A DNA stretch of 64,000 nt, from positions 16,760,100-16,824,099 of the forward strand of contig NC_052473.1 of assembly GCF_009730915.1 (NCBI RefSeq). The letters run 5' to 3'. The translations under genes were made by a program, and so were the position numbers. The DNA comes from Dioscorea cayenensis subsp. rotundata (taxonomy: Eukaryota; Streptophyta; Magnoliopsida; Dioscoreales; Dioscoreaceae). The notes beneath the pieces are model-generated. The model was not told where the DNA came from, did not search any database, and saw only the letters and a list, made by a program, of their open reading frames with translations. Of this stretch, positions 1-64,000 are shown in pieces (positions within the stretch are counted from its first letter, which is position 1; the number at the start of each line of letters is the position of its first letter).

Positions 1-1850
1 CCATGTGTTGCATACAAGTTTTATTCTAGCGGAGACCATCCTGTCATGTTTATCACCATTTTGCTTGAGCTTCTGACCAAAACCCATAGTTTTTGCATGC
101 CTATTGAAATGTTTAGTTTTGTAGTTTTGGCATGTGTGTTGGACACCATATTCTTGCATCCTTGTGTATTTCTATGGCATTTTATATATACACCGGTACG
201 TGGAAATACTAGTAAAGCTTGAGTCCCTTCTTCAGCTGCATCCCCCACTTGTCTTTGCACTTGTGGAAAACAAAAGACCAAAGCCTCCAAGATGTGAGTC
301 CGTGTGTAGATCAGTGTATTCTTCAAACTAGAGTTCATGACTGCTTCATTTTGTGCCATGTCTTATGGCTGTTGATTGGTTGCATGTCGTACTTTTTGAT
401 TATAAGCACTGCATCAAGTATAGTATGAGATATTTACATGCACACATTGACTCGTTGCGGATAGTCTAAATTGGTAGCATATATATCCACACATGTTGGT
501 CACCTGCAACCATAAGTATGTGTAAATATAGATATACCTGTATATACTTATATATATACCTTTCATACATGCATGCTTATGCATTGAAGTCTACTACTTG
601 TGCCTATGGGAGAGTTTATCCATCCTTGCTTTCTCTCCCTATTCTCCTTTGTTCACAGTCAATCATTCAATGTATTTCCTTTCGCATCATTGTGTTATTA
701 CCACTAGTATTAGCTATGTTAGATCTACTTGGTGAACCTTTCAAATTGTTGTCGTTTTAATGGTGTAAGACTAGCTTAGCTTATGAGCTTTTATGCTATG
801 GGCTCTTCCAGAAATGTTCATGTATGTTTGGTTGGTTTCCTTGGATTTTACCGGACCACCTTGAGCATCATCTTGGATTTCTTTTTGAATTTAGGATCAC
901 CCAAGTAAGTAATCCCTTAAACTCTCGTATTTTAAATTTTGTTTTTTGGTTTATTTTCGTATAAAATTTCTGAAAATTTTGTTTTGCATTGTATTCTTTA
1001 AAAAGTATTATTAGAATGCCATCTATTTATGTCTTGTGTTTTTAGAGGAAGAGAGTTTCTGTACTTAGTTGGAACCATGAGTGCTATTATTTGCCGAGCT
1101 TATATATGTTGATTTCCTTGTTACTTCCAAATATTTTGGCAAAAGTAATTATCCTTTTTTGTAACCTTGTTTATAGTCCCAAGAAAACTTAAGATTTATT
1201 AAGTGCTTTGAATCACTTAGGTCCACCTAACATCAACTTGAATTACCTATATATTATTTGGGTTATACATTTATCCATAAATATCCACTTGCCTTTATGT
1301 CCTTGCCTATCTCCTTCCTAAAATTTTTAACATCCTTGTTTGACAATATTTCCTTTGAAAATTATTTTTTCTAGCTATTTTTGGTTTTAGGTGGGCCATT
1401 TTTCTTCAATTGATGAGATACATTAGACCTATGATGTTTTACAAATTTTGGTATATTATTGTACTAATGCATTTCTTCCTTGAGATTGGTCGAATAATTA
1501 TTTATTGGTTTCACTATTATTTATACTTGTATTATTTTATATATATTTTTACTGGTAAATCTTTTTATTTTTCTTGAATTTTTGGGAAAAATGTTGTGAA
1601 ATGTTGTTATTATTTTCTCCAAAGTGAGAACTCAGGGCTTAGGCTTGGAAAAGTGAGTATTTTTCTTTTTACATTATTTATTTATCTGTTTTATTTAATT
1701 ATTTTCTATTTTATTAGAAGAATTTTTGGAAAATACTTTATGAATATTACATATTCTTGGCTTGGAATTGTATACCCTGAATTTTTGGTCTCCAAAATGA
1801 ACAATATGCAACACATCGTTGGGGGTTAAACCACGACCTTATCGACAAGT
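1..1850. other. Intergenic, no gene recognised
   Basis: No reading frame here resembles a protein I know; the short open frames are interrupted and of low complexity. The right half has the AT-rich texture of LTR-retrotransposon non-coding DNA and runs into the LTR-like tail next to it. Confidence 0.4.
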
Positions 1851-1854
1851 AATT

Positions 1855-2505
1855 TTTGGAAAATGAGATTGCGATTTGCTGCACGTGTCCGTTCGGTGAA
1901 ATAATCAGCAGACCACTGTTATTCGATCTCGAGTCACAGGGGTAAATAAATGATTTCGATTATTTTAGGCCCGAGAGTACATCATCGAGGGTAAACAAAT
2001 GACCTTTAGCACTTCGATGAATTTGAGTCATACTTTTGGATATTGTATTTATTGTTTTTACCTTTGATTTTGTTTACACTATTTTGTGCTATTGCATGTG
2101 CAAATTTCATACTGAACCTTTGCTTTCGGTTTGTTCCGGATTACTTACGGCCTAGTGAGCTCATGGATTTACTTTAAATCCTTTTCGGATCGGGAAGCGT
2201 GAGCCCAGGGGATCTTAGAAGGCTTCAGGTTGATGTCTTCTTTTGGGATTTATGCCTAAGACTTATGTCTTTGTATCGGTTGTATTATTGTTTAAGAACC
2301 TCCTTGTAGAGTCATGCTTTGTATTTTCATTTACCTTGTATTCGAGTTGGTTGTAAACCTTAAGTTGTACTCTTACTTGGTATTACTGTCGAGTTTATTT
2401 TCTACTCTACTACGTAGTTAGGTTTTGAGGCCTTGCGGGGTTCCTCTGGGCCCCGCTTTGTGAGTCTGCGGCCGTTTGTCAGCGCACCAGGTTCGGGGCG
2501 TGACA
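1855..2505. mobile_element. LTR-like retrotransposon tail
   Basis: The stretch is more GC-rich than its surroundings and ends at GGGGCGTGACA (2495-2505). Read on the minus strand this gives the start TGTCACGCCCCG, which is typical of many plant Ty3/gypsy LTRs. No partner LTR, primer-binding site or target duplication was found, so this is probably a solo or truncated LTR. The left border is a guess. Confidence 0.4.
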
Positions 2506-3241
2506 GTTTTATTCCGGCTTTACTGCATTTTAGCTTGTTGATCATAAGCTCAATTAAACTCAATTAAGTTTTCTTGTTTTTCAAACCAATAAAATTCTTG
2601 TGATGATACTCCTTTAGTGTTAGTTTAATATATATAATCAAACCCTCAAATGGTGTCAGCTTGTTTTAGATTGATGGAAAATTAAATACAATCATATTAT
2701 TTGCACATTAAGAGACAATTGCCACAATTAAATAACAGCGACGTCTTCTCATGTTGTATTTATTTATTTTTCATCAGGTTGAAGAATAGTATATAAAAAA
2801 TAAAATTACATTCCCGGCCAGCAGATATCATTTTTTTTTTTTAAATTACAAATGCAGGCTGGGTATCTTGGAAGGCCTTTTGTTTTACATGGAGTTCACA
2901 TTAAGATTACAAACAAGGACAATGGAGACATTGTTCAATCATTTGATTGATTGGTGAGCACTTGTCAGGCATCTGATTTTAAGTGTTAATAATAATTTCT
3001 TGATATCTAGTACTGTTTTATGTCCTTTAATTTCCTATCTTTGTTAAATTGGTGGGAATAAGTTTTTCATTCAAACATAAGCATTTTAAATGTAAGAAAA
3101 TATCAACAAACCAAATGTTTCCATTAACAGGGAGGATAACAAGGACATAAAAATAAACTATAATGCATTTAGTCTTATTTTACTTGTATATAAAGAGCTT
3201 AACTAAAATTAAGCAACAGATCAAAGGCCAACCAATCATTT
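2506..3241. other. Intergenic, downstream of the chitinase
   Basis: AT-rich DNA with poly-T. A 30-codon open stretch at about 2856-2948 (plus strand; reads AGYLGRPFVLHGVHIK) looks protein-like, but it has no recognisable flanking exons and I could not identify it. It may be a captured gene fragment. Confidence 0.3.
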
Positions 3242-5317
3242 TCAGTACTCCCATGCAGACCAAGCTGTTAAAAAGGAAACAAGTGTTAGCATAACAAAGA
3301 AGTAAAAAGGAGACTAAAATATCAAAATGTTGTAGCTTTGTTTTAATGTTATTGTTTTGGCTGTGATATTATCAAGGGAATTGAGTTTACAAGTAATATG
3401 GGTTTGCCGGCTTGGCAATCAACTACCACTACTTGTTTTAGCTTGATTATTAAAATACTACCTCTTGTTTTAGCTTGATTATTAAAACACTTGTTCAAAA
3501 TCTACACATATATCCTTTTGTAAAAGTGCATAATTTCACACATATATATACCTCATGAAGATCATATTTTACCAATATTTATGCATAATACTAGCATAAT
3601 AACAAGTTAATTAACAAATGATAATTCACCAAATGTAAATGAAATACAGCATAAGTGAACATGTCAAAATAGATCTGTTATCATTTAGGATATACACACA
3701 CTAGCTATATATTTATAATATTTTTTTTCCGATAAGGACAAGCCACGAGATTGAGATGTGAGTAAGGTTTTAAGTATTACACATGCCCTCAGCCTGCATG
3801 GCAGGCCACCCGTGAGGGACTCTGTTGGTCATAGACGGGTAAATCTTTTTGTAGGTCATTAAACTTTAGCTCATTTTCACTTTGATCTCTAAACTTCAAT
3901 TTATATTAATTTGGTCACTTAACTTTAATTTAATTTCGCTGGGTAATAAATCAAGAGATTTCGGGTCCCAAATGAATAATGTGGCTTATTTTTTATGACA
4001 TGGATATCTCTAATAGACTTAATAATGTGTCATGGGGAGGACTGACTCGGATTTTCAGACAAACATGTAATCAATTAGGAGTTGAAATACTTTGATTTAA
4101 TTATTGCTGGTTAAAATCAAATTACCAAATTTATATAAATTAAAGTTCGGTAATCAAAGTGATAATGAACTAAAGTTAAATAACCTACTAAAAACTTTAC
4201 CGGTCACAGGCTAAAGTGCCTTTGGCATAATCATAAATTTCTAAAATAATAAAAGACAAGAAACAGAAGAAAAAAAAAAGAAACATACCTGTTTGAGAGA
4301 GGGTCCAATTATAATCAAACCCAAGAGCCCAAAAGAAATACCCTCCAAGCCCCATTTTCATCCCATACTCCACCTTCTTTCTCACAGACCACTCATCATC
4401 ATAACCTAACCAGCTCTGCCCTGCATAAGAATAAACCGCCACCCTCTCCTCATCATGCACCACCGTAGCATTATTCTCCTCATTAAACCTCACTATGGCT
4501 CCATAAACCATTATCCCCCTCCCTCCTTTCCCCGGCCCTACATTCACCGCCGGTGACCCCACCCCATGCTCATCACTCTCCTTCAACTCAAACGTCCTCC
4601 CATACAACGGCATCCCCAACACCACCTTCTTCGCCGGCATCCCTTCTCTTAGCCAAGCCCCCAAACCGAAACTCGTGCTTATGTTCTTCTTCGGATCATA
4701 CAACGCTGCATGCAATCCAGTCTCCGACGTGTTCCACCAACCATGATAATCAAAAAAATTTGCATTGATCCAATCCAGAGTCTCTGCCATGACTGCCACT
4801 GGATATGACCTTGGCACTATGGACAAGAAGAAGTCTGGAGAAAAGTAAACTGATGAAGTTAAAAGGAGCACTTTTGTTGGTAGAAGACAAGTTATGGCTG
4901 CTCTCCACTCTTTATAGAGCAATGCAAGATTGTCCATTTGTTCAGGGTTGGCAGGGAACTCCCAGTCCAAGTCAAAACCATCAAGGTTGTATTGGAGGGC
5001 AATGGAGATGGTGGAGTTGATGAAGATGGCACGGGAGGTTGGGTTGGAGACAAGATTGGCGATGACTGTGCGGTTGTAGGCTATGGAAATGAGGGCGGAG
5101 AGAGGGGGATCATGAGTTTGGGAGTGGATGGAGGTGGTGAAGTTGGTTAGCCAGAGATGGTGGAAAGGGGAGATGGAGAGTTGGAAGGTGGTTGGGTCAA
5201 GAGGGATGAAGGCATAGAAGATGTGGGTGAAGTATGAGAAGTTGATGGAGGATGGAGGGATGGTTCGGAATGACCATGAAGGCCAAAAGGCAGCTTTGAT
5301 GACTTTAGGAAGTGAAG

Positions 5318-5355
<38 letters not shown>

Positions 5356-5429
5356 GCATGGATGAAGAAGGGAAGGAGGAGGAGGAGGAGAATGGTGGTG
5401 GTGGTGGTGGTGATGGTGGGTTTAGACAT
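3242..5429 (-). CDS. Class V chitinase (GH18), two exons
   Basis: Predicted secreted glycoside hydrolase family 18 enzyme that cleaves chitin or related N-acetylglucosamine oligomers. Exon 1 is 5429-4289, the intron 4288-3265 (GT...AG), and exon 2 is 3264-3242, joined in phase 1 so that the protein ends SQTAWSAWEY then stop (387 residues, normal for plant class V chitinases). The N-terminus has a hydrophobic signal peptide (about 13-25) followed by a run of about 13 threonines made by a GTT/AAC microsatellite. The GH18 signature DGFDLDWEFP is at about 150-159 with catalytic Glu near 157; later conserved blocks are GMPLYGRTF, YAGQSWLGYDD and GGYFFWALG. Several N-glycosylation sequons fit secretion. 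Without the splice the frame would run on into intron sequence. Role in defence or Nod-factor-type hydrolysis is family knowledge only. Confidence 0.9.
3837..4201. mobile_element. Mutator-type MITE inside the chitinase intron
   Basis: About 100 bp at the left end (GGGTAAATCTTTTTGTAGGTC) is repeated inverted at the right end (CTACTAAAAACTTTACC). It is flanked by a 10-bp direct repeat with two mismatches, GGTCATAGAC (3827-3836) and GGTCACAGGC (4202-4211). The 365-bp length, lack of coding capacity, long terminal inverted repeats and 9-10 bp duplication fit a non-autonomous Mutator-like element. Confidence 0.75.
5317..5355. repeat. (GTT)n microsatellite coding a poly-Thr run
   Basis: About 13 GTT units lie within the chitinase reading frame and are translated on the minus strand as threonines after the signal peptide. 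A second triplet-rich tract (GGT/GGA, about 5374-5418) encodes the threonines before the hydrophobic core. Confidence 0.85.
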
Positions 5430-5467
5430 GGTTTGGAGGAGGTGTTTGTATTTTCATTTTGTTGCTG

Positions 5468-5475
5468 TATATATA
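5468..5475 (-). promoter_or_regulatory. TATA box of the chitinase gene
   Basis: TATATATA on the minus strand about 40 bp upstream of the chitinase ATG. It implies a very short 5' leader if transcription starts about 30 bp downstream. Confidence 0.45.
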
Positions 5476-5656
5476 GGGGATTTCATTGATTTAATATAAG
5501 CTTGTTTTGATTTTTGAAATTTGAGAAATAGTTAATAAAGGTTTATAAAAAATTCTGAAGTTTTTGGTTTTTAATCTTTTATATCAAAATTAATTTTTAT
5601 TTTGGTCCATATATGGGGAAAAAAATTTAAAATATTTTTAACTAAAGGACATCTGA

Positions 5657-7282
5657 GGCTTTTTTTTTAAAATATTGCTTTTTTTTTAATTAATTACTAA
5701 AATAGGTATTTTTAAAATTATTTACCAAATTAGGCATTTTTATTTTTTTAATATTAAATTTTAAACTTTTTTAATAGATGTGGGTTCCACTGGTTTTTTA
5801 ATATTAAAATTTTATTTTTTTTAAAAATCGGCAGGTCCCACTAGTTTTTTAATATTAAAATTTATTTTTTTAAAACTGAGATGGGTCCTACTAGTTTTTT
5901 TTAAATTAAAAACAATTTTACACTAAAACCCTTATCATTTCATAAAATTTTTTACAACTAGTTTTATTCTCACTTCTACTTTCACTAAAATAAACTCATT
6001 CATTATTATTAATGAACGAAAACAATTACATATATTATAAAATTATTCAACAAGTACAATATTTAAATTATATTACGACATATGACTTGGACCAAATTTG
6101 CGATTCGGACAATTTCGACGATCGTGACTGCATTCTGACATAGACCACAACGCTTTGGCTGACCGCCCTCTCTTATGTCCATCTCGTACGAATTCTAATA
6201 GATTTTGGGCGCCCTGAAGGTGGTCTTCGCATTGTAAGATCGAGACGCAGAGCGTGGGACCATTATAGGGGTTCCAATATCTCTCGTTTGACATTGGCTG
6301 GAACTCTTTATGATATACATTAAAAATTGTCGTGAGCCTATAAACATTATCTACGTATACTGCCAATGTAGATGAATATATACACTACTGCAGAGAACAT
6401 GGCGACAAGGAAAATGAAATGTTTGAAACTCACCGCGATCACACTCATTGTTTTTCTTAAATCAATCGCAGATGGCCAGACTATACCACCTTGATCGAGG
6501 TGGTGCCATTTCATCTACCATGAAAGAATTTTTCTTCACGATCAAATTGACGAACATAAATGCTACATCGTTTGTTTGTTGATTTTCTCGAATTGCCTTC
6601 ATTAGCGCTTCAGGAATATTTGACCCGATCTGATCCGAGCTTGGGCATTTACACCTTTCCTTACAAATAACTCAGCAATAATTCATCCCATCAATTTGAT
6701 CTAATAGCTCTTGTGAATGGGGTAGGTGCCACTTGCCACCAATAATTCATCCCATCAACCCCCCAATAATACTCTCCACCTACCCTAACAATTACATCTT
6801 TGACTATTCTAATATTGGAGATAATTTTAATTTTTATGTATTATTGGAGATAATTTTAATTTTTATGTATATAAAAAATTTTAACCACAACAATTTTTAT
6901 CTTTTAAATTTTTAACCGAATATTACCCATAATTTTTATCTGTTAGGATTAGTGAAAATAGAAGTGGGAATAAAACTAGTTGTAAAAACTTTTATGAAAT
7001 GATAAGGGTTTTAGTGTAAAATTGTTTTTAATTTAAAAAAAAACTAGTAGGACCCATCTCAGTTTTAAAAAAATAAATTTTAATATTAAAAAACTAGTGG
7101 GACCTGCCGATTTTTTTAAAAAAATAAAATTTTAATATTAAAAAACCAGTGGAACCCACAGCTATTAAAAAAATTTAAAATTTAATATTAAAAAAATAAA
7201 AATGCCTAATTTGGTAAATAATTTTAAAAATACCTATTTTAGTAATTAATTAAAAAAAAAGCAATATTTTAAAAAAAAAGCC
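5657..7282. mobile_element. MULE with long terminal inverted repeats
   Basis: The outer ~330 bp on each side (5657-5985 and 6950-7282) are inverted copies, beginning GGCTTTTTTTT and ending AAAAAAAGCC. Both ends are flanked by the perfect 9-bp direct repeat GACATCTGA (5648-5656 and 7283-7291), the hallmark of Mutator-like transposition. The interior holds a broken transposase tail on the minus strand. Internal direct repeats (6813-6840 and 6841-6868) and frame loss mark it as non-autonomous. Confidence 0.85.
6073..6366 (-). pseudogene. MULE transposase C-terminal fragment
   Basis: The 97-codon frame reads VYRLTTIFNVYHKEFQPM, then YWNPYNGPTLC, then CSHDRRNCPN. This resembles the end of plant MuDR-type transposases, where a zinc-knuckle motif (CxxCxxxGHxxRxC) follows a proline/tyrosine-rich linker. 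The first cysteines of the knuckle are missing and the SWIM region and catalytic core are absent, so it is a relic carried by the surrounding element. Confidence 0.6.
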
Positions 7283-7291
7283 GACATCTGA

Positions 7292-9090
7292 CCACAAGGA
7301 CTATATTAAATATTTTTAAGTTATAAGAGCTGAATTAGTAACATATGGACATCAATCATGAATGGAATGCATATAGAATGTATGTGTGCATAAAAAAGAT
7401 AAACTTAAAATAAAATAAAATATTCTAGAATTTTTATATAAAAATAATCCATCAATTTTCATTTTATGGGTCTATGAATGAATTGTTGCTTATAGATGTC
7501 TTACTAAAATTGTATGCATGTGGAGATCCCTCAAATTTAAAAATAGGACTAAATATGAAAATTGTCTCTTAAAATTATATTAATCTAGAATTTATTCTAA
7601 TTCTTAGAATAAAGGGAAAGGGATCTAAATGATCGGCAAGGTTTTGTTGCTTATGATGTTTGAAGATTGGAGGAAGGTTTTGGTGTGTATTTGTTCTTTT
7701 GGGAATAAGTTTGGGTTAATTTAGAAATGGCAGTGACGTGATTTGATATATATAAAAATAGCTAAAATTTATTTAAGTAATTTACATTTTTAATTAGAGT
7801 AAATTAATTTTAAACAAGTACACAATTTAATTTTAAACATAATCATTTATAAAGAACGTAAGAGCAAGTCACTGGTAGCTCACTGGCATTGTCATAAAAC
7901 AGTGATGGGCAAGACGCAGGGATTAAAGCCATGTATTAAAGTACTGTAACAACATTATTGTGGTATTATAGTAGCATTGTTCATCACTATTTTTTGTTTA
8001 TGCCACTGTTCAAATGGTTCTGATGAGTTCTCTATGGAGGTGTTATTTCTCTCTCCTGTTAGGGAAATATGACAGGGGATTTATTAGCTTAGTTTAGTTC
8101 TTGAAAATTTTCTGGACGTGCACGTGGTATGTCTTTCATTGCTCAATGTAACGTCTACTGGGTTAATAAATATTTTGGTGGTCGATAAGTTACTATAATT
8201 TGTGTATCACCATATCTACTTGTCCCTTAACAAATCCCTTAATGGGGCAGTGCTTATCGTCTTTGTAAAAAAACATGAGAGGAATCACACATTAATATTT
8301 TATTTATTTATTTAGTAATGCCTAATAAATAATTTAGTGTAAGAACACTCTTATCTTTTTTCTATTTAAGATTTTTTTTTTTTAAAAAAAAGAATTGTAA
8401 TACTTAATACTCCCTAGGCTGAATTAATTGCAAGGTTTAAGATATATATCGATGTTTTTCTTTGGAGTCATATGCTAAGTATCTACTTGAACTAGTTATT
8501 AATGATGGGTTAAAGAAAACCCAGCCGTCTCATTGTCTTTTTTTATCATGGCTACTTTCTATTGCCATCTTATACTTGCATCTAAAGTCTAAAGTCTAAA
8601 GTACGTAAACTTCGTTGTATTAGACCTGCAAATCTTTATATAACTTGATTAAATGAACTTCTATTCATGGTTAAAAAAATGATGAAAGGGAAGAATAGGA
8701 AAATTAAATATTGTTAAAAAAAAAATCAATAATAATAATGGAAGCATCCTCAAGCAATGGAAAATTGAAACTCATGTTGGGAATTCACCGGCCCAAATGT
8801 GTGCTTTTGTATGGTTTGTGCATTCTGCATGCCCAGCTAGCAAAGAAAAATGCAATTTTTCTCAGGCTTGCAGGAGAGCAACTCATGATTCAAGTTTTCC
8901 TTAGATTCCGAAACCGAGTTGAGTATCAATTCTCTATACTTCTTTTTCACAAAGATAGATATACATGATGTGTGGATATATAGTAAATAAAGGTACAGTA
9001 AAAGATGTTTTAAACTAGATCTTGTTTTGGAATAAAATAAAATAAAATAAGTGAAGGTTAAGATAAGTTTATAAAGATGAAGTAAAGTAA
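7292..9090. other. Intergenic, AT-rich
   Basis: No gene recognised. The only structured part is a possible SINE at about 7862-8290. A short open frame at 8711-8968 has no similarity I can name. Confidence 0.4.
7862..8290 (+). mobile_element. Possible tRNA-derived SINE
   Basis: TAGCTCACTGG (about 7876) and CAGGGATTAAAGCC (about 7915) resemble degenerate pol III A and B boxes about 40 bp apart, as in tRNA-derived SINEs. The following part (ACTGT ... GTTCATCAC) recurs in altered form near 24640-24730. No target duplication was resolved. Confidence 0.3.
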
Positions 9091-11910
9091 TATAAAGTAC
9101 AGGAGTGTGTTTGTTTCAAGGGATTTGGAGTTCCCAGTAACTCCAAATCCCTTATTATTTTAAAATCAGGTGATTGTTTTGAAGGATTTCTTTTGTCATG
9201 GGATTTTGAAATACCAACAACAAAAGGATTTTTGGTTTTACGGTCAAAGCGGACCGTGAAAACCAAATCAAGGTTTTGAATGTTCATTGAAATCCCTCAC
9301 ATGTCATCACGTGAGGGATTCGATGACTCCATCGACGACGAAGGTGAGAACGACAACGAATGAGAAGTCTGAGAAGTTGAAGCTCGTCAACACCAACGCC
9401 GCCGAAATTCCTCATCACCAACACTGGAGCAACTCCCTTCTACAAGGACACACGCGCAGCTCCCTTCTGAGGAGTTGAAGCTCGTCAACACCAACGTTAG
9501 TGCAGCTCCGTTCTTGTTGCAGCTCTTCAACCAGGACGCCGACGCAGCTCCTTGCTGAGGAGTTGAAGCTCGTCAGCACCAAGTCTAGCACGACTCCATT
9601 CTTGTTGGAGCTCTTCAACGGGACATCGTCGCGACCAGATCAACTGTTTTTACCTTTTTCCAAAATCCAAAGCAACTACCATAGATCCGGGTCGTTTAAG
9701 TTTAAAATCGGGTAAAAGTGGATTTTTTTATGATGTGAGGTTTGGATTGTCCGGTGGATTGGTTGGTTTTTGGTTGTTATTGGCTTTGATCTATATTTTG
9801 TGAGCAAAGCATGAGTTTTTGTGTTTGTCGCTTTGAGATCTGAGAGATAAACCTTGGTTTTATATAGTTGGATTAGTGCCATTTTGTGTGTGTATCTACG
9901 ATCCGAGATGTAGATCTTTGGAAATGTTGCTTGATCTTCACTTTTTTTTTTTTGTGTTGTAGCTTGAAGGGAATGAAATTGAAGCTTTGACAAGAGATCT
10001 CTGAAATCATTTGTTGACACAGGTAATGGCTTGTTTGTAATTTGTTGATATTTTCTTTTTTGTAGGAGAGTGAAGGATTTGATTTGGTTTTCAAATTCTG
10101 TTGGTGAGTAGGTGTTTGTAGGAGATTTTCAGGGGGGCTTGATATCATCTAAAAAGGAAATTTCAGGTTTCAAGGTTTTTTCCTCCTTATTGTGAGTTCA
10201 ATCATCATCTTCTTTCAGTTTGAGTTCCAAGTTTTTATGCATTGATATCTTTTCATTTATCCCTTGTGAACTCATGCAAATATTATAATTTGATATAACT
10301 TCATAAATACTTACCATAGAATTATAATTTTGAAAGATCTCTCTCTAAAACTCTTCCATCTTGTCCATATATATATGCATATAAAACTTCTTGAGGTATT
10401 CAGTGCATTTTAATCTGGAGCATTCGGGAGATGCATTTATTTTGTATTGGACTTGACTGATTTTGGTCATTCACAATAGTCTATATGTTCAGTTGGATGA
10501 TGACTCCGCCATTAACTTCCACTTGTTAAACCTATTATTCTGTTTTAATACTTAACATCGGTTCATCTAGAAGGTAATTCATATATTAGGCTTCTTGCCA
10601 AATCTCTTGTTCTGTAGGTAATTCATATATTATGTTTATAGTAATTTTTTTTAATAGGATGTTGCAGACTATGGGGCATCCCAGATATTTAACCAGTGTG
10701 ATCACAAAGAATGCAACAGGTAACTAATAATACTACTATCATTATTTGTATATTGTTATTGTTAATTAACTCATGATAATAAAAATTGGATTTTTTTCAT
10801 ATATGCAGGAGTTTGAGTATTGAAGGTTGAATGCATTAAATAGTAAACTTAAGTGGTTGGAGTTTGATGGGATTGACTGTGTAATGGTTGCCCTTTGCTT
10901 TTGAACGTGTTTTTTTTTGTATTTGTGTACTCAGTCTAAACTCTTGTTCAAACTCTTGTGCATTTTCATGTTTTAAAGCTTGAAACTATGAATTTGGTCA
11001 TGCTTGTACTCAGTCTAAACTCTTGTTCATTTGAATGTTTTAAAGCTTGAAACTATGAAGTTGGTAATGCTTAAATTATTGAATGATGATATAATTATTT
11101 ATGATGTTTTGCTTGTTATAAGTAGCAGGTACAACTTGAAATCTTTCTTACATGAATCTTGTTTGAAGCATATGAACTTGCAAATTTTTCCTCTTGTAAT
11201 ACAGGGTGAGGTTTACTTGGGGGACGGATTTTTTATTTCTTGTTCATTGTTTTTCCCTAACAGAATTTATGCCATTTATGTGTGAAGGAACACACAAAGA
11301 TGTTGTAATTAATTATTTTTATATGTGTTTTAATTATCATAACTAAATTAATTAATTATTGTGTTTTACTTATTAGAACTTAAATTCTGACTCTGATGGC
11401 GGGGTTAAGTACCCGTTATTTAAAAAATAAAAATTCAAGAAGAACCTAAAAAAACTTAAAAAGATTATTCACTTAATATATATGAATTAAATAAAAAAAT
11501 TAATAAATTTAAATATTATTTTAAAATTTTAATTATATTAATTAAAATTAATAATGATATTTATAATAGTTAATTATTTTAAATATAATAATTTTTGGTA
11601 TTTGTAATAACATTTAATTATGCATTTATAATTAATTAAACTTAATAATAATTTAATATGGGGTAACCTAACCAAAGGTTTTTATATCCTAGAAACACAT
11701 CTAACCAAACACATGTTTTCAAAATCCAGATTTACAAATCCTTTCAAACAAACACAAAATTCTGAAATCCAGCATTTCCAAATCCAGTTAACCAAACACC
11801 AAATTTGATTCTCCTGCATTTTAAAATTCAAAGATTTACAAATACACTGTAATTGAAAATCCACTGTATTTTCAACTACATCTAACCAAACACCACCTAA
11901 AAGGAGATTT
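9090..11910. other. Possible transposon or spliced non-coding transcript region
   Basis: The left end (GTGTGTTTGTTTCAAGGG) and right end (ACCAAACACCACC) are loosely inverted, and the right part repeats 'aaccaaacac' several times; this resembles PIF/Harbinger or hAT-like ends but no clear target duplication was found. Inside are exon-like blocks with GT donors, for example one ending ACACAG|GTAATG (near 10021) and one reading VADYGASQIFNQCDHKECNR (10660-10720) ending CAG|GTAACT. No complete protein could be assembled. Confidence 0.3.
9376..9640. repeat. Short tandem repeat, ~95-bp units
   Basis: GTTGAAGCTCGTCAACACC recurs at about 9376, 9475 and 9563 with related sequence between, giving three imperfect tandem units. 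They stay GC-rich against AT-rich flanks. Frames differ between copies, so a coding role is unlikely. Confidence 0.6.
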
Positions 11911-12151
11911 TAAACTATACCAATGTTAATTTGGGGTAAAAGTGAACTAGGAGAAGGTTATCACACTAAGTATATTTGGTTTGAAGATAATGAAAGGCAA
12001 GACTATATATTAATATAACAAAAATACTCTTTAAAAATATGAGACAAAAATAAGGAATTTTCTCATGTGACGAGTCATTGTAAGCATGTGATGATGGGTT
12101 GTCGATGGTCGGTGAAGGCCGGTGGCAGTAGAGTTGTTGAGTGGCGGATGG

Positions 12152-13151
12152 NNNNNNNNNNNNNNNNNNNNNNNNNNNNNNNNNNNNNNNNNNNNNNNNN
12201 NNNNNNNNNNNNNNNNNNNNNNNNNNNNNNNNNNNNNNNNNNNNNNNNNNNNNNNNNNNNNNNNNNNNNNNNNNNNNNNNNNNNNNNNNNNNNNNNNNNN
12301 NNNNNNNNNNNNNNNNNNNNNNNNNNNNNNNNNNNNNNNNNNNNNNNNNNNNNNNNNNNNNNNNNNNNNNNNNNNNNNNNNNNNNNNNNNNNNNNNNNNN
12401 NNNNNNNNNNNNNNNNNNNNNNNNNNNNNNNNNNNNNNNNNNNNNNNNNNNNNNNNNNNNNNNNNNNNNNNNNNNNNNNNNNNNNNNNNNNNNNNNNNNN
12501 NNNNNNNNNNNNNNNNNNNNNNNNNNNNNNNNNNNNNNNNNNNNNNNNNNNNNNNNNNNNNNNNNNNNNNNNNNNNNNNNNNNNNNNNNNNNNNNNNNNN
12601 NNNNNNNNNNNNNNNNNNNNNNNNNNNNNNNNNNNNNNNNNNNNNNNNNNNNNNNNNNNNNNNNNNNNNNNNNNNNNNNNNNNNNNNNNNNNNNNNNNNN
12701 NNNNNNNNNNNNNNNNNNNNNNNNNNNNNNNNNNNNNNNNNNNNNNNNNNNNNNNNNNNNNNNNNNNNNNNNNNNNNNNNNNNNNNNNNNNNNNNNNNNN
12801 NNNNNNNNNNNNNNNNNNNNNNNNNNNNNNNNNNNNNNNNNNNNNNNNNNNNNNNNNNNNNNNNNNNNNNNNNNNNNNNNNNNNNNNNNNNNNNNNNNNN
12901 NNNNNNNNNNNNNNNNNNNNNNNNNNNNNNNNNNNNNNNNNNNNNNNNNNNNNNNNNNNNNNNNNNNNNNNNNNNNNNNNNNNNNNNNNNNNNNNNNNNN
13001 NNNNNNNNNNNNNNNNNNNNNNNNNNNNNNNNNNNNNNNNNNNNNNNNNNNNNNNNNNNNNNNNNNNNNNNNNNNNNNNNNNNNNNNNNNNNNNNNNNNN
13101 NNNNNNNNNNNNNNNNNNNNNNNNNNNNNNNNNNNNNNNNNNNNNNNNNNN
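12152..13151. other. Assembly gap (1000 N)
   Basis: Exactly 1000 N bases, a conventional filler; the true length and content are unknown. Open frames running through it are artefacts. Confidence 1.
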
Positions 13152-13870
13152 TATTATAACATTTTAGATAAGATATGATTTTTTTTCATTATATCCCTTT
13201 AATCTAATAAAATCACCCAAAAAAATTATTTTTTAAAAAAACTTTAAAATAAAGAAAATTTTCATGCCTTTTCTTTCTACACATTTTTTATATGAATATA
13301 TATTTATCAAAAAAATTGGTTGGAGATGAGAACAATATTAAAATTAAGTTATTTTTTTTTCAAATATTAAGATGGAGAAGTAATTTATATTTATTTAAAA
13401 TAATTAAGTCTGATTTAATTAATATTAATAAAAAATAAAATATTTTAACATTAAAATTTAAGCTTTTTTTTTAACAATAAACACATTTATTATTAAACAA
13501 TTTTAGTATTGAGATAAAAATGTTATGAATTTTAATATATTTATCCCTTTTAAGTTAGAAATATAAAAATAATATTCCTTCCGGTCCATTTTTATTTATC
13601 TATTTTTATTAATAAAATCGGTTGAAATTAATTGATAATCTAAATTTTATAAAAAAACATTGTATTAAATTACCCTTATTTAAAATATATTTTGAAAAAT
13701 ATATATTTGAATATAATTTACTGCAAGTTGTAGAGATAGATTATATATAAAAAGTAAATTTGAAAAAACAATATTTAATATTTTATAAAATTTAACATAA
13801 TTTATTTATTAAATTATTCAAACTGGACTAGGTCAAATTGAGCTAAAATTTGTATGATGTAAACGAAGCC
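13152..13870. other. AT-rich intergenic DNA
   Basis: No gene. The tract near 13576-13600 (TTCCTTCCGGTCCATTTTTATTTATC) resembles the ends of plant Stowaway/Mariner-type MITEs, without a recognised partner. Confidence 0.4.
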
Positions 13871-13873
13871 AAA

Positions 13874-14051
13874 AATTTAATTGGGCCTACGTATTTAAGT
13901 CCAGCCCGGCTCATTGAACTATTTTTGTTAAGCTCAAATTCTATAGTTTTTGTGTTGGAAGCCCAAATTTAATTGGGCCTACGCATTTAAGTCCAGCCCG
14001 GCTCATTGAACTATTTTGTTAAAGCTCAAATTCTATAGTTTTTGTGTTGGA
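13874..14051 (+). promoter_or_regulatory. Two tandem ~85-bp repeats with Site II motifs
   Basis: The block AATTTAATTGGGCCTACG...GTGTTGGA occurs twice with a 92-bp period. Each copy contains TGGGCC (13882-13887, 13974-13979), the core of the plant Site II element, which is common in promoters of ribosomal and snoRNA genes. It lies 350-520 bp upstream of the first snoRNA-like unit, and is therefore a candidate promoter region. Confidence 0.45.
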
Positions 14052-14111
14052 TTTGGACTATTGGAATCCAGGATCACTCAACTCATCGCTAGACCTAAGC
14101 ACGAGTGCTAC

Positions 14112-14395
14112 TCAATAAATACCAAGCTAATGGTGCCACTAACAATTGTCCATTTGTGAGTGAGGATTTTGAAAAGAGGAGAAGAGAATTCGAGGCGCTG
14201 CGGAAAAGGGTTGGTAGTCCCAAAGCTCTGCCCTCGTTTCCTTCGCCGCTCTCTCTTCTCTTCAAGCTCTGTGATTCCTCTTCATCTCATGGCGCCGCCA
14301 CCTTCTTCTCTTTCTCTTCACATTCCCAATCTTGTTGCTGTTGTTGTTGTTGTTGTTGTTGTTGCTGTTGCTTCTCTTTCTCTTGTCTCGCTTTG
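14112..14395 (+). promoter_or_regulatory. Degenerate TATA and leader of the plus-strand snoRNA-like series
   Basis: CAATAAATACCAAGC (14113-14127) aligns with TATAAATACCAAGC upstream of the minus-strand series at 53.3 kb, so the TATA is weakened here. The leader that follows (AAAAGGGTTGGTAGTCCCAAAGCTCTG ... GGCGCC) is shared with 53090-53300 and 41089-41340 on the opposite strand. It contains a (GTT)n tract at 14333-14370 and no conserved reading frame. Confidence 0.45.
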
Positions 14396-14643
14396 GAGGC
14401 AATGACGATGCCCTAATCACCTTCCAATGCGAAGGTGTGTGTGATGTCTCCATCAGTTGATGGATTCCTCTTCTTTCCTGCTCCTCTCTTCTCTCTCTAT
14501 GCAGCGATGGTGTAGTGGCTCGGATGGCTTGCTCTTCAGCAGGCAACCGCTGCTACCGTTCTCGTAGAGGGAGGGGTTGGTGTGGTGTGGGAGAAGAGGA
14601 GGGGTCTTGGTGATATCATGGATTAATGGCGAATCTGAGCCTC
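14396..14643 (+). ncRNA. Large C/D-like RNA heading the series (family 8)
   Basis: Terminal stem GAGGC (14396-14400) pairs with GCCTC (14639-14643). Box C is the variant ATGACGA (14402-14408) and box D is CTGA (14635-14638). At 248 nt it is twice the size of the other units. An internal hairpin near 14508-14562 has arms GCTTGC...GCAGGC inside GTAGTGG...CCGCTGCT. Paralogues lie at 40839-41088 and 52843-53089 (minus). This copy has the only canonical box D; the others read CCGA. Confidence 0.5.
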
Positions 14644-14806
14644 TTCTCTGTGATTCTATAAGGTTGCTCAAGCTCGGCTCATTCAGAGCCCTAACTATTT
14701 CTCTGCTTAACTACTACTAGTACTACTGCCAATGATGATGATGCTGCTGCTGCTGCTGCTGATGATGATACTTATTAATCGCAATGCTGCGCTCTTGTGT
14801 TCGCTT

Positions 14807-14921
14807 GGCTGTGATGATTTGCCCTAGAAGAGTCTCGACATCGAGTGGCGTGGCAGCTACTGCTGCAGTCCTTGATTCAGTTGTTTATCTCTGATAAAAA
14901 AAAAGGTCAGATCTGAGCCTC
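14807..14921 (+). ncRNA. Box C/D snoRNA-like unit, family 1
   Basis: Box C GTGATGA (14811-14817) follows a TTGGC stem arm; box D CTGA (14913-14916) is followed by GCCTC, giving 3 strong stem pairs. The central hairpin GGCAGC-TACT-GCTGC lies about 14848-14865. An imperfect C' (TGATAAA) precedes the candidate guide AAAAGGTCAGAT just upstream of box D. Confidence 0.65.
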
Positions 14922-14951
14922 CTCCTCCTCCTCCTCCTCCTCTTCCTCTCC

Positions 14952-14992
<41 letters not shown>

Positions 14993-14996
14993 CATA
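14922..14996. repeat. (CCT)n, (CT)n and (TA)n microsatellites
   Basis: Three adjoining simple repeats directly after the first family 1 unit. A similar arrangement (TA/GA tracts by family 1 units) is found on the minus strand at 60008-60066 and 63524-63555. Confidence 0.9.
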
Positions 14997-15165
14997 TGAT
15001 AAATGTGGGGCGAGCCACGAGCCTCAACCATGAAGTTGGGAGGGGCTTGAACTCGCGACCTTTGAACTCTTTGCTGCTACTGCTACTACTAGCATGATGA
15101 AGATGACGGTGATGATAACGATGATGTTGCCATTATAAATGCCAATGCTGCACTCTTTCTTTTGC

Positions 15166-15259
15166 GTGGCTGTGATGATTTGACATAGAAGAGTCTCAAG
15201 ATCGAGTGGCGTGGCAGCCACTGCTGCAGCCCTTGATTCAGTGTTTATCTCTGAGCCTC
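15166..15259 (+). ncRNA. Family 1 C/D unit with the guide region deleted
   Basis: Box C GTGATGA (15172-15178) and stem GTGGC/GCCTC are intact, but the 3' part reads TTATCTCTGAGCCTC. The segment between the two CTGA-like motifs of the family (TCTGATAAA...GATCTGAGCC) has dropped out, so box D (15251-15254) comes straight after the C'/D' position. The guide upstream of box D differs from its relatives, so this copy is probably altered or inactive. Confidence 0.5.
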
Positions 15260-15367
15260 TTGCTTCTTGGTTCCTCTAAAAATGATGAAGGAAAAGAAAG
15301 GAAGGCAATGCTATCAAAATAAATAAATAAATAAATAAAAAAATCATCCAAGGTGAGCACTATGGCT

Positions 15368-15509
15368 AGCTGTGATGATTTGACCTCAAAGTGTATTAGG
15401 TTTAAATGGCGGGGCAGCTTAAGGTGAGGGGTGATTCTCCATGCCGCTTCTGCAGCCATCCCTAATTCTTGTTTCGGCATTTTGCTTGATTCAAGGTCAG
15501 ATCTGAGCT
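15368..15509 (+). ncRNA. Box C/D snoRNA-like unit, family 4
   Basis: Terminal stem AGC (15368-15370) pairs with GCT (15507-15509), replacing the GGC/GCC pair of family 1: a compensatory change. Box C 15372-15378, box D 15503-15506, candidate guide TTCAAGGTCAGAT. The internal hairpin has arms ATGGCGGGGCAGC (from about 15407) and GCTTCTGCAGCCAT. Confidence 0.65.
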
Positions 15510-15667
15510 TGACATATTGCCTTCTCCTTGTCATGCTTCCACTGCTTCTTTTATTGTCTCTCTGTCTGTCTGTGTGTATGTGTGTGTGTATATATATATA
15601 TATATGTTTGTATGACATCTCTATCCTTGAGTTGTCTTCTTTGTTGCTTTCTTATCTCTTTGTAGCA

Positions 15668-15724
15668 ATGGTGAAGCAGTTTGGATGGTCTGCTTCTCTG
15701 CAGGAAACCACTGCTCCTGTTCTT
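15668..15724 (+). ncRNA. Hairpin unit related to family 8 (short form)
   Basis: ATGGTGAAGCAG...GGTCTGC-TTCTC-TGCAGGAAACCACTGCTCCTGT folds as a hairpin like that inside the family 8 RNA. ATGACATC upstream (about 15614) may be a worn box C; the expected box D region (TTAATGGTGCTCACATGCACC) has lost CTGA. Paralogues lie at 40076-40130, 44850-44904 and 61261-61316 (minus). Function uncertain. Confidence 0.4.
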
Positions 15725-15890
15725 CTGGAGATAATTGGGGCCAAAGAAGAGGGCTCTTGGTGGTAGGATGGATTAATGGTGCTCACATGCACCTCGTTTG
15801 CAGCCTTTCTGGTGGTGGTCATGTTGGTGGTGGTGTTGGTGATGAGGCTTAGTTCTCTTGCAATGGCAATGTTGTTAGCCATGTCTCAAT

Positions 15891-16012
15891 GAGGCTATGA
15901 TGATTGCCCAAATGGCCTTACAAGAGTCTCTAGATCAAGTGGCGTGGCAGCTATTGCTGCAGTCCTTGATTTAGTGTTCATCTCTGATAGAAAGGGTTAC
16001 ATCTGAGCCTCT
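15891..16012 (+). ncRNA. Box C/D snoRNA-like unit, family 2
   Basis: Stem GAGGC (15891-15895) pairs with GCCTC (16008-16012), box C ATGATGA (15897-15903), box D CTGA (16004-16007). Candidate guide is AAAGGGTTACAT after a C'-like TGATAGA. The same guide occurs in five minus-strand copies, so it has been kept through duplication. Confidence 0.7.
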
Positions 16013-16211
16013 TGTTTCTTGTTTCGTTTGAACAAAATGAAGCAAAAGAATAGAGACAATATTGTTGACAACAAGAACAAGAGCAACAAGGATAATAATA
16101 ATAATGATAATAATAATAAGTCAAATGAGGTCAGCATTAGATTTCAGGCCAGAAGAAGGTTTGCTTATCTGCAAGCCCTATAAGTTTTCCTAGTTTATGA
16201 CTTCATTTTCT

Positions 16212-16356
16212 GAGGTTGTGATGATTTGTCCTCAAGTTTCGGGTTTAAAATGGCGTGGCAGCCCTGGTGACCTGCAAATCCACAGGTCACCACTGCAGCC
16301 ATCTTTGATTCTGGTTCTTGAATTGTGTTTGATGAAAAGGACTGAATCTGAACCTC
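16212..16356 (+). ncRNA. Box C/D snoRNA-like unit, family 3, with a long perfect hairpin
   Basis: Stem GAGGT (16212-16216) pairs with ACCTC (16352-16356), a compensatory swap relative to GAGGC/GCCTC. Box C GTGATGA 16218-16224, box D 16348-16351. A perfect C' TGATGA (16330-16335) lies before the guide AAAAGGACTGAAT. Between C and C' is a long hairpin: TGGTGACCTG pairs perfectly with CAGGTCACCA, extended by ATGGC..GGCAG and CTGCAGCCAT. Confidence 0.7.
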
Positions 16357-16405
16357 TCTCTAGTCCCTCTCATAAGGAACTGATTGCAACCAAAGCTAAA
16401 AAAGG

Positions 16406-16627
16406 TAGCCAACGACCTTCGGGTCTATTGGTATACGGGTCGCCGATAGAGGTCTCACCACTCGTCGATTCTTGGCTGAGGGCACATTTCTGGGAGTTAT
16501 GAATAGTGATTGTGTATGGGTGGTTCCAGCGCCCACGTGTGTTCGGCCCCGTCCTCACTTATTCCACCGAGGCTTGTGCACATCCCTGGGTCTCTAGTGA
16601 GTTCTCCCCGCTCCTCTTTCAAAAAGC
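16406..16627 (+). mobile_element. SINE-like retroposon, copy 1
   Basis: The 222-bp insert starts TAGCCAACGACCTTCGGG and ends CTCCTCTTTCAAAAAGC. It is flanked by the perfect 11-bp duplication GCTAAAAAAGG (16395-16405 and 16628-16638). Paralogous snoRNA modules at 39400 and 44100 (minus) carry the same flanks without it, an empty-site proof of insertion. A second copy is at 28125-28352. Confidence 0.85.
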
Positions 16628-17164
16628 GCTAAAAAAGGCATCGAATGATGACAAATGATATTGTAAAGGAAGAGAATTAACACTCCCATCCCTAATTAGA
16701 GGTTGAGGGTTTGAGGAGGGTTGTCCATGTCGCTCACAAACGAAACAATGAGGAAGGGAAGGGGAAGTATTTTCTATTGCCTGGTTGCATGAAGGGAACA
16801 AGATGCGTCTTCAAATGAATAAATAATGATTGGAGTCTACGTTTTTACTAGATGACAACAATAACACAATAAAGACTACATGATTCAATCTTAAACATAA
16901 AGCTTTATAAGGGTATGTAGGCAAAACATAAATTTTATCTGGTTTATATATATATAGATAGATAGATATATGCAAGTAAACCACTTTAGTGGTTTGCATA
17001 GTCCAATATGTAAAGGCACCGTGTATGTTTATAATGTCGACTCAGGTGAAAATAACAATTCAAAGCTGGTGCATGCATTTCATTCCATCCATTTCATTTT
17101 TCCAAACATGACTTTTGTGTTCCTTCATCTTCATCTTATTTCTTGTCTCCATTTATGGTGTGAA

Positions 17165-17413
17165 GGGGCTGTGATGATTCCCCTGAAACCAACTTTGTGT
17201 TGGATTGAAGGAAAAGAGAAAGTCCATGGCTTTTTTACTTGTCACCCCTGAAAAATAGTGAACTTACCAAACACCCCCTTAATCTGTAGAAATATGAAAA
17301 ACCTGAAATTGGAATGGAGATGGATGGCGAGGCACATGAAGGCTGGCTAGAGTTTGCTGGCTACCATCTGCAGCCATTATCATCTTATTGGTAGCAGGGT
17401 GAAACTGAGCCTC
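17165..17413 (+). ncRNA. Box C/D-like unit, family 5, with internal insertion
   Basis: Stem GGGGC/GCCTC surrounds box C GTGATGA (17171-17177) and box D CTGA (17405-17408). Compared with the 147-nt paralogue at 43101-43247, about 110 bp (near 17229-17338, starting CTTTTTTACTTGTCACCCC) has been added between CCATGG and CTGGCTAG. The hairpin GGCTGGCTAG...CTGGCTACC and CTGCAGCCAT arm remain. Probably no longer functional. Confidence 0.5.
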
Positions 17414-17429
17414 TTTTTCATTTTCTGGT

Positions 17430-18840
17430 ATGAGTTCTGCATTAACCTAATAAGTAATGGTTATGAAAAGTTTGATACTGCCTCTATCATTTTAGGAGGC
17501 AACAACACTATAGTTCTCTGATTTAGGCAACTGATTATCTTAGTCTTTCTGAAGTTTTCTCCTCCAGAGTATGTTGTTTAATTGGCATCTCAGTCAGTGT
17601 AGTTTGGCATTGTGCTGTCTGCATTGCATTGCCATAAAAGTCCACATAGGGTGGGGTTCCAAAATTGTTGCTATTGAGACTGCGAACAAGTTTGCCATGT
17701 TCTTTTTCAAGATTGCAGTTGGAGATGGGATCAATCAAAGTGGTTATATTTAGTAGAAAGAGCTAAATGAAGACTTGCCCAAATTTGTGATAACAGCTAT
17801 GGTAAGTTTTTCATTGGATTTATTTCTGATGCTATGGTAATAACTTTATTCTGTTTGGTCTTCAGGCATACCAAGAGGATCTGTGGCTTAGCACAGTTTT
17901 GGCTGTTGTTTCAGCACATGAGATAACATTCAGGCAAGCCTAAAGAAAATCTCAAGTTCGGTGCATTCTTATAACTGATTTCTTGTAATTTTCACTACCA
18001 ACTGTGAAGCATCATGGTTTGTCTAGCGTAACTATTTTCAAAACCCTAAGTATTTGAAAGTCATCTTGCTAGATTGTTAAGCATTCAGTATAGCTTCATG
18101 GATAATTTTACTTGTATCAAGAGAGCCATTGAAGTGACTCTTTTGTTGTGGCATTTAAGTGAAAATTGTGCATGGAGAAAGTGATCAGCATGTTTGCTTC
18201 TATCATTTACTGGTTCTTTCTGGTGTTGTTTAGGGATATGTGGTATAATTATTAGATCATTGATCATGCCTCGACCAAGAACTACATGTTTTTATGATTT
18301 GTTGCACTGATATTTTAACGAACTTGCAAATATGATATTTAATCATTGAGTCCATAATTTAATAAAAAGTGTTGCCTTTGTCAACCATGTACTATATTTA
18401 TATTGGAGCTAGCTAATAATCGATTATGGGTCCATATGTGGAATATAACTTGAGGCTTAATGTTTAATATATTGTATTATCTTGTTGTCTCCTTTTTTTT
18501 TAGGGGAAATCACTGCTGTTTAACATAGGTGGGGGTTCAAGTGACGTTTTATCTTAGTGACCGTGTGAGATTGTGCTTGATCAAGTGATTGGTCAATAAT
18601 ATATACCAAGAAGTGATGCAATCTCAAATCAGTGTTATTATTCACATGATTTTTGTCTAAATGTTTTTTGTTTTTCTCAGGGCAATTTTATGCTGCAAAT
18701 GGCAGGCAGTGCTTCAGACACCCTTCCATGTTTGAAGAATTTTACCTTGATGCTTGATATCTTAATTTTGATGTCTGGGTTTGGGATCCAGGTTTTCCTG
18801 TACTTTGTTATGCTGGTCTATCTCTCAATTACAGGTTGAT
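17430..18840 (+). pseudogene. Exon-like block A, decayed (copy 1 of 3)
   Basis: This block recurs inverted at 41890-43060 and 34000-35140. It contains exon-like pieces: 17713-17801 (ends ACAGCTATG|GTAAG; reads NQSGYI, two stops, then KELNEDLPKFVITAM) and 17866-17933 (after TTCAG; AYQEDLWLSTVLAVVSAHE). In the copy at 42770-42858 the first piece is open (NQPGYICKEQNEDLPKFAIT). It may be the remains of a protein gene or exons of a snoRNA host transcript. The protein was not recognised. Confidence 0.4.
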
Positions 18841-18952
18841 TAAATGGTCACTGATGGCTTTGTTTTTATCTCAGCATGTTTTTGTTTTTGAAATGAACTA
18901 TTAATCTGACTCAATCCATTCTCATTCTCATTATTATTGCTAGTGCTGTTAC

Positions 18953-19085
18953 TGCTTTTGCTTCTCTTCTTTCATGTTGCTTGCTAGTGCTGTTGCTGCT
19001 TTTGCTTCTCTTCTTTCATGTTGCTTTGGAGGCAATGACAATTGCCCTTTGCTGCACTTATTTGCTGTGATTTGCCCCAGAAAAT
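18953..19085 (+). other. Truncated end of the plus-strand series
   Basis: TGCTAGTGCTGTTGCTGCTTTTGCTTCTCTTCTTTCATGTTGCT occurs twice in tandem here in near-identical form, followed by GGAGGCAATGACAATTGCCC (about 19026), which matches the box C start of family 8, and a GCTGTGATTTGCCCC fragment. Homology to the cluster stops near 19085. Confidence 0.45.
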
Positions 19086-21230
19086 TTAGTAGAATTTGAT
19101 GTTAAACACATTACATTTTCATGGACAACAATAAACATTACATTTCACTCATTTCACAATATCTAAAATGGTAAAGAATACCAAATCAACAAGAAAAAAC
19201 AACAAAATCCAATCTTTATACTAAAGCCACAAACAAACACAGATAACAAGAACGGAAAACAAGAAAGATCAGTGTTGCTTGAAATTGAAGTTCATGAAAG
19301 AGAGACGTAATTGAAAGCTAGACAAGAAAAATTATGTTACATTTTACATGAACAAGAACAGGATGGAAAGAAATCGAAAAGTACGACAAATTTCTCATAG
19401 AAACAAAGTTTAATTTATTTTAATAATACATTTAAATTCTACAGAAAAGAAAAAAAAAAAGAAAAAAGAAAAAAAGAAGGGTACTAGAGATGACGCGAGA
19501 CCCTTCTCCCCTCAGTAGCAGCATCACCTCAAGGACATGTTAACAGTTGAAAATGTCTACACAAGCAAACAAGAAAACCAAAATGTTATCTCAAGAAGCT
19601 TGATAAGCAAAACCATGGCTTCATAGAAATAAATAAAATATGAATGAATTATATAATTACAAGAATTATAATTCTAAAAATATGAATACTAAGGATTCAA
19701 TTAATTTCAAAAATTATAAAAATTCTATGACTCAATGTAAAATATGGGTAATTTACTATTTACCATTAGTTTCCAGCATCATAATCATCAATATCAACTA
19801 TATCAGTATCATCAGCAGCATCATCATTTTTGGGTCTCCCCAACATCTCCATAGCATCAGGTAGCCATCAATGCTTCTCCAATGAATGTTAGAGTTTATA
19901 TTGCAAATTCATGCTTAAGAGGGAATGGGAATGGGAATAGGAATGTGAATGTTAATGTGGGAAGAAAAATAAAAAGTTGTATTGTGAGGAGACTTTATTA
20001 GTGAAGGAAAAAAGAAAAGGTAAAAGAAATATGATCAATACATATAAACTAAATGATATTCATATAGAAAATATGAGTAATGTTTAATAATAAAGAAATT
20101 TTTATTTATAAAATATTTTGAATATCAATTTTGCATTTTAATTATTATAATTAATTATTTTAAAATAAAAAATTTTATTTAATTGAATCTCCACAAAAGT
20201 AAAAGTGTTATTTTACTTTAACCATTATAATTAAAATTTTAAATTTAGTAATTAATATTAATAAATATTAATAATTTTTATTTATTATAATAACTTATTT
20301 AAATAAATTATTTTTGTAATTAAATATTTATTTGATGTAAAATGTGCATTTTATAACCATTCACATTCATTCCCTGCTTTTTGAGGGAGATGAGTATGTT
20401 TGATGATGGGAATGAGATTCCCGGGACTTGTTACCTTCTAATACATACCTAAAAGTAGGAATATATCAGCGTAAATGATTTCCCCATCCAAATACCCTTT
20501 AAAAGAATCAACATTAAAATAGAAAATTCAAGAAAAAAATCACTTGCAATATACGGTGAACATTGCCCTAACTTTAATTTACTAATTCTGTAAACATAAA
20601 TTATTTAACTATGAAGGATGACTTCTCACAACAGAGCCTAAGAATTTCCACAAATCCAAATGCTCACTTTGTTCAACAAATGTGGTGGAAGATAATGTTT
20701 TGGGGAAAAAAAAATGGTGTAATAATAATTAGGAAAAAAACGAATAATGCAAATTATCATTTATTCAAGTGAACTTTATTTATGGGATGAGGTTGAGTTC
20801 TTTTCTGATGGTGCGACAGACTGATGTGAGATATTTAAGAAGTTTAAGTTTAGGTCACTCGAATTTTTAACGAATAGATAAAACTCAAATGAGAAATAGA
20901 ATTTTTAGGAATTGGCTGAAAAAAAAAACCTTAATTGAAATTTTTTGAATGTGAAAAAAAGACAAGAGAAAAAAATTAAAGAAAACTGCAAGTTGAACCA
21001 AGCAAAGATACAAATCTTCAGTCACTAGTCTGTTTGGCCCCCTTTTTCCTTCTTTTCTCTATTTATATTTGGTTCTCATTCCTCAAACTATCTCTAGTCT
21101 TTACTACATAACACTTGTCTTTAACCATTGTTGCATACATTTCGGAACACTAAAATATATATAGAACTTATTAGATTTGTTTAGTTGCTTTCCATACTAA
21201 TATGGATGGATTTTTTTTTTCTCCATTATA
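19086..21230. other. Intergenic, AT-rich
   Basis: No gene found. GAGGGAATGGGAATGGGAATAGG (about 19918) and CATTCATTCCCTGCTTTTTG (about 20366) look like opposing ends of a MITE-like element, without a resolved target duplication. Confidence 0.35.
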
Positions 21231-23452
21231 AGACACATTCTCAAGAGGATCCACCTTGGACGGTGTGGAAGAGTCTTCAATCATTACAAGAAATTCAAGA
21301 ACAGGTTCACGAAATGTACTTTGATGAAGCTATGTTGGCTCGTTTTTAAAAGGCCCTCGAGTTAAATGTCCAAAATGATTCTAAAGCATTTAAGGAAGCT
21401 AAGCTACTGATGATGATGATAATAATAACCAGATTTATCTTTTTATCAATATTAGTTTTCTCAAATTTCTGCAAGATAGATGCAGAGGTCTTGGCGATCA
21501 TGACCATTTATCAAGTCCTAATTAATCATTCCCCTAGAGTTTATGATCTTGGTTTTTTTTTTTTACTTGTGTCACACCATAAGAAGTTTCAGAGAGCTTA
21601 TCTTTCCCATCCCAACAAGGATCTGTCAAAGTTTTAGGCCTCCCTATTTTCTCGAAGCATTTTGAAAGTTTGTCAATGGATATCGATTAATGGTTTCAAG
21701 ACATTGAACATTTTAAAGATGCACTACGCAATTTCATTATTAAACGGAATTTTTTTAACTTATAAGTTTATGCTTAGTATATAACATTTCCATTTAATGT
21801 TATAGGTTTCTGTCTATAATTTAGTGTTTTTGAATGCTATCACCTTTTTCTATTTGGCTTCATTTGTTCCATCCTCACTTTGATACCTACATCAACATGG
21901 ATTCATTTTTGAAGAGCATATCCTTTAACTATGTTATGTTTCCATCCTAGCAAAGATTTGTCGAAGTTTTGGCCATCTCTATTTCATCGGAGCATTCTGA
22001 AAGTGTGTTGTTGAAAGTCAATAAATAATGATTCCTAGATATTGAACATTTGTAAGATATACCATGTAATTTTGGTAACAAACAAAAATTTTAAATTTAC
22101 CTTCATAAAAGATGATATTCAAAGGATAACTGAATTGTATAGAGCCTTTTTACTTATTAAATTATCTATCCACATATTATATTAGATATTCACTTAATAT
22201 AACAGGTTTCTATGTATTATACAAAGTTTCCCTTTAATATAGTGGTTTTTTTTCTTATTAACTGCAATTTTTGCTTAATATATTATGGTTATCTTAAATA
22301 TTTGTTGTTCTCATTTAGTACCTACATTTTTCATTTATAATAAGTTCAAGCTCATTAAATATTGTGTAACCATTGCTAACATTCTCTTCTATGGAAAACT
22401 TACCGATATCCAGACATACATAAGAAGATTAAGGAAATACCTCTATTTTGCTCTCTCCAAACTCGATTACATGGCAGTTATTGAAGAGTTTTCATTGCAT
22501 GCTTTCTCCAAGCTCTATTACATGGTAGTTAAAGTTTTAATCAATTTTATATCTTCTTTCAACTATTTTTCTTTAAATTCTATAATTTTAAAAATATTCC
22601 TTTTCTTTTCCAAAGCTTAAATATACAAGGGTTTAATATTTTTTATATTTGTAATCTTTTAATTCTTATTCTTTAGGTTTTACTTGTAAATAACAACTAC
22701 ATAATATACATAAACATGAATAGATGAACTTATAAATGAATTTAAAATCAACCATAACATAAATCTTCTTTTCATTCACCGGATAATTTTCAATTAAAAA
22801 AAAAAAACCCCAAACAACATAAAACAATGAACCCTAAATATTTTGGGAATAAGGTTTCACTAAAAGACAAACACAAAGTAAATAAAAACCCCGGTTTGGT
22901 CATTGCCCATCCGTGTAGCCTTTTATACCTTGTAGTTTGTGGTTCATCTCTAGCATCTTCATGGCAGTTCCCTCTCACCGATGTAGTTCACAATCAAATG
23001 ATAATAATATAAAGCCTTTTTTGGGGAATAAGAAGATCTAACAAACATAAAAGATTAAATGCAAGATTCAAGAAATAAAAAAATATAAAATAAAATCATG
23101 AAACTAATAAGAGAGAATGTCTTCAAAGGTGAAACTTCAGGTGGATTGAAAGATGATGGTATGCTTGTTTAAAAAAAAATGAAGAAGAGTTTCTTAGGCC
23201 ACAAACCATTTTTATCAATTAAGTATTTTTTAGAGAATGGTAACTAATCTGATTGTGAATGTGGGTCTTAAAATTAAAATACAAAATGTTTAAAGTGTTT
23301 ATTTTATGAGGGGCATTATTGTTAATTTTGAACAAAATTAACTCTATTAGTGGATGGAAGAGTTGAAAAGTTACTTAAGAGAAAAAAAGTAGAGTTTTTT
23401 ATTTTTTTTATTATTTTTTTAATACTCAAAGTTGAATAGACTATGTGTGGAT
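21231..23452. other. Intergenic with gene-like scraps
   Basis: A 35-codon stretch at 21246-21348 (DPPWTVWKSLQSLQEIQEQVHEMYFDEAML) looks coding but is isolated. Imperfect direct repeats follow (CAACAAGGATCTGTCAAAG at about 21612 and GCAAAGATTTGTCGAAG at about 21949), suggesting an old duplicated transposon fragment. Nothing could be assigned. Confidence 0.3.
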
Positions 23453-23969
23453 TAGGGGTGAGCAAAACCGGGTACCCGACCCGGTTTTTAAAACCGGATC
23501 GGGTACCCGATTTTTCGGATCGGCAAAAGCTGACCAGATCTCGATCTGGCTTAAACCGGATACTAAAAAATCGGGTACCCGGTTTAAACCGGATCGGATA
23601 TCGGATATCCGGATCCAAATTAAGTTTCATCTACTCCATGGATTTTTTTTTTTTTATATAACAACAACAATATTCATAAAAAAACAAATATGGAAAACTC
23701 AGAACTTTATAAAGAGAATTAAAACCTTACATTATTCTCCCCACAAAAAAATTCAAAAAAATAATAAAAAGTTTCACCGATCTTAGACATAAAGATTTGA
23801 AATTTTTTTCCTTTTACTTTTAGCCCTATAAGAGTTTAAATTTATTAATATGTGTATATATATAATAATGTAACTATATAAGTAATTCTTTAAGTATTTA
23901 AACAAGGGATTTTAATTTTTTTTTAAAACCGGATATCGGATCGGATTCGGATTTTTTTGCTCACCCCTA
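23453..23969. mobile_element. hAT-like MITE
   Basis: TAGGGGTGAGCAAA at the left end is inverted as TTTGCTCACCCCTA at the right; next to the termini are GC-rich stretches of ACCGG, GGATCGG and CGGATATCCGG. These ends and the 517-bp length fit non-autonomous hAT elements common in plants. No matching 8-bp target duplication was visible. Confidence 0.55.
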
Positions 23970-24518
23970 GCGAAGAATTCCCGAAACCGACTCAGCGTGG
24001 ACCACATGCTTTCTTTGAACGGGTCGTTGCGAACTCATTTTAACACGTGGCCTCAAGATAGCCGATTTTGGGAGTATTTTACCAAGACAACCCTGAAAAA
24101 TTTCATAATTATAAATTACAAAGGTTCTAGATTTTTCATCTGCGTACATGATTACAAATCCACGCAAACATCCGAGAAAGTTCCATAATTTCAACTGAAA
24201 AAAACACATTCAACTTACACCGGACTTTTTTTCATATATCTATTAGGTTCAAATTGGTTCATATATTTTTTTATTTTTAATTGTATTCATTTTATTGTTT
24301 AAATCTTTTAATTGTCTTTTTTTAAAAAAACTTAAAAAAATTTAGATTTTTTTTGAAAAAAATTAGAAAAATTAAATCGAAAAATTTCTCACTCGACAAA
24401 TTTGGAAATTTTATGCCAGATTTTTTGTTGACTGGTCGAAATGTTTATTCAACGGATGGAAATTTTTTTCTGTCAACTTTTGCCACACCCTCTAATGAGT
24501 CCTGGCACCGCCACTGCT

Positions 24519-24588
24519 ACTAGACTAAACATCCTTTAGTAAAATTAAAAAGATAAATAAATAATTCATATAGGATGTTTAGTCTAGT
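24519..24588. repeat. Small inverted repeat
   Basis: ACTAGACTAAACATCCT (24519-24535) is perfectly inverted at 24572-24588 around a 36-bp AT-rich loop. It may be a miniature transposon relic. Downstream, GGGTTTAAATCCCTCTCC (about 24672) resembles a tRNA T-arm of an old SINE. Confidence 0.6.
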
Positions 24589-24922
24589 AAAAAATAAATA
24601 ATAAGCGGCAAACAATAAAAAATAAAAAATAGCCCAATCGTATAATACCAAAATGTAAAGAATGAGATTATGGGTTTAAATCCCTCTCCGAACAGTACTG
24701 TTCATCATGTGCATTTGGGCTCAAATACTGCTTGGTATTTTTTATATTCATAAAAAAAGACGCTTGTCACCTATTATTCAAAAAAAAAAAACTTTCGAGT
24801 TGATCATATATTCACACTAATTCAAACCTTTAAAGAAAATTAGCAAAAAAAGAAATCCATTTCTTTAATTATAATATTTTTTTTTTAAAAAAAATCAATA
24901 TATTCTAACCTGTTCCTTCCAA

Positions 24923-25050
24923 GAAACTTCAAGATTCACACATCAATCTTCTGCTTAAATCCGGCAAACTTGCTCATCAAGTAACCCAGCCCATTTAGTC
25001 CATTTCCCCAAAAACCCGTTTCTCCAATCAGATGATTCTAGAACCTCCTT
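24923..25050 (+). promoter_or_regulatory. Heat-shock-element-like motifs upstream of the lipocalin
   Basis: GAAACTTC (24923-24930), followed by AAGATTC, and TTCTAGAACCTCC (from 25036) contain GAAnnTTC and TTCnnGAAnn units as recognised by heat shock factors. The second lies about 115 bp upstream of the ATG. Heat or cold induction of this family makes the match meaningful, but binding is inferred. Confidence 0.45.
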
Positions 25051-25103
25051 TCCAAATCCTGGCGGTTAGAAACTGGCCACGTCATCATCCATTGTTATCC
25101 TCT

Positions 25104-25110
25104 TTATAAA
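25104..25110 (+). promoter_or_regulatory. TATA box of the lipocalin gene
   Basis: TTATAAA about 47 bp upstream of the ATG, just downstream of the heat-shock-element-like motifs. Confidence 0.5.
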
Positions 25111-25156
25111 CTCACACCTCCTTCACAAAGACATTATTAATCCAAAAAGCTCGGCA

Positions 25157-26493
25157 ATGGCGAAGACGACGACGATGTCGGTGGTGAAGAACCTGGACAT
25201 CAAGCGCTACATGGGACGGTGGTACGAGATCGCATCATTCCCCTCCTTCTTCCAGCCGCGCAACGGCGAGAACACTAGGGCGACGTACACGCTGAACGAA
25301 GACGGGACGGTGCATGTGCTTAACGAGACGTGGAGCAACGGCAAGCGGGATTATATCGAGGGCACGGCGTACAAGGCCGATCCGGCCAGCGATGAGGCGA
25401 AACTCAAGGTCAAGTTCTATGTGCCGCCGTTCTTGCCGATAATCCCTGTTACTGGGGATTACTGGGTGTTGTTCATTGATGAGGATTATGAGTACGCGGT
25501 CATTGGGCAGCCCTCTAGGAAATATCTCTGGGTATCATTTCATCTCTTCCTCTTTCTCTATCTCTTTTTCTTTGTGTTTCTATCTTTGAATTTAGGGTTT
25601 CTGTTGTTTGATTTACCGCATTTCAGCCTTTTGAATGAGAAATTTGGGTAATTTTTCTAAAACTCTCTTTTTTATGTTTTTTTTTTCTGTTTAGATTATA
25701 GTTTCTTTTTTTCAAATACAAGATAACAAATCACTAGTTTATTCCTTGATTTTTTTTTCTTTTTTTTGGAATTTTTTATTGTTGATTCACTGGTTGTGAT
25801 TGGGGTATGAGTTTTTTTTTATTTTTTATTTTTAAAGTCAAGTTATTTAAGGTTTTTTTTCTTAAATTAAAGTTTAGGTTTTTTTTTGAATTTTTAATTG
25901 TCACCCATAAAACATGGGAGTTTCTTCCTTTTCAAATATTATTTATCATATTTTAAATATTTTTTGAATTAGCTGTTACCTTTTGACCTTTGGCTTGAAC
26001 AATTTGGAGGTTCCTTATTCATATATATATATATACATATATGAATGAAAATTAATTAATCAAATATTTTTATTTATTATAAAAATTATTAGAATTAATA
26101 AATACTTGTTATTACTTAAAAAATAAAAATCTAAATTAAATATTTCTTTTAAACTATTCGCTTTTTATATGGTATGCAACTAAAACAAAAAAAACAAAAG
26201 AAACTTAAAACTCACACACACACATATATATTTTAATTGTTGTGAATGATGAATTGGACAACATCATATACATATGATGTTGTTTATGGGTTAATGAAAT
26301 TGCAGATACTAAGTAGAAAAACTCACATAGATGAAGAGTTGTACAATCAGTTGGTAGAGAAAGCTAAGGAAGAAGGCTATGATGTGAGCAAGCTTCACAA
26401 GACTCCACAAGCTGATCCTCCACCAGAGTCTGGGCACTTGCCCCAAATGACACCAATGGCATTTGGTGGATCAAATCCCTCTTTGGAAAGTAA
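25157..26493 (+). CDS. TIL: Temperature-induced lipocalin, frameshifted near the 3' end
   Basis: Small lipocalin that binds hydrophobic ligands and protects plasma and chloroplast membranes under heat, cold and oxidative stress (family knowledge). Exon 1 is 25157-25531, the intron 25532-26305, exon 2 starts at 26306 (phase 0; KYLW|ILSRKTH). Lipocalin block 1 is GRWYEIASFPSFFQP (about 21-35); the proline-rich loop PPFLPIIPVTGDY and block 2/3 (DEDYEYAVIG, then LWILSR) follow. The frame is canonical through KLHKTPQADPPPESG, but the conserved ending IWWIKSLFGK and stop (26461-26493) lie in the next frame. One base appears missing between about 26425 and 26450. Corrected length would be about 187 residues, as in the family; uncorrected, the frame runs to 26569 with an unrelated tail. 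Either an assembly error in the CAAA run or a real C-terminal mutation. Confidence 0.85.
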
Positions 26494-26569
26494 AACATAT
26501 TCCCCTCTTTATTATTATTATTATTATTATTTTTGCTATTATTATATTGCTTGCATATTTGGGGAATAG

Positions 26570-27749
26570 TAAATAAACTTAAACATTTGGATGATCAGTG
26601 ATTTCATGCATTAGTGTTTGTAGTTTGTAGTGTTTTTATTTGGGTAAAATGTGTATTTTGTTGGAGGATCTTATGTTGATGTTATGGAAAACTTTTATGT
26701 ATATAGCATATGTATGCAAATTGAGTTTTTATTTTGATTGTTTTGTTTGAATTGAGATTTTGTTGCCACTTCTGTTAATTTACTAGAACAACAAATTTGT
26801 TAATTTTGTTTTGCTTGATTGATTTTTGAATTTTTTTGATTTTTTTAAAAAAATCAATTTGTCTGAGGCCAATATTGACAGAATTAAGCTTGGCTGTATT
26901 GAATACATCATTATTGATAAAATATATATAAAAAAAGACTTCTTCAAAAATCTATAAGCAAAGATACAAACACCCTCGCTTAGATCATTATTCATAATGT
27001 CAGTTTTTCATTGTTCATCTGATATATATTTTTTTTCAAATACCAATGTCAGTTTAGTTGTCTTGCAATTTGCAACCTTTCATAAAAAAATTAGGAAATG
27101 CAGAACTAGATATTTCTACTAAAAGATGATATGTACCAAACGTATCTTTTCAAATATTAAATTTATTTTATAAAGGCCAAATATATGTGTATATATATAT
27201 ATTTGAAATTTTAAAAGTTGATGTGGTATTTCGCTTAAAATATGTGTATTACTAAATTGATATATTTTAAAAAGTAGAGTGACTGTTTGGAGTATTACTC
27301 CTTTAATAAATCATATTTTACTGTTTTTATTCTATCTTCCAAAACATTCTAACATGTCAACAAACACACAAAATAAACATATTAAATAGACTATTTAAAA
27401 GAGTTTTTCCGGCGATTTGCGACAGCTTGAGAGAAGAGAGAGTGTGCGGTGAAGACTTGGAATTTGGAAAAGACAAGAAAGAATAGAAGTGTGGCGATGG
27501 TAGACCCTAAGATTTAAGTTTTTCTTATATTGTCCATTTTATTTATTTTTATTTAAATTTTTAAATATAAATTAGAAGTGGGCTGCAAGCTGGCTGGCCC
27601 CAATATGCAACTTGTCCCACTCACCTACGGTCCACCTCGGATGATTCGTTGAGGCCTGTCTCCAAATGGGCCTATGAAAAGTCAGCTCAATCCATTTATT
27701 TTAATTGACCGGGTGGGTCAGCTCGATGAACTAAACCTGAATTGACATC
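26570..27749. other. Intergenic, AT-rich
   Basis: No gene recognised. An (ATT)n tract sits at 26507-26530 at the lipocalin end and a (TA)n tract near 27186-27202. Confidence 0.4.
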
Positions 27750-28405
27750 TCTATTTGCCAGTGATGAAGTGGAAGAAAAACTTGAAACAACTGATTAATG
27801 CACCATGATAGTAGTTTCCAATTGTTTGTGGGTGATGGAGTAGAAGAAGAATTTGTATTGGCTGATCAATGTATCACCAGTGATGATGATGACTGATGAG
27901 GATGATGACAGTTTTCAATTATTTGCTGGCGATGGAGTGCAAGAAGAATATGAATCTGGTGATCAATGTATCGACAGTGTTGATAATGGTAGTAGCTTTC
28001 AATTATTTGCTGCTGCTGCTGATGGAGTAGAAGAACTTGAATCTGCTGATCAATGTATCATCGGTGATGATGATAGTACTTTTCACCTGTTTGATGAATA
28101 TATACAAATAATCATGACATTGTTTTTAGGAAGAGGAACAGGGGCAAACCCACTAGAGATCCAGGGATGTGTACATGCCTCGGTAGAATAAGTGGGGACG
28201 GAACAGTGCTCATGTGGGCGCTAGAACCATCCATACACAACCACTATTTACAATTCCCAGAAATGTGTCCTCAGCCGAGAATCAAATTTCTCACTCATTC
28301 GGTGAAAATTTTATCGGTGACCCGTGCACCAATAAACCCGAAGGTCGTTGGCAATAATGATGACATTGTTGGTGGCTTTCATCTATTTGATGGAGTTGAA
28401 ATGTA
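27750..28405 (+). pseudogene. Tandem repeat-protein frame, broken by a SINE
   Basis: Four or five units of about 32-37 codons follow a pattern FQLFxGDGVEEExESxDQCIxxDDD; two are in one open frame (27853-28100), an earlier one is out of frame and ends in a stop, and a last FHLFDGVEM then stop lies after the SINE (28375-28405). The units are acidic and I do not know the protein. The split and frame changes mark it as non-functional. Confidence 0.5.
28125..28352 (-). mobile_element. SINE-like retroposon, copy 2
   Basis: Reverse complement of the element at 16406-16627 (shared CCAACGACCTTCGGG, GGCTGAGGACACATTTCTGGGA). It is flanked by an 18-bp duplication with one mismatch, AATAATCATGACATTGTT (28107-28124) and AATAATGATGACATTGTT (28353-28370). 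It interrupts the repeat-protein frame. Confidence 0.85.
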
Positions 28406-28589
28406 ATCAATGTGACATTGACTGTGATTATGCTATTCGAGTTTTGGAGATAATTAAATCAAAGAATCTGAACTGTGGATCAAATTATCAAAATTGACAG
28501 TGAAACTGTGAAAGAACCTGAATCTGCTGATGCTGAAGTTGCTTGTGATTTTGAAGTTTTTGGTTGATGATCATTGTTTGAAATTTTTT

Positions 28590-29083
28590 TTTTCTAAGAC
28601 GATCAAATAATAAGAGTCCAAGCCTACAGAAAAGATGCTAAAAAACAGTAGCCTCATAACTTTTAACTAGCAGATTTTATTGTAAATAATTTATCCATTC
28701 AATCTGTATTTCCTAGTATCAGTTATTGATTTTTAATATAAATAACAGAAATATTGGTTAAGGTTTATATTTAATTTTAAAATAAAAATTAATAGTGTTT
28801 ATGCTACAAAATGAACTCTTTTACGGAGGTGATAATGGGATGGAAAATCTCCAATCCCTGTGGAGACCCTTATCTGACGGACAGGGTGTCAATTCATCCC
28901 CATTTTCTAATGGGGGCATGAGTGGAGAATGCCCTTCTCGCCACGCGGGGATTCCCAATAATTTTTTCCCAACATTAAAACAATCCAAAGCCCTAAATAA
29001 AAATAACATTAATTTTAGATTGTATTGTACACTTTATAAGTTCTAAATTTTATGTTTTGCTCTATATTGAAAATTATTTGGAG

Positions 29084-29121
<38 letters not shown>

Positions 29122-29480
29122 TTTATATATTGGTTTGACAAGTTTATTTGAGCTCTATATATGTTGAGTAGTTTTTATATTTTTCATATATGTATCTATG
29201 TTGAGCAGTTCTTGTATTTTTCATAAATGGATGGTATTAAATTTATTTTTTAAAAATTTAAATTTTATAAGTAAAGTACTAATATGCAAATAAAGAATTC
29301 CTGTGAGGATCTTCATGGGACAAGGATGGGGAAGTAATTTTCACTATTTGGGAACGGGGGCAGGGAGGGGCCTTATCAGCCCTACTCTTTTTAAGAGATG
29401 TGAAGTAGGAGAATAAGTGTATGTTTTAAATTTATTTAATCCCGGGGTCTATCTGCTTTTATTTAAAGTTAATTACATTT
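28590..29480. other. Intergenic with hAT-like remnants
   Basis: GGAGAATGCCCTTCTCGCCACGCGGGGATTCCC (28923-28955) and GGGAACGGGGGCAGGGAGGGGCC (29349-29371) resemble the GC-rich ends of common plant hAT-derived repeats ('gcggggatgggg'). A (TA)n tract lies at 29084-29118. No gene. Confidence 0.35.
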
Positions 29481-29570
29481 TCGTAAATACCTTAAATTTG
29501 AGGGTTGTGATTGCAAAATGTCGTCCCCAAAACTGAGTATGAAGCTCTGATCTCCACTTCTCGCCGACTC

Positions 29571-29577
29571 TATAAAG
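29571..29577 (+). promoter_or_regulatory. TATA box of CSN5
   Basis: TATAAAG 62 bp upstream of the CSN5 ATG in a GC-richer stretch; transcription would start near 29600. Confidence 0.5.
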
Positions 29578-29632
29578 CCCCCTCGCACTGCGATTGTTCC
29601 AAAGCTCGGAAGGAGAAGCTCGGGGATCGGCC

Positions 29633-32600
29633 ATGGACGCGACGATGGCGCGGCAAACGTGGGAATTGGAGAACAACATCACGGCAACGTCGGAGGCCGG
29701 GGCTGACGCGGACGCGATCTACGCCTACGATGAGGCGGCGCAGGCGAAGGCGCAGCAGGAGAAACCATGGTCGCAGGATCCCAACTACTTCAAGAGGGTG
29801 AGGATTTCGGCACTGGCGCTGCTCAAGATGGTTGTCCATGCGCGCTCCGGCGGCACCATTGAGGTTATGGGCCTTATGCAGGGTAAGACTGATGGGGACG
29901 CCATTGTCGTCATGGATGCCTTCGCTCTTCCTGTTGAGGGAACTGAAACCCGCGTCAATGCTCAGGCGGATGCCTATGAGTACATGGTTGATTACTCTCA
30001 GACCAATAAGCAGGTTCAAACCCTAACCCTAACCCTTGTTCAGCTTTGAATTTGCAAAACCCTAATGTGAATCTCGTTGTTCGATCTTCTTGTTTCTTTT
30101 TCTCGTTTTTGATCTCAAGGTTAATGTTTTCCTCTTTGGTATTCGGAGAATGATTTGAAGGTATTCTCTGCAAAACTCTAATGCTTACTGCAGTGGAGTT
30201 ATTTCGATTAGCCTACAGATCATTCTCCAATTAGCCGGGCATGGAAGCTCTAATACTAGGTTTTATTTCGATTTCCCTTAGTAGTTCTGTGCAAGTGTTA
30301 GAGAGCAGCACGCTGTGAGGTTGGGATGTGTGGATTGGATTGATCTCAAAAACCCTAGTTCATCTCATGACATTAGCTCATAGCCGTTAATTAGAAATGA
30401 ACTGTATAAATGAGTTTCTTTTTTTTCTTTCTTCTGTTTCAACAATCAAAACCTTATATATATATATACATATATATCTTGTTTAGCAATCAGGCTTTTA
30501 ATCCTTAATCCAATCTCATATAGTTTGTTATCAAGTTATCAATTTCATGGTCCTTGAGCCTAATCCTTGCAGTGGTGTGGTATGCCCTTGAGTCCATACC
30601 AGCTCATGTTCTTAATGGTATTTACTGACTTGTTGATTTGATAGAAACCTTAACTTTATGCTGTGTCTCTTTATATTTGCTGAAGAGAACCGTTAATGTC
30701 AATTGTCATTTATCCAAACATTAAATCCCTTACTATTGACCTTATGAAGCACAATGTGTAAAGCTAACAAAATTGTGAGGGTCTGGCAGTATTTATTACT
30801 CATACCAGCTAGAATCCCCTAATCATAAACTGGTTATTTAGTTATTGACCAAGGTAGCTTTAATGAACTCTTAAAAGGTTTTTGAGTTCATGGTTAACTG
30901 TCTTCATCAATTGACAAGATTTTATGCTGGGCAAGCTTGAGACTGGTTATTATTTTTTAATGATCATATTTGCTGACAGGACTAGTTTTTACCAGAGCAT
31001 TTATACTTATTTGATTTCTGTTCCTGTGTGATGTGTTAGAAAGTTACTGGTGACTATTTTGTTAACCCTGCTTTGATCCAGGGTATTTACTATGTTGTTG
31101 CTTTTATTTTCTTTATTTCCTTCCTCTGTTGAGACATTACCAATTCTAGGACTATGCCTCAAGAATAATTACAATATCTGTACATTCATTTATGTTGAAA
31201 GGTTTGATATTTCTAATATAAGAACAGTAAATTTATATGTTTTCTTAATTTTGGTTATGTTACTTGGAACAAACATGCGCTCCATCTGTAAAGTTTGTCA
31301 AACGATTGTTTTATTCTGTATTTCAGGCATTCCTGCTTTGTTTATACTGACATTTATTTTGTCTATAGGCTGGTAGATTGGAGAATGTTGTTGGGTGGTA
31401 CCATTCACACCCTGGGTACGGTTGCTGGCTTTCGGGCATTGATGTATCCACACAGATGCTTAACCAGCAGTATCAGGAACCATTCTTGGCAGTGGTTATT
31501 GATCCCACTAGAACTGTTTCAGCTGGGAAGGTGGAGATTGGAGCATTTAGAACATATCCAGAAGGATACAAACCACCAGATGAGCCTGTCTCAGAGTATC
31601 AAACTATCCCACTTAACAAGATTGAAGATTTTGGAGTTCACTGCAAGCAGGTTTATATGATTAACATGGCTTCTATCATAATGTGCAGATATGATTGTTT
31701 TTGTTATAACTGATAGTTTCTTGCAGTATTATTCACTGGACATAACTTACTTCAAGTCTTCCCTAGACTGCCACCTCTTGGACCTTTTGTGGAACAAGTA
31801 CTGGGTAAACACACTTTCATCATCCCCTCTTCTAGCCAATAGAGATTATGTTGCGGGGCAGATTTCTGATCTGGGTTAGTTTGGTTTTCTTTTTTGGATG
31901 TTGATTGATTATTTTGAAGTCATTACTGTTCGAATTTGGAATTTAGTTGTGGTTTGTATAATCTATGTATTTGTCCTGCAGCTGAAAAACTGGAACAAGC
32001 AGAGAACCAACTAGCTCACACACGTTTAGGTTCTTTTCTTGTACCCTCACAGCGAAAGAAAGAGGTAAGCATGTCTTATCAGTAGTTTATAAAAGGTACT
32101 CTTTTCTTTATGCTATCTTGAATAGATGGTTTATTGATCATTGCTGAAACTGAGAAATTAGAGTGTAGAAGAGCACAAGAAGCTCATGCACACACATACC
32201 CACAAGATTTATCTTATCTAATAAATTTTACTATCTGTTTGCTCGATGCAATTTTGCATCGTATAATGCGCATTACATTTAATAAGACAACTTAATACAT
32301 TATACTTGTAAATTTGCTCAAATCAATGTCTGTACTTGGACATGACGTGGCATAATGTTAAGAAACTGCCACTTCATTTTGTCATCTTCTTTTGGAATGT
32401 GAATTCATATCCATATTTGGAAGTCTGGAGTTAGTTTTACCCTAGTGACATTTTTCAAAACCCCTAACATGGCATGCCATCAATATATGGCAGATTATCA
32501 GGTCTTATCCTCCAACCATAGATGAGGGGAGGCATCCTTGAAAAATTGAATTGTCCACCCATTTTTCATTCCTTGTCCCGAAAGTCTGATTCCATGTTGA

Positions 32601-33308
32601 TCCATGCATATTTTGTTTTTTGTTTTGTTTTTGTTTTGTTTTTGTTTATTTATTTATTTATTGTTCTTTAATGTTAAAGTACTAATATGTAGGTATATTC
32701 CAGTTTAATTTTGAAAAGGCACCAATTTTGCTTGCATTTCACCATACACTGTTTGATCTTTGACCATGTCACATACTGCCCAGATGCAAATTTCCATTGT
32801 TTTGAATACTCTTCATTTTCATCAATTTACCTTTTGACTTGTTGTATGCTTACCTGTCAGTCTTCAGCTCGAATCATATGGTTGATTTGAATGTATTCAT
32901 GTGCTAACAGCTCAAATTTTTAAAGAACATTGCGTCATTGATTTTCTTTCAAAAGCAATTATTTGGACAGTCTACTTTTTGATAAACAAATTTATTTAAA
33001 CTTTGATTGTTAATACTCCTTACATGTGGTAAAGCAAGAGGAATCCCAGTTGGCTAAGATAACTCGTGATAGCTCAAAAATTACAGTCGAGCAGGTCCAC
33101 GGTCTCATGTCACAGGTGATTAAATGTTCATTCATCAATTAGCTTGGCTATTCATTTCACCATTGCTTATGTCTATATCTTCTTCCATTCACTGAACTTA
33201 TAACAATAGGTAATCAAGGACATCCTCTTCAACTCCGTGAGGCATTCCAATGGAGCACGGCCAAGCCTCACAGATCCCTCTGGCCCTGAACCTATGGTTG
33301 AAAGTTGA
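29633..33308 (+). CDS. CSN5: COP9 signalosome subunit 5 (JAMM deneddylase), six exons
   Basis: Catalytic subunit of the COP9 signalosome, which removes NEDD8/RUB from cullins and so controls CRL ubiquitin ligases in nucleus and cytosol. Exons: 29633-30013, 31369-31650, 31727-31874, 31982-32064, 33035-33115, 33210-33308; all junctions are GT/AG and keep frame, giving 357 residues, the length of Arabidopsis CSN5. The MPN+/JAMM site is intact: Glu77 (GGTIEVMG), His139 and His141 in HSHP, Ser149 and Asp152 (GCWLSGID). The start [16 protein letters not shown] matches the family; an upstream in-frame ATG at 29594 precedes it but lies in the 5' leader. C-terminal half ([16 protein letters not shown] ... 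[19 protein letters not shown]) matches plant CSN5. The exon 5 acceptor (GTGGTAAAG) has a weak pyrimidine tract. Intron 1 opens with telomere-like AAACCCTAACCCTAACCC. Confidence 0.95.
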
Positions 33309-33660
33309 AGCAGGTTGGTGCTTGGTAGCTGATTGGGGAAAGGATCTTTTGAATGATCTTTTGTTGTGAAGCACTGAGGGCCGCATCAACCTTGTTTCAG
33401 TTTGAATCCAAGTATTCATTTGAGTTAAATCCAGGGCACTTATTTCATTGTGGTGCTCCCTTGGAAATGTTTAGAATTTGCAGTCATGAAGTTATACTTT
33501 AACCATATGGTCAATCGGGATGTTTGTTTAAAGGAGAGAAAGTTGAATGCAGTATCAGTAGAGCCAGGGTTTATATATATATACATATAATCTCCCTGGA
33601 AGATGCTGGGTGTGCATGAGTAATAAATGAGTCAATATATTGTGAGGTAAGTAATAAATG
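33309..33660 (+). terminator. 3' UTR and poly(A) signals of CSN5
   Basis: AATAAA occurs at 33622-33627 and 33653-33658, about 315-350 bp after the stop, in AT-rich sequence suitable for plant polyadenylation. Confidence 0.45.
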
Positions 33661-33999
33661 TTTAGTTCGCATTGGACTTAACCAAATCATTTAAGCTTTT
33701 TAGTATTATTTTGAGGATACTCGGGAAAAGGAATTCAACTGCTTAATTTTAAGCGCTTTTTTCAAAAAAAAAATTCACAGCACCCTCTTCATATGACAAG
33801 AGCTTACCCTTTTCCAGCTGTGAACAAAATTTATAATTCATATACATATAACTGAGCATATAAATTATTACATGTTAATGCTTCATTTCGACAACAAAAA
33901 CACACTCAAGAGACAAAACAGCATTCATCAACCGAAATCAATGGTCGTACTTGAGAGAAAGAGATCTCCATAACAAACTACAGAAAAATACTACAGGAA

Positions 34000-35140
34000 A
34001 ATCTGGATCCAAAACCAAGGTAAAGTTCTTCAGACATGGGCGGGTGTCTGTAGCACAGCTGCCATTTGCACATCATTGACCAATCACTTGTTCAAGCACA
34101 CAATCTCACATGGTCACTATGATAAAATATTAAAATAATACTTCATCTGCCAGGTAAGCTAAACAGCTGTGAGTTCCTCTGGAAAACAAAGAGACAACAA
34201 GATCTTACAACCACATCAAAATTAAACCCCAAGATTTACGCAGATGCACCAGTATAGAGTAAAACAATGATTGCTCAAAGAGGGGTATAGTAAATGGTGG
34301 ACAAGGGGCAACATTTTTATTAAATTATTGACTCAATGATTGTATATTTATCGGCAAGTTTGTGCAACAAATCATAGAAAAATGCAGTTCTTGGCCTAGG
34401 CATGCTATAAATATATACTACATATCACTTGACATATCACTAGACAACAGAAGAAGGAACCAGCAAATGAAACAAGCAAACAAGTTTGACCATCTTCTTC
34501 ATGCACAATTTTCACTTGAATACTACAATAGAATAGACACCTCAATGGCTCTTCTGATCAAAGTAAAATAATCCATGAGGCTATACTAAACGCTTAACAA
34601 CCCAGTACGATGAATTTCACATACTTACGGTCTTGAAAATAGTTAGGCTAGACAAAACATGATGCCTCACAGTTGTTAGCGAGAATTACAAGATATTGAG
34701 TATAAGAGCGTACCAAACTTGAGAATTTCTTTAGGCTTTGACTGAATGTTCTCATGTGTTGAAACAACAGCCAAAACCTGTGCTAAGCCACGGATCCTCC
34801 TGGTCGGCCTGGAGGTCAAACCACAGAGTAAACTTAATTTCCATAGCATCCGAAATAAATCCAATAAATCCAATATAACCACTTTGATTGATCCCACCAC
34901 CAACTGCAATCTAGAAAAATAACTCAAAAGCAACATTTTTGGAACAATGCAAAAACACTCCTGGGTCAAAGCAGACAGCACAATGCAAAAACATGCTGAC
35001 AAGCCAATAAAACGGCACACTACCCGGGGAGGAGAAAACTAAAAGAAGAATGAGATAATCAGGTAACTAAATTCTGAAAACTATAGTGCTGTTGCCTCCT
35101 AAAATGATTGAGGCAGTATCAAACTTTTAATAACCATTAC
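34000..35140 (-). pseudogene. Exon-like block A, decayed (copy 2 of 3, inverted)
   Basis: Reverse-complement homologue of 17430-18840. Recognisable parts are GGTCAATGATGTGCAAATGG and CAGACACCCGCCCATGTCTG (about 34036-34085) and an exon-like stretch at about 34680-34830 whose minus frame reads VLAVVSTHENIQSKPKEILKFGT. The piece homologous to the first exon of copy 1 is eroded. It forms the outer end of the minus-strand cluster, close to CSN5. Confidence 0.4.
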
Positions 35141-35223
35141 TTGATAGGTGAATGCAGAACTCATAAAGGGCAATGGAAAGAGGCTCAGCAACAACAATTT
35201 CTTAAACAGAGTAATCAAACTTT

Positions 35224-35362
35224 AAGGCTCAGATCTGACCTTTAATCAGATACACAAAGACAAGCATGAGGAATGGCTGCAGATGTCACTGGAGAAAAAT
35301 CCCTGACTTAAGCTGCCCCGTCATTTAATCCACAGGCTCTGAGGTCAAATCATCACAGCTTC
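35224..35362 (-). ncRNA. Box C/D snoRNA-like unit, family 4
   Basis: Box C GTGATGA (35350-35356) and box D CTGA (35229-35232) with stem GAAGC/GCCTT (one mismatch). Candidate guide TTAAAGGTCAGAT. The hairpin keeps CTGCAGCCAT but the opposite arm has changed (ATGACGGGGCAGC). Moderately diverged from 15368-15509. Confidence 0.55.
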
Positions 35363-35727
35363 CAATGTAATCTCATCATCCACAATATGCATAATTTCTA
35401 CTCATAAGTAATCCAACCTATACGGATAATTTAAGAAAGAATAGATTCAGATGAGAACGCAGCTGTAACCCAACTGTTCTCACATGCCTTGCATTTAAGG
35501 TCTCTCATCTTGCAAAATACACCGTGGCTCCCCTCTGGGTGGAACAGTAGTTTCTCCTCGGAGAGGTTACATGACAAAGGGATTTATTCCCTGAGAGATC
35601 TTCAAGCCACACTAACTGGTGCACTTATGTACCTACATGCCCCTTAACATCCCTTAAGTGGGAGGCACTCAATCAATGCCCACCTTAGCTTTGATTGCCA
35701 TCAGTTTCTTCTGAGAAGGACTAGAGA

Positions 35728-35874
35728 GAGGTTCAGATCCAGTCCTTTTTATCAAACACAATGCACAAACCAGAATCAAAGATGGCTGCAGTGGTGGCCG
35801 AGAGATTTGCAGGTCACACTGGGTCTGCCACGCCATTTTAATCCTGAAACTTGAGGACAAATCATCACTACCTC
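35728..35874 (-). ncRNA. Box C/D snoRNA-like unit, family 3
   Basis: Stem GAGGT/ACCTC (35870-35874 with 35728-35732), box C 35862-35868, box D 35733-35736. Guide AAAAAGGACTGGAT. The hairpin arm ATGGCGTGGCAG (35833-35844) pairs with CTGCAGCCAT; the inner stem is less perfect than in the plus-strand copy. Confidence 0.65.
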
Positions 35875-35988
35875 AGGAAAATAAAGTCATAAACTAGGGA
35901 AACTTTATAGGGCTTGCAGGCAACTAAACCCCCTTTTGACCTCAAATCCAATTCCTGACTTGCTGCAATGGACATTTGGATTATTATT

Positions 35989-36019
<31 letters not shown>

Positions 36020-36077
36020 TTGCTTTGTGTTGTTCTTGTTCTCAACCATCATTGTGTTCAAAAGAAACAAGAAACAA

Positions 36078-36199
36078 GAGGCTCAGATGTAACCCTTTCT
36101 ATCAGAGACAAACACTAAATCAAGGGCTACAGCAGTAGCTGCCAGGCCACTTGATCTTGAGACTCTTGTAAGGCCAATTGGGCAAATCATCACAGCCTC
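36078..36199 (-). ncRNA. Box C/D snoRNA-like unit, family 2 (tandem copy a)
   Basis: Stem GAGGC/GCCTC perfect, box C 36187-36193, box D 36083-36086, guide AAAGGGTTACAT. Almost identical to the unit 254 bp away at 36332-36453, including the downstream CATGTCTCAGCGAGG, so the two arose by a recent local duplication. Confidence 0.7.
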
Positions 36200-36331
36200 G
36201 CTGAGACATGACCAACAACATTGTTGTTGTTGTAGTTGCTGCTGCTGCTGCTGCTGTGGCTGCTTTTTCTTTTTGTTGTTCTTGTTATTGTTGTCAACCT
36301 TCATTGTGTTCAAAAGAAAAACAAGAAACAA

Positions 36332-36453
36332 GAGGCTCAGATGTAACCCTTTCTATCAGAGACAAACACTAAATCAAGGGCTACAGCAATAGCTGCCAAG
36401 CCACTTGATCTTGAGACTCTTGTAAGGCCAATTGGGCGAATCATCACAGCCTC
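36332..36453 (-). ncRNA. Box C/D snoRNA-like unit, family 2 (tandem copy b)
   Basis: Same architecture and guide as 36078-36199: box C 36441-36447, box D 36337-36340, stem GAGGC/GCCTC. A few substitutions lie in the hairpin (TAGCTATTGC for TAGCTACTGC) while boxes and stem are unchanged. Confidence 0.7.
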
Positions 36454-36562
36454 GCTAAGACATGGCAAATAATATTGCCATAGCAAGAGAACTAAGCCTC
36501 ATCACCACCACCACCACCACCGATGTGACCGCATAGCACTTCATTTACGCTTCGAAAAAGAA

Positions 36563-37263
36563 GATAATGGCTGCAGATGATAGCCAGCAAAATCCAGCCA
36601 GTCTTCCTTGTTTACCCAGCCCTTGTAAGAAGATAATCAGACATGGTTTTCAGTCAGGACCATTGTGTTTGTGTGGTCCTATAAAAACACAGAAAATAAG
36701 AAAATTCTTTCTTTCGACACACGTTTTCAACAAACAAAATGAAAGACATGAATTTATATATACCAAATCAACAAACACCATAAATAATAATATATATATG
36801 TATATATTATTTAATTCAACTCATATTAATTTTTAAATCAACTCAAATTCATGACATCATAGTCAATAATTCACTAGAAAAATAAAGAATCAAATCAAAT
36901 GAGTAACTCAAAAAAATTTCAACCACATAGCTTCCCTTACAAAATAACATACATAACGAACGAAAATACAATGGAAAATTGTATCCTAAAGTTAAGATAG
37001 ATAAAAAAAATGAGATAGATAAGAAAATGAGAAAAAGTCCCACGATTTCAAAGAAAATCTAATATTTAACTATATGCATCATGAAAGAGACTGCGTAAAC
37101 CAATTGGAAAAAAGCCATCCTAAAACATATGAAAACATCAAAAGTTACTCTACGAGTGGCAGGTAATATTCAAAAAACCAAGGGGTGACAAGTAAAAAAC
37201 CACTTCCATTTCTATTCTCCACCAATCCTACACAACTCAGCGTGAGAAGAAATCATCAGCCTC
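36563..37263 (-). pseudogene. Family 5 unit split by a ~550-bp insertion
   Basis: ATGGCTGCAGATGATAGCCAGC (36567-36588, plus sense) is the 3' hairpin part of family 5, and GAAATCATCAGCCTC (37249-37263) its box C end, where the minus strand reads GAGGC-TGATGA with one base of box C lost. Between them are AT-rich sequences with no relation to the family. Box D is missing. Confidence 0.45.
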
Positions 37264-37319
37264 TTTGAGAGACATGAACTGTGACAAAAAGGAGAAAAAG
37301 ATGAAAAAAATCAACCTCA

Positions 37320-37560
37320 TAACTGGTACAATGGAATGAACAGCAAAGAATGTTGTCTGCAACTTCCAACTCTTATTTTCAGTGGTAGTGAAATAACAAA
37401 CAGCTGCCAAGCAGCACTCGGCAGCTGCACCACTCCTAGGAATAAATATAACAAAAAGGACAAATTATAGGCCTTATATAGAACAACTACGATAAAAGCA
37501 TGCCTGCAAGTGCACACACATGTATGAATACAATCCATGTGCAAGTAAACTATCAAGAAG
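37320..37560 (-). other. Conserved non-coding block related to 49770-50330
   Basis: AGTGGTGCAGCTGCC and the inverted TTGGCAGCTG form a strong hairpin; the block recurs at 49776-49985 and partly at 50129-50320. No C/D boxes or open frame found. Transcribed function unknown. Confidence 0.35.
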
Positions 37561-37709
37561 AATCTGGACATAAAAGGAATAAGAGAAGGAAATTGTTCCC
37601 TTTTGTGAATTGAATGGTTAAGGCACTCACTTACGCCAAATTGAGGTCACAATCAGCAAAGTAGACTGGCAGGCAGCAGCAGCAGCAACTTCAACAGCTT
37701 CAAACATAA

Positions 37710-37851
37710 AGCTCAGATCTGGCCTTGAATCAAACATAATGCCGAAACAAGTATCAGGGATGGCTGCAGAAGAGGCATGGAGAATCACCCCACACCTTAG
37801 CTGCCCTCGCCATTTAAACCCAATACTCTCTGAGGTCAAATCATCACAGCT
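37710..37851 (-). ncRNA. Box C/D snoRNA-like unit, family 4
   Basis: Stem AGC (37849-37851) with GCT (37710-37712), box C 37841-37847, box D 37713-37716, guide ATTCAAGGCCAGAT. The hairpin arms are ATGGCGAGGGCAGC and CTTCTGCAGCCAT. It keeps the AGC/GCT stem of the plus-strand copy. Confidence 0.65.
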
Positions 37852-37926
37852 GATCATGGTACTCTCCTCCAACACAAAGTGCATGATTTTTTTTCGGGAG
37901 ACACAAAATTTTATAAGGTATTATGT

Positions 37927-38466
37927 AGTTGGAAATATAGTCCCACATCGGTCGTGTGATAAAAATGTAATGGGTTTATATATAGGTATAGAGATTGAGC
38001 CACTAAGTCTTGAGACTTTTTGGTGTAGGACCCCTAAGCTTATGTTGCACCTATATAGGGCCCACTAATACAAAATATAAAATCTAACATGGTACGTCTG
38101 AGACACAAGTAATGTATAAGTCCAGTGTGTGGGGACTCTGAAACACAAAGTAGTGTACAAGTCCTGCTAAAAACAGACGTCTGGTGTACAAGTCCTGCTA
38201 AAAATAGACGTCTGGTGTACAAGTCTGAGCAAGTTCAAAATGAAAAAAATAAATAAATAAATAAATAAATAAATAAAGACCCAATTGAACTTGAGGGAGG
38301 GTGTTGGAAATATAACCCCACATCGGTTGTGTGATAGAAGTGCAATGTGTTTATATATAAGTATAGGGGTTTGAACAACTAAATCTTGAAACTTTTTGAT
38401 GTAAGACCCCTAAGCTTATGTAGCACCCATATAGGGACCCACTAGTATAAAATATAAAATCTAACA
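37927..38466 (+). mobile_element. TRIM-type LTR retrotransposon, complete
   Basis: LTRs at 37927-38089 and 38302-38466 share TTGGAAATAT and CCCACATCGG near the start and AAAATCTAACA at the end. They are flanked by the 5-bp duplication TATGT (37922-37926 and 38467-38471). The 212-bp interior starts TGGTACGTCTGAG (degenerate tRNA-Met primer site) and ends with a purine tract TTGAGGGAGGG. There is no coding capacity. Related sites at 50575 and 57850 lack the insert. Confidence 0.9.
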
Positions 38467-38529
38467 TATGTAAACATATATATGTAATGAGAAAGCTGAA
38501 ATCAAACTTAATATTATCTTATTTTTTCT

Positions 38530-39060
38530 AAAATAGAAGGATGATACCAAGATTGGTAGAAGGAAGCTTTCAGTACCTAAGTTCTATAATTCAAGATGAT
38601 GGAGAACTTATAGAAAATGCCACAAATAATACTAAGGCAAGTTGGGTAAGACAGATAGAAGCTTCTTTAGTTTTATGTTATTATAGAATACTTCATAGAA
38701 TGTTTATTAGACCAACGATAATGTACACGTTTAAAACATTTGGCATACTTAAAGAATGGACGTGGTTGAGATGAAAATGTTGAGATGGATGTCAAGAATA
38801 ACTAGAAAAAAATTGATTAAGATAAGAATTTATCCAAAATAAATTGAGTGATACTTACTATTGACAAGTTAAGAGTAAAACAATTGAAATGGTATAGACA
38901 TCTTATTTAGACAAAAGGTAGATGCTCTATATATGAAAAAAAAGCAGAAGCTCTTTTAAGTGGGAGAATTATGACGGAGGAATAGATGGACCTAAATTGT
39001 ATAGTAAAAAATTTACAAAATGACAAATTTGAACTTAGTTTATCTAGGTTTGTCAAATCA
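38530..39060 (+). mobile_element. LINE reverse-transcriptase tail, decayed (copy 1)
   Basis: The frame at 38541-38774 reads FQYLSSIIQDDGELIENATNNTKASWVRQ and FIRPTIMYTF, matching the end of the reverse transcriptase and following region of plant L1-type LINEs. Several stops follow. Two other copies (50650-51140, 57930-58500) sit in the same position relative to family 4 units, so the insertion predates the segmental duplications. Confidence 0.65.
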
Positions 39061-39458
39061 TTACAGCTTCCCATGGTCATAAAAAAAAACAAAAAGTAGA
39101 ACTAAAAAATGTTTGGTAAAAATTTGTCTAATAGTATGGGTAAACCCCAAATAGGTATGGTATGACTAATGTTTGTTGTAGTTGTTGTTGATATAATCCA
39201 CAATCGTTATACATTCATTTGAAGATAAATCTTATTTCCTTCATTCATCGAGGCAAAAGAAAACAATTATCCTTTTTCTTCTTCTTCTTCTTCTTCTTCT
39301 CATTGATTCATTTGTGAGGAACATCAACAAGCCTCCTCAAACCCTCAACCTCTAATTAGGGAGGGGAGTGCTATTGAGTTCCCTTATAATCTCATTTGTC
39401 ATCAACTGATACCTTCCTTAGCTTTGATTGCCACCAGTTCCTTCTGAGAGGAACAAGA

Positions 39459-39610
39459 GAGGTTCAGATTCAGTCCTTTTTATCAAACACAATTCAAAAA
39501 CCAGAATCAAAGATGGCTGCAGCAGAGGCCTGCAGATTTGCAGGTCACCAGGGCTGCCACGCCATTTTAAACCTGAAAGTTGAAACCTGAGGACAAATCA
39601 TCACTACCTC
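39459..39610 (-). ncRNA. Box C/D snoRNA-like unit, family 3
   Basis: Stem GAGGT/ACCTC, box C 39598-39604, box D 39464-39467, guide AAAAGGACTGAAT identical to the plus-strand copy. Hairpin ATGGCGTGGCAGCCCTGGTGACC...GGCCTCTGCTGCAGCCAT. A direct repeat (GAAAGTTGAAACCTGA) has lengthened the box C side slightly. Confidence 0.7.
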
Positions 39611-39794
39611 ATAAACTAGATAACTTTATAGGGCTTGCAAATAAGCAAACCCTCTTCTGACCTCAAATCTAATTATGGCCTCATTTGGATTATTATTATT
39701 ATTATTATTATCATTGTTGTTGTTGTTGTTCTTGTTGTAGACAATATTGTCTATATTCTTTTGCTTAATTATGTTTGAAAGAAACAAGAAACAA

Positions 39795-39915
39795 GAGGCT
39801 CAGATGTAACCCTTTCTATCAGAGATAAACACTCAACCAAGGGCTGCAGCAGTAGCTGCCACGCCACTTGATCTTGAGACTTTTTAAGTCCAATTGGGCA
39901 AATCATCACAGCCTT
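39795..39915 (-). ncRNA. Box C/D snoRNA-like unit, family 2
   Basis: Stem AAGGC/GCCTC (one wobble), box C 39903-39909, box D 39800-39803, guide AAAGGGTTACAT. The central hairpin is ATCAAGTGGCGTGGCAGC and GCTGCAGCCCTTG. It lies next to a family 3 unit, as in the plus-strand series. Confidence 0.7.
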
Positions 39916-40075
39916 GCCAAGACATGGCCAACAGCATTGCCATCGCAAGAGAACTAGGCCTCACCACCACCACCACCACCAGCAGAAAAAAAGATTGCAA
40001 ATGAGGTGCACATGAGCACCATTAATCCATCATACCACTAAAATCCTTCTTCTTTGGTCCCAACTATCTTCAGAA

Positions 40076-40130
40076 GAACAGGAGCAGTGGTTTCCTGCAG
40101 AGAAGCAGGCCATCCAAACTGCTTCACCAT
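40076..40130 (-). ncRNA. Short family 8-type hairpin
   Basis: CCATGGTGAAGCAG...TGGCCTGC-TTCTC-TGCAGGAAACCACTGCTCC, near identical to 15668-15724. No box C or D in the expected places. Confidence 0.4.
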
Positions 40131-40163
40131 GGCTCTCTCTATTTCTCTCTCTCTCTCTCTAGA

Positions 40164-40314
40164 GGGGTTCAGATCCAATCCTCCTTTTTTTATCAAACAT
40201 ACGTCAGAAACAAGAATCAAAGATGGCTGCAGTGGTGGCCTGTAGATTTGCAACACACCAAGCTGCCACGCCATTTTAATCCCGCGTAACGTACAGATGA
40301 ATCATCACTACCTC
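40164..40314 (-). ncRNA. Box C/D snoRNA-like unit, family 3 variant
   Basis: Box C 40302-40308, box D 40069+ series position 40169-40172, stem GAGGT/ACCCC with one mismatch. The candidate guide GGAGGATTGGAT differs from GGACTGAAT of the other family 3 units and is shared with 45280-45407. Hairpin ATGGCGTGGCAGCTTGGTG...GGCCACCACTGCAGCCAT. Confidence 0.6.
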
Positions 40315-40379
40315 CAAGAAGAAAGAGGGCAAACTTTGCTTGAATATAACATTGGAAGTGACTAGCTCACTTAAACCCA

Positions 40380-40490
40380 AAAAACCAAGTGGTGGCAAGT
40401 AAAAAGCCACTTCCATTAGTATTCTCCATCAATCCTAACACAGCATAGCTTCAGGAGAAATCATCAGCCATGGGACAAACACACCATAAG
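40380..40490 (-). pseudogene. Family 5 remnant
   Basis: GTGGCAAGTAAAAAGCCACTTCC and GGAGAAATCATCAGCCATGGG match the box C side of the split family 5 unit at 37180-37263; the remainder is absent. Confidence 0.4.
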
Positions 40491-40622
40491 CCACAGCCAC
40501 AGACACACACACACACACACACATAATTGAAGTGTGGAATTTGGATGGCTCTATTTATTTATTTTGATAACATTGCCATCCTTTCTTTTTCTTCATCATT
40601 TTCAGAAGAATAAAGAGGGAAA

Positions 40623-40730
40623 AGGCTCAAATCTTACCATAATTATCAGAGATAAACACTGAATCAAGGACTGCAGCAGTAGCTGCCACGCCACTTGATC
40701 TCGAGTCTGATCTAGCATAAATCACAGCCA
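40623..40730 (-). pseudogene. Degenerate family 1 C/D unit
   Basis: The hairpin TGGCGTGGCAGC-TACT-GCTGCAGTCC is kept, but box D reads TTGA (GGCTCAAAT in plus sense) and box C has lost three bases (AAATCACAGCC). Probably inactive. Confidence 0.5.
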
Positions 40731-40838
40731 AGCGGACACGAGCATAGCATCTCCATTAATAAGCATCATCATGATCATCATTGGTAGCAATAGTACCAGA
40801 GGGTTCATAGGGCAAGGGTTCAAATCCCTCATAGAGAA

Positions 40839-41088
40839 GAGGCTCGGATTCGCCATTGATCCAGTATACCACAAGACCCCTCCTCTTCTCCCGCACCACA
40901 CCCACCCTCTAGAAGAACGGGAGCAGCGGTTGCCTGCTGAAGAGCAGGCCATCCGAGCCGCTACACCATTGCTACAGAAAGAGAAGAGAGGAGCAGAAAA
41001 GAAGAGGAATCAATCAACGATTGAGATATCACACACCTTCACACGCTGTGATCGCATTCGAAGGTGATTAGGGCATCGTCATTGCCTC
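40839..41088 (-). ncRNA. Family 8 large C/D-like RNA
   Basis: Stem GAGGC (41084-41088) pairs with GCCTC (40839-40843). Box C is ATGACGA (41076-41082), box D is CCGA instead of CTGA. Hairpin ATGGTGTAGCGGCTCGGATGGCCTGC...GCAGGCAACCGCTGCTCCCGTTCT. The leader continues upstream to about 41360. Confidence 0.5.
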
Positions 41089-41370
41089 CAAATCGACATA
41101 AAAGAAAGAGAAGCAAAAGCAGCAACAACACAAGCAACAATGATGCAAGTGAGAATGGGAATGCGAAGAGAGAGAGAATAGCGTAGCGCCATGAGATGAG
41201 GAGGAATCGCAAAGCCTGAAGAGAAGAGAGAAGAGAGAGCAGTGAAGGAGAAGAAGGTGGCATAGCATTCGGACTGGCAACCTTTTTTCCACAGTGCTCA
41301 ATCGCTCTTCGTCTCGTCTTTTCATAGTGCATCCTCTTGGAAATTGTTTTGGTACTTAAAGAAAACATTT
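41089..41370 (-). promoter_or_regulatory. Leader and weak TATA of the second minus-strand series
   Basis: Homologous to 14112-14395 and 53090-53343. The TATA position reads TTTAAGTACC (41351-41360), so the promoter may be weak or dead. AAAAGACGAGA and GCGCCATGAGATGAGGAGGAATC (plus sense) are the most conserved parts. Confidence 0.4.
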
Positions 41371-41889
41371 ATTAATCCTAATAAAAACAATTTTTACTGA
41401 GAAAGATGATAGTGATAACTTACCACAAAACATGCAAAAAAAAAACCATTAAAACCAAAAAATTACTATCTCTACCACATAATATACATATATATAATAC
41501 TGTTCATCACTAATGTCTTTACACATGTATTGCAGAGAGAATTTATCTTTAAAGAGTCATTAAAGAACCATAACTTGTACTTGTCCATCCTTTTGTCAGT
41601 GCTTATTGTTTTTATGCCAAAAAAAAAAAGTTTATTTTTCTTCCTTAATTAAGTTGTATCCGTTTGAATCCAAGCTAGCTTTAACTACTTCCACATTGAG
41701 TGAAAGCCTCAGGTTGGTCACTTGGTCCTACCTTATGAGTTGAATCAGATTAATGGTTCATTTCAAAAACAAAAACATACTAATCAAGAGATTAAACAGC
41801 GCTCATCAACACAAGCCATCAGTGATCAATTGATCAGCCTGTAATTGAGATATAGACTGGATTCCAAACCCAGACATCAAAATTAACAT
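41371..41889. other. AT-rich spacer between minus-strand series
   Basis: No gene. GCTTATTGTTTTTATGCC (about 41603) recalls the 3' part of the SINE-like sequence near 8290. Confidence 0.35.
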
Positions 41890-43060
41890 ATCAAGAATCA
41901 GGTGAAATTCTTCAAACATGAAAGGGCCTCTGAAGCACAAGCTGCCATTTGCAGCATAAAAGTGCCCTAAGAAAAAAAAAAACACTAAGACAAATCATGT
42001 GAATAATAACACCGATTTGAGCTTGTATCACTTCTTAATATTATTGACCAATCACTTGTCCAAGCACAATCTCACACGGTCAATAAGATAAAATGTCGCT
42101 TGATCTCCCAGGTATGTTAAACAGCAGTGATTTCTTCTTGAAAAACAAGGACACACCAAGATTTTACAATTATATTAACATTAAGCCTCAAGTTTTATTC
42201 CACAGATGGACCAGAATAAAGTAAAAAATACTGATAGCTCAAAGAGAAATATAGTAAATGGTTGACATGGGCAACATTTTTTATTAAATTATTGACTCAA
42301 TGATTAAATATCCCTAAACAACACCAGAAAGGACCAGGAAATGATAGAAGCAAACATGTTAATAATTTCCTTCATGCACAATTTTCACTTAAATGGCACA
42401 ACAGAAGAGACACTTCAATGGCTCTTTGATACAAGTAAAATTATCCATGAGGTTGTACTGAATGCTTAACAATCTAGGAAGATGACTTTCAAATACGAAG
42501 GGTATTGAATATAGTTAAGCTAGACAAAAAAACATGTATCACAGTTGGAATTAAGAATTAAATGAAATCAGGTACAAGAATGCACCAAGCTTGAGATTTT
42601 CTTTAGGCTCACCTGAATGTTCTCTTGTGTGTTGAAACATGGGCAAAACCTGTGCTAACCCACAGATCCTCCGGGTTGGCCTGAAGGTCCGTCAAACCAC
42701 AGAATAAGTTCAAACTGTAGAATAAAGTTATTACCAAAACATTAGAAATAAACCCGACAAAAAACTTACCATGGCTGTTATCGCAAATTTTGGCAAATCT
42801 TCATTTTGCTCTTTACAAATATAACCAGGTTGATTAAGGTCCCACATCCAACTGCAATCTAGAAAAAGAACATGGCAAAGCTGCTAGCTGTTTCAATAGC
42901 AACACTTTTGACTGCCCTATGGAGTGTTTCATGGCAATGCAATGCAGACAGCACAATGCCAAAACACACTAGCATGCCAATGGAACAGCACACTCCTGTG
43001 GAGGAGAAAACTAAAAGAAGATTGAGATAATCAGGTAACTAAACCTGAGAACTATAGTGC
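41890..43060 (-). pseudogene. Exon-like block A (copy 3 of 3, best preserved)
   Basis: Exon-like piece 42858-42770 follows TTTTTTCTAG-like sequence and ends GCCATG|GTAAG; in one frame it is open and reads NQPGYICKEQNEDLPKFAIT. A second piece near 42690-42600 reads QANPEDLWVSTGF before drifting. Splice-like borders match those of 17713-17933. No complete gene can be assembled; the protein is not recognised. Confidence 0.4.
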
Positions 43061-43100
43061 TGTGTTGCCTCCTAGAATGAAACTCAGAGGGAAATGGAAA

Positions 43101-43247
43101 GAGGCTCAGTTTCATTCTGTTATCAAGAAGATGATAATGGCTACAGATGGTAGCCAGCAAAGTCTAGCCAGCCTTCCATGGACTTTCTCTTTTCCTTCAA
43201 GCCAAGCACAAGCACAAGTTGGTTTCTGGGGAAATCATCACAGCCTC
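43101..43247 (-). ncRNA. Box C/D snoRNA-like unit, family 5 (intact)
   Basis: Stem GAGGC/GCCTC perfect, box C 43235-43241, box D 43106-43109, guide ACAGAATGAAA. Hairpin GGCTGGCTAG...GCTGGCTACC with TGTAGCCAT in place of TGCAGCCAT. It lacks the ~110-bp insert of the plus-strand relative, so this is the reference form of the family. Confidence 0.65.
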
Positions 43248-44140
43248 TTGAGACATGAATGGAGACAAAGAAAGATGAAAATGAAGGAACACCAAAGTCG
43301 TGTTTGGAACAATGGATGCAAATGGAACGCATGTACCAGCCTTGAGTTGCTATTAACTTGAGGCAAAATTATAAACATGCATGATACTTCCACTTATATA
43401 TACATACACCCATTAAAATTTCCATTTGCATATATACATACCCTTATAAAACTCATAATAAGAGGCAAACGTGAGACAAATGACTCATCTAAAAATGGCT
43501 GCAGGATCACAACCTGCCATGTCCATTGTTGTAAAGTAGTCAATCGAGGCAGGGTTTAGTTCATGAATATATACAGGCCTAGTTTGGATATATGCTGATA
43601 AAATGCTTTTTCCAGTTTGGGAGGATTTTTTTTTCCCAGTAACTTAAGGGCTGGTTTGTATTCATTTTTTCTTCTCTCAGCAGTACTTAAAAAGACAGGC
43701 AAATCTGGGGAAAACACCCAAACACACCCAAAAAGCTTGTTTCAAAAAGCAGTATAAGCACTTTCACATGAGAATCTAAAAGGCTCCTCAAACGTAAAAT
43801 TCTTTTTTGAATATGGTGGAGAAGCCGCTCACATCAACAAATGGTATGAGAGAGAGTGACTCCTTCAAGCTCTCACTTAGTATGGGAAAGTGTTAACACC
43901 CTTCTAATCCGAAGATGTCTAAATGGTAAAATTCAAGCAGCTGCAGCAACAACAATTTCTTAAACAGTTTCCCTTCTCTTCTTCTCATTGTTTCATTTGT
44001 GAGGAATATCAACAAGCCTCCTCAAACCCTAAACCTCTAATTAGGGAGGGGAGTGCTATTGAGTTCCCTTATAATTTCATTTGTCATCAACAGATACCTT
44101 AGCTTTGATTGCCACCAGTTCCTTCTGAGAGGAACAAATA

Positions 44141-44297
44141 GAGGTTCAGATTCAGTCCTTTTTATCTAACACAATTCAAAAAGCCAACCAGAATCAAAGA
44201 TGGCTGCAGCAGAGGCCTGCAGAGTTGCAGGTCACCAGGGCTGCCACGCCATTTTAAACCTGAAAGTTGAAACTTGAGGACGAATCATCACTACCTC
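44141..44297 (-). ncRNA. Box C/D snoRNA-like unit, family 3
   Basis: Stem GAGGT/ACCTC, box C 44285-44291, box D 44146-44149, guide AAAAGGACTGAAT. Very close to 39459-39610; a small duplication (AAAAGCCAACCAG) lengthens the D' side. Confidence 0.7.
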
Positions 44298-44490
44298 AAA
44301 AAAATGAAGTCAGAAACTTGTTAAACTTTATAGGGCTTGCAAATAAGCAAACCCACTTCCAACCTCAAATCTAATTCTGACATCATTTGGATTATTATTA
44401 TTATTATCATTGTTGTTGTCGTCAATCTTGTTGTTGACAATATTGTCTATGTTCTTTTACTTGATTGCGTTCGGAAGAAACAAGAAACAA

Positions 44491-44689
44491 GAGGCTCAGA
44501 TGTAACCCTTTCTATCAGAGATAAACACTCAATCAAGGGCTGCAGCAGTAGCTGCCAAGCCACTTGATCAAGAGACTCTTGTAAGGTCATTTGGGCTGTT
44601 GGGTATATAGTCCCACATCGGTTGAGCCACCATATAGGGCCCACTAATAAAAAATATAAAATCTAACATGGGCAAATCATCACAGCCTC
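44491..44689 (-). ncRNA. Family 2 C/D unit interrupted by a solo LTR
   Basis: Box D 44496-44499, guide AAAGGGTTACAT, box C 44677-44683 and stem GAGGC/GCCTC are all intact. A 72-bp LTR remnant (44597-44668) lies between box C and the hairpin. Whether the enlarged RNA still folds is unclear. Confidence 0.55.
44597..44668 (+). mobile_element. Solo LTR remnant of the TRIM family
   Basis: TGTTGGGTATATAGTCCCACATCGG...AAAATCTAACA matches both ends of the TRIM LTR at 37927-38089 with the middle deleted. It is flanked by the perfect 5-bp repeat TGGGC (44592-44596, 44669-44673). Confidence 0.85.
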
Positions 44690-44849
44690 ACTGAGACATG
44701 GCCAACACCAATGTCAGCGCAAGATAACTAAGCCTCACCACCAACATGACCACCACCAGCAGAAAAGGCAGCAAACGAGGTGCATGTGAGCAACCATTAA
44801 TCTATCATACCACCAATATCCTCTTCTTTGGCCACAATTATCTCCAGAA

Positions 44850-44904
44850 GAACAGGAGCAGTGGTTTCCTGCAGAGAAGCAGGCCATCCAAACTGCTTCA
44901 CCAT
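44850..44904 (-). ncRNA. Short family 8-type hairpin
   Basis: ATGGTGAAGCAGTTTGGATGG...GCAGGAAACCACTGCTCCTGTTCT, close to the plus-strand copy at 15668. Flanked by family 2 units as there, showing the conserved order of the series. Confidence 0.4.
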
Positions 44905-45279
44905 TGCTACAAAGAGATAAGGAACAAAGAAGAAGACTCAAGGATAGAGATGTCATACAAACATATACATTTACATACACATAAATAGACACATACACAG
45001 AGACACAGAGAGAGAGGCCACTCACATTAGAAGGATATCAACTCTTTCCCTTGCAAAGTGAGAGAGAAGCAGTGGAAGCATGACAAGGAAAAGGCAGCAT
45101 GGCACTACAAGTTGATATAGAATCACAGATCTTGGAGAGGACAGAGAAGGAAAGAAGAGGGCAGAACTATGAGACTACCAACCCTATCTCTCTCTAGATA
45201 TATATATGTTGCTCTCCCTGAATCCCTTCCACCCTCATCCTCCTGCACACGATATATTCAACTTCTACACAAAACAAGA

Positions 45280-45407
45280 GAGGTTCAGATCCAATCATCC
45301 TTTTTTATCAAAAATAATTGAGAAACAAGAATCAAAGATGGCTGCAGTGGTGGCCTGTAGATTTGCAACACACCAAGCTATCCCGCCATTTTAATCATCA
45401 CTACCTC
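45280..45407 (-). ncRNA. Family 3 variant C/D unit
   Basis: Stem GAGGT/ACCTC, box C 45395-45401, box D 45085 series position 45285-45288-like TCAG (plus sense), guide GGATGATTGGAT. About 23 bases between box C and the hairpin are missing relative to 40164-40314, so box C is almost directly next to ATGGCGGGATAGC. Confidence 0.55.
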
Positions 45408-45599
45408 AAGGAAAAATGAGGACAAACTTTGCTTGAATTTAACATTCAACGTGACTAACTCACTTAAACAGAGATAATTTGAATAGGGGACATGATAACA
45501 GGGAAAATTTTTTCAATTCAGATGCAAAAATGGCAGATTTCAGGAAGGTATATGCAAATAACCCTTTTCTTCAGGTGAAGGGTTATAGAATAAGAAGAT

Positions 45600-45770
45600 A
45601 TCAACCTAGATGCGTTTAGTAGAAAACTGGACGAAATGATATGTCTACTCATGGCCGATCTGATACTGTCTCTTAATAGAATGAGGTGGAAGGACAAAAA
45701 AATTCATGTAACCAAGAAGTTAGGACAAAGACCATGGTGTGGTTATTGTAATCTAATAAAATAAGATATC
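45600..45770 (+). mobile_element. LINE tail fragment
   Basis: AGTAGAAAACTGGACGAAATGATATGTCTAC and TGGAAGGACAAAAAAATTCATGTAACC recur at 62215-62320; the frame reads RWKDKIHVTKKLGQRP, as at the 3' end of plant LINE ORF2. Confidence 0.4.
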
Positions 45771-46099
45771 ACAGATGTATTTGCCAAAGGATACCGAGCA
45801 TTATAAAGGCATTGAATGGAAGGATCAACATCCATAACAGATTACCTAACTACCTATAGCTTATTTGCATGCTGCCCGCAAAGAAAGCTCAATTTGCTCT
45901 AAGGAACAAAATAAAGCTTGCATATAATAATTTAATCCCCAGACAACAACCAAAAAGCTTGTGGAAGACCAGAATAACAAGAATTCCATAAAGGTAATCA
46001 GCCACATGAAAGACAATGCAGGAATGTAACCATGTATGCTGCAAAAGCGAGAGATACTTTAAATAGGTTTTTTCTTCAGCAAACATACCTCAAAGATTT

Positions 46100-46820
46100 T
46101 CTACTTGTCACAGAATGGCTGCAGAGCTTGCCCACAGAGGCATAGGCTATCAATTTTCTGCATAAAGGGAAATCTTTACTTTAAAAAAAGATTCTCTCCC
46201 AGTGGAGTAGTTGCAAAGGCTGCTCACACAATAGTAGACCATCCATCTGCCACAACACACAACAGATCTTTCAACCTTGCCATCAATATGGCCACAAACA
46301 CCACTATATAAGAGATGTTAGGGACGTGCACAAGTATAAACTTAATACCTCAGCACACCTGTTTTTTCAGCGTGCGTGGCAGACTTTCTGTCTACCTTGC
46401 CATAGTAATATGATATCTTGGGAGGGTATAAATGTGAAAAAGAGCACAATAGGCAAATTCTTCGAATGTTGGAAGAATGGCTGCAGAAGTTGCGAAAATA
46501 ATACACCTTCCATCTGCCATGCCATGGGTACAAAATAATAATAACAATAATAATAATAATAACAACAAATACTTCTATTACCCACTTTAATAAGGGGAAA
46601 TGATGACAATAACAGCCACAGCAATAACAACCAATAAAGGTTGTTGGTTTGCCTATCCGCTACAGACATTTACCCTTTAAAGCTAAACAAGAAAATATAA
46701 TTCTTACATTTTTACCACGGAACATTAAGCAACTACCCGTTTTAAAAGGTTGCCTGCTGAATAGCAGGCCATATATCTGCAGGCTGTCCGTCTGCCTCGC
46801 CATTCCAAGGACTGATTTTT
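46100..46820 (-). other. Cluster of box-less hairpin modules
   Basis: Three or four hairpins of the family type lie here: about 46118-46170 (ATGGCTGCAGAGCTTGCCC in plus sense), 46476-46528 (minus ATGGCATGGCAGATGG...CTGCAGCCAT) and 46748-46812 (minus ATGGCGAGGCAGACGG, then GGCCTGCTATTCAGCAGGC). No convincing box C or D with pairing arms was found, so these may be degenerate units or a different RNA class. Confidence 0.35.
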
Positions 46821-47319
46821 ACAAGGCAATAACAGCAATCACCCCTTTAATAGGGCATAGAAGCAATTCCCACAAATAAATAAATAAATAACGTTGAAAG
46901 AGATCACCTTGCATTGTTTGTAAAGCCAGCTGAGAAAAGGTAAGGTAAGCATAACTGTCTACAAACTCAAACTTATAATTTTTAATTGCTAAAATTTCCT
47001 CATGATAATAGATTTATAATAAAAAAAGAATTACTTAGAGCTCTCCCCAAAATGGGAATTTACTTGTCCTAATAGATTTTTTATCTTAAGATATGCTTAC
47101 CATATAAATTGATTATTGCTTAGAAAGACACCCAACATGTAGCTTGATCAATTCTTTTATCCTTATTGTTCAGCCAATAAATCCAAAAGTGTACCACTAT
47201 CATTGTTGACTACTGCTGATTATCCTATCTTCAGCTCAAGAATTGACACAAATCATTTTGGCGTCCAAGCTGGTTGTAAACATAGGAACTTCTGATTGAA
47301 AAACAGTAATTAATATAAT

Positions 47320-47504
47320 GGAGGCTCAGAATCACCAACTAAATACAGCTAACAAGCTGAACATACTCCAATGGCTGCAAACACTTGCCTCGCCATCTTT
47401 TGAGATCACAGTGCATACAGTACATACATAAGGGTTTAGGGTTAGGGCTTAGGGCACAAATGTATTTCCCATTCAACTTTTCAACCAGTATCATCACAGC
47501 CTCC
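47320..47504 (-). ncRNA. Box C/D snoRNA-like unit, family 6
   Basis: Six-pair stem GGAGGC/GCCTCC, box C 47491-47497, box D 47326-47329, guide TTGGTGATT. The hairpin is short (ATGGCGAGGCAAG...TTGCAGCCAT). On the minus strand the unit contains GCCCTAACCCTAAACCC, a telomere-like tract, between box C and hairpin. Confidence 0.6.
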
Positions 47505-47739
47505 TCAGAAAAAAAGATGTTTTGCCCACATGAGCAAATCCTTCTACAGGCAAAACACTAACAATAAATGCTGTGCAGGAAAACATTGCAAGAAATAAGG
47601 ACAAGAAAAACCATCTAATAAAGACCATAACCACTTGGGAAGACTCCTTTCAGTCACCACTGGAAATAGCATATATCACAACTACCATGACCTATATGCC
47701 ACACACAAAAAAACAAAAAAAAAAGGAAACGATAAATAA

Positions 47740-47925
47740 CTGCATTGGTATGGGACATTCAAGAGGTCCGGAGTTCAAGTCCCACCGGACACAGGTAAAA
47801 ACAGATCCCTGATTATAAGTGCAAGCTTGCAACCCACACCCCACATTGCATTTGTCACAAAAAATGGTTGCAGAGGTTGCCTGCATAATATCAGGCCATC
47901 CATCTGCCTCGCCATAGAGAGCATG
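47740..47925 (-). other. Hairpin module next to a tRNA-like tract
   Basis: Minus ATGGCGAGGCAGATGGATGGCC...GCAGGCAACCTCTGCAACCAT (47866-47918) is a box-less hairpin. Beside it, GGTCCGGAGTTCAAGTCCCACCGGAC (47764-47789, plus) resembles a tRNA T-arm within an old SINE. The pair is repeated at 55850-56022. Confidence 0.35.
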
Positions 47926-48164
47926 ATAATTAATAAGGGTACATACGACTTGGAGAAAAACAACAGAGGTCATCTTGGTGAAAAACAACTTTTCCAAAAA
48001 TAAATTAACACCAGCACGAGGGAGAATGTCCAGCTTATCAGATGAAGTTACTTGTTTGTTTCACTTTGATTTTTAAAATTTTTCTCACCTAATGATGAGT
48101 TTGTATGCAGTCAACTTTTGGATTTCATCTTGATTTTATCCAAAGGTTGCCAACAAGGTAGCTG

Positions 48165-48325
48165 GCAATTCAAGCAAGCTTGCCATTACCATCACACAGA
48201 TGATTTATTCTTCCATGCACAAAAGTCATCCAGCGAAAATAACAAACCAATACATCTGCGGTAAATATGATGATGCAGTGGTTGCCAGCAGACATGCAGA
48301 GTAGCAGCTGGCCATTACCATCATA
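48165..48325 (-). other. Two related box-less hairpins
   Basis: GGTTGCCAACAAGGTAGCTGGCAATTC (48145-48171 in plus sense) and GTTGCCAGCAGACATGCAGAGTAGCAGCTGGCCATTACC fold into hairpins with GCCAGC...GCTGGC stems. The second is repeated at 56945-57015. Confidence 0.35.
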
Positions 48326-48814
48326 GAGAAAATTAGAGCACAAACAAACAAACAAACAAAGCCATTGATGGGAGCCATGTTGATAATTTCAAACTAGATA
48401 TACATGCTAGGTTTGAAGTTGATCATGGCCTCACTCTATATAACAACTAAGGGTCAAAAATTGGCTAAGTCATTAAATATGAATATGAATGTATAAGTCA
48501 AGGTCTCCTATCCAAACTTTTTAGTAATCTGCACAACATATAGTGTACGGTTAAAACATTATATCAGAGCTTGTTAATACATTCATTTGCCATATGGCTT
48601 AACTTTCATAATTACCCGGGAAGTAAGTCATACCAACAAATTTCACAAACACTAAAAATAGAGGGGAAAAATGGTACAAACAGGTTCAAACAAAAAAAAG
48701 GCAATGCGTCAATCAACGTCCAATATTAAATCTTCCCAACATATTTTGAAATAAACAAGAAAACCAGTGCCTCTTTTGGAAAAATAGAAGTCACAAATAC
48801 TTGCAACAACTATA

Positions 48815-48960
48815 AAACAAGGCTCAGATTCGCCTTTTGCAAGTCACCTGATTCCAACCAATTACCACAGCTCAACCAATGCATCAGCTCTCAAGTACGT
48901 AAAGGTTGCAGCGGTTGCCAGCTAGGTAGCTGGCCATCAAAGCTGTTGGGTCATTTACAT
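48815..48960 (-). other. Possible degenerate C/D unit plus hairpin
   Basis: AAGGCTCAGATTCGCC (48821, plus sense) gives a box D with GCCTT; the only box C candidate is GTGGTAA after GAGCT (48880). The next hairpin is GGCCAGC-TACCT-AGCTGGCAACCGCTGC. Relatives at 57523-57665 and 56609-56670 have lost box D. Confidence 0.35.
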
Positions 48961-49369
48961 AACAGAGAGATCAACTTGGTCAAGAGGTGCGGTCAGTAAA
49001 GCATCAATCACCTCCAAACATGCAAAAATTACATGCAATGGTGCTTAGTATATCTTCATCGCCTCTAATGTGTGGGTGTTCTCAAGTATGGAAGTGATAG
49101 TGATAGCAGCCCTAGCAGATTTTTGAAAAATTGGTGACAAGGACTCCCCATTTGACTGAATTCAAAGACATGCACATGCATGAAGCACAACTGCAACCTC
49201 AAAAAACACCTATGCACTCACCTTACAAATTTCTTAACTAATTCTTATCAAAAACAAGATTCATCAAGCCAAAAAATAATCTGAACTTTAGAAAATGAAA
49301 ATATGGAAGTAATTGTAAGGCTCAAAAGCACCCTTCAATATCAGTCATACATTGGTCATTATGACAAAG

Positions 49370-49533
49370 GATATTAAATAATACTAACATACTGACAACT
49401 CTTAGCAACATATGGCTGCAGGTCAACACAACCCGCCCCGATCATTAGAAGATGAAAATATGGAAGTAATTGTAAGGCTCAGAACCACCCTTCTATATCA
49501 GTCATACATTGGTCATTATGACAAAGGATAGAA

Positions 49534-49565
<32 letters not shown>

Positions 49566-49660
49566 AGAAGAAGAAGAAAAAGAAAATGAAGAGCCAACAT
49601 ACTGACATCTCTTAGCAACATATGGCTGCAGGTCAACACAACCCGCCCCGCCATAATTCG
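49370..49660 (-). other. Duplicated hairpin pair
   Basis: CATATGGCTGCAGGTCAACACAACCCGCCCCG occurs at about 49410 and 49619; with the following GCCAT in the second copy it folds on the minus strand as ATGGCGGGGCGGGTTG...TGCAGCCAT. An (AAT)n tract separates the copies. Confidence 0.4.
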
Positions 49661-49863
49661 CATAGGTTTGTTCATCACAGCCCAGGACACAAGGATTTAA
49701 ACATATTTAAGTCCTATAGAAGGCTTCTACAACAATAAAATATGATTCATTCAATCCAGAAAGAATGACAGAATGTCGACTGCAACTTCCAACTGTTACT
49801 TCCAGTGGTAGTGAAATAACAAACAGCTGACAAGTGGCACTTGGCAGTTGCACCACTCCTAGG

Positions 49864-50320
49864 CATAAATATAACAAAAAAGGGAACATCTTGGAGAAAA
49901 AACACGCCTGCATGTGCACAAACATGCATGAATACAATCCATGTGGAAGCAAACTATTTCGAAGAATCTACACATAGAATAAGAGAAGGAAACTGTTCAC
50001 TGTTGCAACTTGAACGTCAAAGGCACTCACTAACTTATGCCACAATGACGTCAGTCAGCAAAGAAGACTGGCAGGCAGCAGGGGCAGCAGCAATAACAAT
50101 AACAACAATAACTTCAACAACTTCCAGACATAAATATAACAAAAAAGGGAACATTTTGGAGAAAAAAAACAAGCCTGCATGTGCACAAACATGCATGAAT
50201 ACAATCCATGTGGAAGCAAACTACTATGAAGAATCTACACATAGAATAAGAGAAAGAAACTGTTCACTGTTGCAACGTGAATGGCAAAGGCACTCACTAA
50301 CTTATGCCACAATGGCAGGC
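49864..50320. repeat. Tandem duplication, 265-bp period
   Basis: CATAAATATAACAAAAAAGGGAACAT starts at 49864 and again at 50129; each copy continues through AATACAATCCATGTGGAAGC to CACTCACTAACTTATGCCACAATG with few differences. Part of a block also found at 37320-37560. An open frame spans it by chance. Confidence 0.8.
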
Positions 50321-50373
50321 CGCAGGGGCAGCAGCAATAACAACAACAACAACTTCAACAACTTCAAACGTCA

Positions 50374-50514
50374 AGCTCAGATCTGACCTTGAATCAAACA
50401 TAATGCTGAAACAAGTATTAGAGATGGCTGCAGAAGCGGGCATGCAGAATCAACCCCACCTTAGCTGCCCTGCCATTTAAACCCAACACTCTTTGACCTC
50501 AAATCATCACAGCT
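50374..50514 (-). ncRNA. Box C/D snoRNA-like unit, family 4
   Basis: Stem AGC/GCT, box C 50504-50510, box D 50377-50380, guide TTCAAGGTCAGAT identical to the plus-strand family 4 unit. Hairpin ATGGCAGGGCAGC...GCTTCTGCAGCCAT. Confidence 0.65.
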
Positions 50515-50649
50515 GACTATAGTACTCTCCTCCAACACAATGTGCATGATTTTTGTCCAGAAACATGAAATTTTAAGTAATTTCATTTTTCCAAAGACAT
50601 GTGCGTGCGACCCAAGAGCTGAAATCAAACTTGATATTATCTTATTTTT

Positions 50650-51140
50650 CTAAACCAAAAGAAAAACACTGAGATTGGTAGAGGTGGAAATTTTCAAAAC
50701 CTAAGCTCTCTAATCTAAGTTAACAGGAAACTTACAGAAGATGCTATAAATAGTATCAAGGCAAGTTGGATAAAATCAAGAAAGAGCTTTATCCAGAAAG
50801 AGCTTTTAAAGTTTTACGTGGCCATAGAATACCTCTTAGATTAATAGTTTTATAGAATAGTTGTTAGGCCAATTATGATCTAAGGGGCTAAATGTTGGGT
50901 GGTTAAAAAATAATATACACAAAGAACGGGCATGACTAAAATATGAGAGTGACACCTATTACTAATAAAGTTTAGAAAAAACTGATTAAGATGGTACGGG
51001 ACATGCCCTTACAAATCAGGTAGATGCCCTGAAAAAAAGAAAAATTGGAAGCACTTCAAGGAAAGAGTCGAAGACAAGAAATAGAAGAATTTAAAAGTGT
51101 TTAGTAGAAAATATTTACAAAATAATGTCTAAGCCTGGTT
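50650..51140 (+). mobile_element. LINE fragment, decayed (copy 2)
   Basis: Homologous to 38530-39060 and 57930-58500 (GCAAGTTGGATAAAATCAAG; GTTAGGCCAATTATGATCTAAGG; TGTTGGGTGGTTAAAAAATAA). Frames are broken. Confidence 0.6.
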
Positions 51141-51432
51141 TATCATACACTTTTCACTCATGACAGACCACTGTGGAAGCAAAAAAATTAATCTCACCTT
51201 TTCTCTAAAAGGTTATCAATTTAGGAATACAATTTTCTTCCTAAAAAGTCACATAGCAGATGAGAAGATAAATAATATGCGTGCAATTATTAAAGGTCAG
51301 AAAATTTTCACCACTGAAGATTTCATGGAGATCTATGAGAAAAAAACACGTTTCATTATTTTGCCTATTTTCCACTAATCCAAACACATCACTTTTTTGC
51401 CACGCTTTACATGTACTGAAAAGAAGAAAGCT

Positions 51433-51784
51433 GAGGCTCAGATCCACCCATTTCATCACATTAATACAAAATAAGAACCAAATATGGCTACAGCAGCGAT
51501 CAGCCCTGCCATTTCAATTTTCAAATCTTGTTTCCATGATCCAAACAACCTAAATTTTGGTTTCTAAGATGCATAGCCAAGGCCAAAGCCCACAGAACTA
51601 ATTTCAGCCAAATGCATATTAGGCCCAATTAAACACAACAGCTTGAGCTGATAGCTCGTTAGGGACAAACTAATAAATTCATATTGATAAGTACCAAATT
51701 TAATGATGGGAGATCATTAAACACCACAAAAAAGTTGTCATGCCATTTGAACATAGGAATTCAAGGGTGAATCATCACTGCCTT
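51433..51784 (-). ncRNA. Extra-long C/D-like unit, family 7
   Basis: Box C GTGATGA (51772-51778) with arm AAGGC, box D CTGA (51438-51441) with GCCTC. They are 330 nt apart, so either a large RNA or two pieces joined by insertion. Hairpin ATGGCAGGGCTGATCGCTGCTGTAGCCAT sits near box D. A paralogue is at 58755-59080. Confidence 0.4.
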
Positions 51785-51899
51785 AAAAGACTAATAATTG
51801 AATTAAGAGACCACAAAACAATAAAAAACAGGACAAACTGAACTCCATGCTTTCTTAAGAAAACGGATAATATCAGAGTCATTAATAATTTCCTCAAAG

Positions 51900-52000
51900 T
51901 AAAAGGAAAATTGATCTGACCTTTTCATCAAAGAGAAGGCAGAATCAATGAATGGCTGCAGCAATAACCACCAAAGCCACGCTGTCATTTGATTATGAGA
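51900..52000 (-). pseudogene. C/D unit remnant without box D
   Basis: The minus strand reads ...TGGCTTTGGTGGTTATTGCTGCAGCCATTCATTGATTC...AAAAGGTCAGATCAATT, so the family 1-like guide is followed by ATCAAT instead of ATCTGA. Repeats at 59190-59275 and 62750-62830. Confidence 0.4.
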
Positions 52001-52303
52001 TTGACAAGCCTCTCGCTTCAACCAATATTGTGAGAAGGAGTTCATCCCTCAACCTCTCACTTGGTCTTAATGTGAATGTGGTCTTCACACTCTTTCAGAA
52101 CAAGAACAATTACGAAACAATGCAAGAAAATAAAGCATGTGAAAGGACTTGATATCTCACTCTTCCGATTCATTGCAACCAAGGAGCTGTTTCCAGCCAT
52201 GGACAAACACATCACATATGGTTTTATTTATTTATTTATTTTGATAGCATTGCCTTTTTTTTCTTCTTTGCCTTCCATCATTTTCAGAGGAACCAAGAGG
52301 CAA

Positions 52304-52420
52304 GAGGCTCAGATCTGACTTTTTTTTTTAATCAGAAATAAACACTGAATCAAGGGCTGCAGCAATAGCTGCCACGCCACCCAATCTTGAGGCCCTTCTA
52401 TGTCAAATCATCACAGCCAC
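52304..52420 (-). ncRNA. Box C/D snoRNA-like unit, family 1
   Basis: Box C 52408-52414, box D 52309-52312, stem GTGGC/GCCTC, guide AAAAAAAGTCAGAT. Hairpin GTGGCGTGGCAGC-TATT-GCTGCAGCCC. Confidence 0.65.
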
Positions 52421-52449
52421 GCGAAGACAAGAGCGTAGCATTGCCATTA

Positions 52450-52594
52450 ACAAGCATCATTGTCATCAATTCTTTTTATTTGTTGTGGCTAAATGCTTCT
52501 TGATGTTTAAAATGACAGATAAAAAAGGAACATGGATTTGTGACAAATAAAAAGGAACAGAGGGAGTAATTAATCCTTATAATGCGGAGAAAGT
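52450..52594. mobile_element. MITE remnant beside family 1
   Basis: AAAAAGGAACAGAGGGAGTAATTAATCC is the reverse of the frequent plant MITE end CTCCCTCTGTTCC. Related pieces (ACTCCCTTCAATC...) lie at 59945-60005 and 63465-63525 next to family 1 units. Confidence 0.45.
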
Positions 52595-52694
52595 ACCTTT
52601 TTGTTATCAGAGATAAAAATTGAATCAAGGACTGCAGCAGTAGCTGCCACGCCACTCGATCTCTCGACTCTTTCTAGGGCAAATCATCACAGCC
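52595..52694 (-). pseudogene. Family 1 unit truncated at box D
   Basis: Box C (52684-52690) and the hairpin TGGCGTGGCAGC-TACT-GCTGCAG are intact. The MITE remnant replaces the box D end after TTATCTCTGATAACAAAAAGGTA. Confidence 0.5.
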
Positions 52695-52842
52695 AAGAGA
52701 ACACAGAGCGCAGCATTGCGATTAATAAGTATCAATATCAGTATCAGCATCATTGGCAGTAATACTGGAAGTAGTAAAAGCAAAGAAACAGTTAGGCCTC
52801 TGAACGAGCCGAGCTTAAGCAACCTCGTAGAATCACAGAGAA

Positions 52843-53089
52843 GAGGCTCGGATTCGCCATTAATCCATGATACCACCAAGACCCCTCCTCTTCTCCCACA
52901 CCACACCAACCCCTCCCTCTACGAGAACGGGAGCAGCGGTTGCCTGCTGAGGAGCAGGCCATCCGAGCCGCTACACCATCGCTACATAGACAGAGAAGAG
53001 AGGAGCAAGAAAGAAGAGGAATCGATCAACGATGGAGACATCACACACACCTTCGCATTGGAAGGTGATTAGGACATCGTCATTGCCTC
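52843..53089 (-). ncRNA. Family 8 large C/D-like RNA, first of its series
   Basis: Stem GAGGC (53085-53089) with GCCTC (52843-52847), box C ATGACGA (53077-53083), box D position CCGA. Hairpin ATGGTGTAGCGGCTCGGATGGCCTGC-TCCTC-AGCAGGCAACCGCTGCTCCCGTTCTCG near 52920-52980. It directly follows the best preserved promoter of the cluster. Confidence 0.5.
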
Positions 53090-53343
53090 CAAAGCGAGAC
53101 AAGAGAAAGAGAAGCAGAAGCAGCAATGGGAATGGAAAGAGGAAAGAGGAAAGAGAAGAGCATGGCGCCATGAGATGAGGAGGAATCACAGAAAGGTTGA
53201 AGAGAAGAGAGAAGAGAGAGGAGAGAGCGGCGAAGGAGAAGAGGGCAGAGCTTTGGGACTACCAACCCTTTTCCCACAGCGCTCTCTCTGATGCTCTTCA
53301 TCTCGTCTTTTGAGAGTCACTCACTCATTGCTTGGTATTTATA
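53090..53343 (-). promoter_or_regulatory. TATA box and leader of the best preserved series
   Basis: TATAAATA lies at 53336-53343 on the minus strand, and the leader AAAAGACGAGATGAAGAGC...GGAAAAGGGTTGGTAG runs about 250 bp to the first unit. The same leader stands before the other family 8 units. GGTAGGGCCAGTG about 35 bp upstream may be a degenerate Site II element. Confidence 0.5.
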
Positions 53344-54835
53344 GAGGAGCAAGGCTGTGTGACTGGTCACTGGCCCTACCTTCCCTATTTTTGCAACACC
53401 TTCATCTTGGAAATTGTTTCCCATCTTGGAAATGTTGAAAACAAATAAAAGTTGTTTGTTTTTCTTTATCTTAATGTTTTTAATAAAAACAACTTGCATT
53501 TATGAATAGAGTCTGCGCATGTTTTGTTTGTTGGGGCCCATGGGGGAAGTTGTGGGTAAATTATTAGGCATGGGCATGGGCATGGGTGATATAATGGGTT
53601 TCAAAACAACCTATTAAAGCATTATAAAACTAATTAAAAACATTTTATCATCACTTTTTAAAAATAGGATTAAATTTTTAAAAAATTGATAGCTTTGATA
53701 TTTTATTGGAATTGAAAAATATAATAGAAATAAATTTCATATGATTGTAGTTAGTTTTTGACAAAATGACGACAAAGCATCTTTTTATTTTTTTACATTG
53801 TGTCTGAGAGGTTTCAAACTCAAGACCTCCCAAATACAAACAAGGTAAAAAACCACTAGGCTATGCCTTGATTCCTATGATTGTAGTTAGTAATATTCAC
53901 AAATCAAGTTATTTTATTTGAGAAATATAATATTTCCAATCTAAATAACCAAATAAAGTAATATAGCATCAGTGGATCCAGTATCCCACTTTATACATGT
54001 TTATTTTTTTAAGTAGAAAAACCACCCTTTCCTTCTTTTTTAAGTATTATTTTAATTTCAAATTAAGTTAGCTTAATATTTTTCACCAAGATAAAAGAAG
54101 TCACATTTTATATATCCCACTTTCCCATTTCCCCTCGCTTCAGAATCTATTTTACTGTTGGACGTAATATTAATTTCAAACATTTTAAAAAGGTTCTTTA
54201 ACTCCCACTTATTACTTCATACCACTTTTTTCCAACTGTCCATTTCCAGTTCAAGCAAAACTGAAAGAATTACCCTAACATGCCTCCTACCTTGAATTTT
54301 CCTTTCACGGAGGCTGTTTTATCATAAAAACTTATAACTCAAATACTTGACACTAGACTAACAAATGATTGGTACAACACCAGCAGGGCTGTATATTTAT
54401 AAAGTCATCTACATAAAATACAAGTAAACGCATCCTTTCTGATCATTATATTAAATAATACTAAATTATCAACGAAGTAATTGAAATTAACTGCTCAATA
54501 TTCTAAAACAATAACAGAACGAACGAAGTTAAATTGTTAATGATTCAAGATCATAACAACAGGTCTTTGTAAAAATCAATGTGACAAATCTGGTTCCTAA
54601 ATTTTACAAGGATGATCAAATCATTAATCTCACCAAACCACAGAACCAAAAGAAGAATTTTCAAGCACAATCTTCACATAAATGTCGAAAGAGAAGAGAG
54701 TCATCATTGGTTCTTTTGTGCGTGAAAAGAACAATCCACAAGCCAAATACTAAATGCTTAACAATCTAGAAAGATGATTGTACTACTCAAGGTTCTGAAA
54801 TTATTAGACAAACAACAATTAAAAGACATGCTAGG
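53344..54835. other. Intergenic between minus-strand series
   Basis: No gene. Holds one SINE-like sequence and AT-rich DNA. Confidence 0.4.
53770..53873 (-). mobile_element. tRNA-derived SINE fragment
   Basis: Minus strand: AAGGCATAGCCTAGTGGTTTTTTACC resembles a pol III A box region, and GGTCTTGAGTTTGAAACCTCTC a B box, about 30 bp apart, as in Au-like plant SINEs. Confidence 0.5.
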
Positions 54836-54839
54836 CGCC

Positions 54840-54925
54840 AAATCATCATAACCTCAGAAAATTTTAGCCATAAACTAGGAAAGCTTATAGGGCATGCAGA
54901 TAAGTAAACCCTCTTCCGGCCCGAA
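54840..54925 (-). pseudogene. C/D unit remnant (box C end only)
   Basis: GCGCCAAATCATCATAACCTCAG gives box C ATGATGA with a GAGGT arm, and TATAGGGCATGCAGATAAG matches sequence upstream of family 3 units. The rest is deleted. Confidence 0.45.
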
Positions 54926-55432
54926 ATCTAATGTCGACCTCATTATTATCATCATCATCAGACGTAACCCTTTCTATCAGAGAAGTAATTACCCACTTTA
55001 ATAAGGCATAGAAGCAATTTCCACAAATAAATAAATAAATAAATAACGTTCAAAGAGATCGTCTACTTTGCATTATTTATAAAGCCTATAACTGTCTCCA
55101 AACTCAAGCTTGTAATGTTTAACTGCTAAAATATCTTTGTGCTAATACATTTATAATGAAAAAAGAATTACTTACAGCTCTCACCATAATGAAAATTTAC
55201 ATGTGCTAATAGACTTTTTATCTTAATGTATGCTTACCATATAAATTAATCATTGCTTAGAAAGACACCTAACATTCGGCCAATAAATCCAAAAGTGTAC
55301 CAATATCATCACTGACTTCTGCTGATTATCCTATCCTTAGCTCAAGAATTGACACAATCATTTTGGCGACCCAAGCTGTTGGTAAGCATAGGAACTTTTT
55401 ATTGAAAAACAATAACTAATAGTTGATATAAC

Positions 55433-55613
55433 GGAGGCTCAGAATCACCAACTAAATACAGCTAACAAGCTGAACATACTCCAATGGCTGCAAACACTTG
55501 CCTCGCCATCTTTTGAGAGATCACAATGCATACAGTACATACATAAGGGTTTAGGGTGTAGTGCACAAACGTATTTCCCATTAAACTTTTCGGCCAATAT
55601 CATCACAGCCTCC
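55433..55613 (-). ncRNA. Box C/D snoRNA-like unit, family 6
   Basis: Six-pair stem GGAGGC/GCCTCC, box C 55600-55606, box D 55439-55442, guide TTGGTGATT. Nearly the same as 47320-47504, but the telomere-like tract is shortened to ACCCTAAACCC. The duplicated block continues on both sides (to about 55020 and 55930). Confidence 0.6.
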
Positions 55614-55839
55614 TCAGATAAAAAGACGTTTTGCACACATGAGCAAATCCTTCTACAGGCAAGACACTAACGATAAATGTTGTGCAGGCAAACATTGCAT
55701 GAAATAAGGGCAAGACAAAACATCTAATAAAGATCATAACCACTTTGGAAGACTCATTTCAGTGGTGAAAATAGCATATACCACCACTACCATGACCTAT
55801 ATGCCCAAAAAAAAAATCAGAATAATAATAATAACTAAC

Positions 55840-56025
55840 TGCCTGTCCCAAAGACATTGGTATGGGACATTCAAGCAGTCCGAAGTTCAAGTCCCACCGG
55901 ACACCGGTGAAAACGGGTCCCTGATTATAAGTGCAAGCTTGCAACCCACACCTTGCATTGCATTTGTCGGAAAACAAAAAAAATGGCCGCAGAGGTTGCC
56001 TGCATAATATCAGGCCATCCAATGA
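55840..56025 (-). other. Hairpin module with tRNA-like tract (second copy)
   Basis: Duplicate of 47740-47925: GAAGTTCAAGTCCCACCGGAC and GGCCGCAGAGGTTGCCTGC...CAGGCCATCC. The outer hairpin arm (CTGCCTCGCCAT) has been deleted here. Confidence 0.35.
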
Positions 56026-56930
56026 TAATTCATAAGGGCACGTACAACTTGGAGAAAAATAACTTTTAAAAAAAAAAAAATAAACACCTTTATAGGGGAT
56101 GATGTCCAGCTCATCAAAATATATAACAGGTGATACATATCCATACAAGCTACAATCCTATTAAGAAATTCAGGATGATATTTTCAAAAAAATTTGTAAG
56201 CAAATAACATTTTCATATAATATTAAAGCTGAACAGCAAACAGATTGCATGAAACTGACTATAGTTGGCTGAGTGTGTCCATAAATAGTGTGTTGGATTA
56301 GCAAACATATTTGAACATACAACCTTGATATTTTGTTTGCATTTTACTTATACATGCAAAATGCCTCACGAATTAATACCTTCATAGCGATTTCCGATGG
56401 TACACTATTAGAAAAATATCAAATAACAGCAAAATGACGAAGTAAACCAGACACTGGCCAACATTTTCAAAAACAGATTGAATAATACTGCAACGAACGG
56501 ACAGAAACCCGGAACATTTTTTGAAACAGATTCGAAAATAGGCAAAGAACCAAAAAGAGTAACATTTTCAAAATAGAACGACATGTGCAACTGAAACATT
56601 AGAACAAGGCTCTGATTCACCTTCAGTTTGGTCATGAAATTTCAACCAAACACCACAGCTCCACAAAATTCACCAGCACTATGAAATGGAATAGTTCCAT
56701 AGGTTGTCAGCGATGTATTCATATCATCTTCACCGGCATGACGGCAAAGTTCTAACCCACACGGGAAGAACTAAACTATTTTGTCCCACACTTCAAAGCC
56801 AAACTTTTTTTAGCAAATAAAAACTACCACGCACTTTGCAGCTATTTTCAAAAAGAACGACAGAATCATAGTTTAGGCCTCCTTAACCAACATACCTCTT
56901 CCAGGCACAAAAGTCATACAGTGAGAATAA
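56026..56930. other. Spacer, nothing recognised
   Basis: AT-rich sequence without gene. At 56609-56670 a worn relative of the C/D-like element at 48821 is visible (GGCTCTGATTCACC...CACCACAGCTCC). Confidence 0.35.
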
Positions 56931-57670
56931 CCAACCAATACATCTGCAGTAATATAGTGATGCAGTGGTTGCCAGCAGACTGCAGATTAGCAGCTGTCCA
57001 TCCAAGCTGCTTTATCATTCCCATCATTATAAGAAGAATATCTGAACCAACAAATAAATCATACAGAAAATCAGAGCATCAAACAAACAAACAAAGCCAT
57101 TGATGGGGGGCATGTTCATCATTTCAAACTAGATATACATGCAAAGTTTAAAGTTGATCATGGCTACACTTTATAGAGCAACTAAGGGAACCAAATCAGC
57201 TGAGTCATTAAATATGAATATGAATGTATAAGTCAAGGTCTCATATCCAAACTTTCTAGTAATCTGCACAACATATTGTGTACGGTTAAAACATTATATC
57301 AGAGCTTGTTAATACATTCATTTGTCATATGGCTTACCTTTCATAATGACCAGGGGCAGCAAGTAATACGGACAAATTTCACAAAGACACTAAAAATAGA
57401 GGGGAAAAAAATGGCACAAACAAGTTCACTATTATAACTTGCCAACATATTTTGAAATAAACAAGAAAACCAATGCCTCTTTTGCAAAAATAGAAGTCAC
57501 AAATACTTGCAACAAAAATAAAACAAGGCACAGATTCGCCTTTTGCAAGTCACCTGATTCCAACCAATTACCACAGCTCAACCAATGCATTGGCACTCAA
57601 CTACGTGAAGGTTGCAGCGGTTGCCAGCTAGGTAGCTGGCCATCCAAGCTGTTGGGCCGTTTACATAACA
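56931..57670 (-). other. Second copy of the 48.2-49.0 kb hairpin block
   Basis: GATGCAGTGGTTGCCAGCAGACTGCAG (56949), ATGAATATGAATGTATAAGTCAAGGTCTC (57211) and GGTTGCAGCGGTTGCCAGCTAGGTAGCTGGCCATC (57609) repeat 48277-48960 in order, showing a segmental duplication of about 9 kb period. Confidence 0.5.
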
Positions 57671-57708
57671 GAGAGATCAACTTGGTCAAGAGGTGTGGTC
57701 AATAAAGC

Positions 57709-57790
57709 ATGGAGAATCACCCCTCACCTTAGCTGCCCCGCCATTTAAACCCAACACTATTTGAGGTCACACCATCACAACCAGTTATTG
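57709..57790 (-). pseudogene. Family 4 unit, box D half lost
   Basis: CACCTTAGCTGCCCCGCCATTTAAACCC and a damaged box C (CACACCATCACAACC) remain. The left half is joined to the preceding hairpin block, probably a deletion. Confidence 0.5.
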
Positions 57791-57929
57791 TACTCTCCAA
57801 CACAATGCACATGATTTTTTTACCAGAGGCACAAATTCTTATGAGGTTATTGTGTAATTTCATGTTTCCAAAGACGTGTGTGTAACCCGAGAGCTGAAAT
57901 CAGACTTAATATTATCTAATTTTTCTAAA

Positions 57930-58500
57930 CCAAAAGGATGACCCCCAGATAGGTAGAGGTAAAAATTTTCAATGCCTATGCTCCCTAATCTAAGATAAAA
58001 GGGAACTTATAGACGATGCCACAAATAGTATCAAGGCAAGTTGGCTAAAATCAAGAAGAGCTTCTAAAATTTTACGTGGCCATAGAATACCTCTTAGATT
58101 GAGAGTTATATAGAATAGTTGTTAGGCCAAGTATGATCTAGGGGCCTAAATTTTGGGTGGTTAAAAAATAACATACAAAAAGAATGGGAATGACTGAAAT
58201 GAGAATATTCAGATGGACGTCATGTGTAAGTAGGAAGAATCGATTAATAATCTAGAATTTATCCAAAATAAAATGAGAGTGACACCTATTACTAATAAGT
58301 TAAGAAAAAACTGATTAAGATGGTACAGACATGTCCTTACAAATCAGGTAGATGCCATTAAAAGAAAAATGGAAGCTCTCGAAGTTAAAGAGTTATAAAC
58401 AAGAAATGGAAGAACTTAAAAAATGTGTTTAGCAGAAAATTTACAAAACGATGTCTAAGCTAGGTTTATCTAGCCATTTCACTAATGACAGAGCACCGTG
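57930..58500 (+). mobile_element. LINE fragment, decayed (copy 3)
   Basis: Third copy of the LINE piece beside a family 4 unit; reads AKFWVVKK, then AEMRIFRWTS near 58150-58220, typical of the region after LINE reverse transcriptases. Confidence 0.6.
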
Positions 58501-58754
58501 GAAGCGAAAATTTAATTTAGCCTTTTCTCTAAACTCTCACTAATTTAATAATACAATTTTCTTCCTAGAAAAGTCACCTAACAGAGGATAAGATAAATAA
58601 AGATATATGCAATTATTAAAGGTCAGAATACTGGCACAACTGAAGATTTCATGGAGATTTATAAAATAACACTCTTCATTATTTTGCCTACTTTCCACTA
58701 ATCCAAACACATCACTTATTTGCCACACTTCAATATACTATGAAGAAGAAAACC

Positions 58755-59080
58755 AAGGCTCAGAGCCACCCTTTCATAACATTATGACCGCTGCAATGAT
58801 CAGGCCCCCCGCAATTTCTTTTTCAATTCTTGTTTCCATGATCCAAACACAACCTAAATTTTGCCTTCTCAGATACATAGCAAAGGCCAAGACCCGCAGA
58901 ACTCAGTTCAGCCAAATGTATATTAGGCCCATTTAAACACAATAGCTTAAGCTGAAAGAGCGAGAGACACAGACTATGTTGATATGTACCAAATTTAATG
59001 ATAGGGAGATTATTAAATACCACAACAAAGTTGCCATGCCATTTGAACACAGGAAGTCAAGGGTGAATCATCACTGCCTC
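58755..59080 (-). ncRNA. Extra-long C/D-like unit, family 7
   Basis: Stem GAGGC/GCCTT (one wobble), box C 59068-59074, box D 58760-58763, 326 nt in all. Homologous to 51433-51784 throughout. The hairpin near box D is degraded (GCAGCGGTCATA). Confidence 0.4.
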
Positions 59081-59697
59081 AACAGACAAAGAATAGAATT
59101 GAGAGACCACAAATCAATAAAAAACAGGACAAACTGAACCTCATGCTTTCTTAAGAAATTGGATAATATCAGAGTCAATGTTAATTTCCTCAAAGAAAAA
59201 GGAACATTGATCTAACCTTTTTATCAAAGAGAACGCAGAATCAATGAATGGCTGCAGCAATAACCACCAAAGCCGCCTCGCCAACTGATCCTGGCCTGGG
59301 ACTCCTCATGAACAAACTTCACACTTTTTTTAAAAATAAGATTGGCAAGACGCTCACCTTAACCAATGTTGAGAGGGAGTTAAACCCCTCAACCTCTCAC
59401 TTGCCAAGGGGAAAAGTTACCATCATCCTACTGTGAATGTGGTCTTCACAGCTTTTACAACAAGAACAATTATTAAACAATGCAAAAAAAAATAAAGCAT
59501 GCGCAAGGACTTGATATCTCACTCTTCCGATTCATAGCAACTAAGGGGCTGTTTCCAGCCATGGGCAAACACATCACAGACCACACACACACCCATAATT
59601 GAAGTTCGGGCCATGGATGGTTTTATTTATTTATTTATTTTGATAGCATTGCCCTCTTTTCTTTTCCTTCATCATTTTCAGAGGAACCAATAAGCAA

Positions 59698-59814
59698 AAG
59701 GCTCAGATCTGACCTTTTTTTTTAATCAGAGATGAACACTGAATCAAGGGCTGCAGCAGTATCTGCCACGCCACTCGATCTTGACGCTCTTCTATGTCAA
59801 ATCATCACAGCCAC
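59698..59814 (-). ncRNA. Box C/D snoRNA-like unit, family 1
   Basis: Box C 59802-59808, box D 59703-59706, stem GTGGC/GCCTT, guide AAAAAAAGGTCAGAT. Hairpin TGGCGTGGCAGATACTGCTGCAGCCC has one mismatch in its inner stem. Confidence 0.65.
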
Positions 59815-60062
59815 GCGAAGACAAGAGTGCAGCAATGCCATCATCATCATGGTTGTAGTAATAGTAGTAGCAGAGAGTTCAAAGGTCACGAGTTCAAACC
59901 CCTCCCAACTTAATGATTGAGTTTCATTGCGAGCCCCACATTTATCATATACTCCCTTCAATCTTTTTACTTGTTCCTTTTAATTAATTCTTTTGATGCG
60001 GAGAAAGTATATATATATATATAGTAATATAGATAGAGCGAGAGGAGAAAGAGGTGGAGGAG

Positions 60063-60176
60063 GAGGCTCAGATCTGACCTTTTTTTATCAGAAATAAAAA
60101 CTAAATCAAGGACTGCAGCAGTAGCTCCCATGCCACTCGATCTCGAAACTCTTCTAAGGCAAATCATCACAGCCAA
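60063..60176 (-). ncRNA. Box C/D snoRNA-like unit, family 1
   Basis: Box C 60164-60170, box D 60068-60071, stem TTGGC/GCCTC, guide AAAAAAAGGTCAGAT. The hairpin arm reads ATGGGAGCTACTGCTGCAG, weakening the stem. Confidence 0.6.
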
Positions 60177-60275
60177 GCAAACACAAGAGCGCGGCATTGC
60201 AATTAATAAGTATCATCATCAGCATCATCATCATTGGCAATAAAGCTGGTAGTAGTAGCAGCAAAGAAACAGGAA

Positions 60276-60475
60276 GAGGCTTGGATTCGCCATTAATCCA
60301 TGGTACCACCAGACCCCTCCTTTTCTCCCACACCATCCCCTCCCTCTAGCAGAACGGGAGCATCGGTTGCCTGCTGAGGAACTGGCCATCCGAGCCGCTA
60401 CACCATTGCTACATAGAGAGAGAAGAAAGCAACAGCAAAGAAGACGAATCGATCAACGATGGAGATATCACACAA
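60276..60475 (-). pseudogene. Family 8 RNA truncated by an insertion
   Basis: GCCTC (60276-60280) with box D position CCAA, and the hairpin TAGCGGCTCGGATGGCCAGTTCCTCAGCAGGCAACCGATGC are present. The box C end is replaced after GATATCACACAATGG by the segment with the PPR fragment. Confidence 0.5.
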
Positions 60476-60582
60476 TGGAGATTTCCCTGATGACATAATG
60501 AAGTATAGAAGTATAGCAAAGTGTGGTCTTCACAGCAGTATAGCAATGCAGATTTGGGATCAAACCATAACTCTTCATTATG

Positions 60583-60859
60583 TCAAGAAGCACCAAAGCA
60601 GAATCCCACATCAGAGTTTTTCCAGTACCAGCTGATCATCATATTGAAAGTAACCAAATTTGGCTTGAGGACACATCCCACCATTTCATGAAACAAATCC
60701 CAACCCCCATCAACAAAATTAAGCTTCAAGAGCCCATTAATCATTGTATTATACAAGCATACATCTGGTTCACAGTCAATCCTCTCCTTCAACTACTTAA
60801 AAAGATCAAAAGCCAAATTTATACATCCTTCCCTGCAGTAATCATCATCGTGCATAGCA
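60583..60859 (-). pseudogene. Pentatricopeptide-repeat (PPR) gene fragment
   Basis: About 2.5 PPR motifs on the minus strand: CREGCINLAFDLF, then a stop (TAG in place of a codon), then CEPDVCLYNTMINGLLKLNF and VGCVLKPNLVTFNMMIS. PPR proteins bind organellar RNA, but this piece has no start, too few repeats and an internal stop. It lies within the snoRNA-like series, where it was presumably captured by a transposon or filler-DNA event. Confidence 0.75.
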
Positions 60860-60979
60860 AATAAGCAAACCCATCTTCTAACCTCATTTGGATTCTTATT
60901 GTTGTTGTTCTTGTTCTTGATGTTGCCAATATTGTCTATGTTCTTTTGCTTGATTGTGTTCGAAAGAAACAAGAAACAA

Positions 60980-61101
60980 GAGACTCAGATGTAACCCTTT
61001 CTATCAGAGATAAACACTCAATCAAAGGCTGCAGCAGTAGCTGCCAAGCCACTTGATCTTGAGACTCTTTTAAGTCCAATTGGGCAAATCATCATAGTCT
61101 T
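60980..61101 (-). ncRNA. Family 2 C/D unit with covarying stem
   Basis: Stem AAGAC/GTCTC: the second pair G-C of the family has become A-U through changes on both arms. Box C ATGATGA (61089-61095), box D 60985-60988, guide AAAGGGTTACAT. Confidence 0.7.
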
Positions 61102-61260
61102 GCCAAAACATGGCCAACAACATTGCCATCGCAAGAGAACTAGGCCTCACCACCACCACCGCCAGCAGAGAAAATAAGATTGCAAATGAGGTGCACATGA
61201 GCACAATAAATCTATCGTACCACTGAAATCCCTCTTCTTTGGTCCCAATTATCTCCATAA

Positions 61261-61316
61261 GAACAAGAGCAGTGGTTGCCTGCAGAGAAGCAGGCCATCC
61301 AAACTGCTTCACCATG
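61261..61316 (-). ncRNA. Short family 8-type hairpin
   Basis: ATGGTGAAGCAGTTTGGATGGCCTGC-TTCTC-TGCAGGCAACCACTGCTC; the inner stem is a perfect GCCTGC/GCAGGC. Upstream (61380-61460, plus) are long (TA)n, (CA)n and (GA)n tracts. Confidence 0.4.
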
Positions 61317-61384
61317 GCTACAAAGAGATAATAAAGGAACAAAGAAGACGACTAAAGGATAGAGATTTTACATAGATATATGTA

Positions 61385-61407
61385 TATATATATATATATA
61401 TATCTAT

Positions 61408-61460
<53 letters not shown>
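61385..61460. repeat. (TA)n, (CA)n and (GA)n microsatellites
   Basis: Three consecutive dinucleotide tracts; the CA tract is about 16 units, the longest simple repeat in the window. Confidence 0.95.
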
Positions 61461-61534
61461 TATCTCCCTGAATCTCTTCCACTCTCATCCTCCTGCACAC
61501 AAGAGGAACAATAAATCCCTGGATATATTCAACT

Positions 61535-61690
61535 TCTACACAAAACTACCAATCCTCCTCTTTTTATCAAACATACTTGAGAAACAAGTATCAAAGATGG
61601 CTGCAGTGGTCGCCTTTAGATTTGCAGCACACCAAGCTGCCCTGCCATTTTAATCCTCGCGACACTTGTAGATGAATCATCACTATCTCA
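61535..61690 (-). pseudogene. Family 3 unit without box D
   Basis: Box C (61677-61683) and the hairpin ATGGCAGGGCAGCTTGGTG...GCGACCACTGCAGCCAT are present; the expected GGATCTGAACCTC is replaced by sequence ending AACTACCAATCC, deleting box D. Confidence 0.5.
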
Positions 61691-61979
61691 AAGAAAAATA
61701 AGGACAAACTTTGCTTCAATATAACATTGAAAGTGACTAGCTCAATTAAACTCGGATCATTTGAATAGGAGACATGATAACAGAGAAGATATTTGCAATT
61801 CAGATGCAAGAATGGCAGATTTCAGGTATATGCAACTAACCCTTCATTTTCTCTATTTTACCGTCACTCAGAACACACCACTGATTTCATTCGTTCTTGT
61901 TTTGAAATCAGACAACGCATAAATAAGCAAAAACAAAAAAAACTATAAAGAAGTCACCGCCCCAATAACTAAACAATAA

Positions 61980-62030
61980 GACATTTGACTTCCATGGAGG
62001 AGGAGCTCAAGAGTTCGACTCCTCACTGCA
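61980..62030 (+). other. tRNA-like tract, not a tRNA gene
   Basis: CTCAAGAGTTCGACTCCTCACTGC resembles a T-arm and 3' acceptor, but the D-arm and anticodon stem cannot be formed. Probably a SINE relic. Confidence 0.3.
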
Positions 62031-62189
62031 TGATTGAGGCGATATAATAATAAAAAACAAAACAACAGCAATTAAGAATCTCATGACATAAGAATGTAAG
62101 AGAAACAATTAAAAAGGAATAGACATTCACAGTTGATTGGAAGATGCTCTTATTTGAAGAGCGGAGGCTCCTCAGGTGAAGCCTTAAAG

Positions 62190-62840
62190 AATAAGAAGAT
62201 ATCGACCTAAATGTGTTTAGTAGAAAACTGGACGAAATGATATGTCTAATCTTGGTCTATCTGATCTTTTGGCTATTGATAGAATACGGTGGAAGGAAAA
62301 AAAAATTCATGTAACCAACAAGTTAGGGCAAAGACCATGTTGTGGTTATTGTAATCTAATAATATCAGGCAGTCTATCGAGAGCATGTTGGTGAAAAACA
62401 CAACCTAAATTTTAGCTTCTAAGATGCATAGCAAAGGCCAAGACCGCCAAAACTCAGTTCGGCCAAATGAATATTAGTCCCATTTAAACACAATAGCTTA
62501 AGCTGATAGCGCGAGAGACACAGATTATGTTGATAAGTACCAAATTTATTGATGGGAGATTTTCAAATACCACAACAAAGTTGCCATGCCATTCGAACAC
62601 AGGAATTCAAGGGTGAATCATCTCAACAAACAAAGAATAGAATTGAGAGACCACAAATCAATAAAAAACAGGACAAACTGAACTTCATGCTTTCTTAAGA
62701 AATTGGATAATATCAGAGTCAATGTTAATTTCCTCAAAGAAAAAGGAACATTGATCTAACCATTTTATCAAAGAGAACGCAGAATCAATGACTGGTGCAG
62801 CAATAACAACCAAAGCCACCTTGCCAATTTATCCTGTGAC
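62190..62840. other. LINE tail and family 7 remnants
   Basis: LINE tail at 62215-62360 (IRWKEKIHVTNKLGQRPCCGYC). From 62400 the sequence follows the family 7 unit (box C damaged at 62617: GAATCATCTCAAC), then the box-D-less remnant seen at 51900 and 59190. Confidence 0.4.
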
Positions 62841-63164
62841 TCTTCATGAACAAACTTAACCAATGTTGTGAGAGGGAGTTGATCCCTCAACCACTCAATT
62901 GGCAAGGGAAAGAGTTACCATCATTCTAATGTGAATGTGGTTTTCACACGCTATTAGAATAAGAACAATTATTAAACAATGCAAGAAAATAAAGCATGCG
63001 AGAGGACTTGATATCATAGCAACCAAGGGGCTGTTACCAGCCATGGGCAAACACATCACAGACCACACACACACATAATTGAAGTCCGGGCCTTGGATAG
63101 TTTTATTTATTTATTTTGATAGCATTGCCCTCTTTTCTTTTCCTTCACCATTTTCAGAGGAACC

Positions 63165-63279
63165 AAGGCTCAGATCTGACATTTTTTTTTAATCAAATAA
63201 ACACTGAATCAAGGGCTGCAGCAGTAGCTGCCACGCCACTCGATCTTGAGGCTCTTCTATGTCAAATCATCACAGCCAC
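63165..63279 (-). ncRNA. Box C/D snoRNA-like unit, family 1
   Basis: Box C 63267-63273, box D 63170-63173, stem GTGGC/GCCTT, guide AAAAAAATGTCAGAT. The C'-like TGATAAA of the family is lost (TTTATTTGATTAAAA). Hairpin intact. Confidence 0.65.
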
Positions 63280-63555
63280 GAGAAGACAAGAGTGCAGCAT
63301 TGCCATTAACAAGCATCATCATCCTCGTCGTCGTCGTCATCATCATCATCATCATGGTTGTAGTAATAGTAGTAGTAGTAGCAGCAGAGAGTTCAAAGGT
63401 CACGAGTTCAAACCCCTCCCAACTTAATGGTTAAGGTTCATTGTGAGCCCCACATTTATCTTATACGCCCTTCAGTCCTTTTTACTTGTTCCTTATAATT
63501 AATTCTTTTGACGCGGATAAAGTATATATATATAGAGAGAGAGAGAGGTGTGGAG

Positions 63556-63669
63556 AAGGCTCAGATCTGACCTTTTTTTATCAGAAATAAAAACTGAATC
63601 AAGGACTGCAGCAGTAGCTGCCACGCCACTCGATCTCGAGACTCTTCTAGGCCAAATCATCACAGCCAA
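63556..63669 (-). ncRNA. Box C/D snoRNA-like unit, family 1
   Basis: Box C 63657-63663, box D 63561-63564, stem TTGGC/GCCTT, guide AAAAAAAGGTCAGAT. It follows the family 8 unit at the window edge, as 14807 follows 14396 on the plus strand. Confidence 0.65.
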
Positions 63670-63812
63670 GCGTATACAAGAGCCCGGCATTGCAATTAAT
63701 AATTATCATCATCATCATCATCATTAGCAATAGTCCTGGTAGTAGTAGCAGCAAAGAAACAGTTAGGGCTCTGAATGAGCGAGCTTGAGCAACCTCATAG
63801 AATCACAGAGAA

Positions 63813-64000
63813 GAGGCTCGGATTCACCATTAATCCATGGTACCACAAAGATCCCCCCTCTTCTCCCACACCATCCCCTCCCTCTAGCAGAACGGGAGCA
63901 GCGGTTGCCTGCTGAGGAACAGGCCATCCGAGCTACTACACCATTGCTACATAGAGAGAGAAGAGAGGAGCAGCAAAGAAGAGGAATCGATCAACGATGG
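63813..64000 (-). ncRNA. Family 8 RNA, cut by the window end
   Basis: GCCTC (63813-63817), box D position CCGA, and the hairpin TAGTAGCTCGGATGGCCTGTTCCTCAGCAGGCAACCGCTGCTCCCGTTC are inside; box C would lie beyond position 64000. A further series therefore starts outside the window. Confidence 0.45.

Follow-up and report, generated by a model that had tools for sequence, protein, structure and literature searches.

A repeated series of diverged box C/D-like RNA units with covarying stems on C3 of Dioscorea cayenensis subsp. rotundata

The window, the whole stretch of 64,000 nucleotides that was analysed, corresponds to C3:16.760–16.824 Mb (NC_052473.1) in the 584-Mb genome of Dioscorea cayenensis subsp. 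rotundata. Units were identified by a finder that required TGATGA, a TG[CT]AG[CT]C core, CTGA[AG], and pairing ends. The finder retrieved 47 units (28 inside the window), and one unit (58753) was added by hand, giving totals of 48 and 29. The 29 window units, all of which have boxes C and D and ends that pair, were distributed over both strands (6 on + and 23 on −), in agreement with the first-pass annotation of approximately 25 complete units on two strands, and the other 19 were found in 228 kb of the same chromosome outside the window. The finder returned zero units in window positions 1–14803 and 17416–35221 and in 16 of the 20 neighbouring 10-kb loci (L009–L028), which served as a real-sequence control. 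As the finder demanded both boxes, it is circular that all 48 units carry box C (RUGAUGA) and box D (CUGA); pairing was used to choose box D, and seven of the 48 contain another CTGA[AG] internally. When the boxes were not required exactly, 77 model hits were obtained in the cluster (leaving out one partial R2 hit at window 47860–47915), with box C in 55, box D in 56, and both in 44, of which 31 also kept at least four of the five terminal pairs.

On the + strand, one copy of the polycistron begins with a head at 14150–14440, with CAATAAATACC approximately 35 nt before the start of homology and TGGGCC at about −268 and −176. It continues with an X1 element (14480–14650), which has a splice-acceptor-like start, a hairpin related to the unit core, and weak C/D boxes; units Ia (14804–14923), Ib (15165–15261, with a 3′ deletion), and IIb (15365–15513); an X2 element (15650–15800); and units I′ (15890–16013), IIa (16211–16358), and IV (17164–17415).

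The fullest series, running from 53.3 to 43.1 kb, starts on the − strand at a head (53045–53327) with CTATAAATACC just upstream. It comprises X1 (52786–53045), a decayed Ia copy that lost box D (52579–52697), Ib (52302–52421), a V unit of 355 nt (51431–51785), IIb (50370–50517), the less well resolved U49 element (49479–49686; GGGC, GTGATGA ... CTGAGCC), III (47319–47504, with a C8 relative at 89% identity), IIc with a deletion after box C (45278–45408), X2 (44736–44924), I′ with 77 nt inserted downstream of box C (44489–44690), IIa (44139–44298), and a shorter IV-type unit (43099–43248), whose inner helix was not better than swapped arms. Another − strand head (41052–41324), without TATAAATA at the expected place, is accompanied by X1 (40829–41033), a decayed family I copy with both boxes damaged (40620–40732), IIc (40162–40315), X2 (39962–40134), I′ (39793–39916), and IIa (39457–39611). 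Further − strand units are IIb (37706–37854), I′ (36330–36454 and 36076–36200), IIa (35726–35875), and an IIb-related unit (35222–35363). The − strand also carries III (55432–55613), the hand-added V unit (58753–59081), Ib (59696–59815 and 63163–63280), Ia (60061–60177 and 63554–63670), X1 (60269–60472 and 63757–64000, the latter reaching the window end), I′ (60978–61102), X2 (61148–61343), and a IIc copy with box C kept and box D lost (61541–61690). A decayed box D was also observed in the unit at C3:16655906. On C8, there is a second locus at about 4.0 Mb.

The elements follow the series HEAD-X1-Ia-Ib-V-IIb-U49-III/VI-IIc-X2-I′-IIa-IV, which recurs about a dozen times with losses and some rearrangement; X1 has 12 near full-length copies on C3. 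On sequence grounds, the locus consists of duplicates of one polycistron whose units are diverged paralogues; it does not repeat a single snoRNA. As in plant polycistronic snoRNA genes, several different units lie in series on one strand behind a promoter-like head. The likeness to the tandem orphan arrays of mammals, drawn in the first-pass annotation, was not supported with regard to layout, as the repeat consists of about a dozen different elements in near-fixed order; the SNORD115/116 type of arrangement, with one snoRNA family and one member per repeat, was not found.

We infer that the head would act as a promoter. A TATA-like CTATAAATACC was found just upstream of four of the six heads examined (five if CAATAAATACC is counted), and TGGGCC or AGCCCA occurred within 350 nt of three of the six. 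The site II mark TGGGCY was not enriched in the window (25 vs. 42 expected), and the telo-box was found six times in the window (3.1 expected), with none at the heads. A Pol III/U3-type promoter was rejected; its upstream sequence element TCCCACATCG, with one mismatch allowed, occurred six times, always on the + strand opposite − strand units. Protein-coding candidates were likewise rejected: the third codon after ATG is a stop in 12 of 12 aligned X1 copies, X2 has a frame-breaking 7-nt insert in two of seven copies, and no single frame is open in all eight head copies examined. A head frame ending in ...LWRQ or ...LWRP is open in five of the eight, so the head could conceivably give rise to a short peptide.

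The X elements begin in the manner of exons that follow a splice acceptor. This, together with the joining of units in one series behind one head and with units that vary in the middle and reach 355 nt, would fit units that are never released and stay within a long non-coding RNA, where each k-turn hairpin is a landing place for proteins of the SNU13 type. Such cis-acting modules are unlikely, as each unit has a sharp terminal stem at a constant distance from both boxes, which is typical of excised C/D RNAs.

The terminal stem and the first inner pairs covary. The ends of the 48 units gave 40 distinct composites (400 cells, 500 shuffles). Of the cells, 86.8% were paired compared with a shuffled mean of 81.9%, and none of the 500 shuffles was as high. 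Changes on both sides were observed in 22 cells compared with 6.4 in the shuffles (0/500 reached 22), which bears out the compensatory change claimed in the first-pass annotation; the number of pairs with two-sided change (five) was a weaker result, reached by 22 of 500 shuffles. These shuffles overstate significance because the rows are paralogues, and the permutation tests treat paralogues as exchangeable. Pairing of the 40 composites was worse in every slid register. For the terminal stem alone, 84.5% of the cells paired and two-sided change was found in four of five pairs, with the third pair unpaired in 17 of 40 rows. When own and swapped terminal-stem partners were compared among 11 clusters, 15 of 20,000 permutations were as good. 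RNAalifold alone did not recover the terminal stem in family II. The individual stems previously listed were all recovered: GAGGT/ACCTC at 16211, 39457, and 44139; AGC/GCT at 15365, 37706, and 50370; GGAGGC/GCCTCC at 47319 and 55432; and AAGAC/GTCTC at 60978, where the stem change is GAC/GTC and the outermost A-C is unpaired.

Immediately inside the C/D motif there is a second helix, and its own arms paired better than swapped arms in nine of 13 subfamilies and no better in four (I′, IIc, IIc2, and IV2). Permutations as good as the observed pairing numbered 3 of 20,000 for 11 clusters, 17 of 50,000 for the 13 subfamilies (45 of the 48 units), and 62 of 50,000 for the eight most distinct. In the subfamilies with a supported inner helix, the stretch before box D, the usual methylation-guide site, is paired. 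Because the helix pairs this stretch with the stretch after box C in most subfamilies, box-D-guided methylation looks unlikely. If the units were nevertheless ordinary methylation guides that have diverged too far for Rfam, the helix would open and 2′-O-methylation of rRNA or snRNA would be guided from D or a D′-like box. The canonical boxes C and D, a D′-like [CT]TGAT 3′ of the core in several subfamilies, and the polycistronic layout, described as usual for plant snoRNAs in an excerpt of PMC11028025, are consistent with guides. We consider them quite unlikely, as the stretch before D varies between subfamilies and changes together with its pairing partner, and, when the 20 nt before D were compared with a 1.6-kb 18S-like locus, itself perhaps a damaged copy, no exact complement exceeded 8 nt in any of 10 subfamilies. 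Before the D′-like box, the longest exact complement to this perhaps damaged locus was 9 nt, compared with the 10 or more expected of a guide.

In an Rfam search, no family model, U3 and U8 included, reached its gathering threshold in the window or in 15 loci. The best sub-threshold snoRNA scores were SCARNA7 (27.3 of 65), GlsR10 (23.2 of 75), snoZ178 (28 of 100), and SNORD52 (23.5 of 45).

Many units have in common a central hairpin, AUGGC-GNG-GCAG...CUGC-A-GCCAU. It was top-scoring in 10 family II units, with 0 or 1 of 40 shuffles each reaching the score; for 31 other units, 1 to 35 of 40 shuffles did so, and most family I units were non-significant (seven long units were left out of the shuffles). 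In family III, the hairpin contains a compensated G-C to A-U change. On folding, seven of 12 units were at a z of −2 or lower, and five were no better than about −1.6. Families I and II were modelled separately because a joint MAFFT alignment of all subfamilies misplaced the core hairpin.

The units are more constrained than their surroundings. Among seven copies of one module, pairwise identity was 0.92 for I′, 0.87 for II, and 0.91 for X2, compared with 0.71–0.82 for spacers, and between C3 and C8, the 3′ half of unit III was identical at 83 of 86 sites and its flanks at 153 of 189 and 153 of 183. Decay was also observed: one or both boxes were missing from 33 of the 77 cluster hits, and both were kept in only two of 18 copies inspected elsewhere. 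Retroposition of snoRNAs was rejected, as dispersed family II copies have common flanks on both sides and thus look carried by larger segments. The missing boxes, the common flanks beyond the unit, and the 77-nt insert in one unit would be expected of a once functional cluster that is now drifting after amplification by neutral segmental duplication, and from which copies reached other chromosomes as parts of larger segments that were duplicated or transposed. A relic of this kind is fairly unlikely given the cluster hits that keep both boxes and mostly also the terminal pairs, the better conservation of units and X2 than of spacers, and the compensatory changes. Four features go beyond the first-pass annotation: the helix immediately inside the C/D motif, the hairpin common to the middle of many units, the abundance of decayed copies, and the occurrence of copies on chromosomes other than C3.

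Near-identical inverted duplicates were found at C3:16.521–16.530 and 16.643–16.652 Mb. With hairpins of 100–150 nt, such duplicates could yield dicer products as a source of siRNAs or miRNAs, but this is highly improbable: miRNA-model scores were weak and all below threshold, the stems are mismatched, and the conservation of the boxes would be left without explanation.

The best explanation, to which we assign a probability of approximately one half (0.52), is that a Pol II polycistron encoding orphan box C/D-type RNAs, most of them non-guide, has been amplified. Transcription, processing, bound proteins, and function are here predicted from sequence features. The promoter-like head of each copy would drive a long non-coding precursor with about a dozen related hairpins, each closed at its end by a terminal stem together with a C/D kink-turn, built as a stem, a single unpaired base, RUGAUGA opposite CUGA, and a further stem. 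The kink-turn is predicted to bind SNU13/15.5K, followed by NOP56, NOP58, and fibrillarin, which would shield the hairpin during breakdown of the inter-unit precursor, so that RNAs of about 100–350 nt remain. The central hairpin, as the conserved part, is taken as the putative working surface, binding protein or RNA as in non-guide C/D RNAs. A further and more doubtful reading is that the units constitute a new class of plant non-guide box C/D RNA, amplified as a whole polycistron. The kink-turn would then only build and protect the particle, with the former guide strand locked in a helix; the conserved hairpin with its 3-by-1 internal loop (GNG facing A) would do the work in about a dozen specialised subfamilies, upwards of 70 recognisable units lying within a single 340-kb region. 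The many natural variants could allow the function of an orphan C/D family to be read from them, and even with partly dead copies, the birth and decay of snoRNA-like genes are visible here in detail.

No account of such an array was found in the openly licensed PMC literature with a handful of terms. U3 and U8 are non-guide box C/D RNAs in which an extended internal helix backs the C/D motif and function resides elsewhere in the RNA. In most subfamilies here, the C/D motif is likewise backed by such a helix, and the function would also reside elsewhere in the RNA; the central hairpin differs. By description only, the units also resemble the Brassica-trans motif, presented in an excerpt of PMC12218528 as a structured RNA that individual Brassicaceae genomes carry in many copies, in being a multicopy structured plant RNA without constant gene context. 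Known plant polycistronic box C/D clusters, such as U15a-U15b-snoR7b-snoR18b (excerpt of PMC5122169), similarly have different C/D units in series, apparently one Pol II-type head, and no protein-coding host. In contrast to these clusters as excerpted, the units here are all interrelated, each gene holds far more of them and occurs in about a dozen copies, no unit matches Rfam at threshold, and the guide site is mostly paired. The first-pass annotation of box C/D-type units in numbers far above those of ordinary plant snoRNA clusters, with compensatory terminal stems, stands. Large orphan C/D RNA arrays are described in an excerpt of PMC11028025 as an innovation of placental mammals, the imprinted SNORD115/SNORD116 and SNORD113/114 arrays being eutherian-specific. 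Like these arrays, the locus gathers orphan C/D RNAs by the tens, numerous decayed or variant copies among them, but the mammalian arrays carry one snoRNA per repeated host-lncRNA intron, whereas the repeat here is an entire series of distinct units. An amplified plant polycistron of C/D-like RNAs, with a paired guide site and a common central hairpin, would show such expansion outside mammals by another route and, if the new-class reading is true, would parallel the imprinted arrays of mammals in scale but differ from them in plan.

Units were located with a finder that required TGATGA, the core TG[CT]AG[CT]C, CTGA[AG] and pairing ends. Of the 47 units that it returned, the window contains 28 and the 228 kb examined nearby on the same chromosome (L009-L031) the other 19; a manual addition at 58753 brought the total to 48. 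The window units comprised six on the forward strand (14.8-17.4 kb) and 23 on the reverse strand (35.2-63.7 kb), and the finder returned zero units in 16 of the 20 neighbouring loci L009-L028. In genome-wide searches (584 Mb, 2249 contigs), in which match counts are lower bounds, the exact core pattern GGCGTGGCAGCNNNNGCTGCAG had at least 18 matches, all 18 inside C3:16.52-16.86 Mb, and its reversed control had none. Searches with single units reached at least eight (family II), six (family I) and ten (family III) places outside C3, and the non-unit element X1 reached at least 16.

The C/D kink-turn layout (stem, one base, RUGAUGA facing CUGA, stem) fitted all 48 units. The first-pass annotation had claimed box C/D-like units with covarying stems on both strands, and the covariation on which it had staked that claim is present in the alignment of unit ends. 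Ten named pairs, counted over 40 distinct composites of unit ends, were formed in 86.8% of cells, with both-side changes in 22 cells; none of 500 shuffles reached either value, and every slid register paired worse than the true one. In the terminal stem, the final pair was C-G in 31 rows, U-A in eight and U-G in one, and the third was G-C in 34 and A-U in three. The outer pairs were weaker, the A-U pair being absent from 17 of the 40 rows. At the level of sequence, there is good support for reading the units as putative C/D-type RNAs.

A second helix continues directly inside the C/D motif, as with AUUUGACCU and AGGUCAGAU at 35222 and 15365. Its arms matched their own partner better than a swapped one overall and in nine of 13 subfamilies, the exceptions being I', IIc, IIc2 and IV2; three of the 48 units, whose arms or box D are damaged, did not enter this comparison. 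A central hairpin, AUGGC-GNG-GCAG...CUGC-A-GCCAU, was the top such motif in ten family II units (equalled in 0 or 1 of 40 shuffles), and unit III carries a compensated change, GCAA/UUGC for GCAG/CUGC. Most family I units failed the hairpin shuffle test on its own. Folding energies gave z <= -2 in seven of 12 units (range -0.41 to -4.65). That the units are cis modules is improbable.

Elements classified by BLAST recur in the series HEAD-X1-Ia-Ib-V-IIb-U49-III/VI-IIc-X2-I'-IIa-IV, where HEAD is a promoter-like start, X1 contains a hairpin related to the unit core (boxes weak), X2 and the less well resolved U49 are further elements, and the others are C/D-like units. The fullest copy runs from 53.3 to 43.1 kb (reverse strand), and a copy at 14.15-17.4 kb (forward) has no V, U49, III or IIc. 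Copies at C3:16520683-16529600 (forward) and C3:16642700-16652254 (reverse) have a second IIb at the place expected for III; the two are almost identical and lie in opposite orientation about 115 kb from each other, which makes them an inverted duplication of an entire polycistron copy. The order is not strictly kept, because the copy starting at 41.3 kb is normal through IIa and then reads IIb-IV-I'-I'-IIa-IIb. As X1 had at least 12 near full-length matches on C3, plus one fragment, about a dozen series copies are indicated. Four of six heads examined were preceded by CTATAAATACC, some 30-40 nt upstream of the start of homology; one of the others had CAATAAATACC and one neither. From the recurrent series, the X1 copy number and the heads, it follows that what was amplified is a putative polycistron whose members are diverged paralogues. 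Pyrimidine-rich sequence with TGTAG or TGCAG at its end precedes the X1 starts (14500-14510, 40990-41030, 53000-53045 and others), with AAGGTGTGTG some 75-90 nt before the start in many copies, which looks like a short intron.

Pfam domains mark three protein genes next to the array, namely glycosyl hydrolase 18 (4200-5453, reverse), lipocalin (25070-25648, forward) and JAB/MPN (29576-31710, forward); by eye, the lipocalin gene resembles a temperature-induced lipocalin and the JAB/MPN gene COP9 signalosome subunit 5. The inverted repeat 5657-5988/6949-7282, whose arms measure about 334 nt and share 97.6% identity, has smaller tandem repeats within it and is a foldback element. Inverted copies of a dispersed-looking element without kinship to the units (78% identical) lie at 16408-16625 and 28124-28352, and a run of N spans about 12151-13150.

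In a seven-copy module, identity was 0.87-0.92 in units and X2 versus 0.71-0.82 in spacers. An intact relative of unit III lies at C8:4002171-4002354; the 3' half is identical at 83 of 86 aligned sites, the 5' half at 83 of 98 and the two flanks at 153 of 189 and 153 of 183. The surrounding C8:3997484-4002354 (L046, L047), where an intact and a decayed type III unit are separated by about 5 kb, is perhaps a second polycistron. Covariance models, a check proposed by the first-pass annotation, were built for families I and II and gave 73 and 95 matches at E <= 1 in the window and L009-L031. Merging at E <= 0.01, minus one partial match, left 77, confined to the window, L012, L024-L026 and L029-L031; box C was present in 55, box D in 56 and both in 44, of which 31 had at least four of five terminal pairs. 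Among copies of families I-III outside C3 (18 of 24 inspected, by eye), both boxes were intact in only two, L046 on C8 and L045 on C9, the latter with a poor terminal stem. Family II copies at L032-L038 (C10, C17, C994, C18, C9, C19) have lost box C; they look to have been carried inside a larger segment, since they share upstream and downstream flanks with each other. An I' unit at 44489-44690 (reverse) has a 77-nt insert directly after box C, edged by the target-like repeat GCCCA and probably a small transposable element. A drifting relic, which the lost boxes favour and the unit-spacer difference speaks against, is unlikely, if the least improbable of the alternatives.

The Rfam search, likewise proposed, covered the window and 15 loci; no family reached threshold, and snoRNA models gave weak, sub-threshold scores. 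In ten subfamily representatives, exact complementarity between the 20 nt before box D and an 18S-like locus (1.6 kb, possibly a damaged copy) extended over 8 nt at most, and the longest before D'-like boxes was 9 nt against that same, possibly damaged, copy. That the units are ordinary guides is improbable. Our preferred explanation, at a probability of about 0.52, is that a Pol II polycistron of orphan C/D-type RNAs, most of them non-guide, was amplified.

Plant snoRNAs are described as usually lying in intergenic clusters under one promoter (PMC11028025), and one listing of such clusters gives two to four families (PMC5122169). A limited set of searches of the openly licensed PMC literature showed no report of such an array. 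New structured plant RNAs have been reported, one a multicopy Brassicaceae motif (PMC12218528), which was compared with the yam units by description. Large C/D tandem repeats are presented as eutherian innovations, with other examples possible in understudied genomes (PMC11028025). The proposed likeness to mammalian tandem arrays holds in scale but not in plan, since what is repeated here is a series of different elements.
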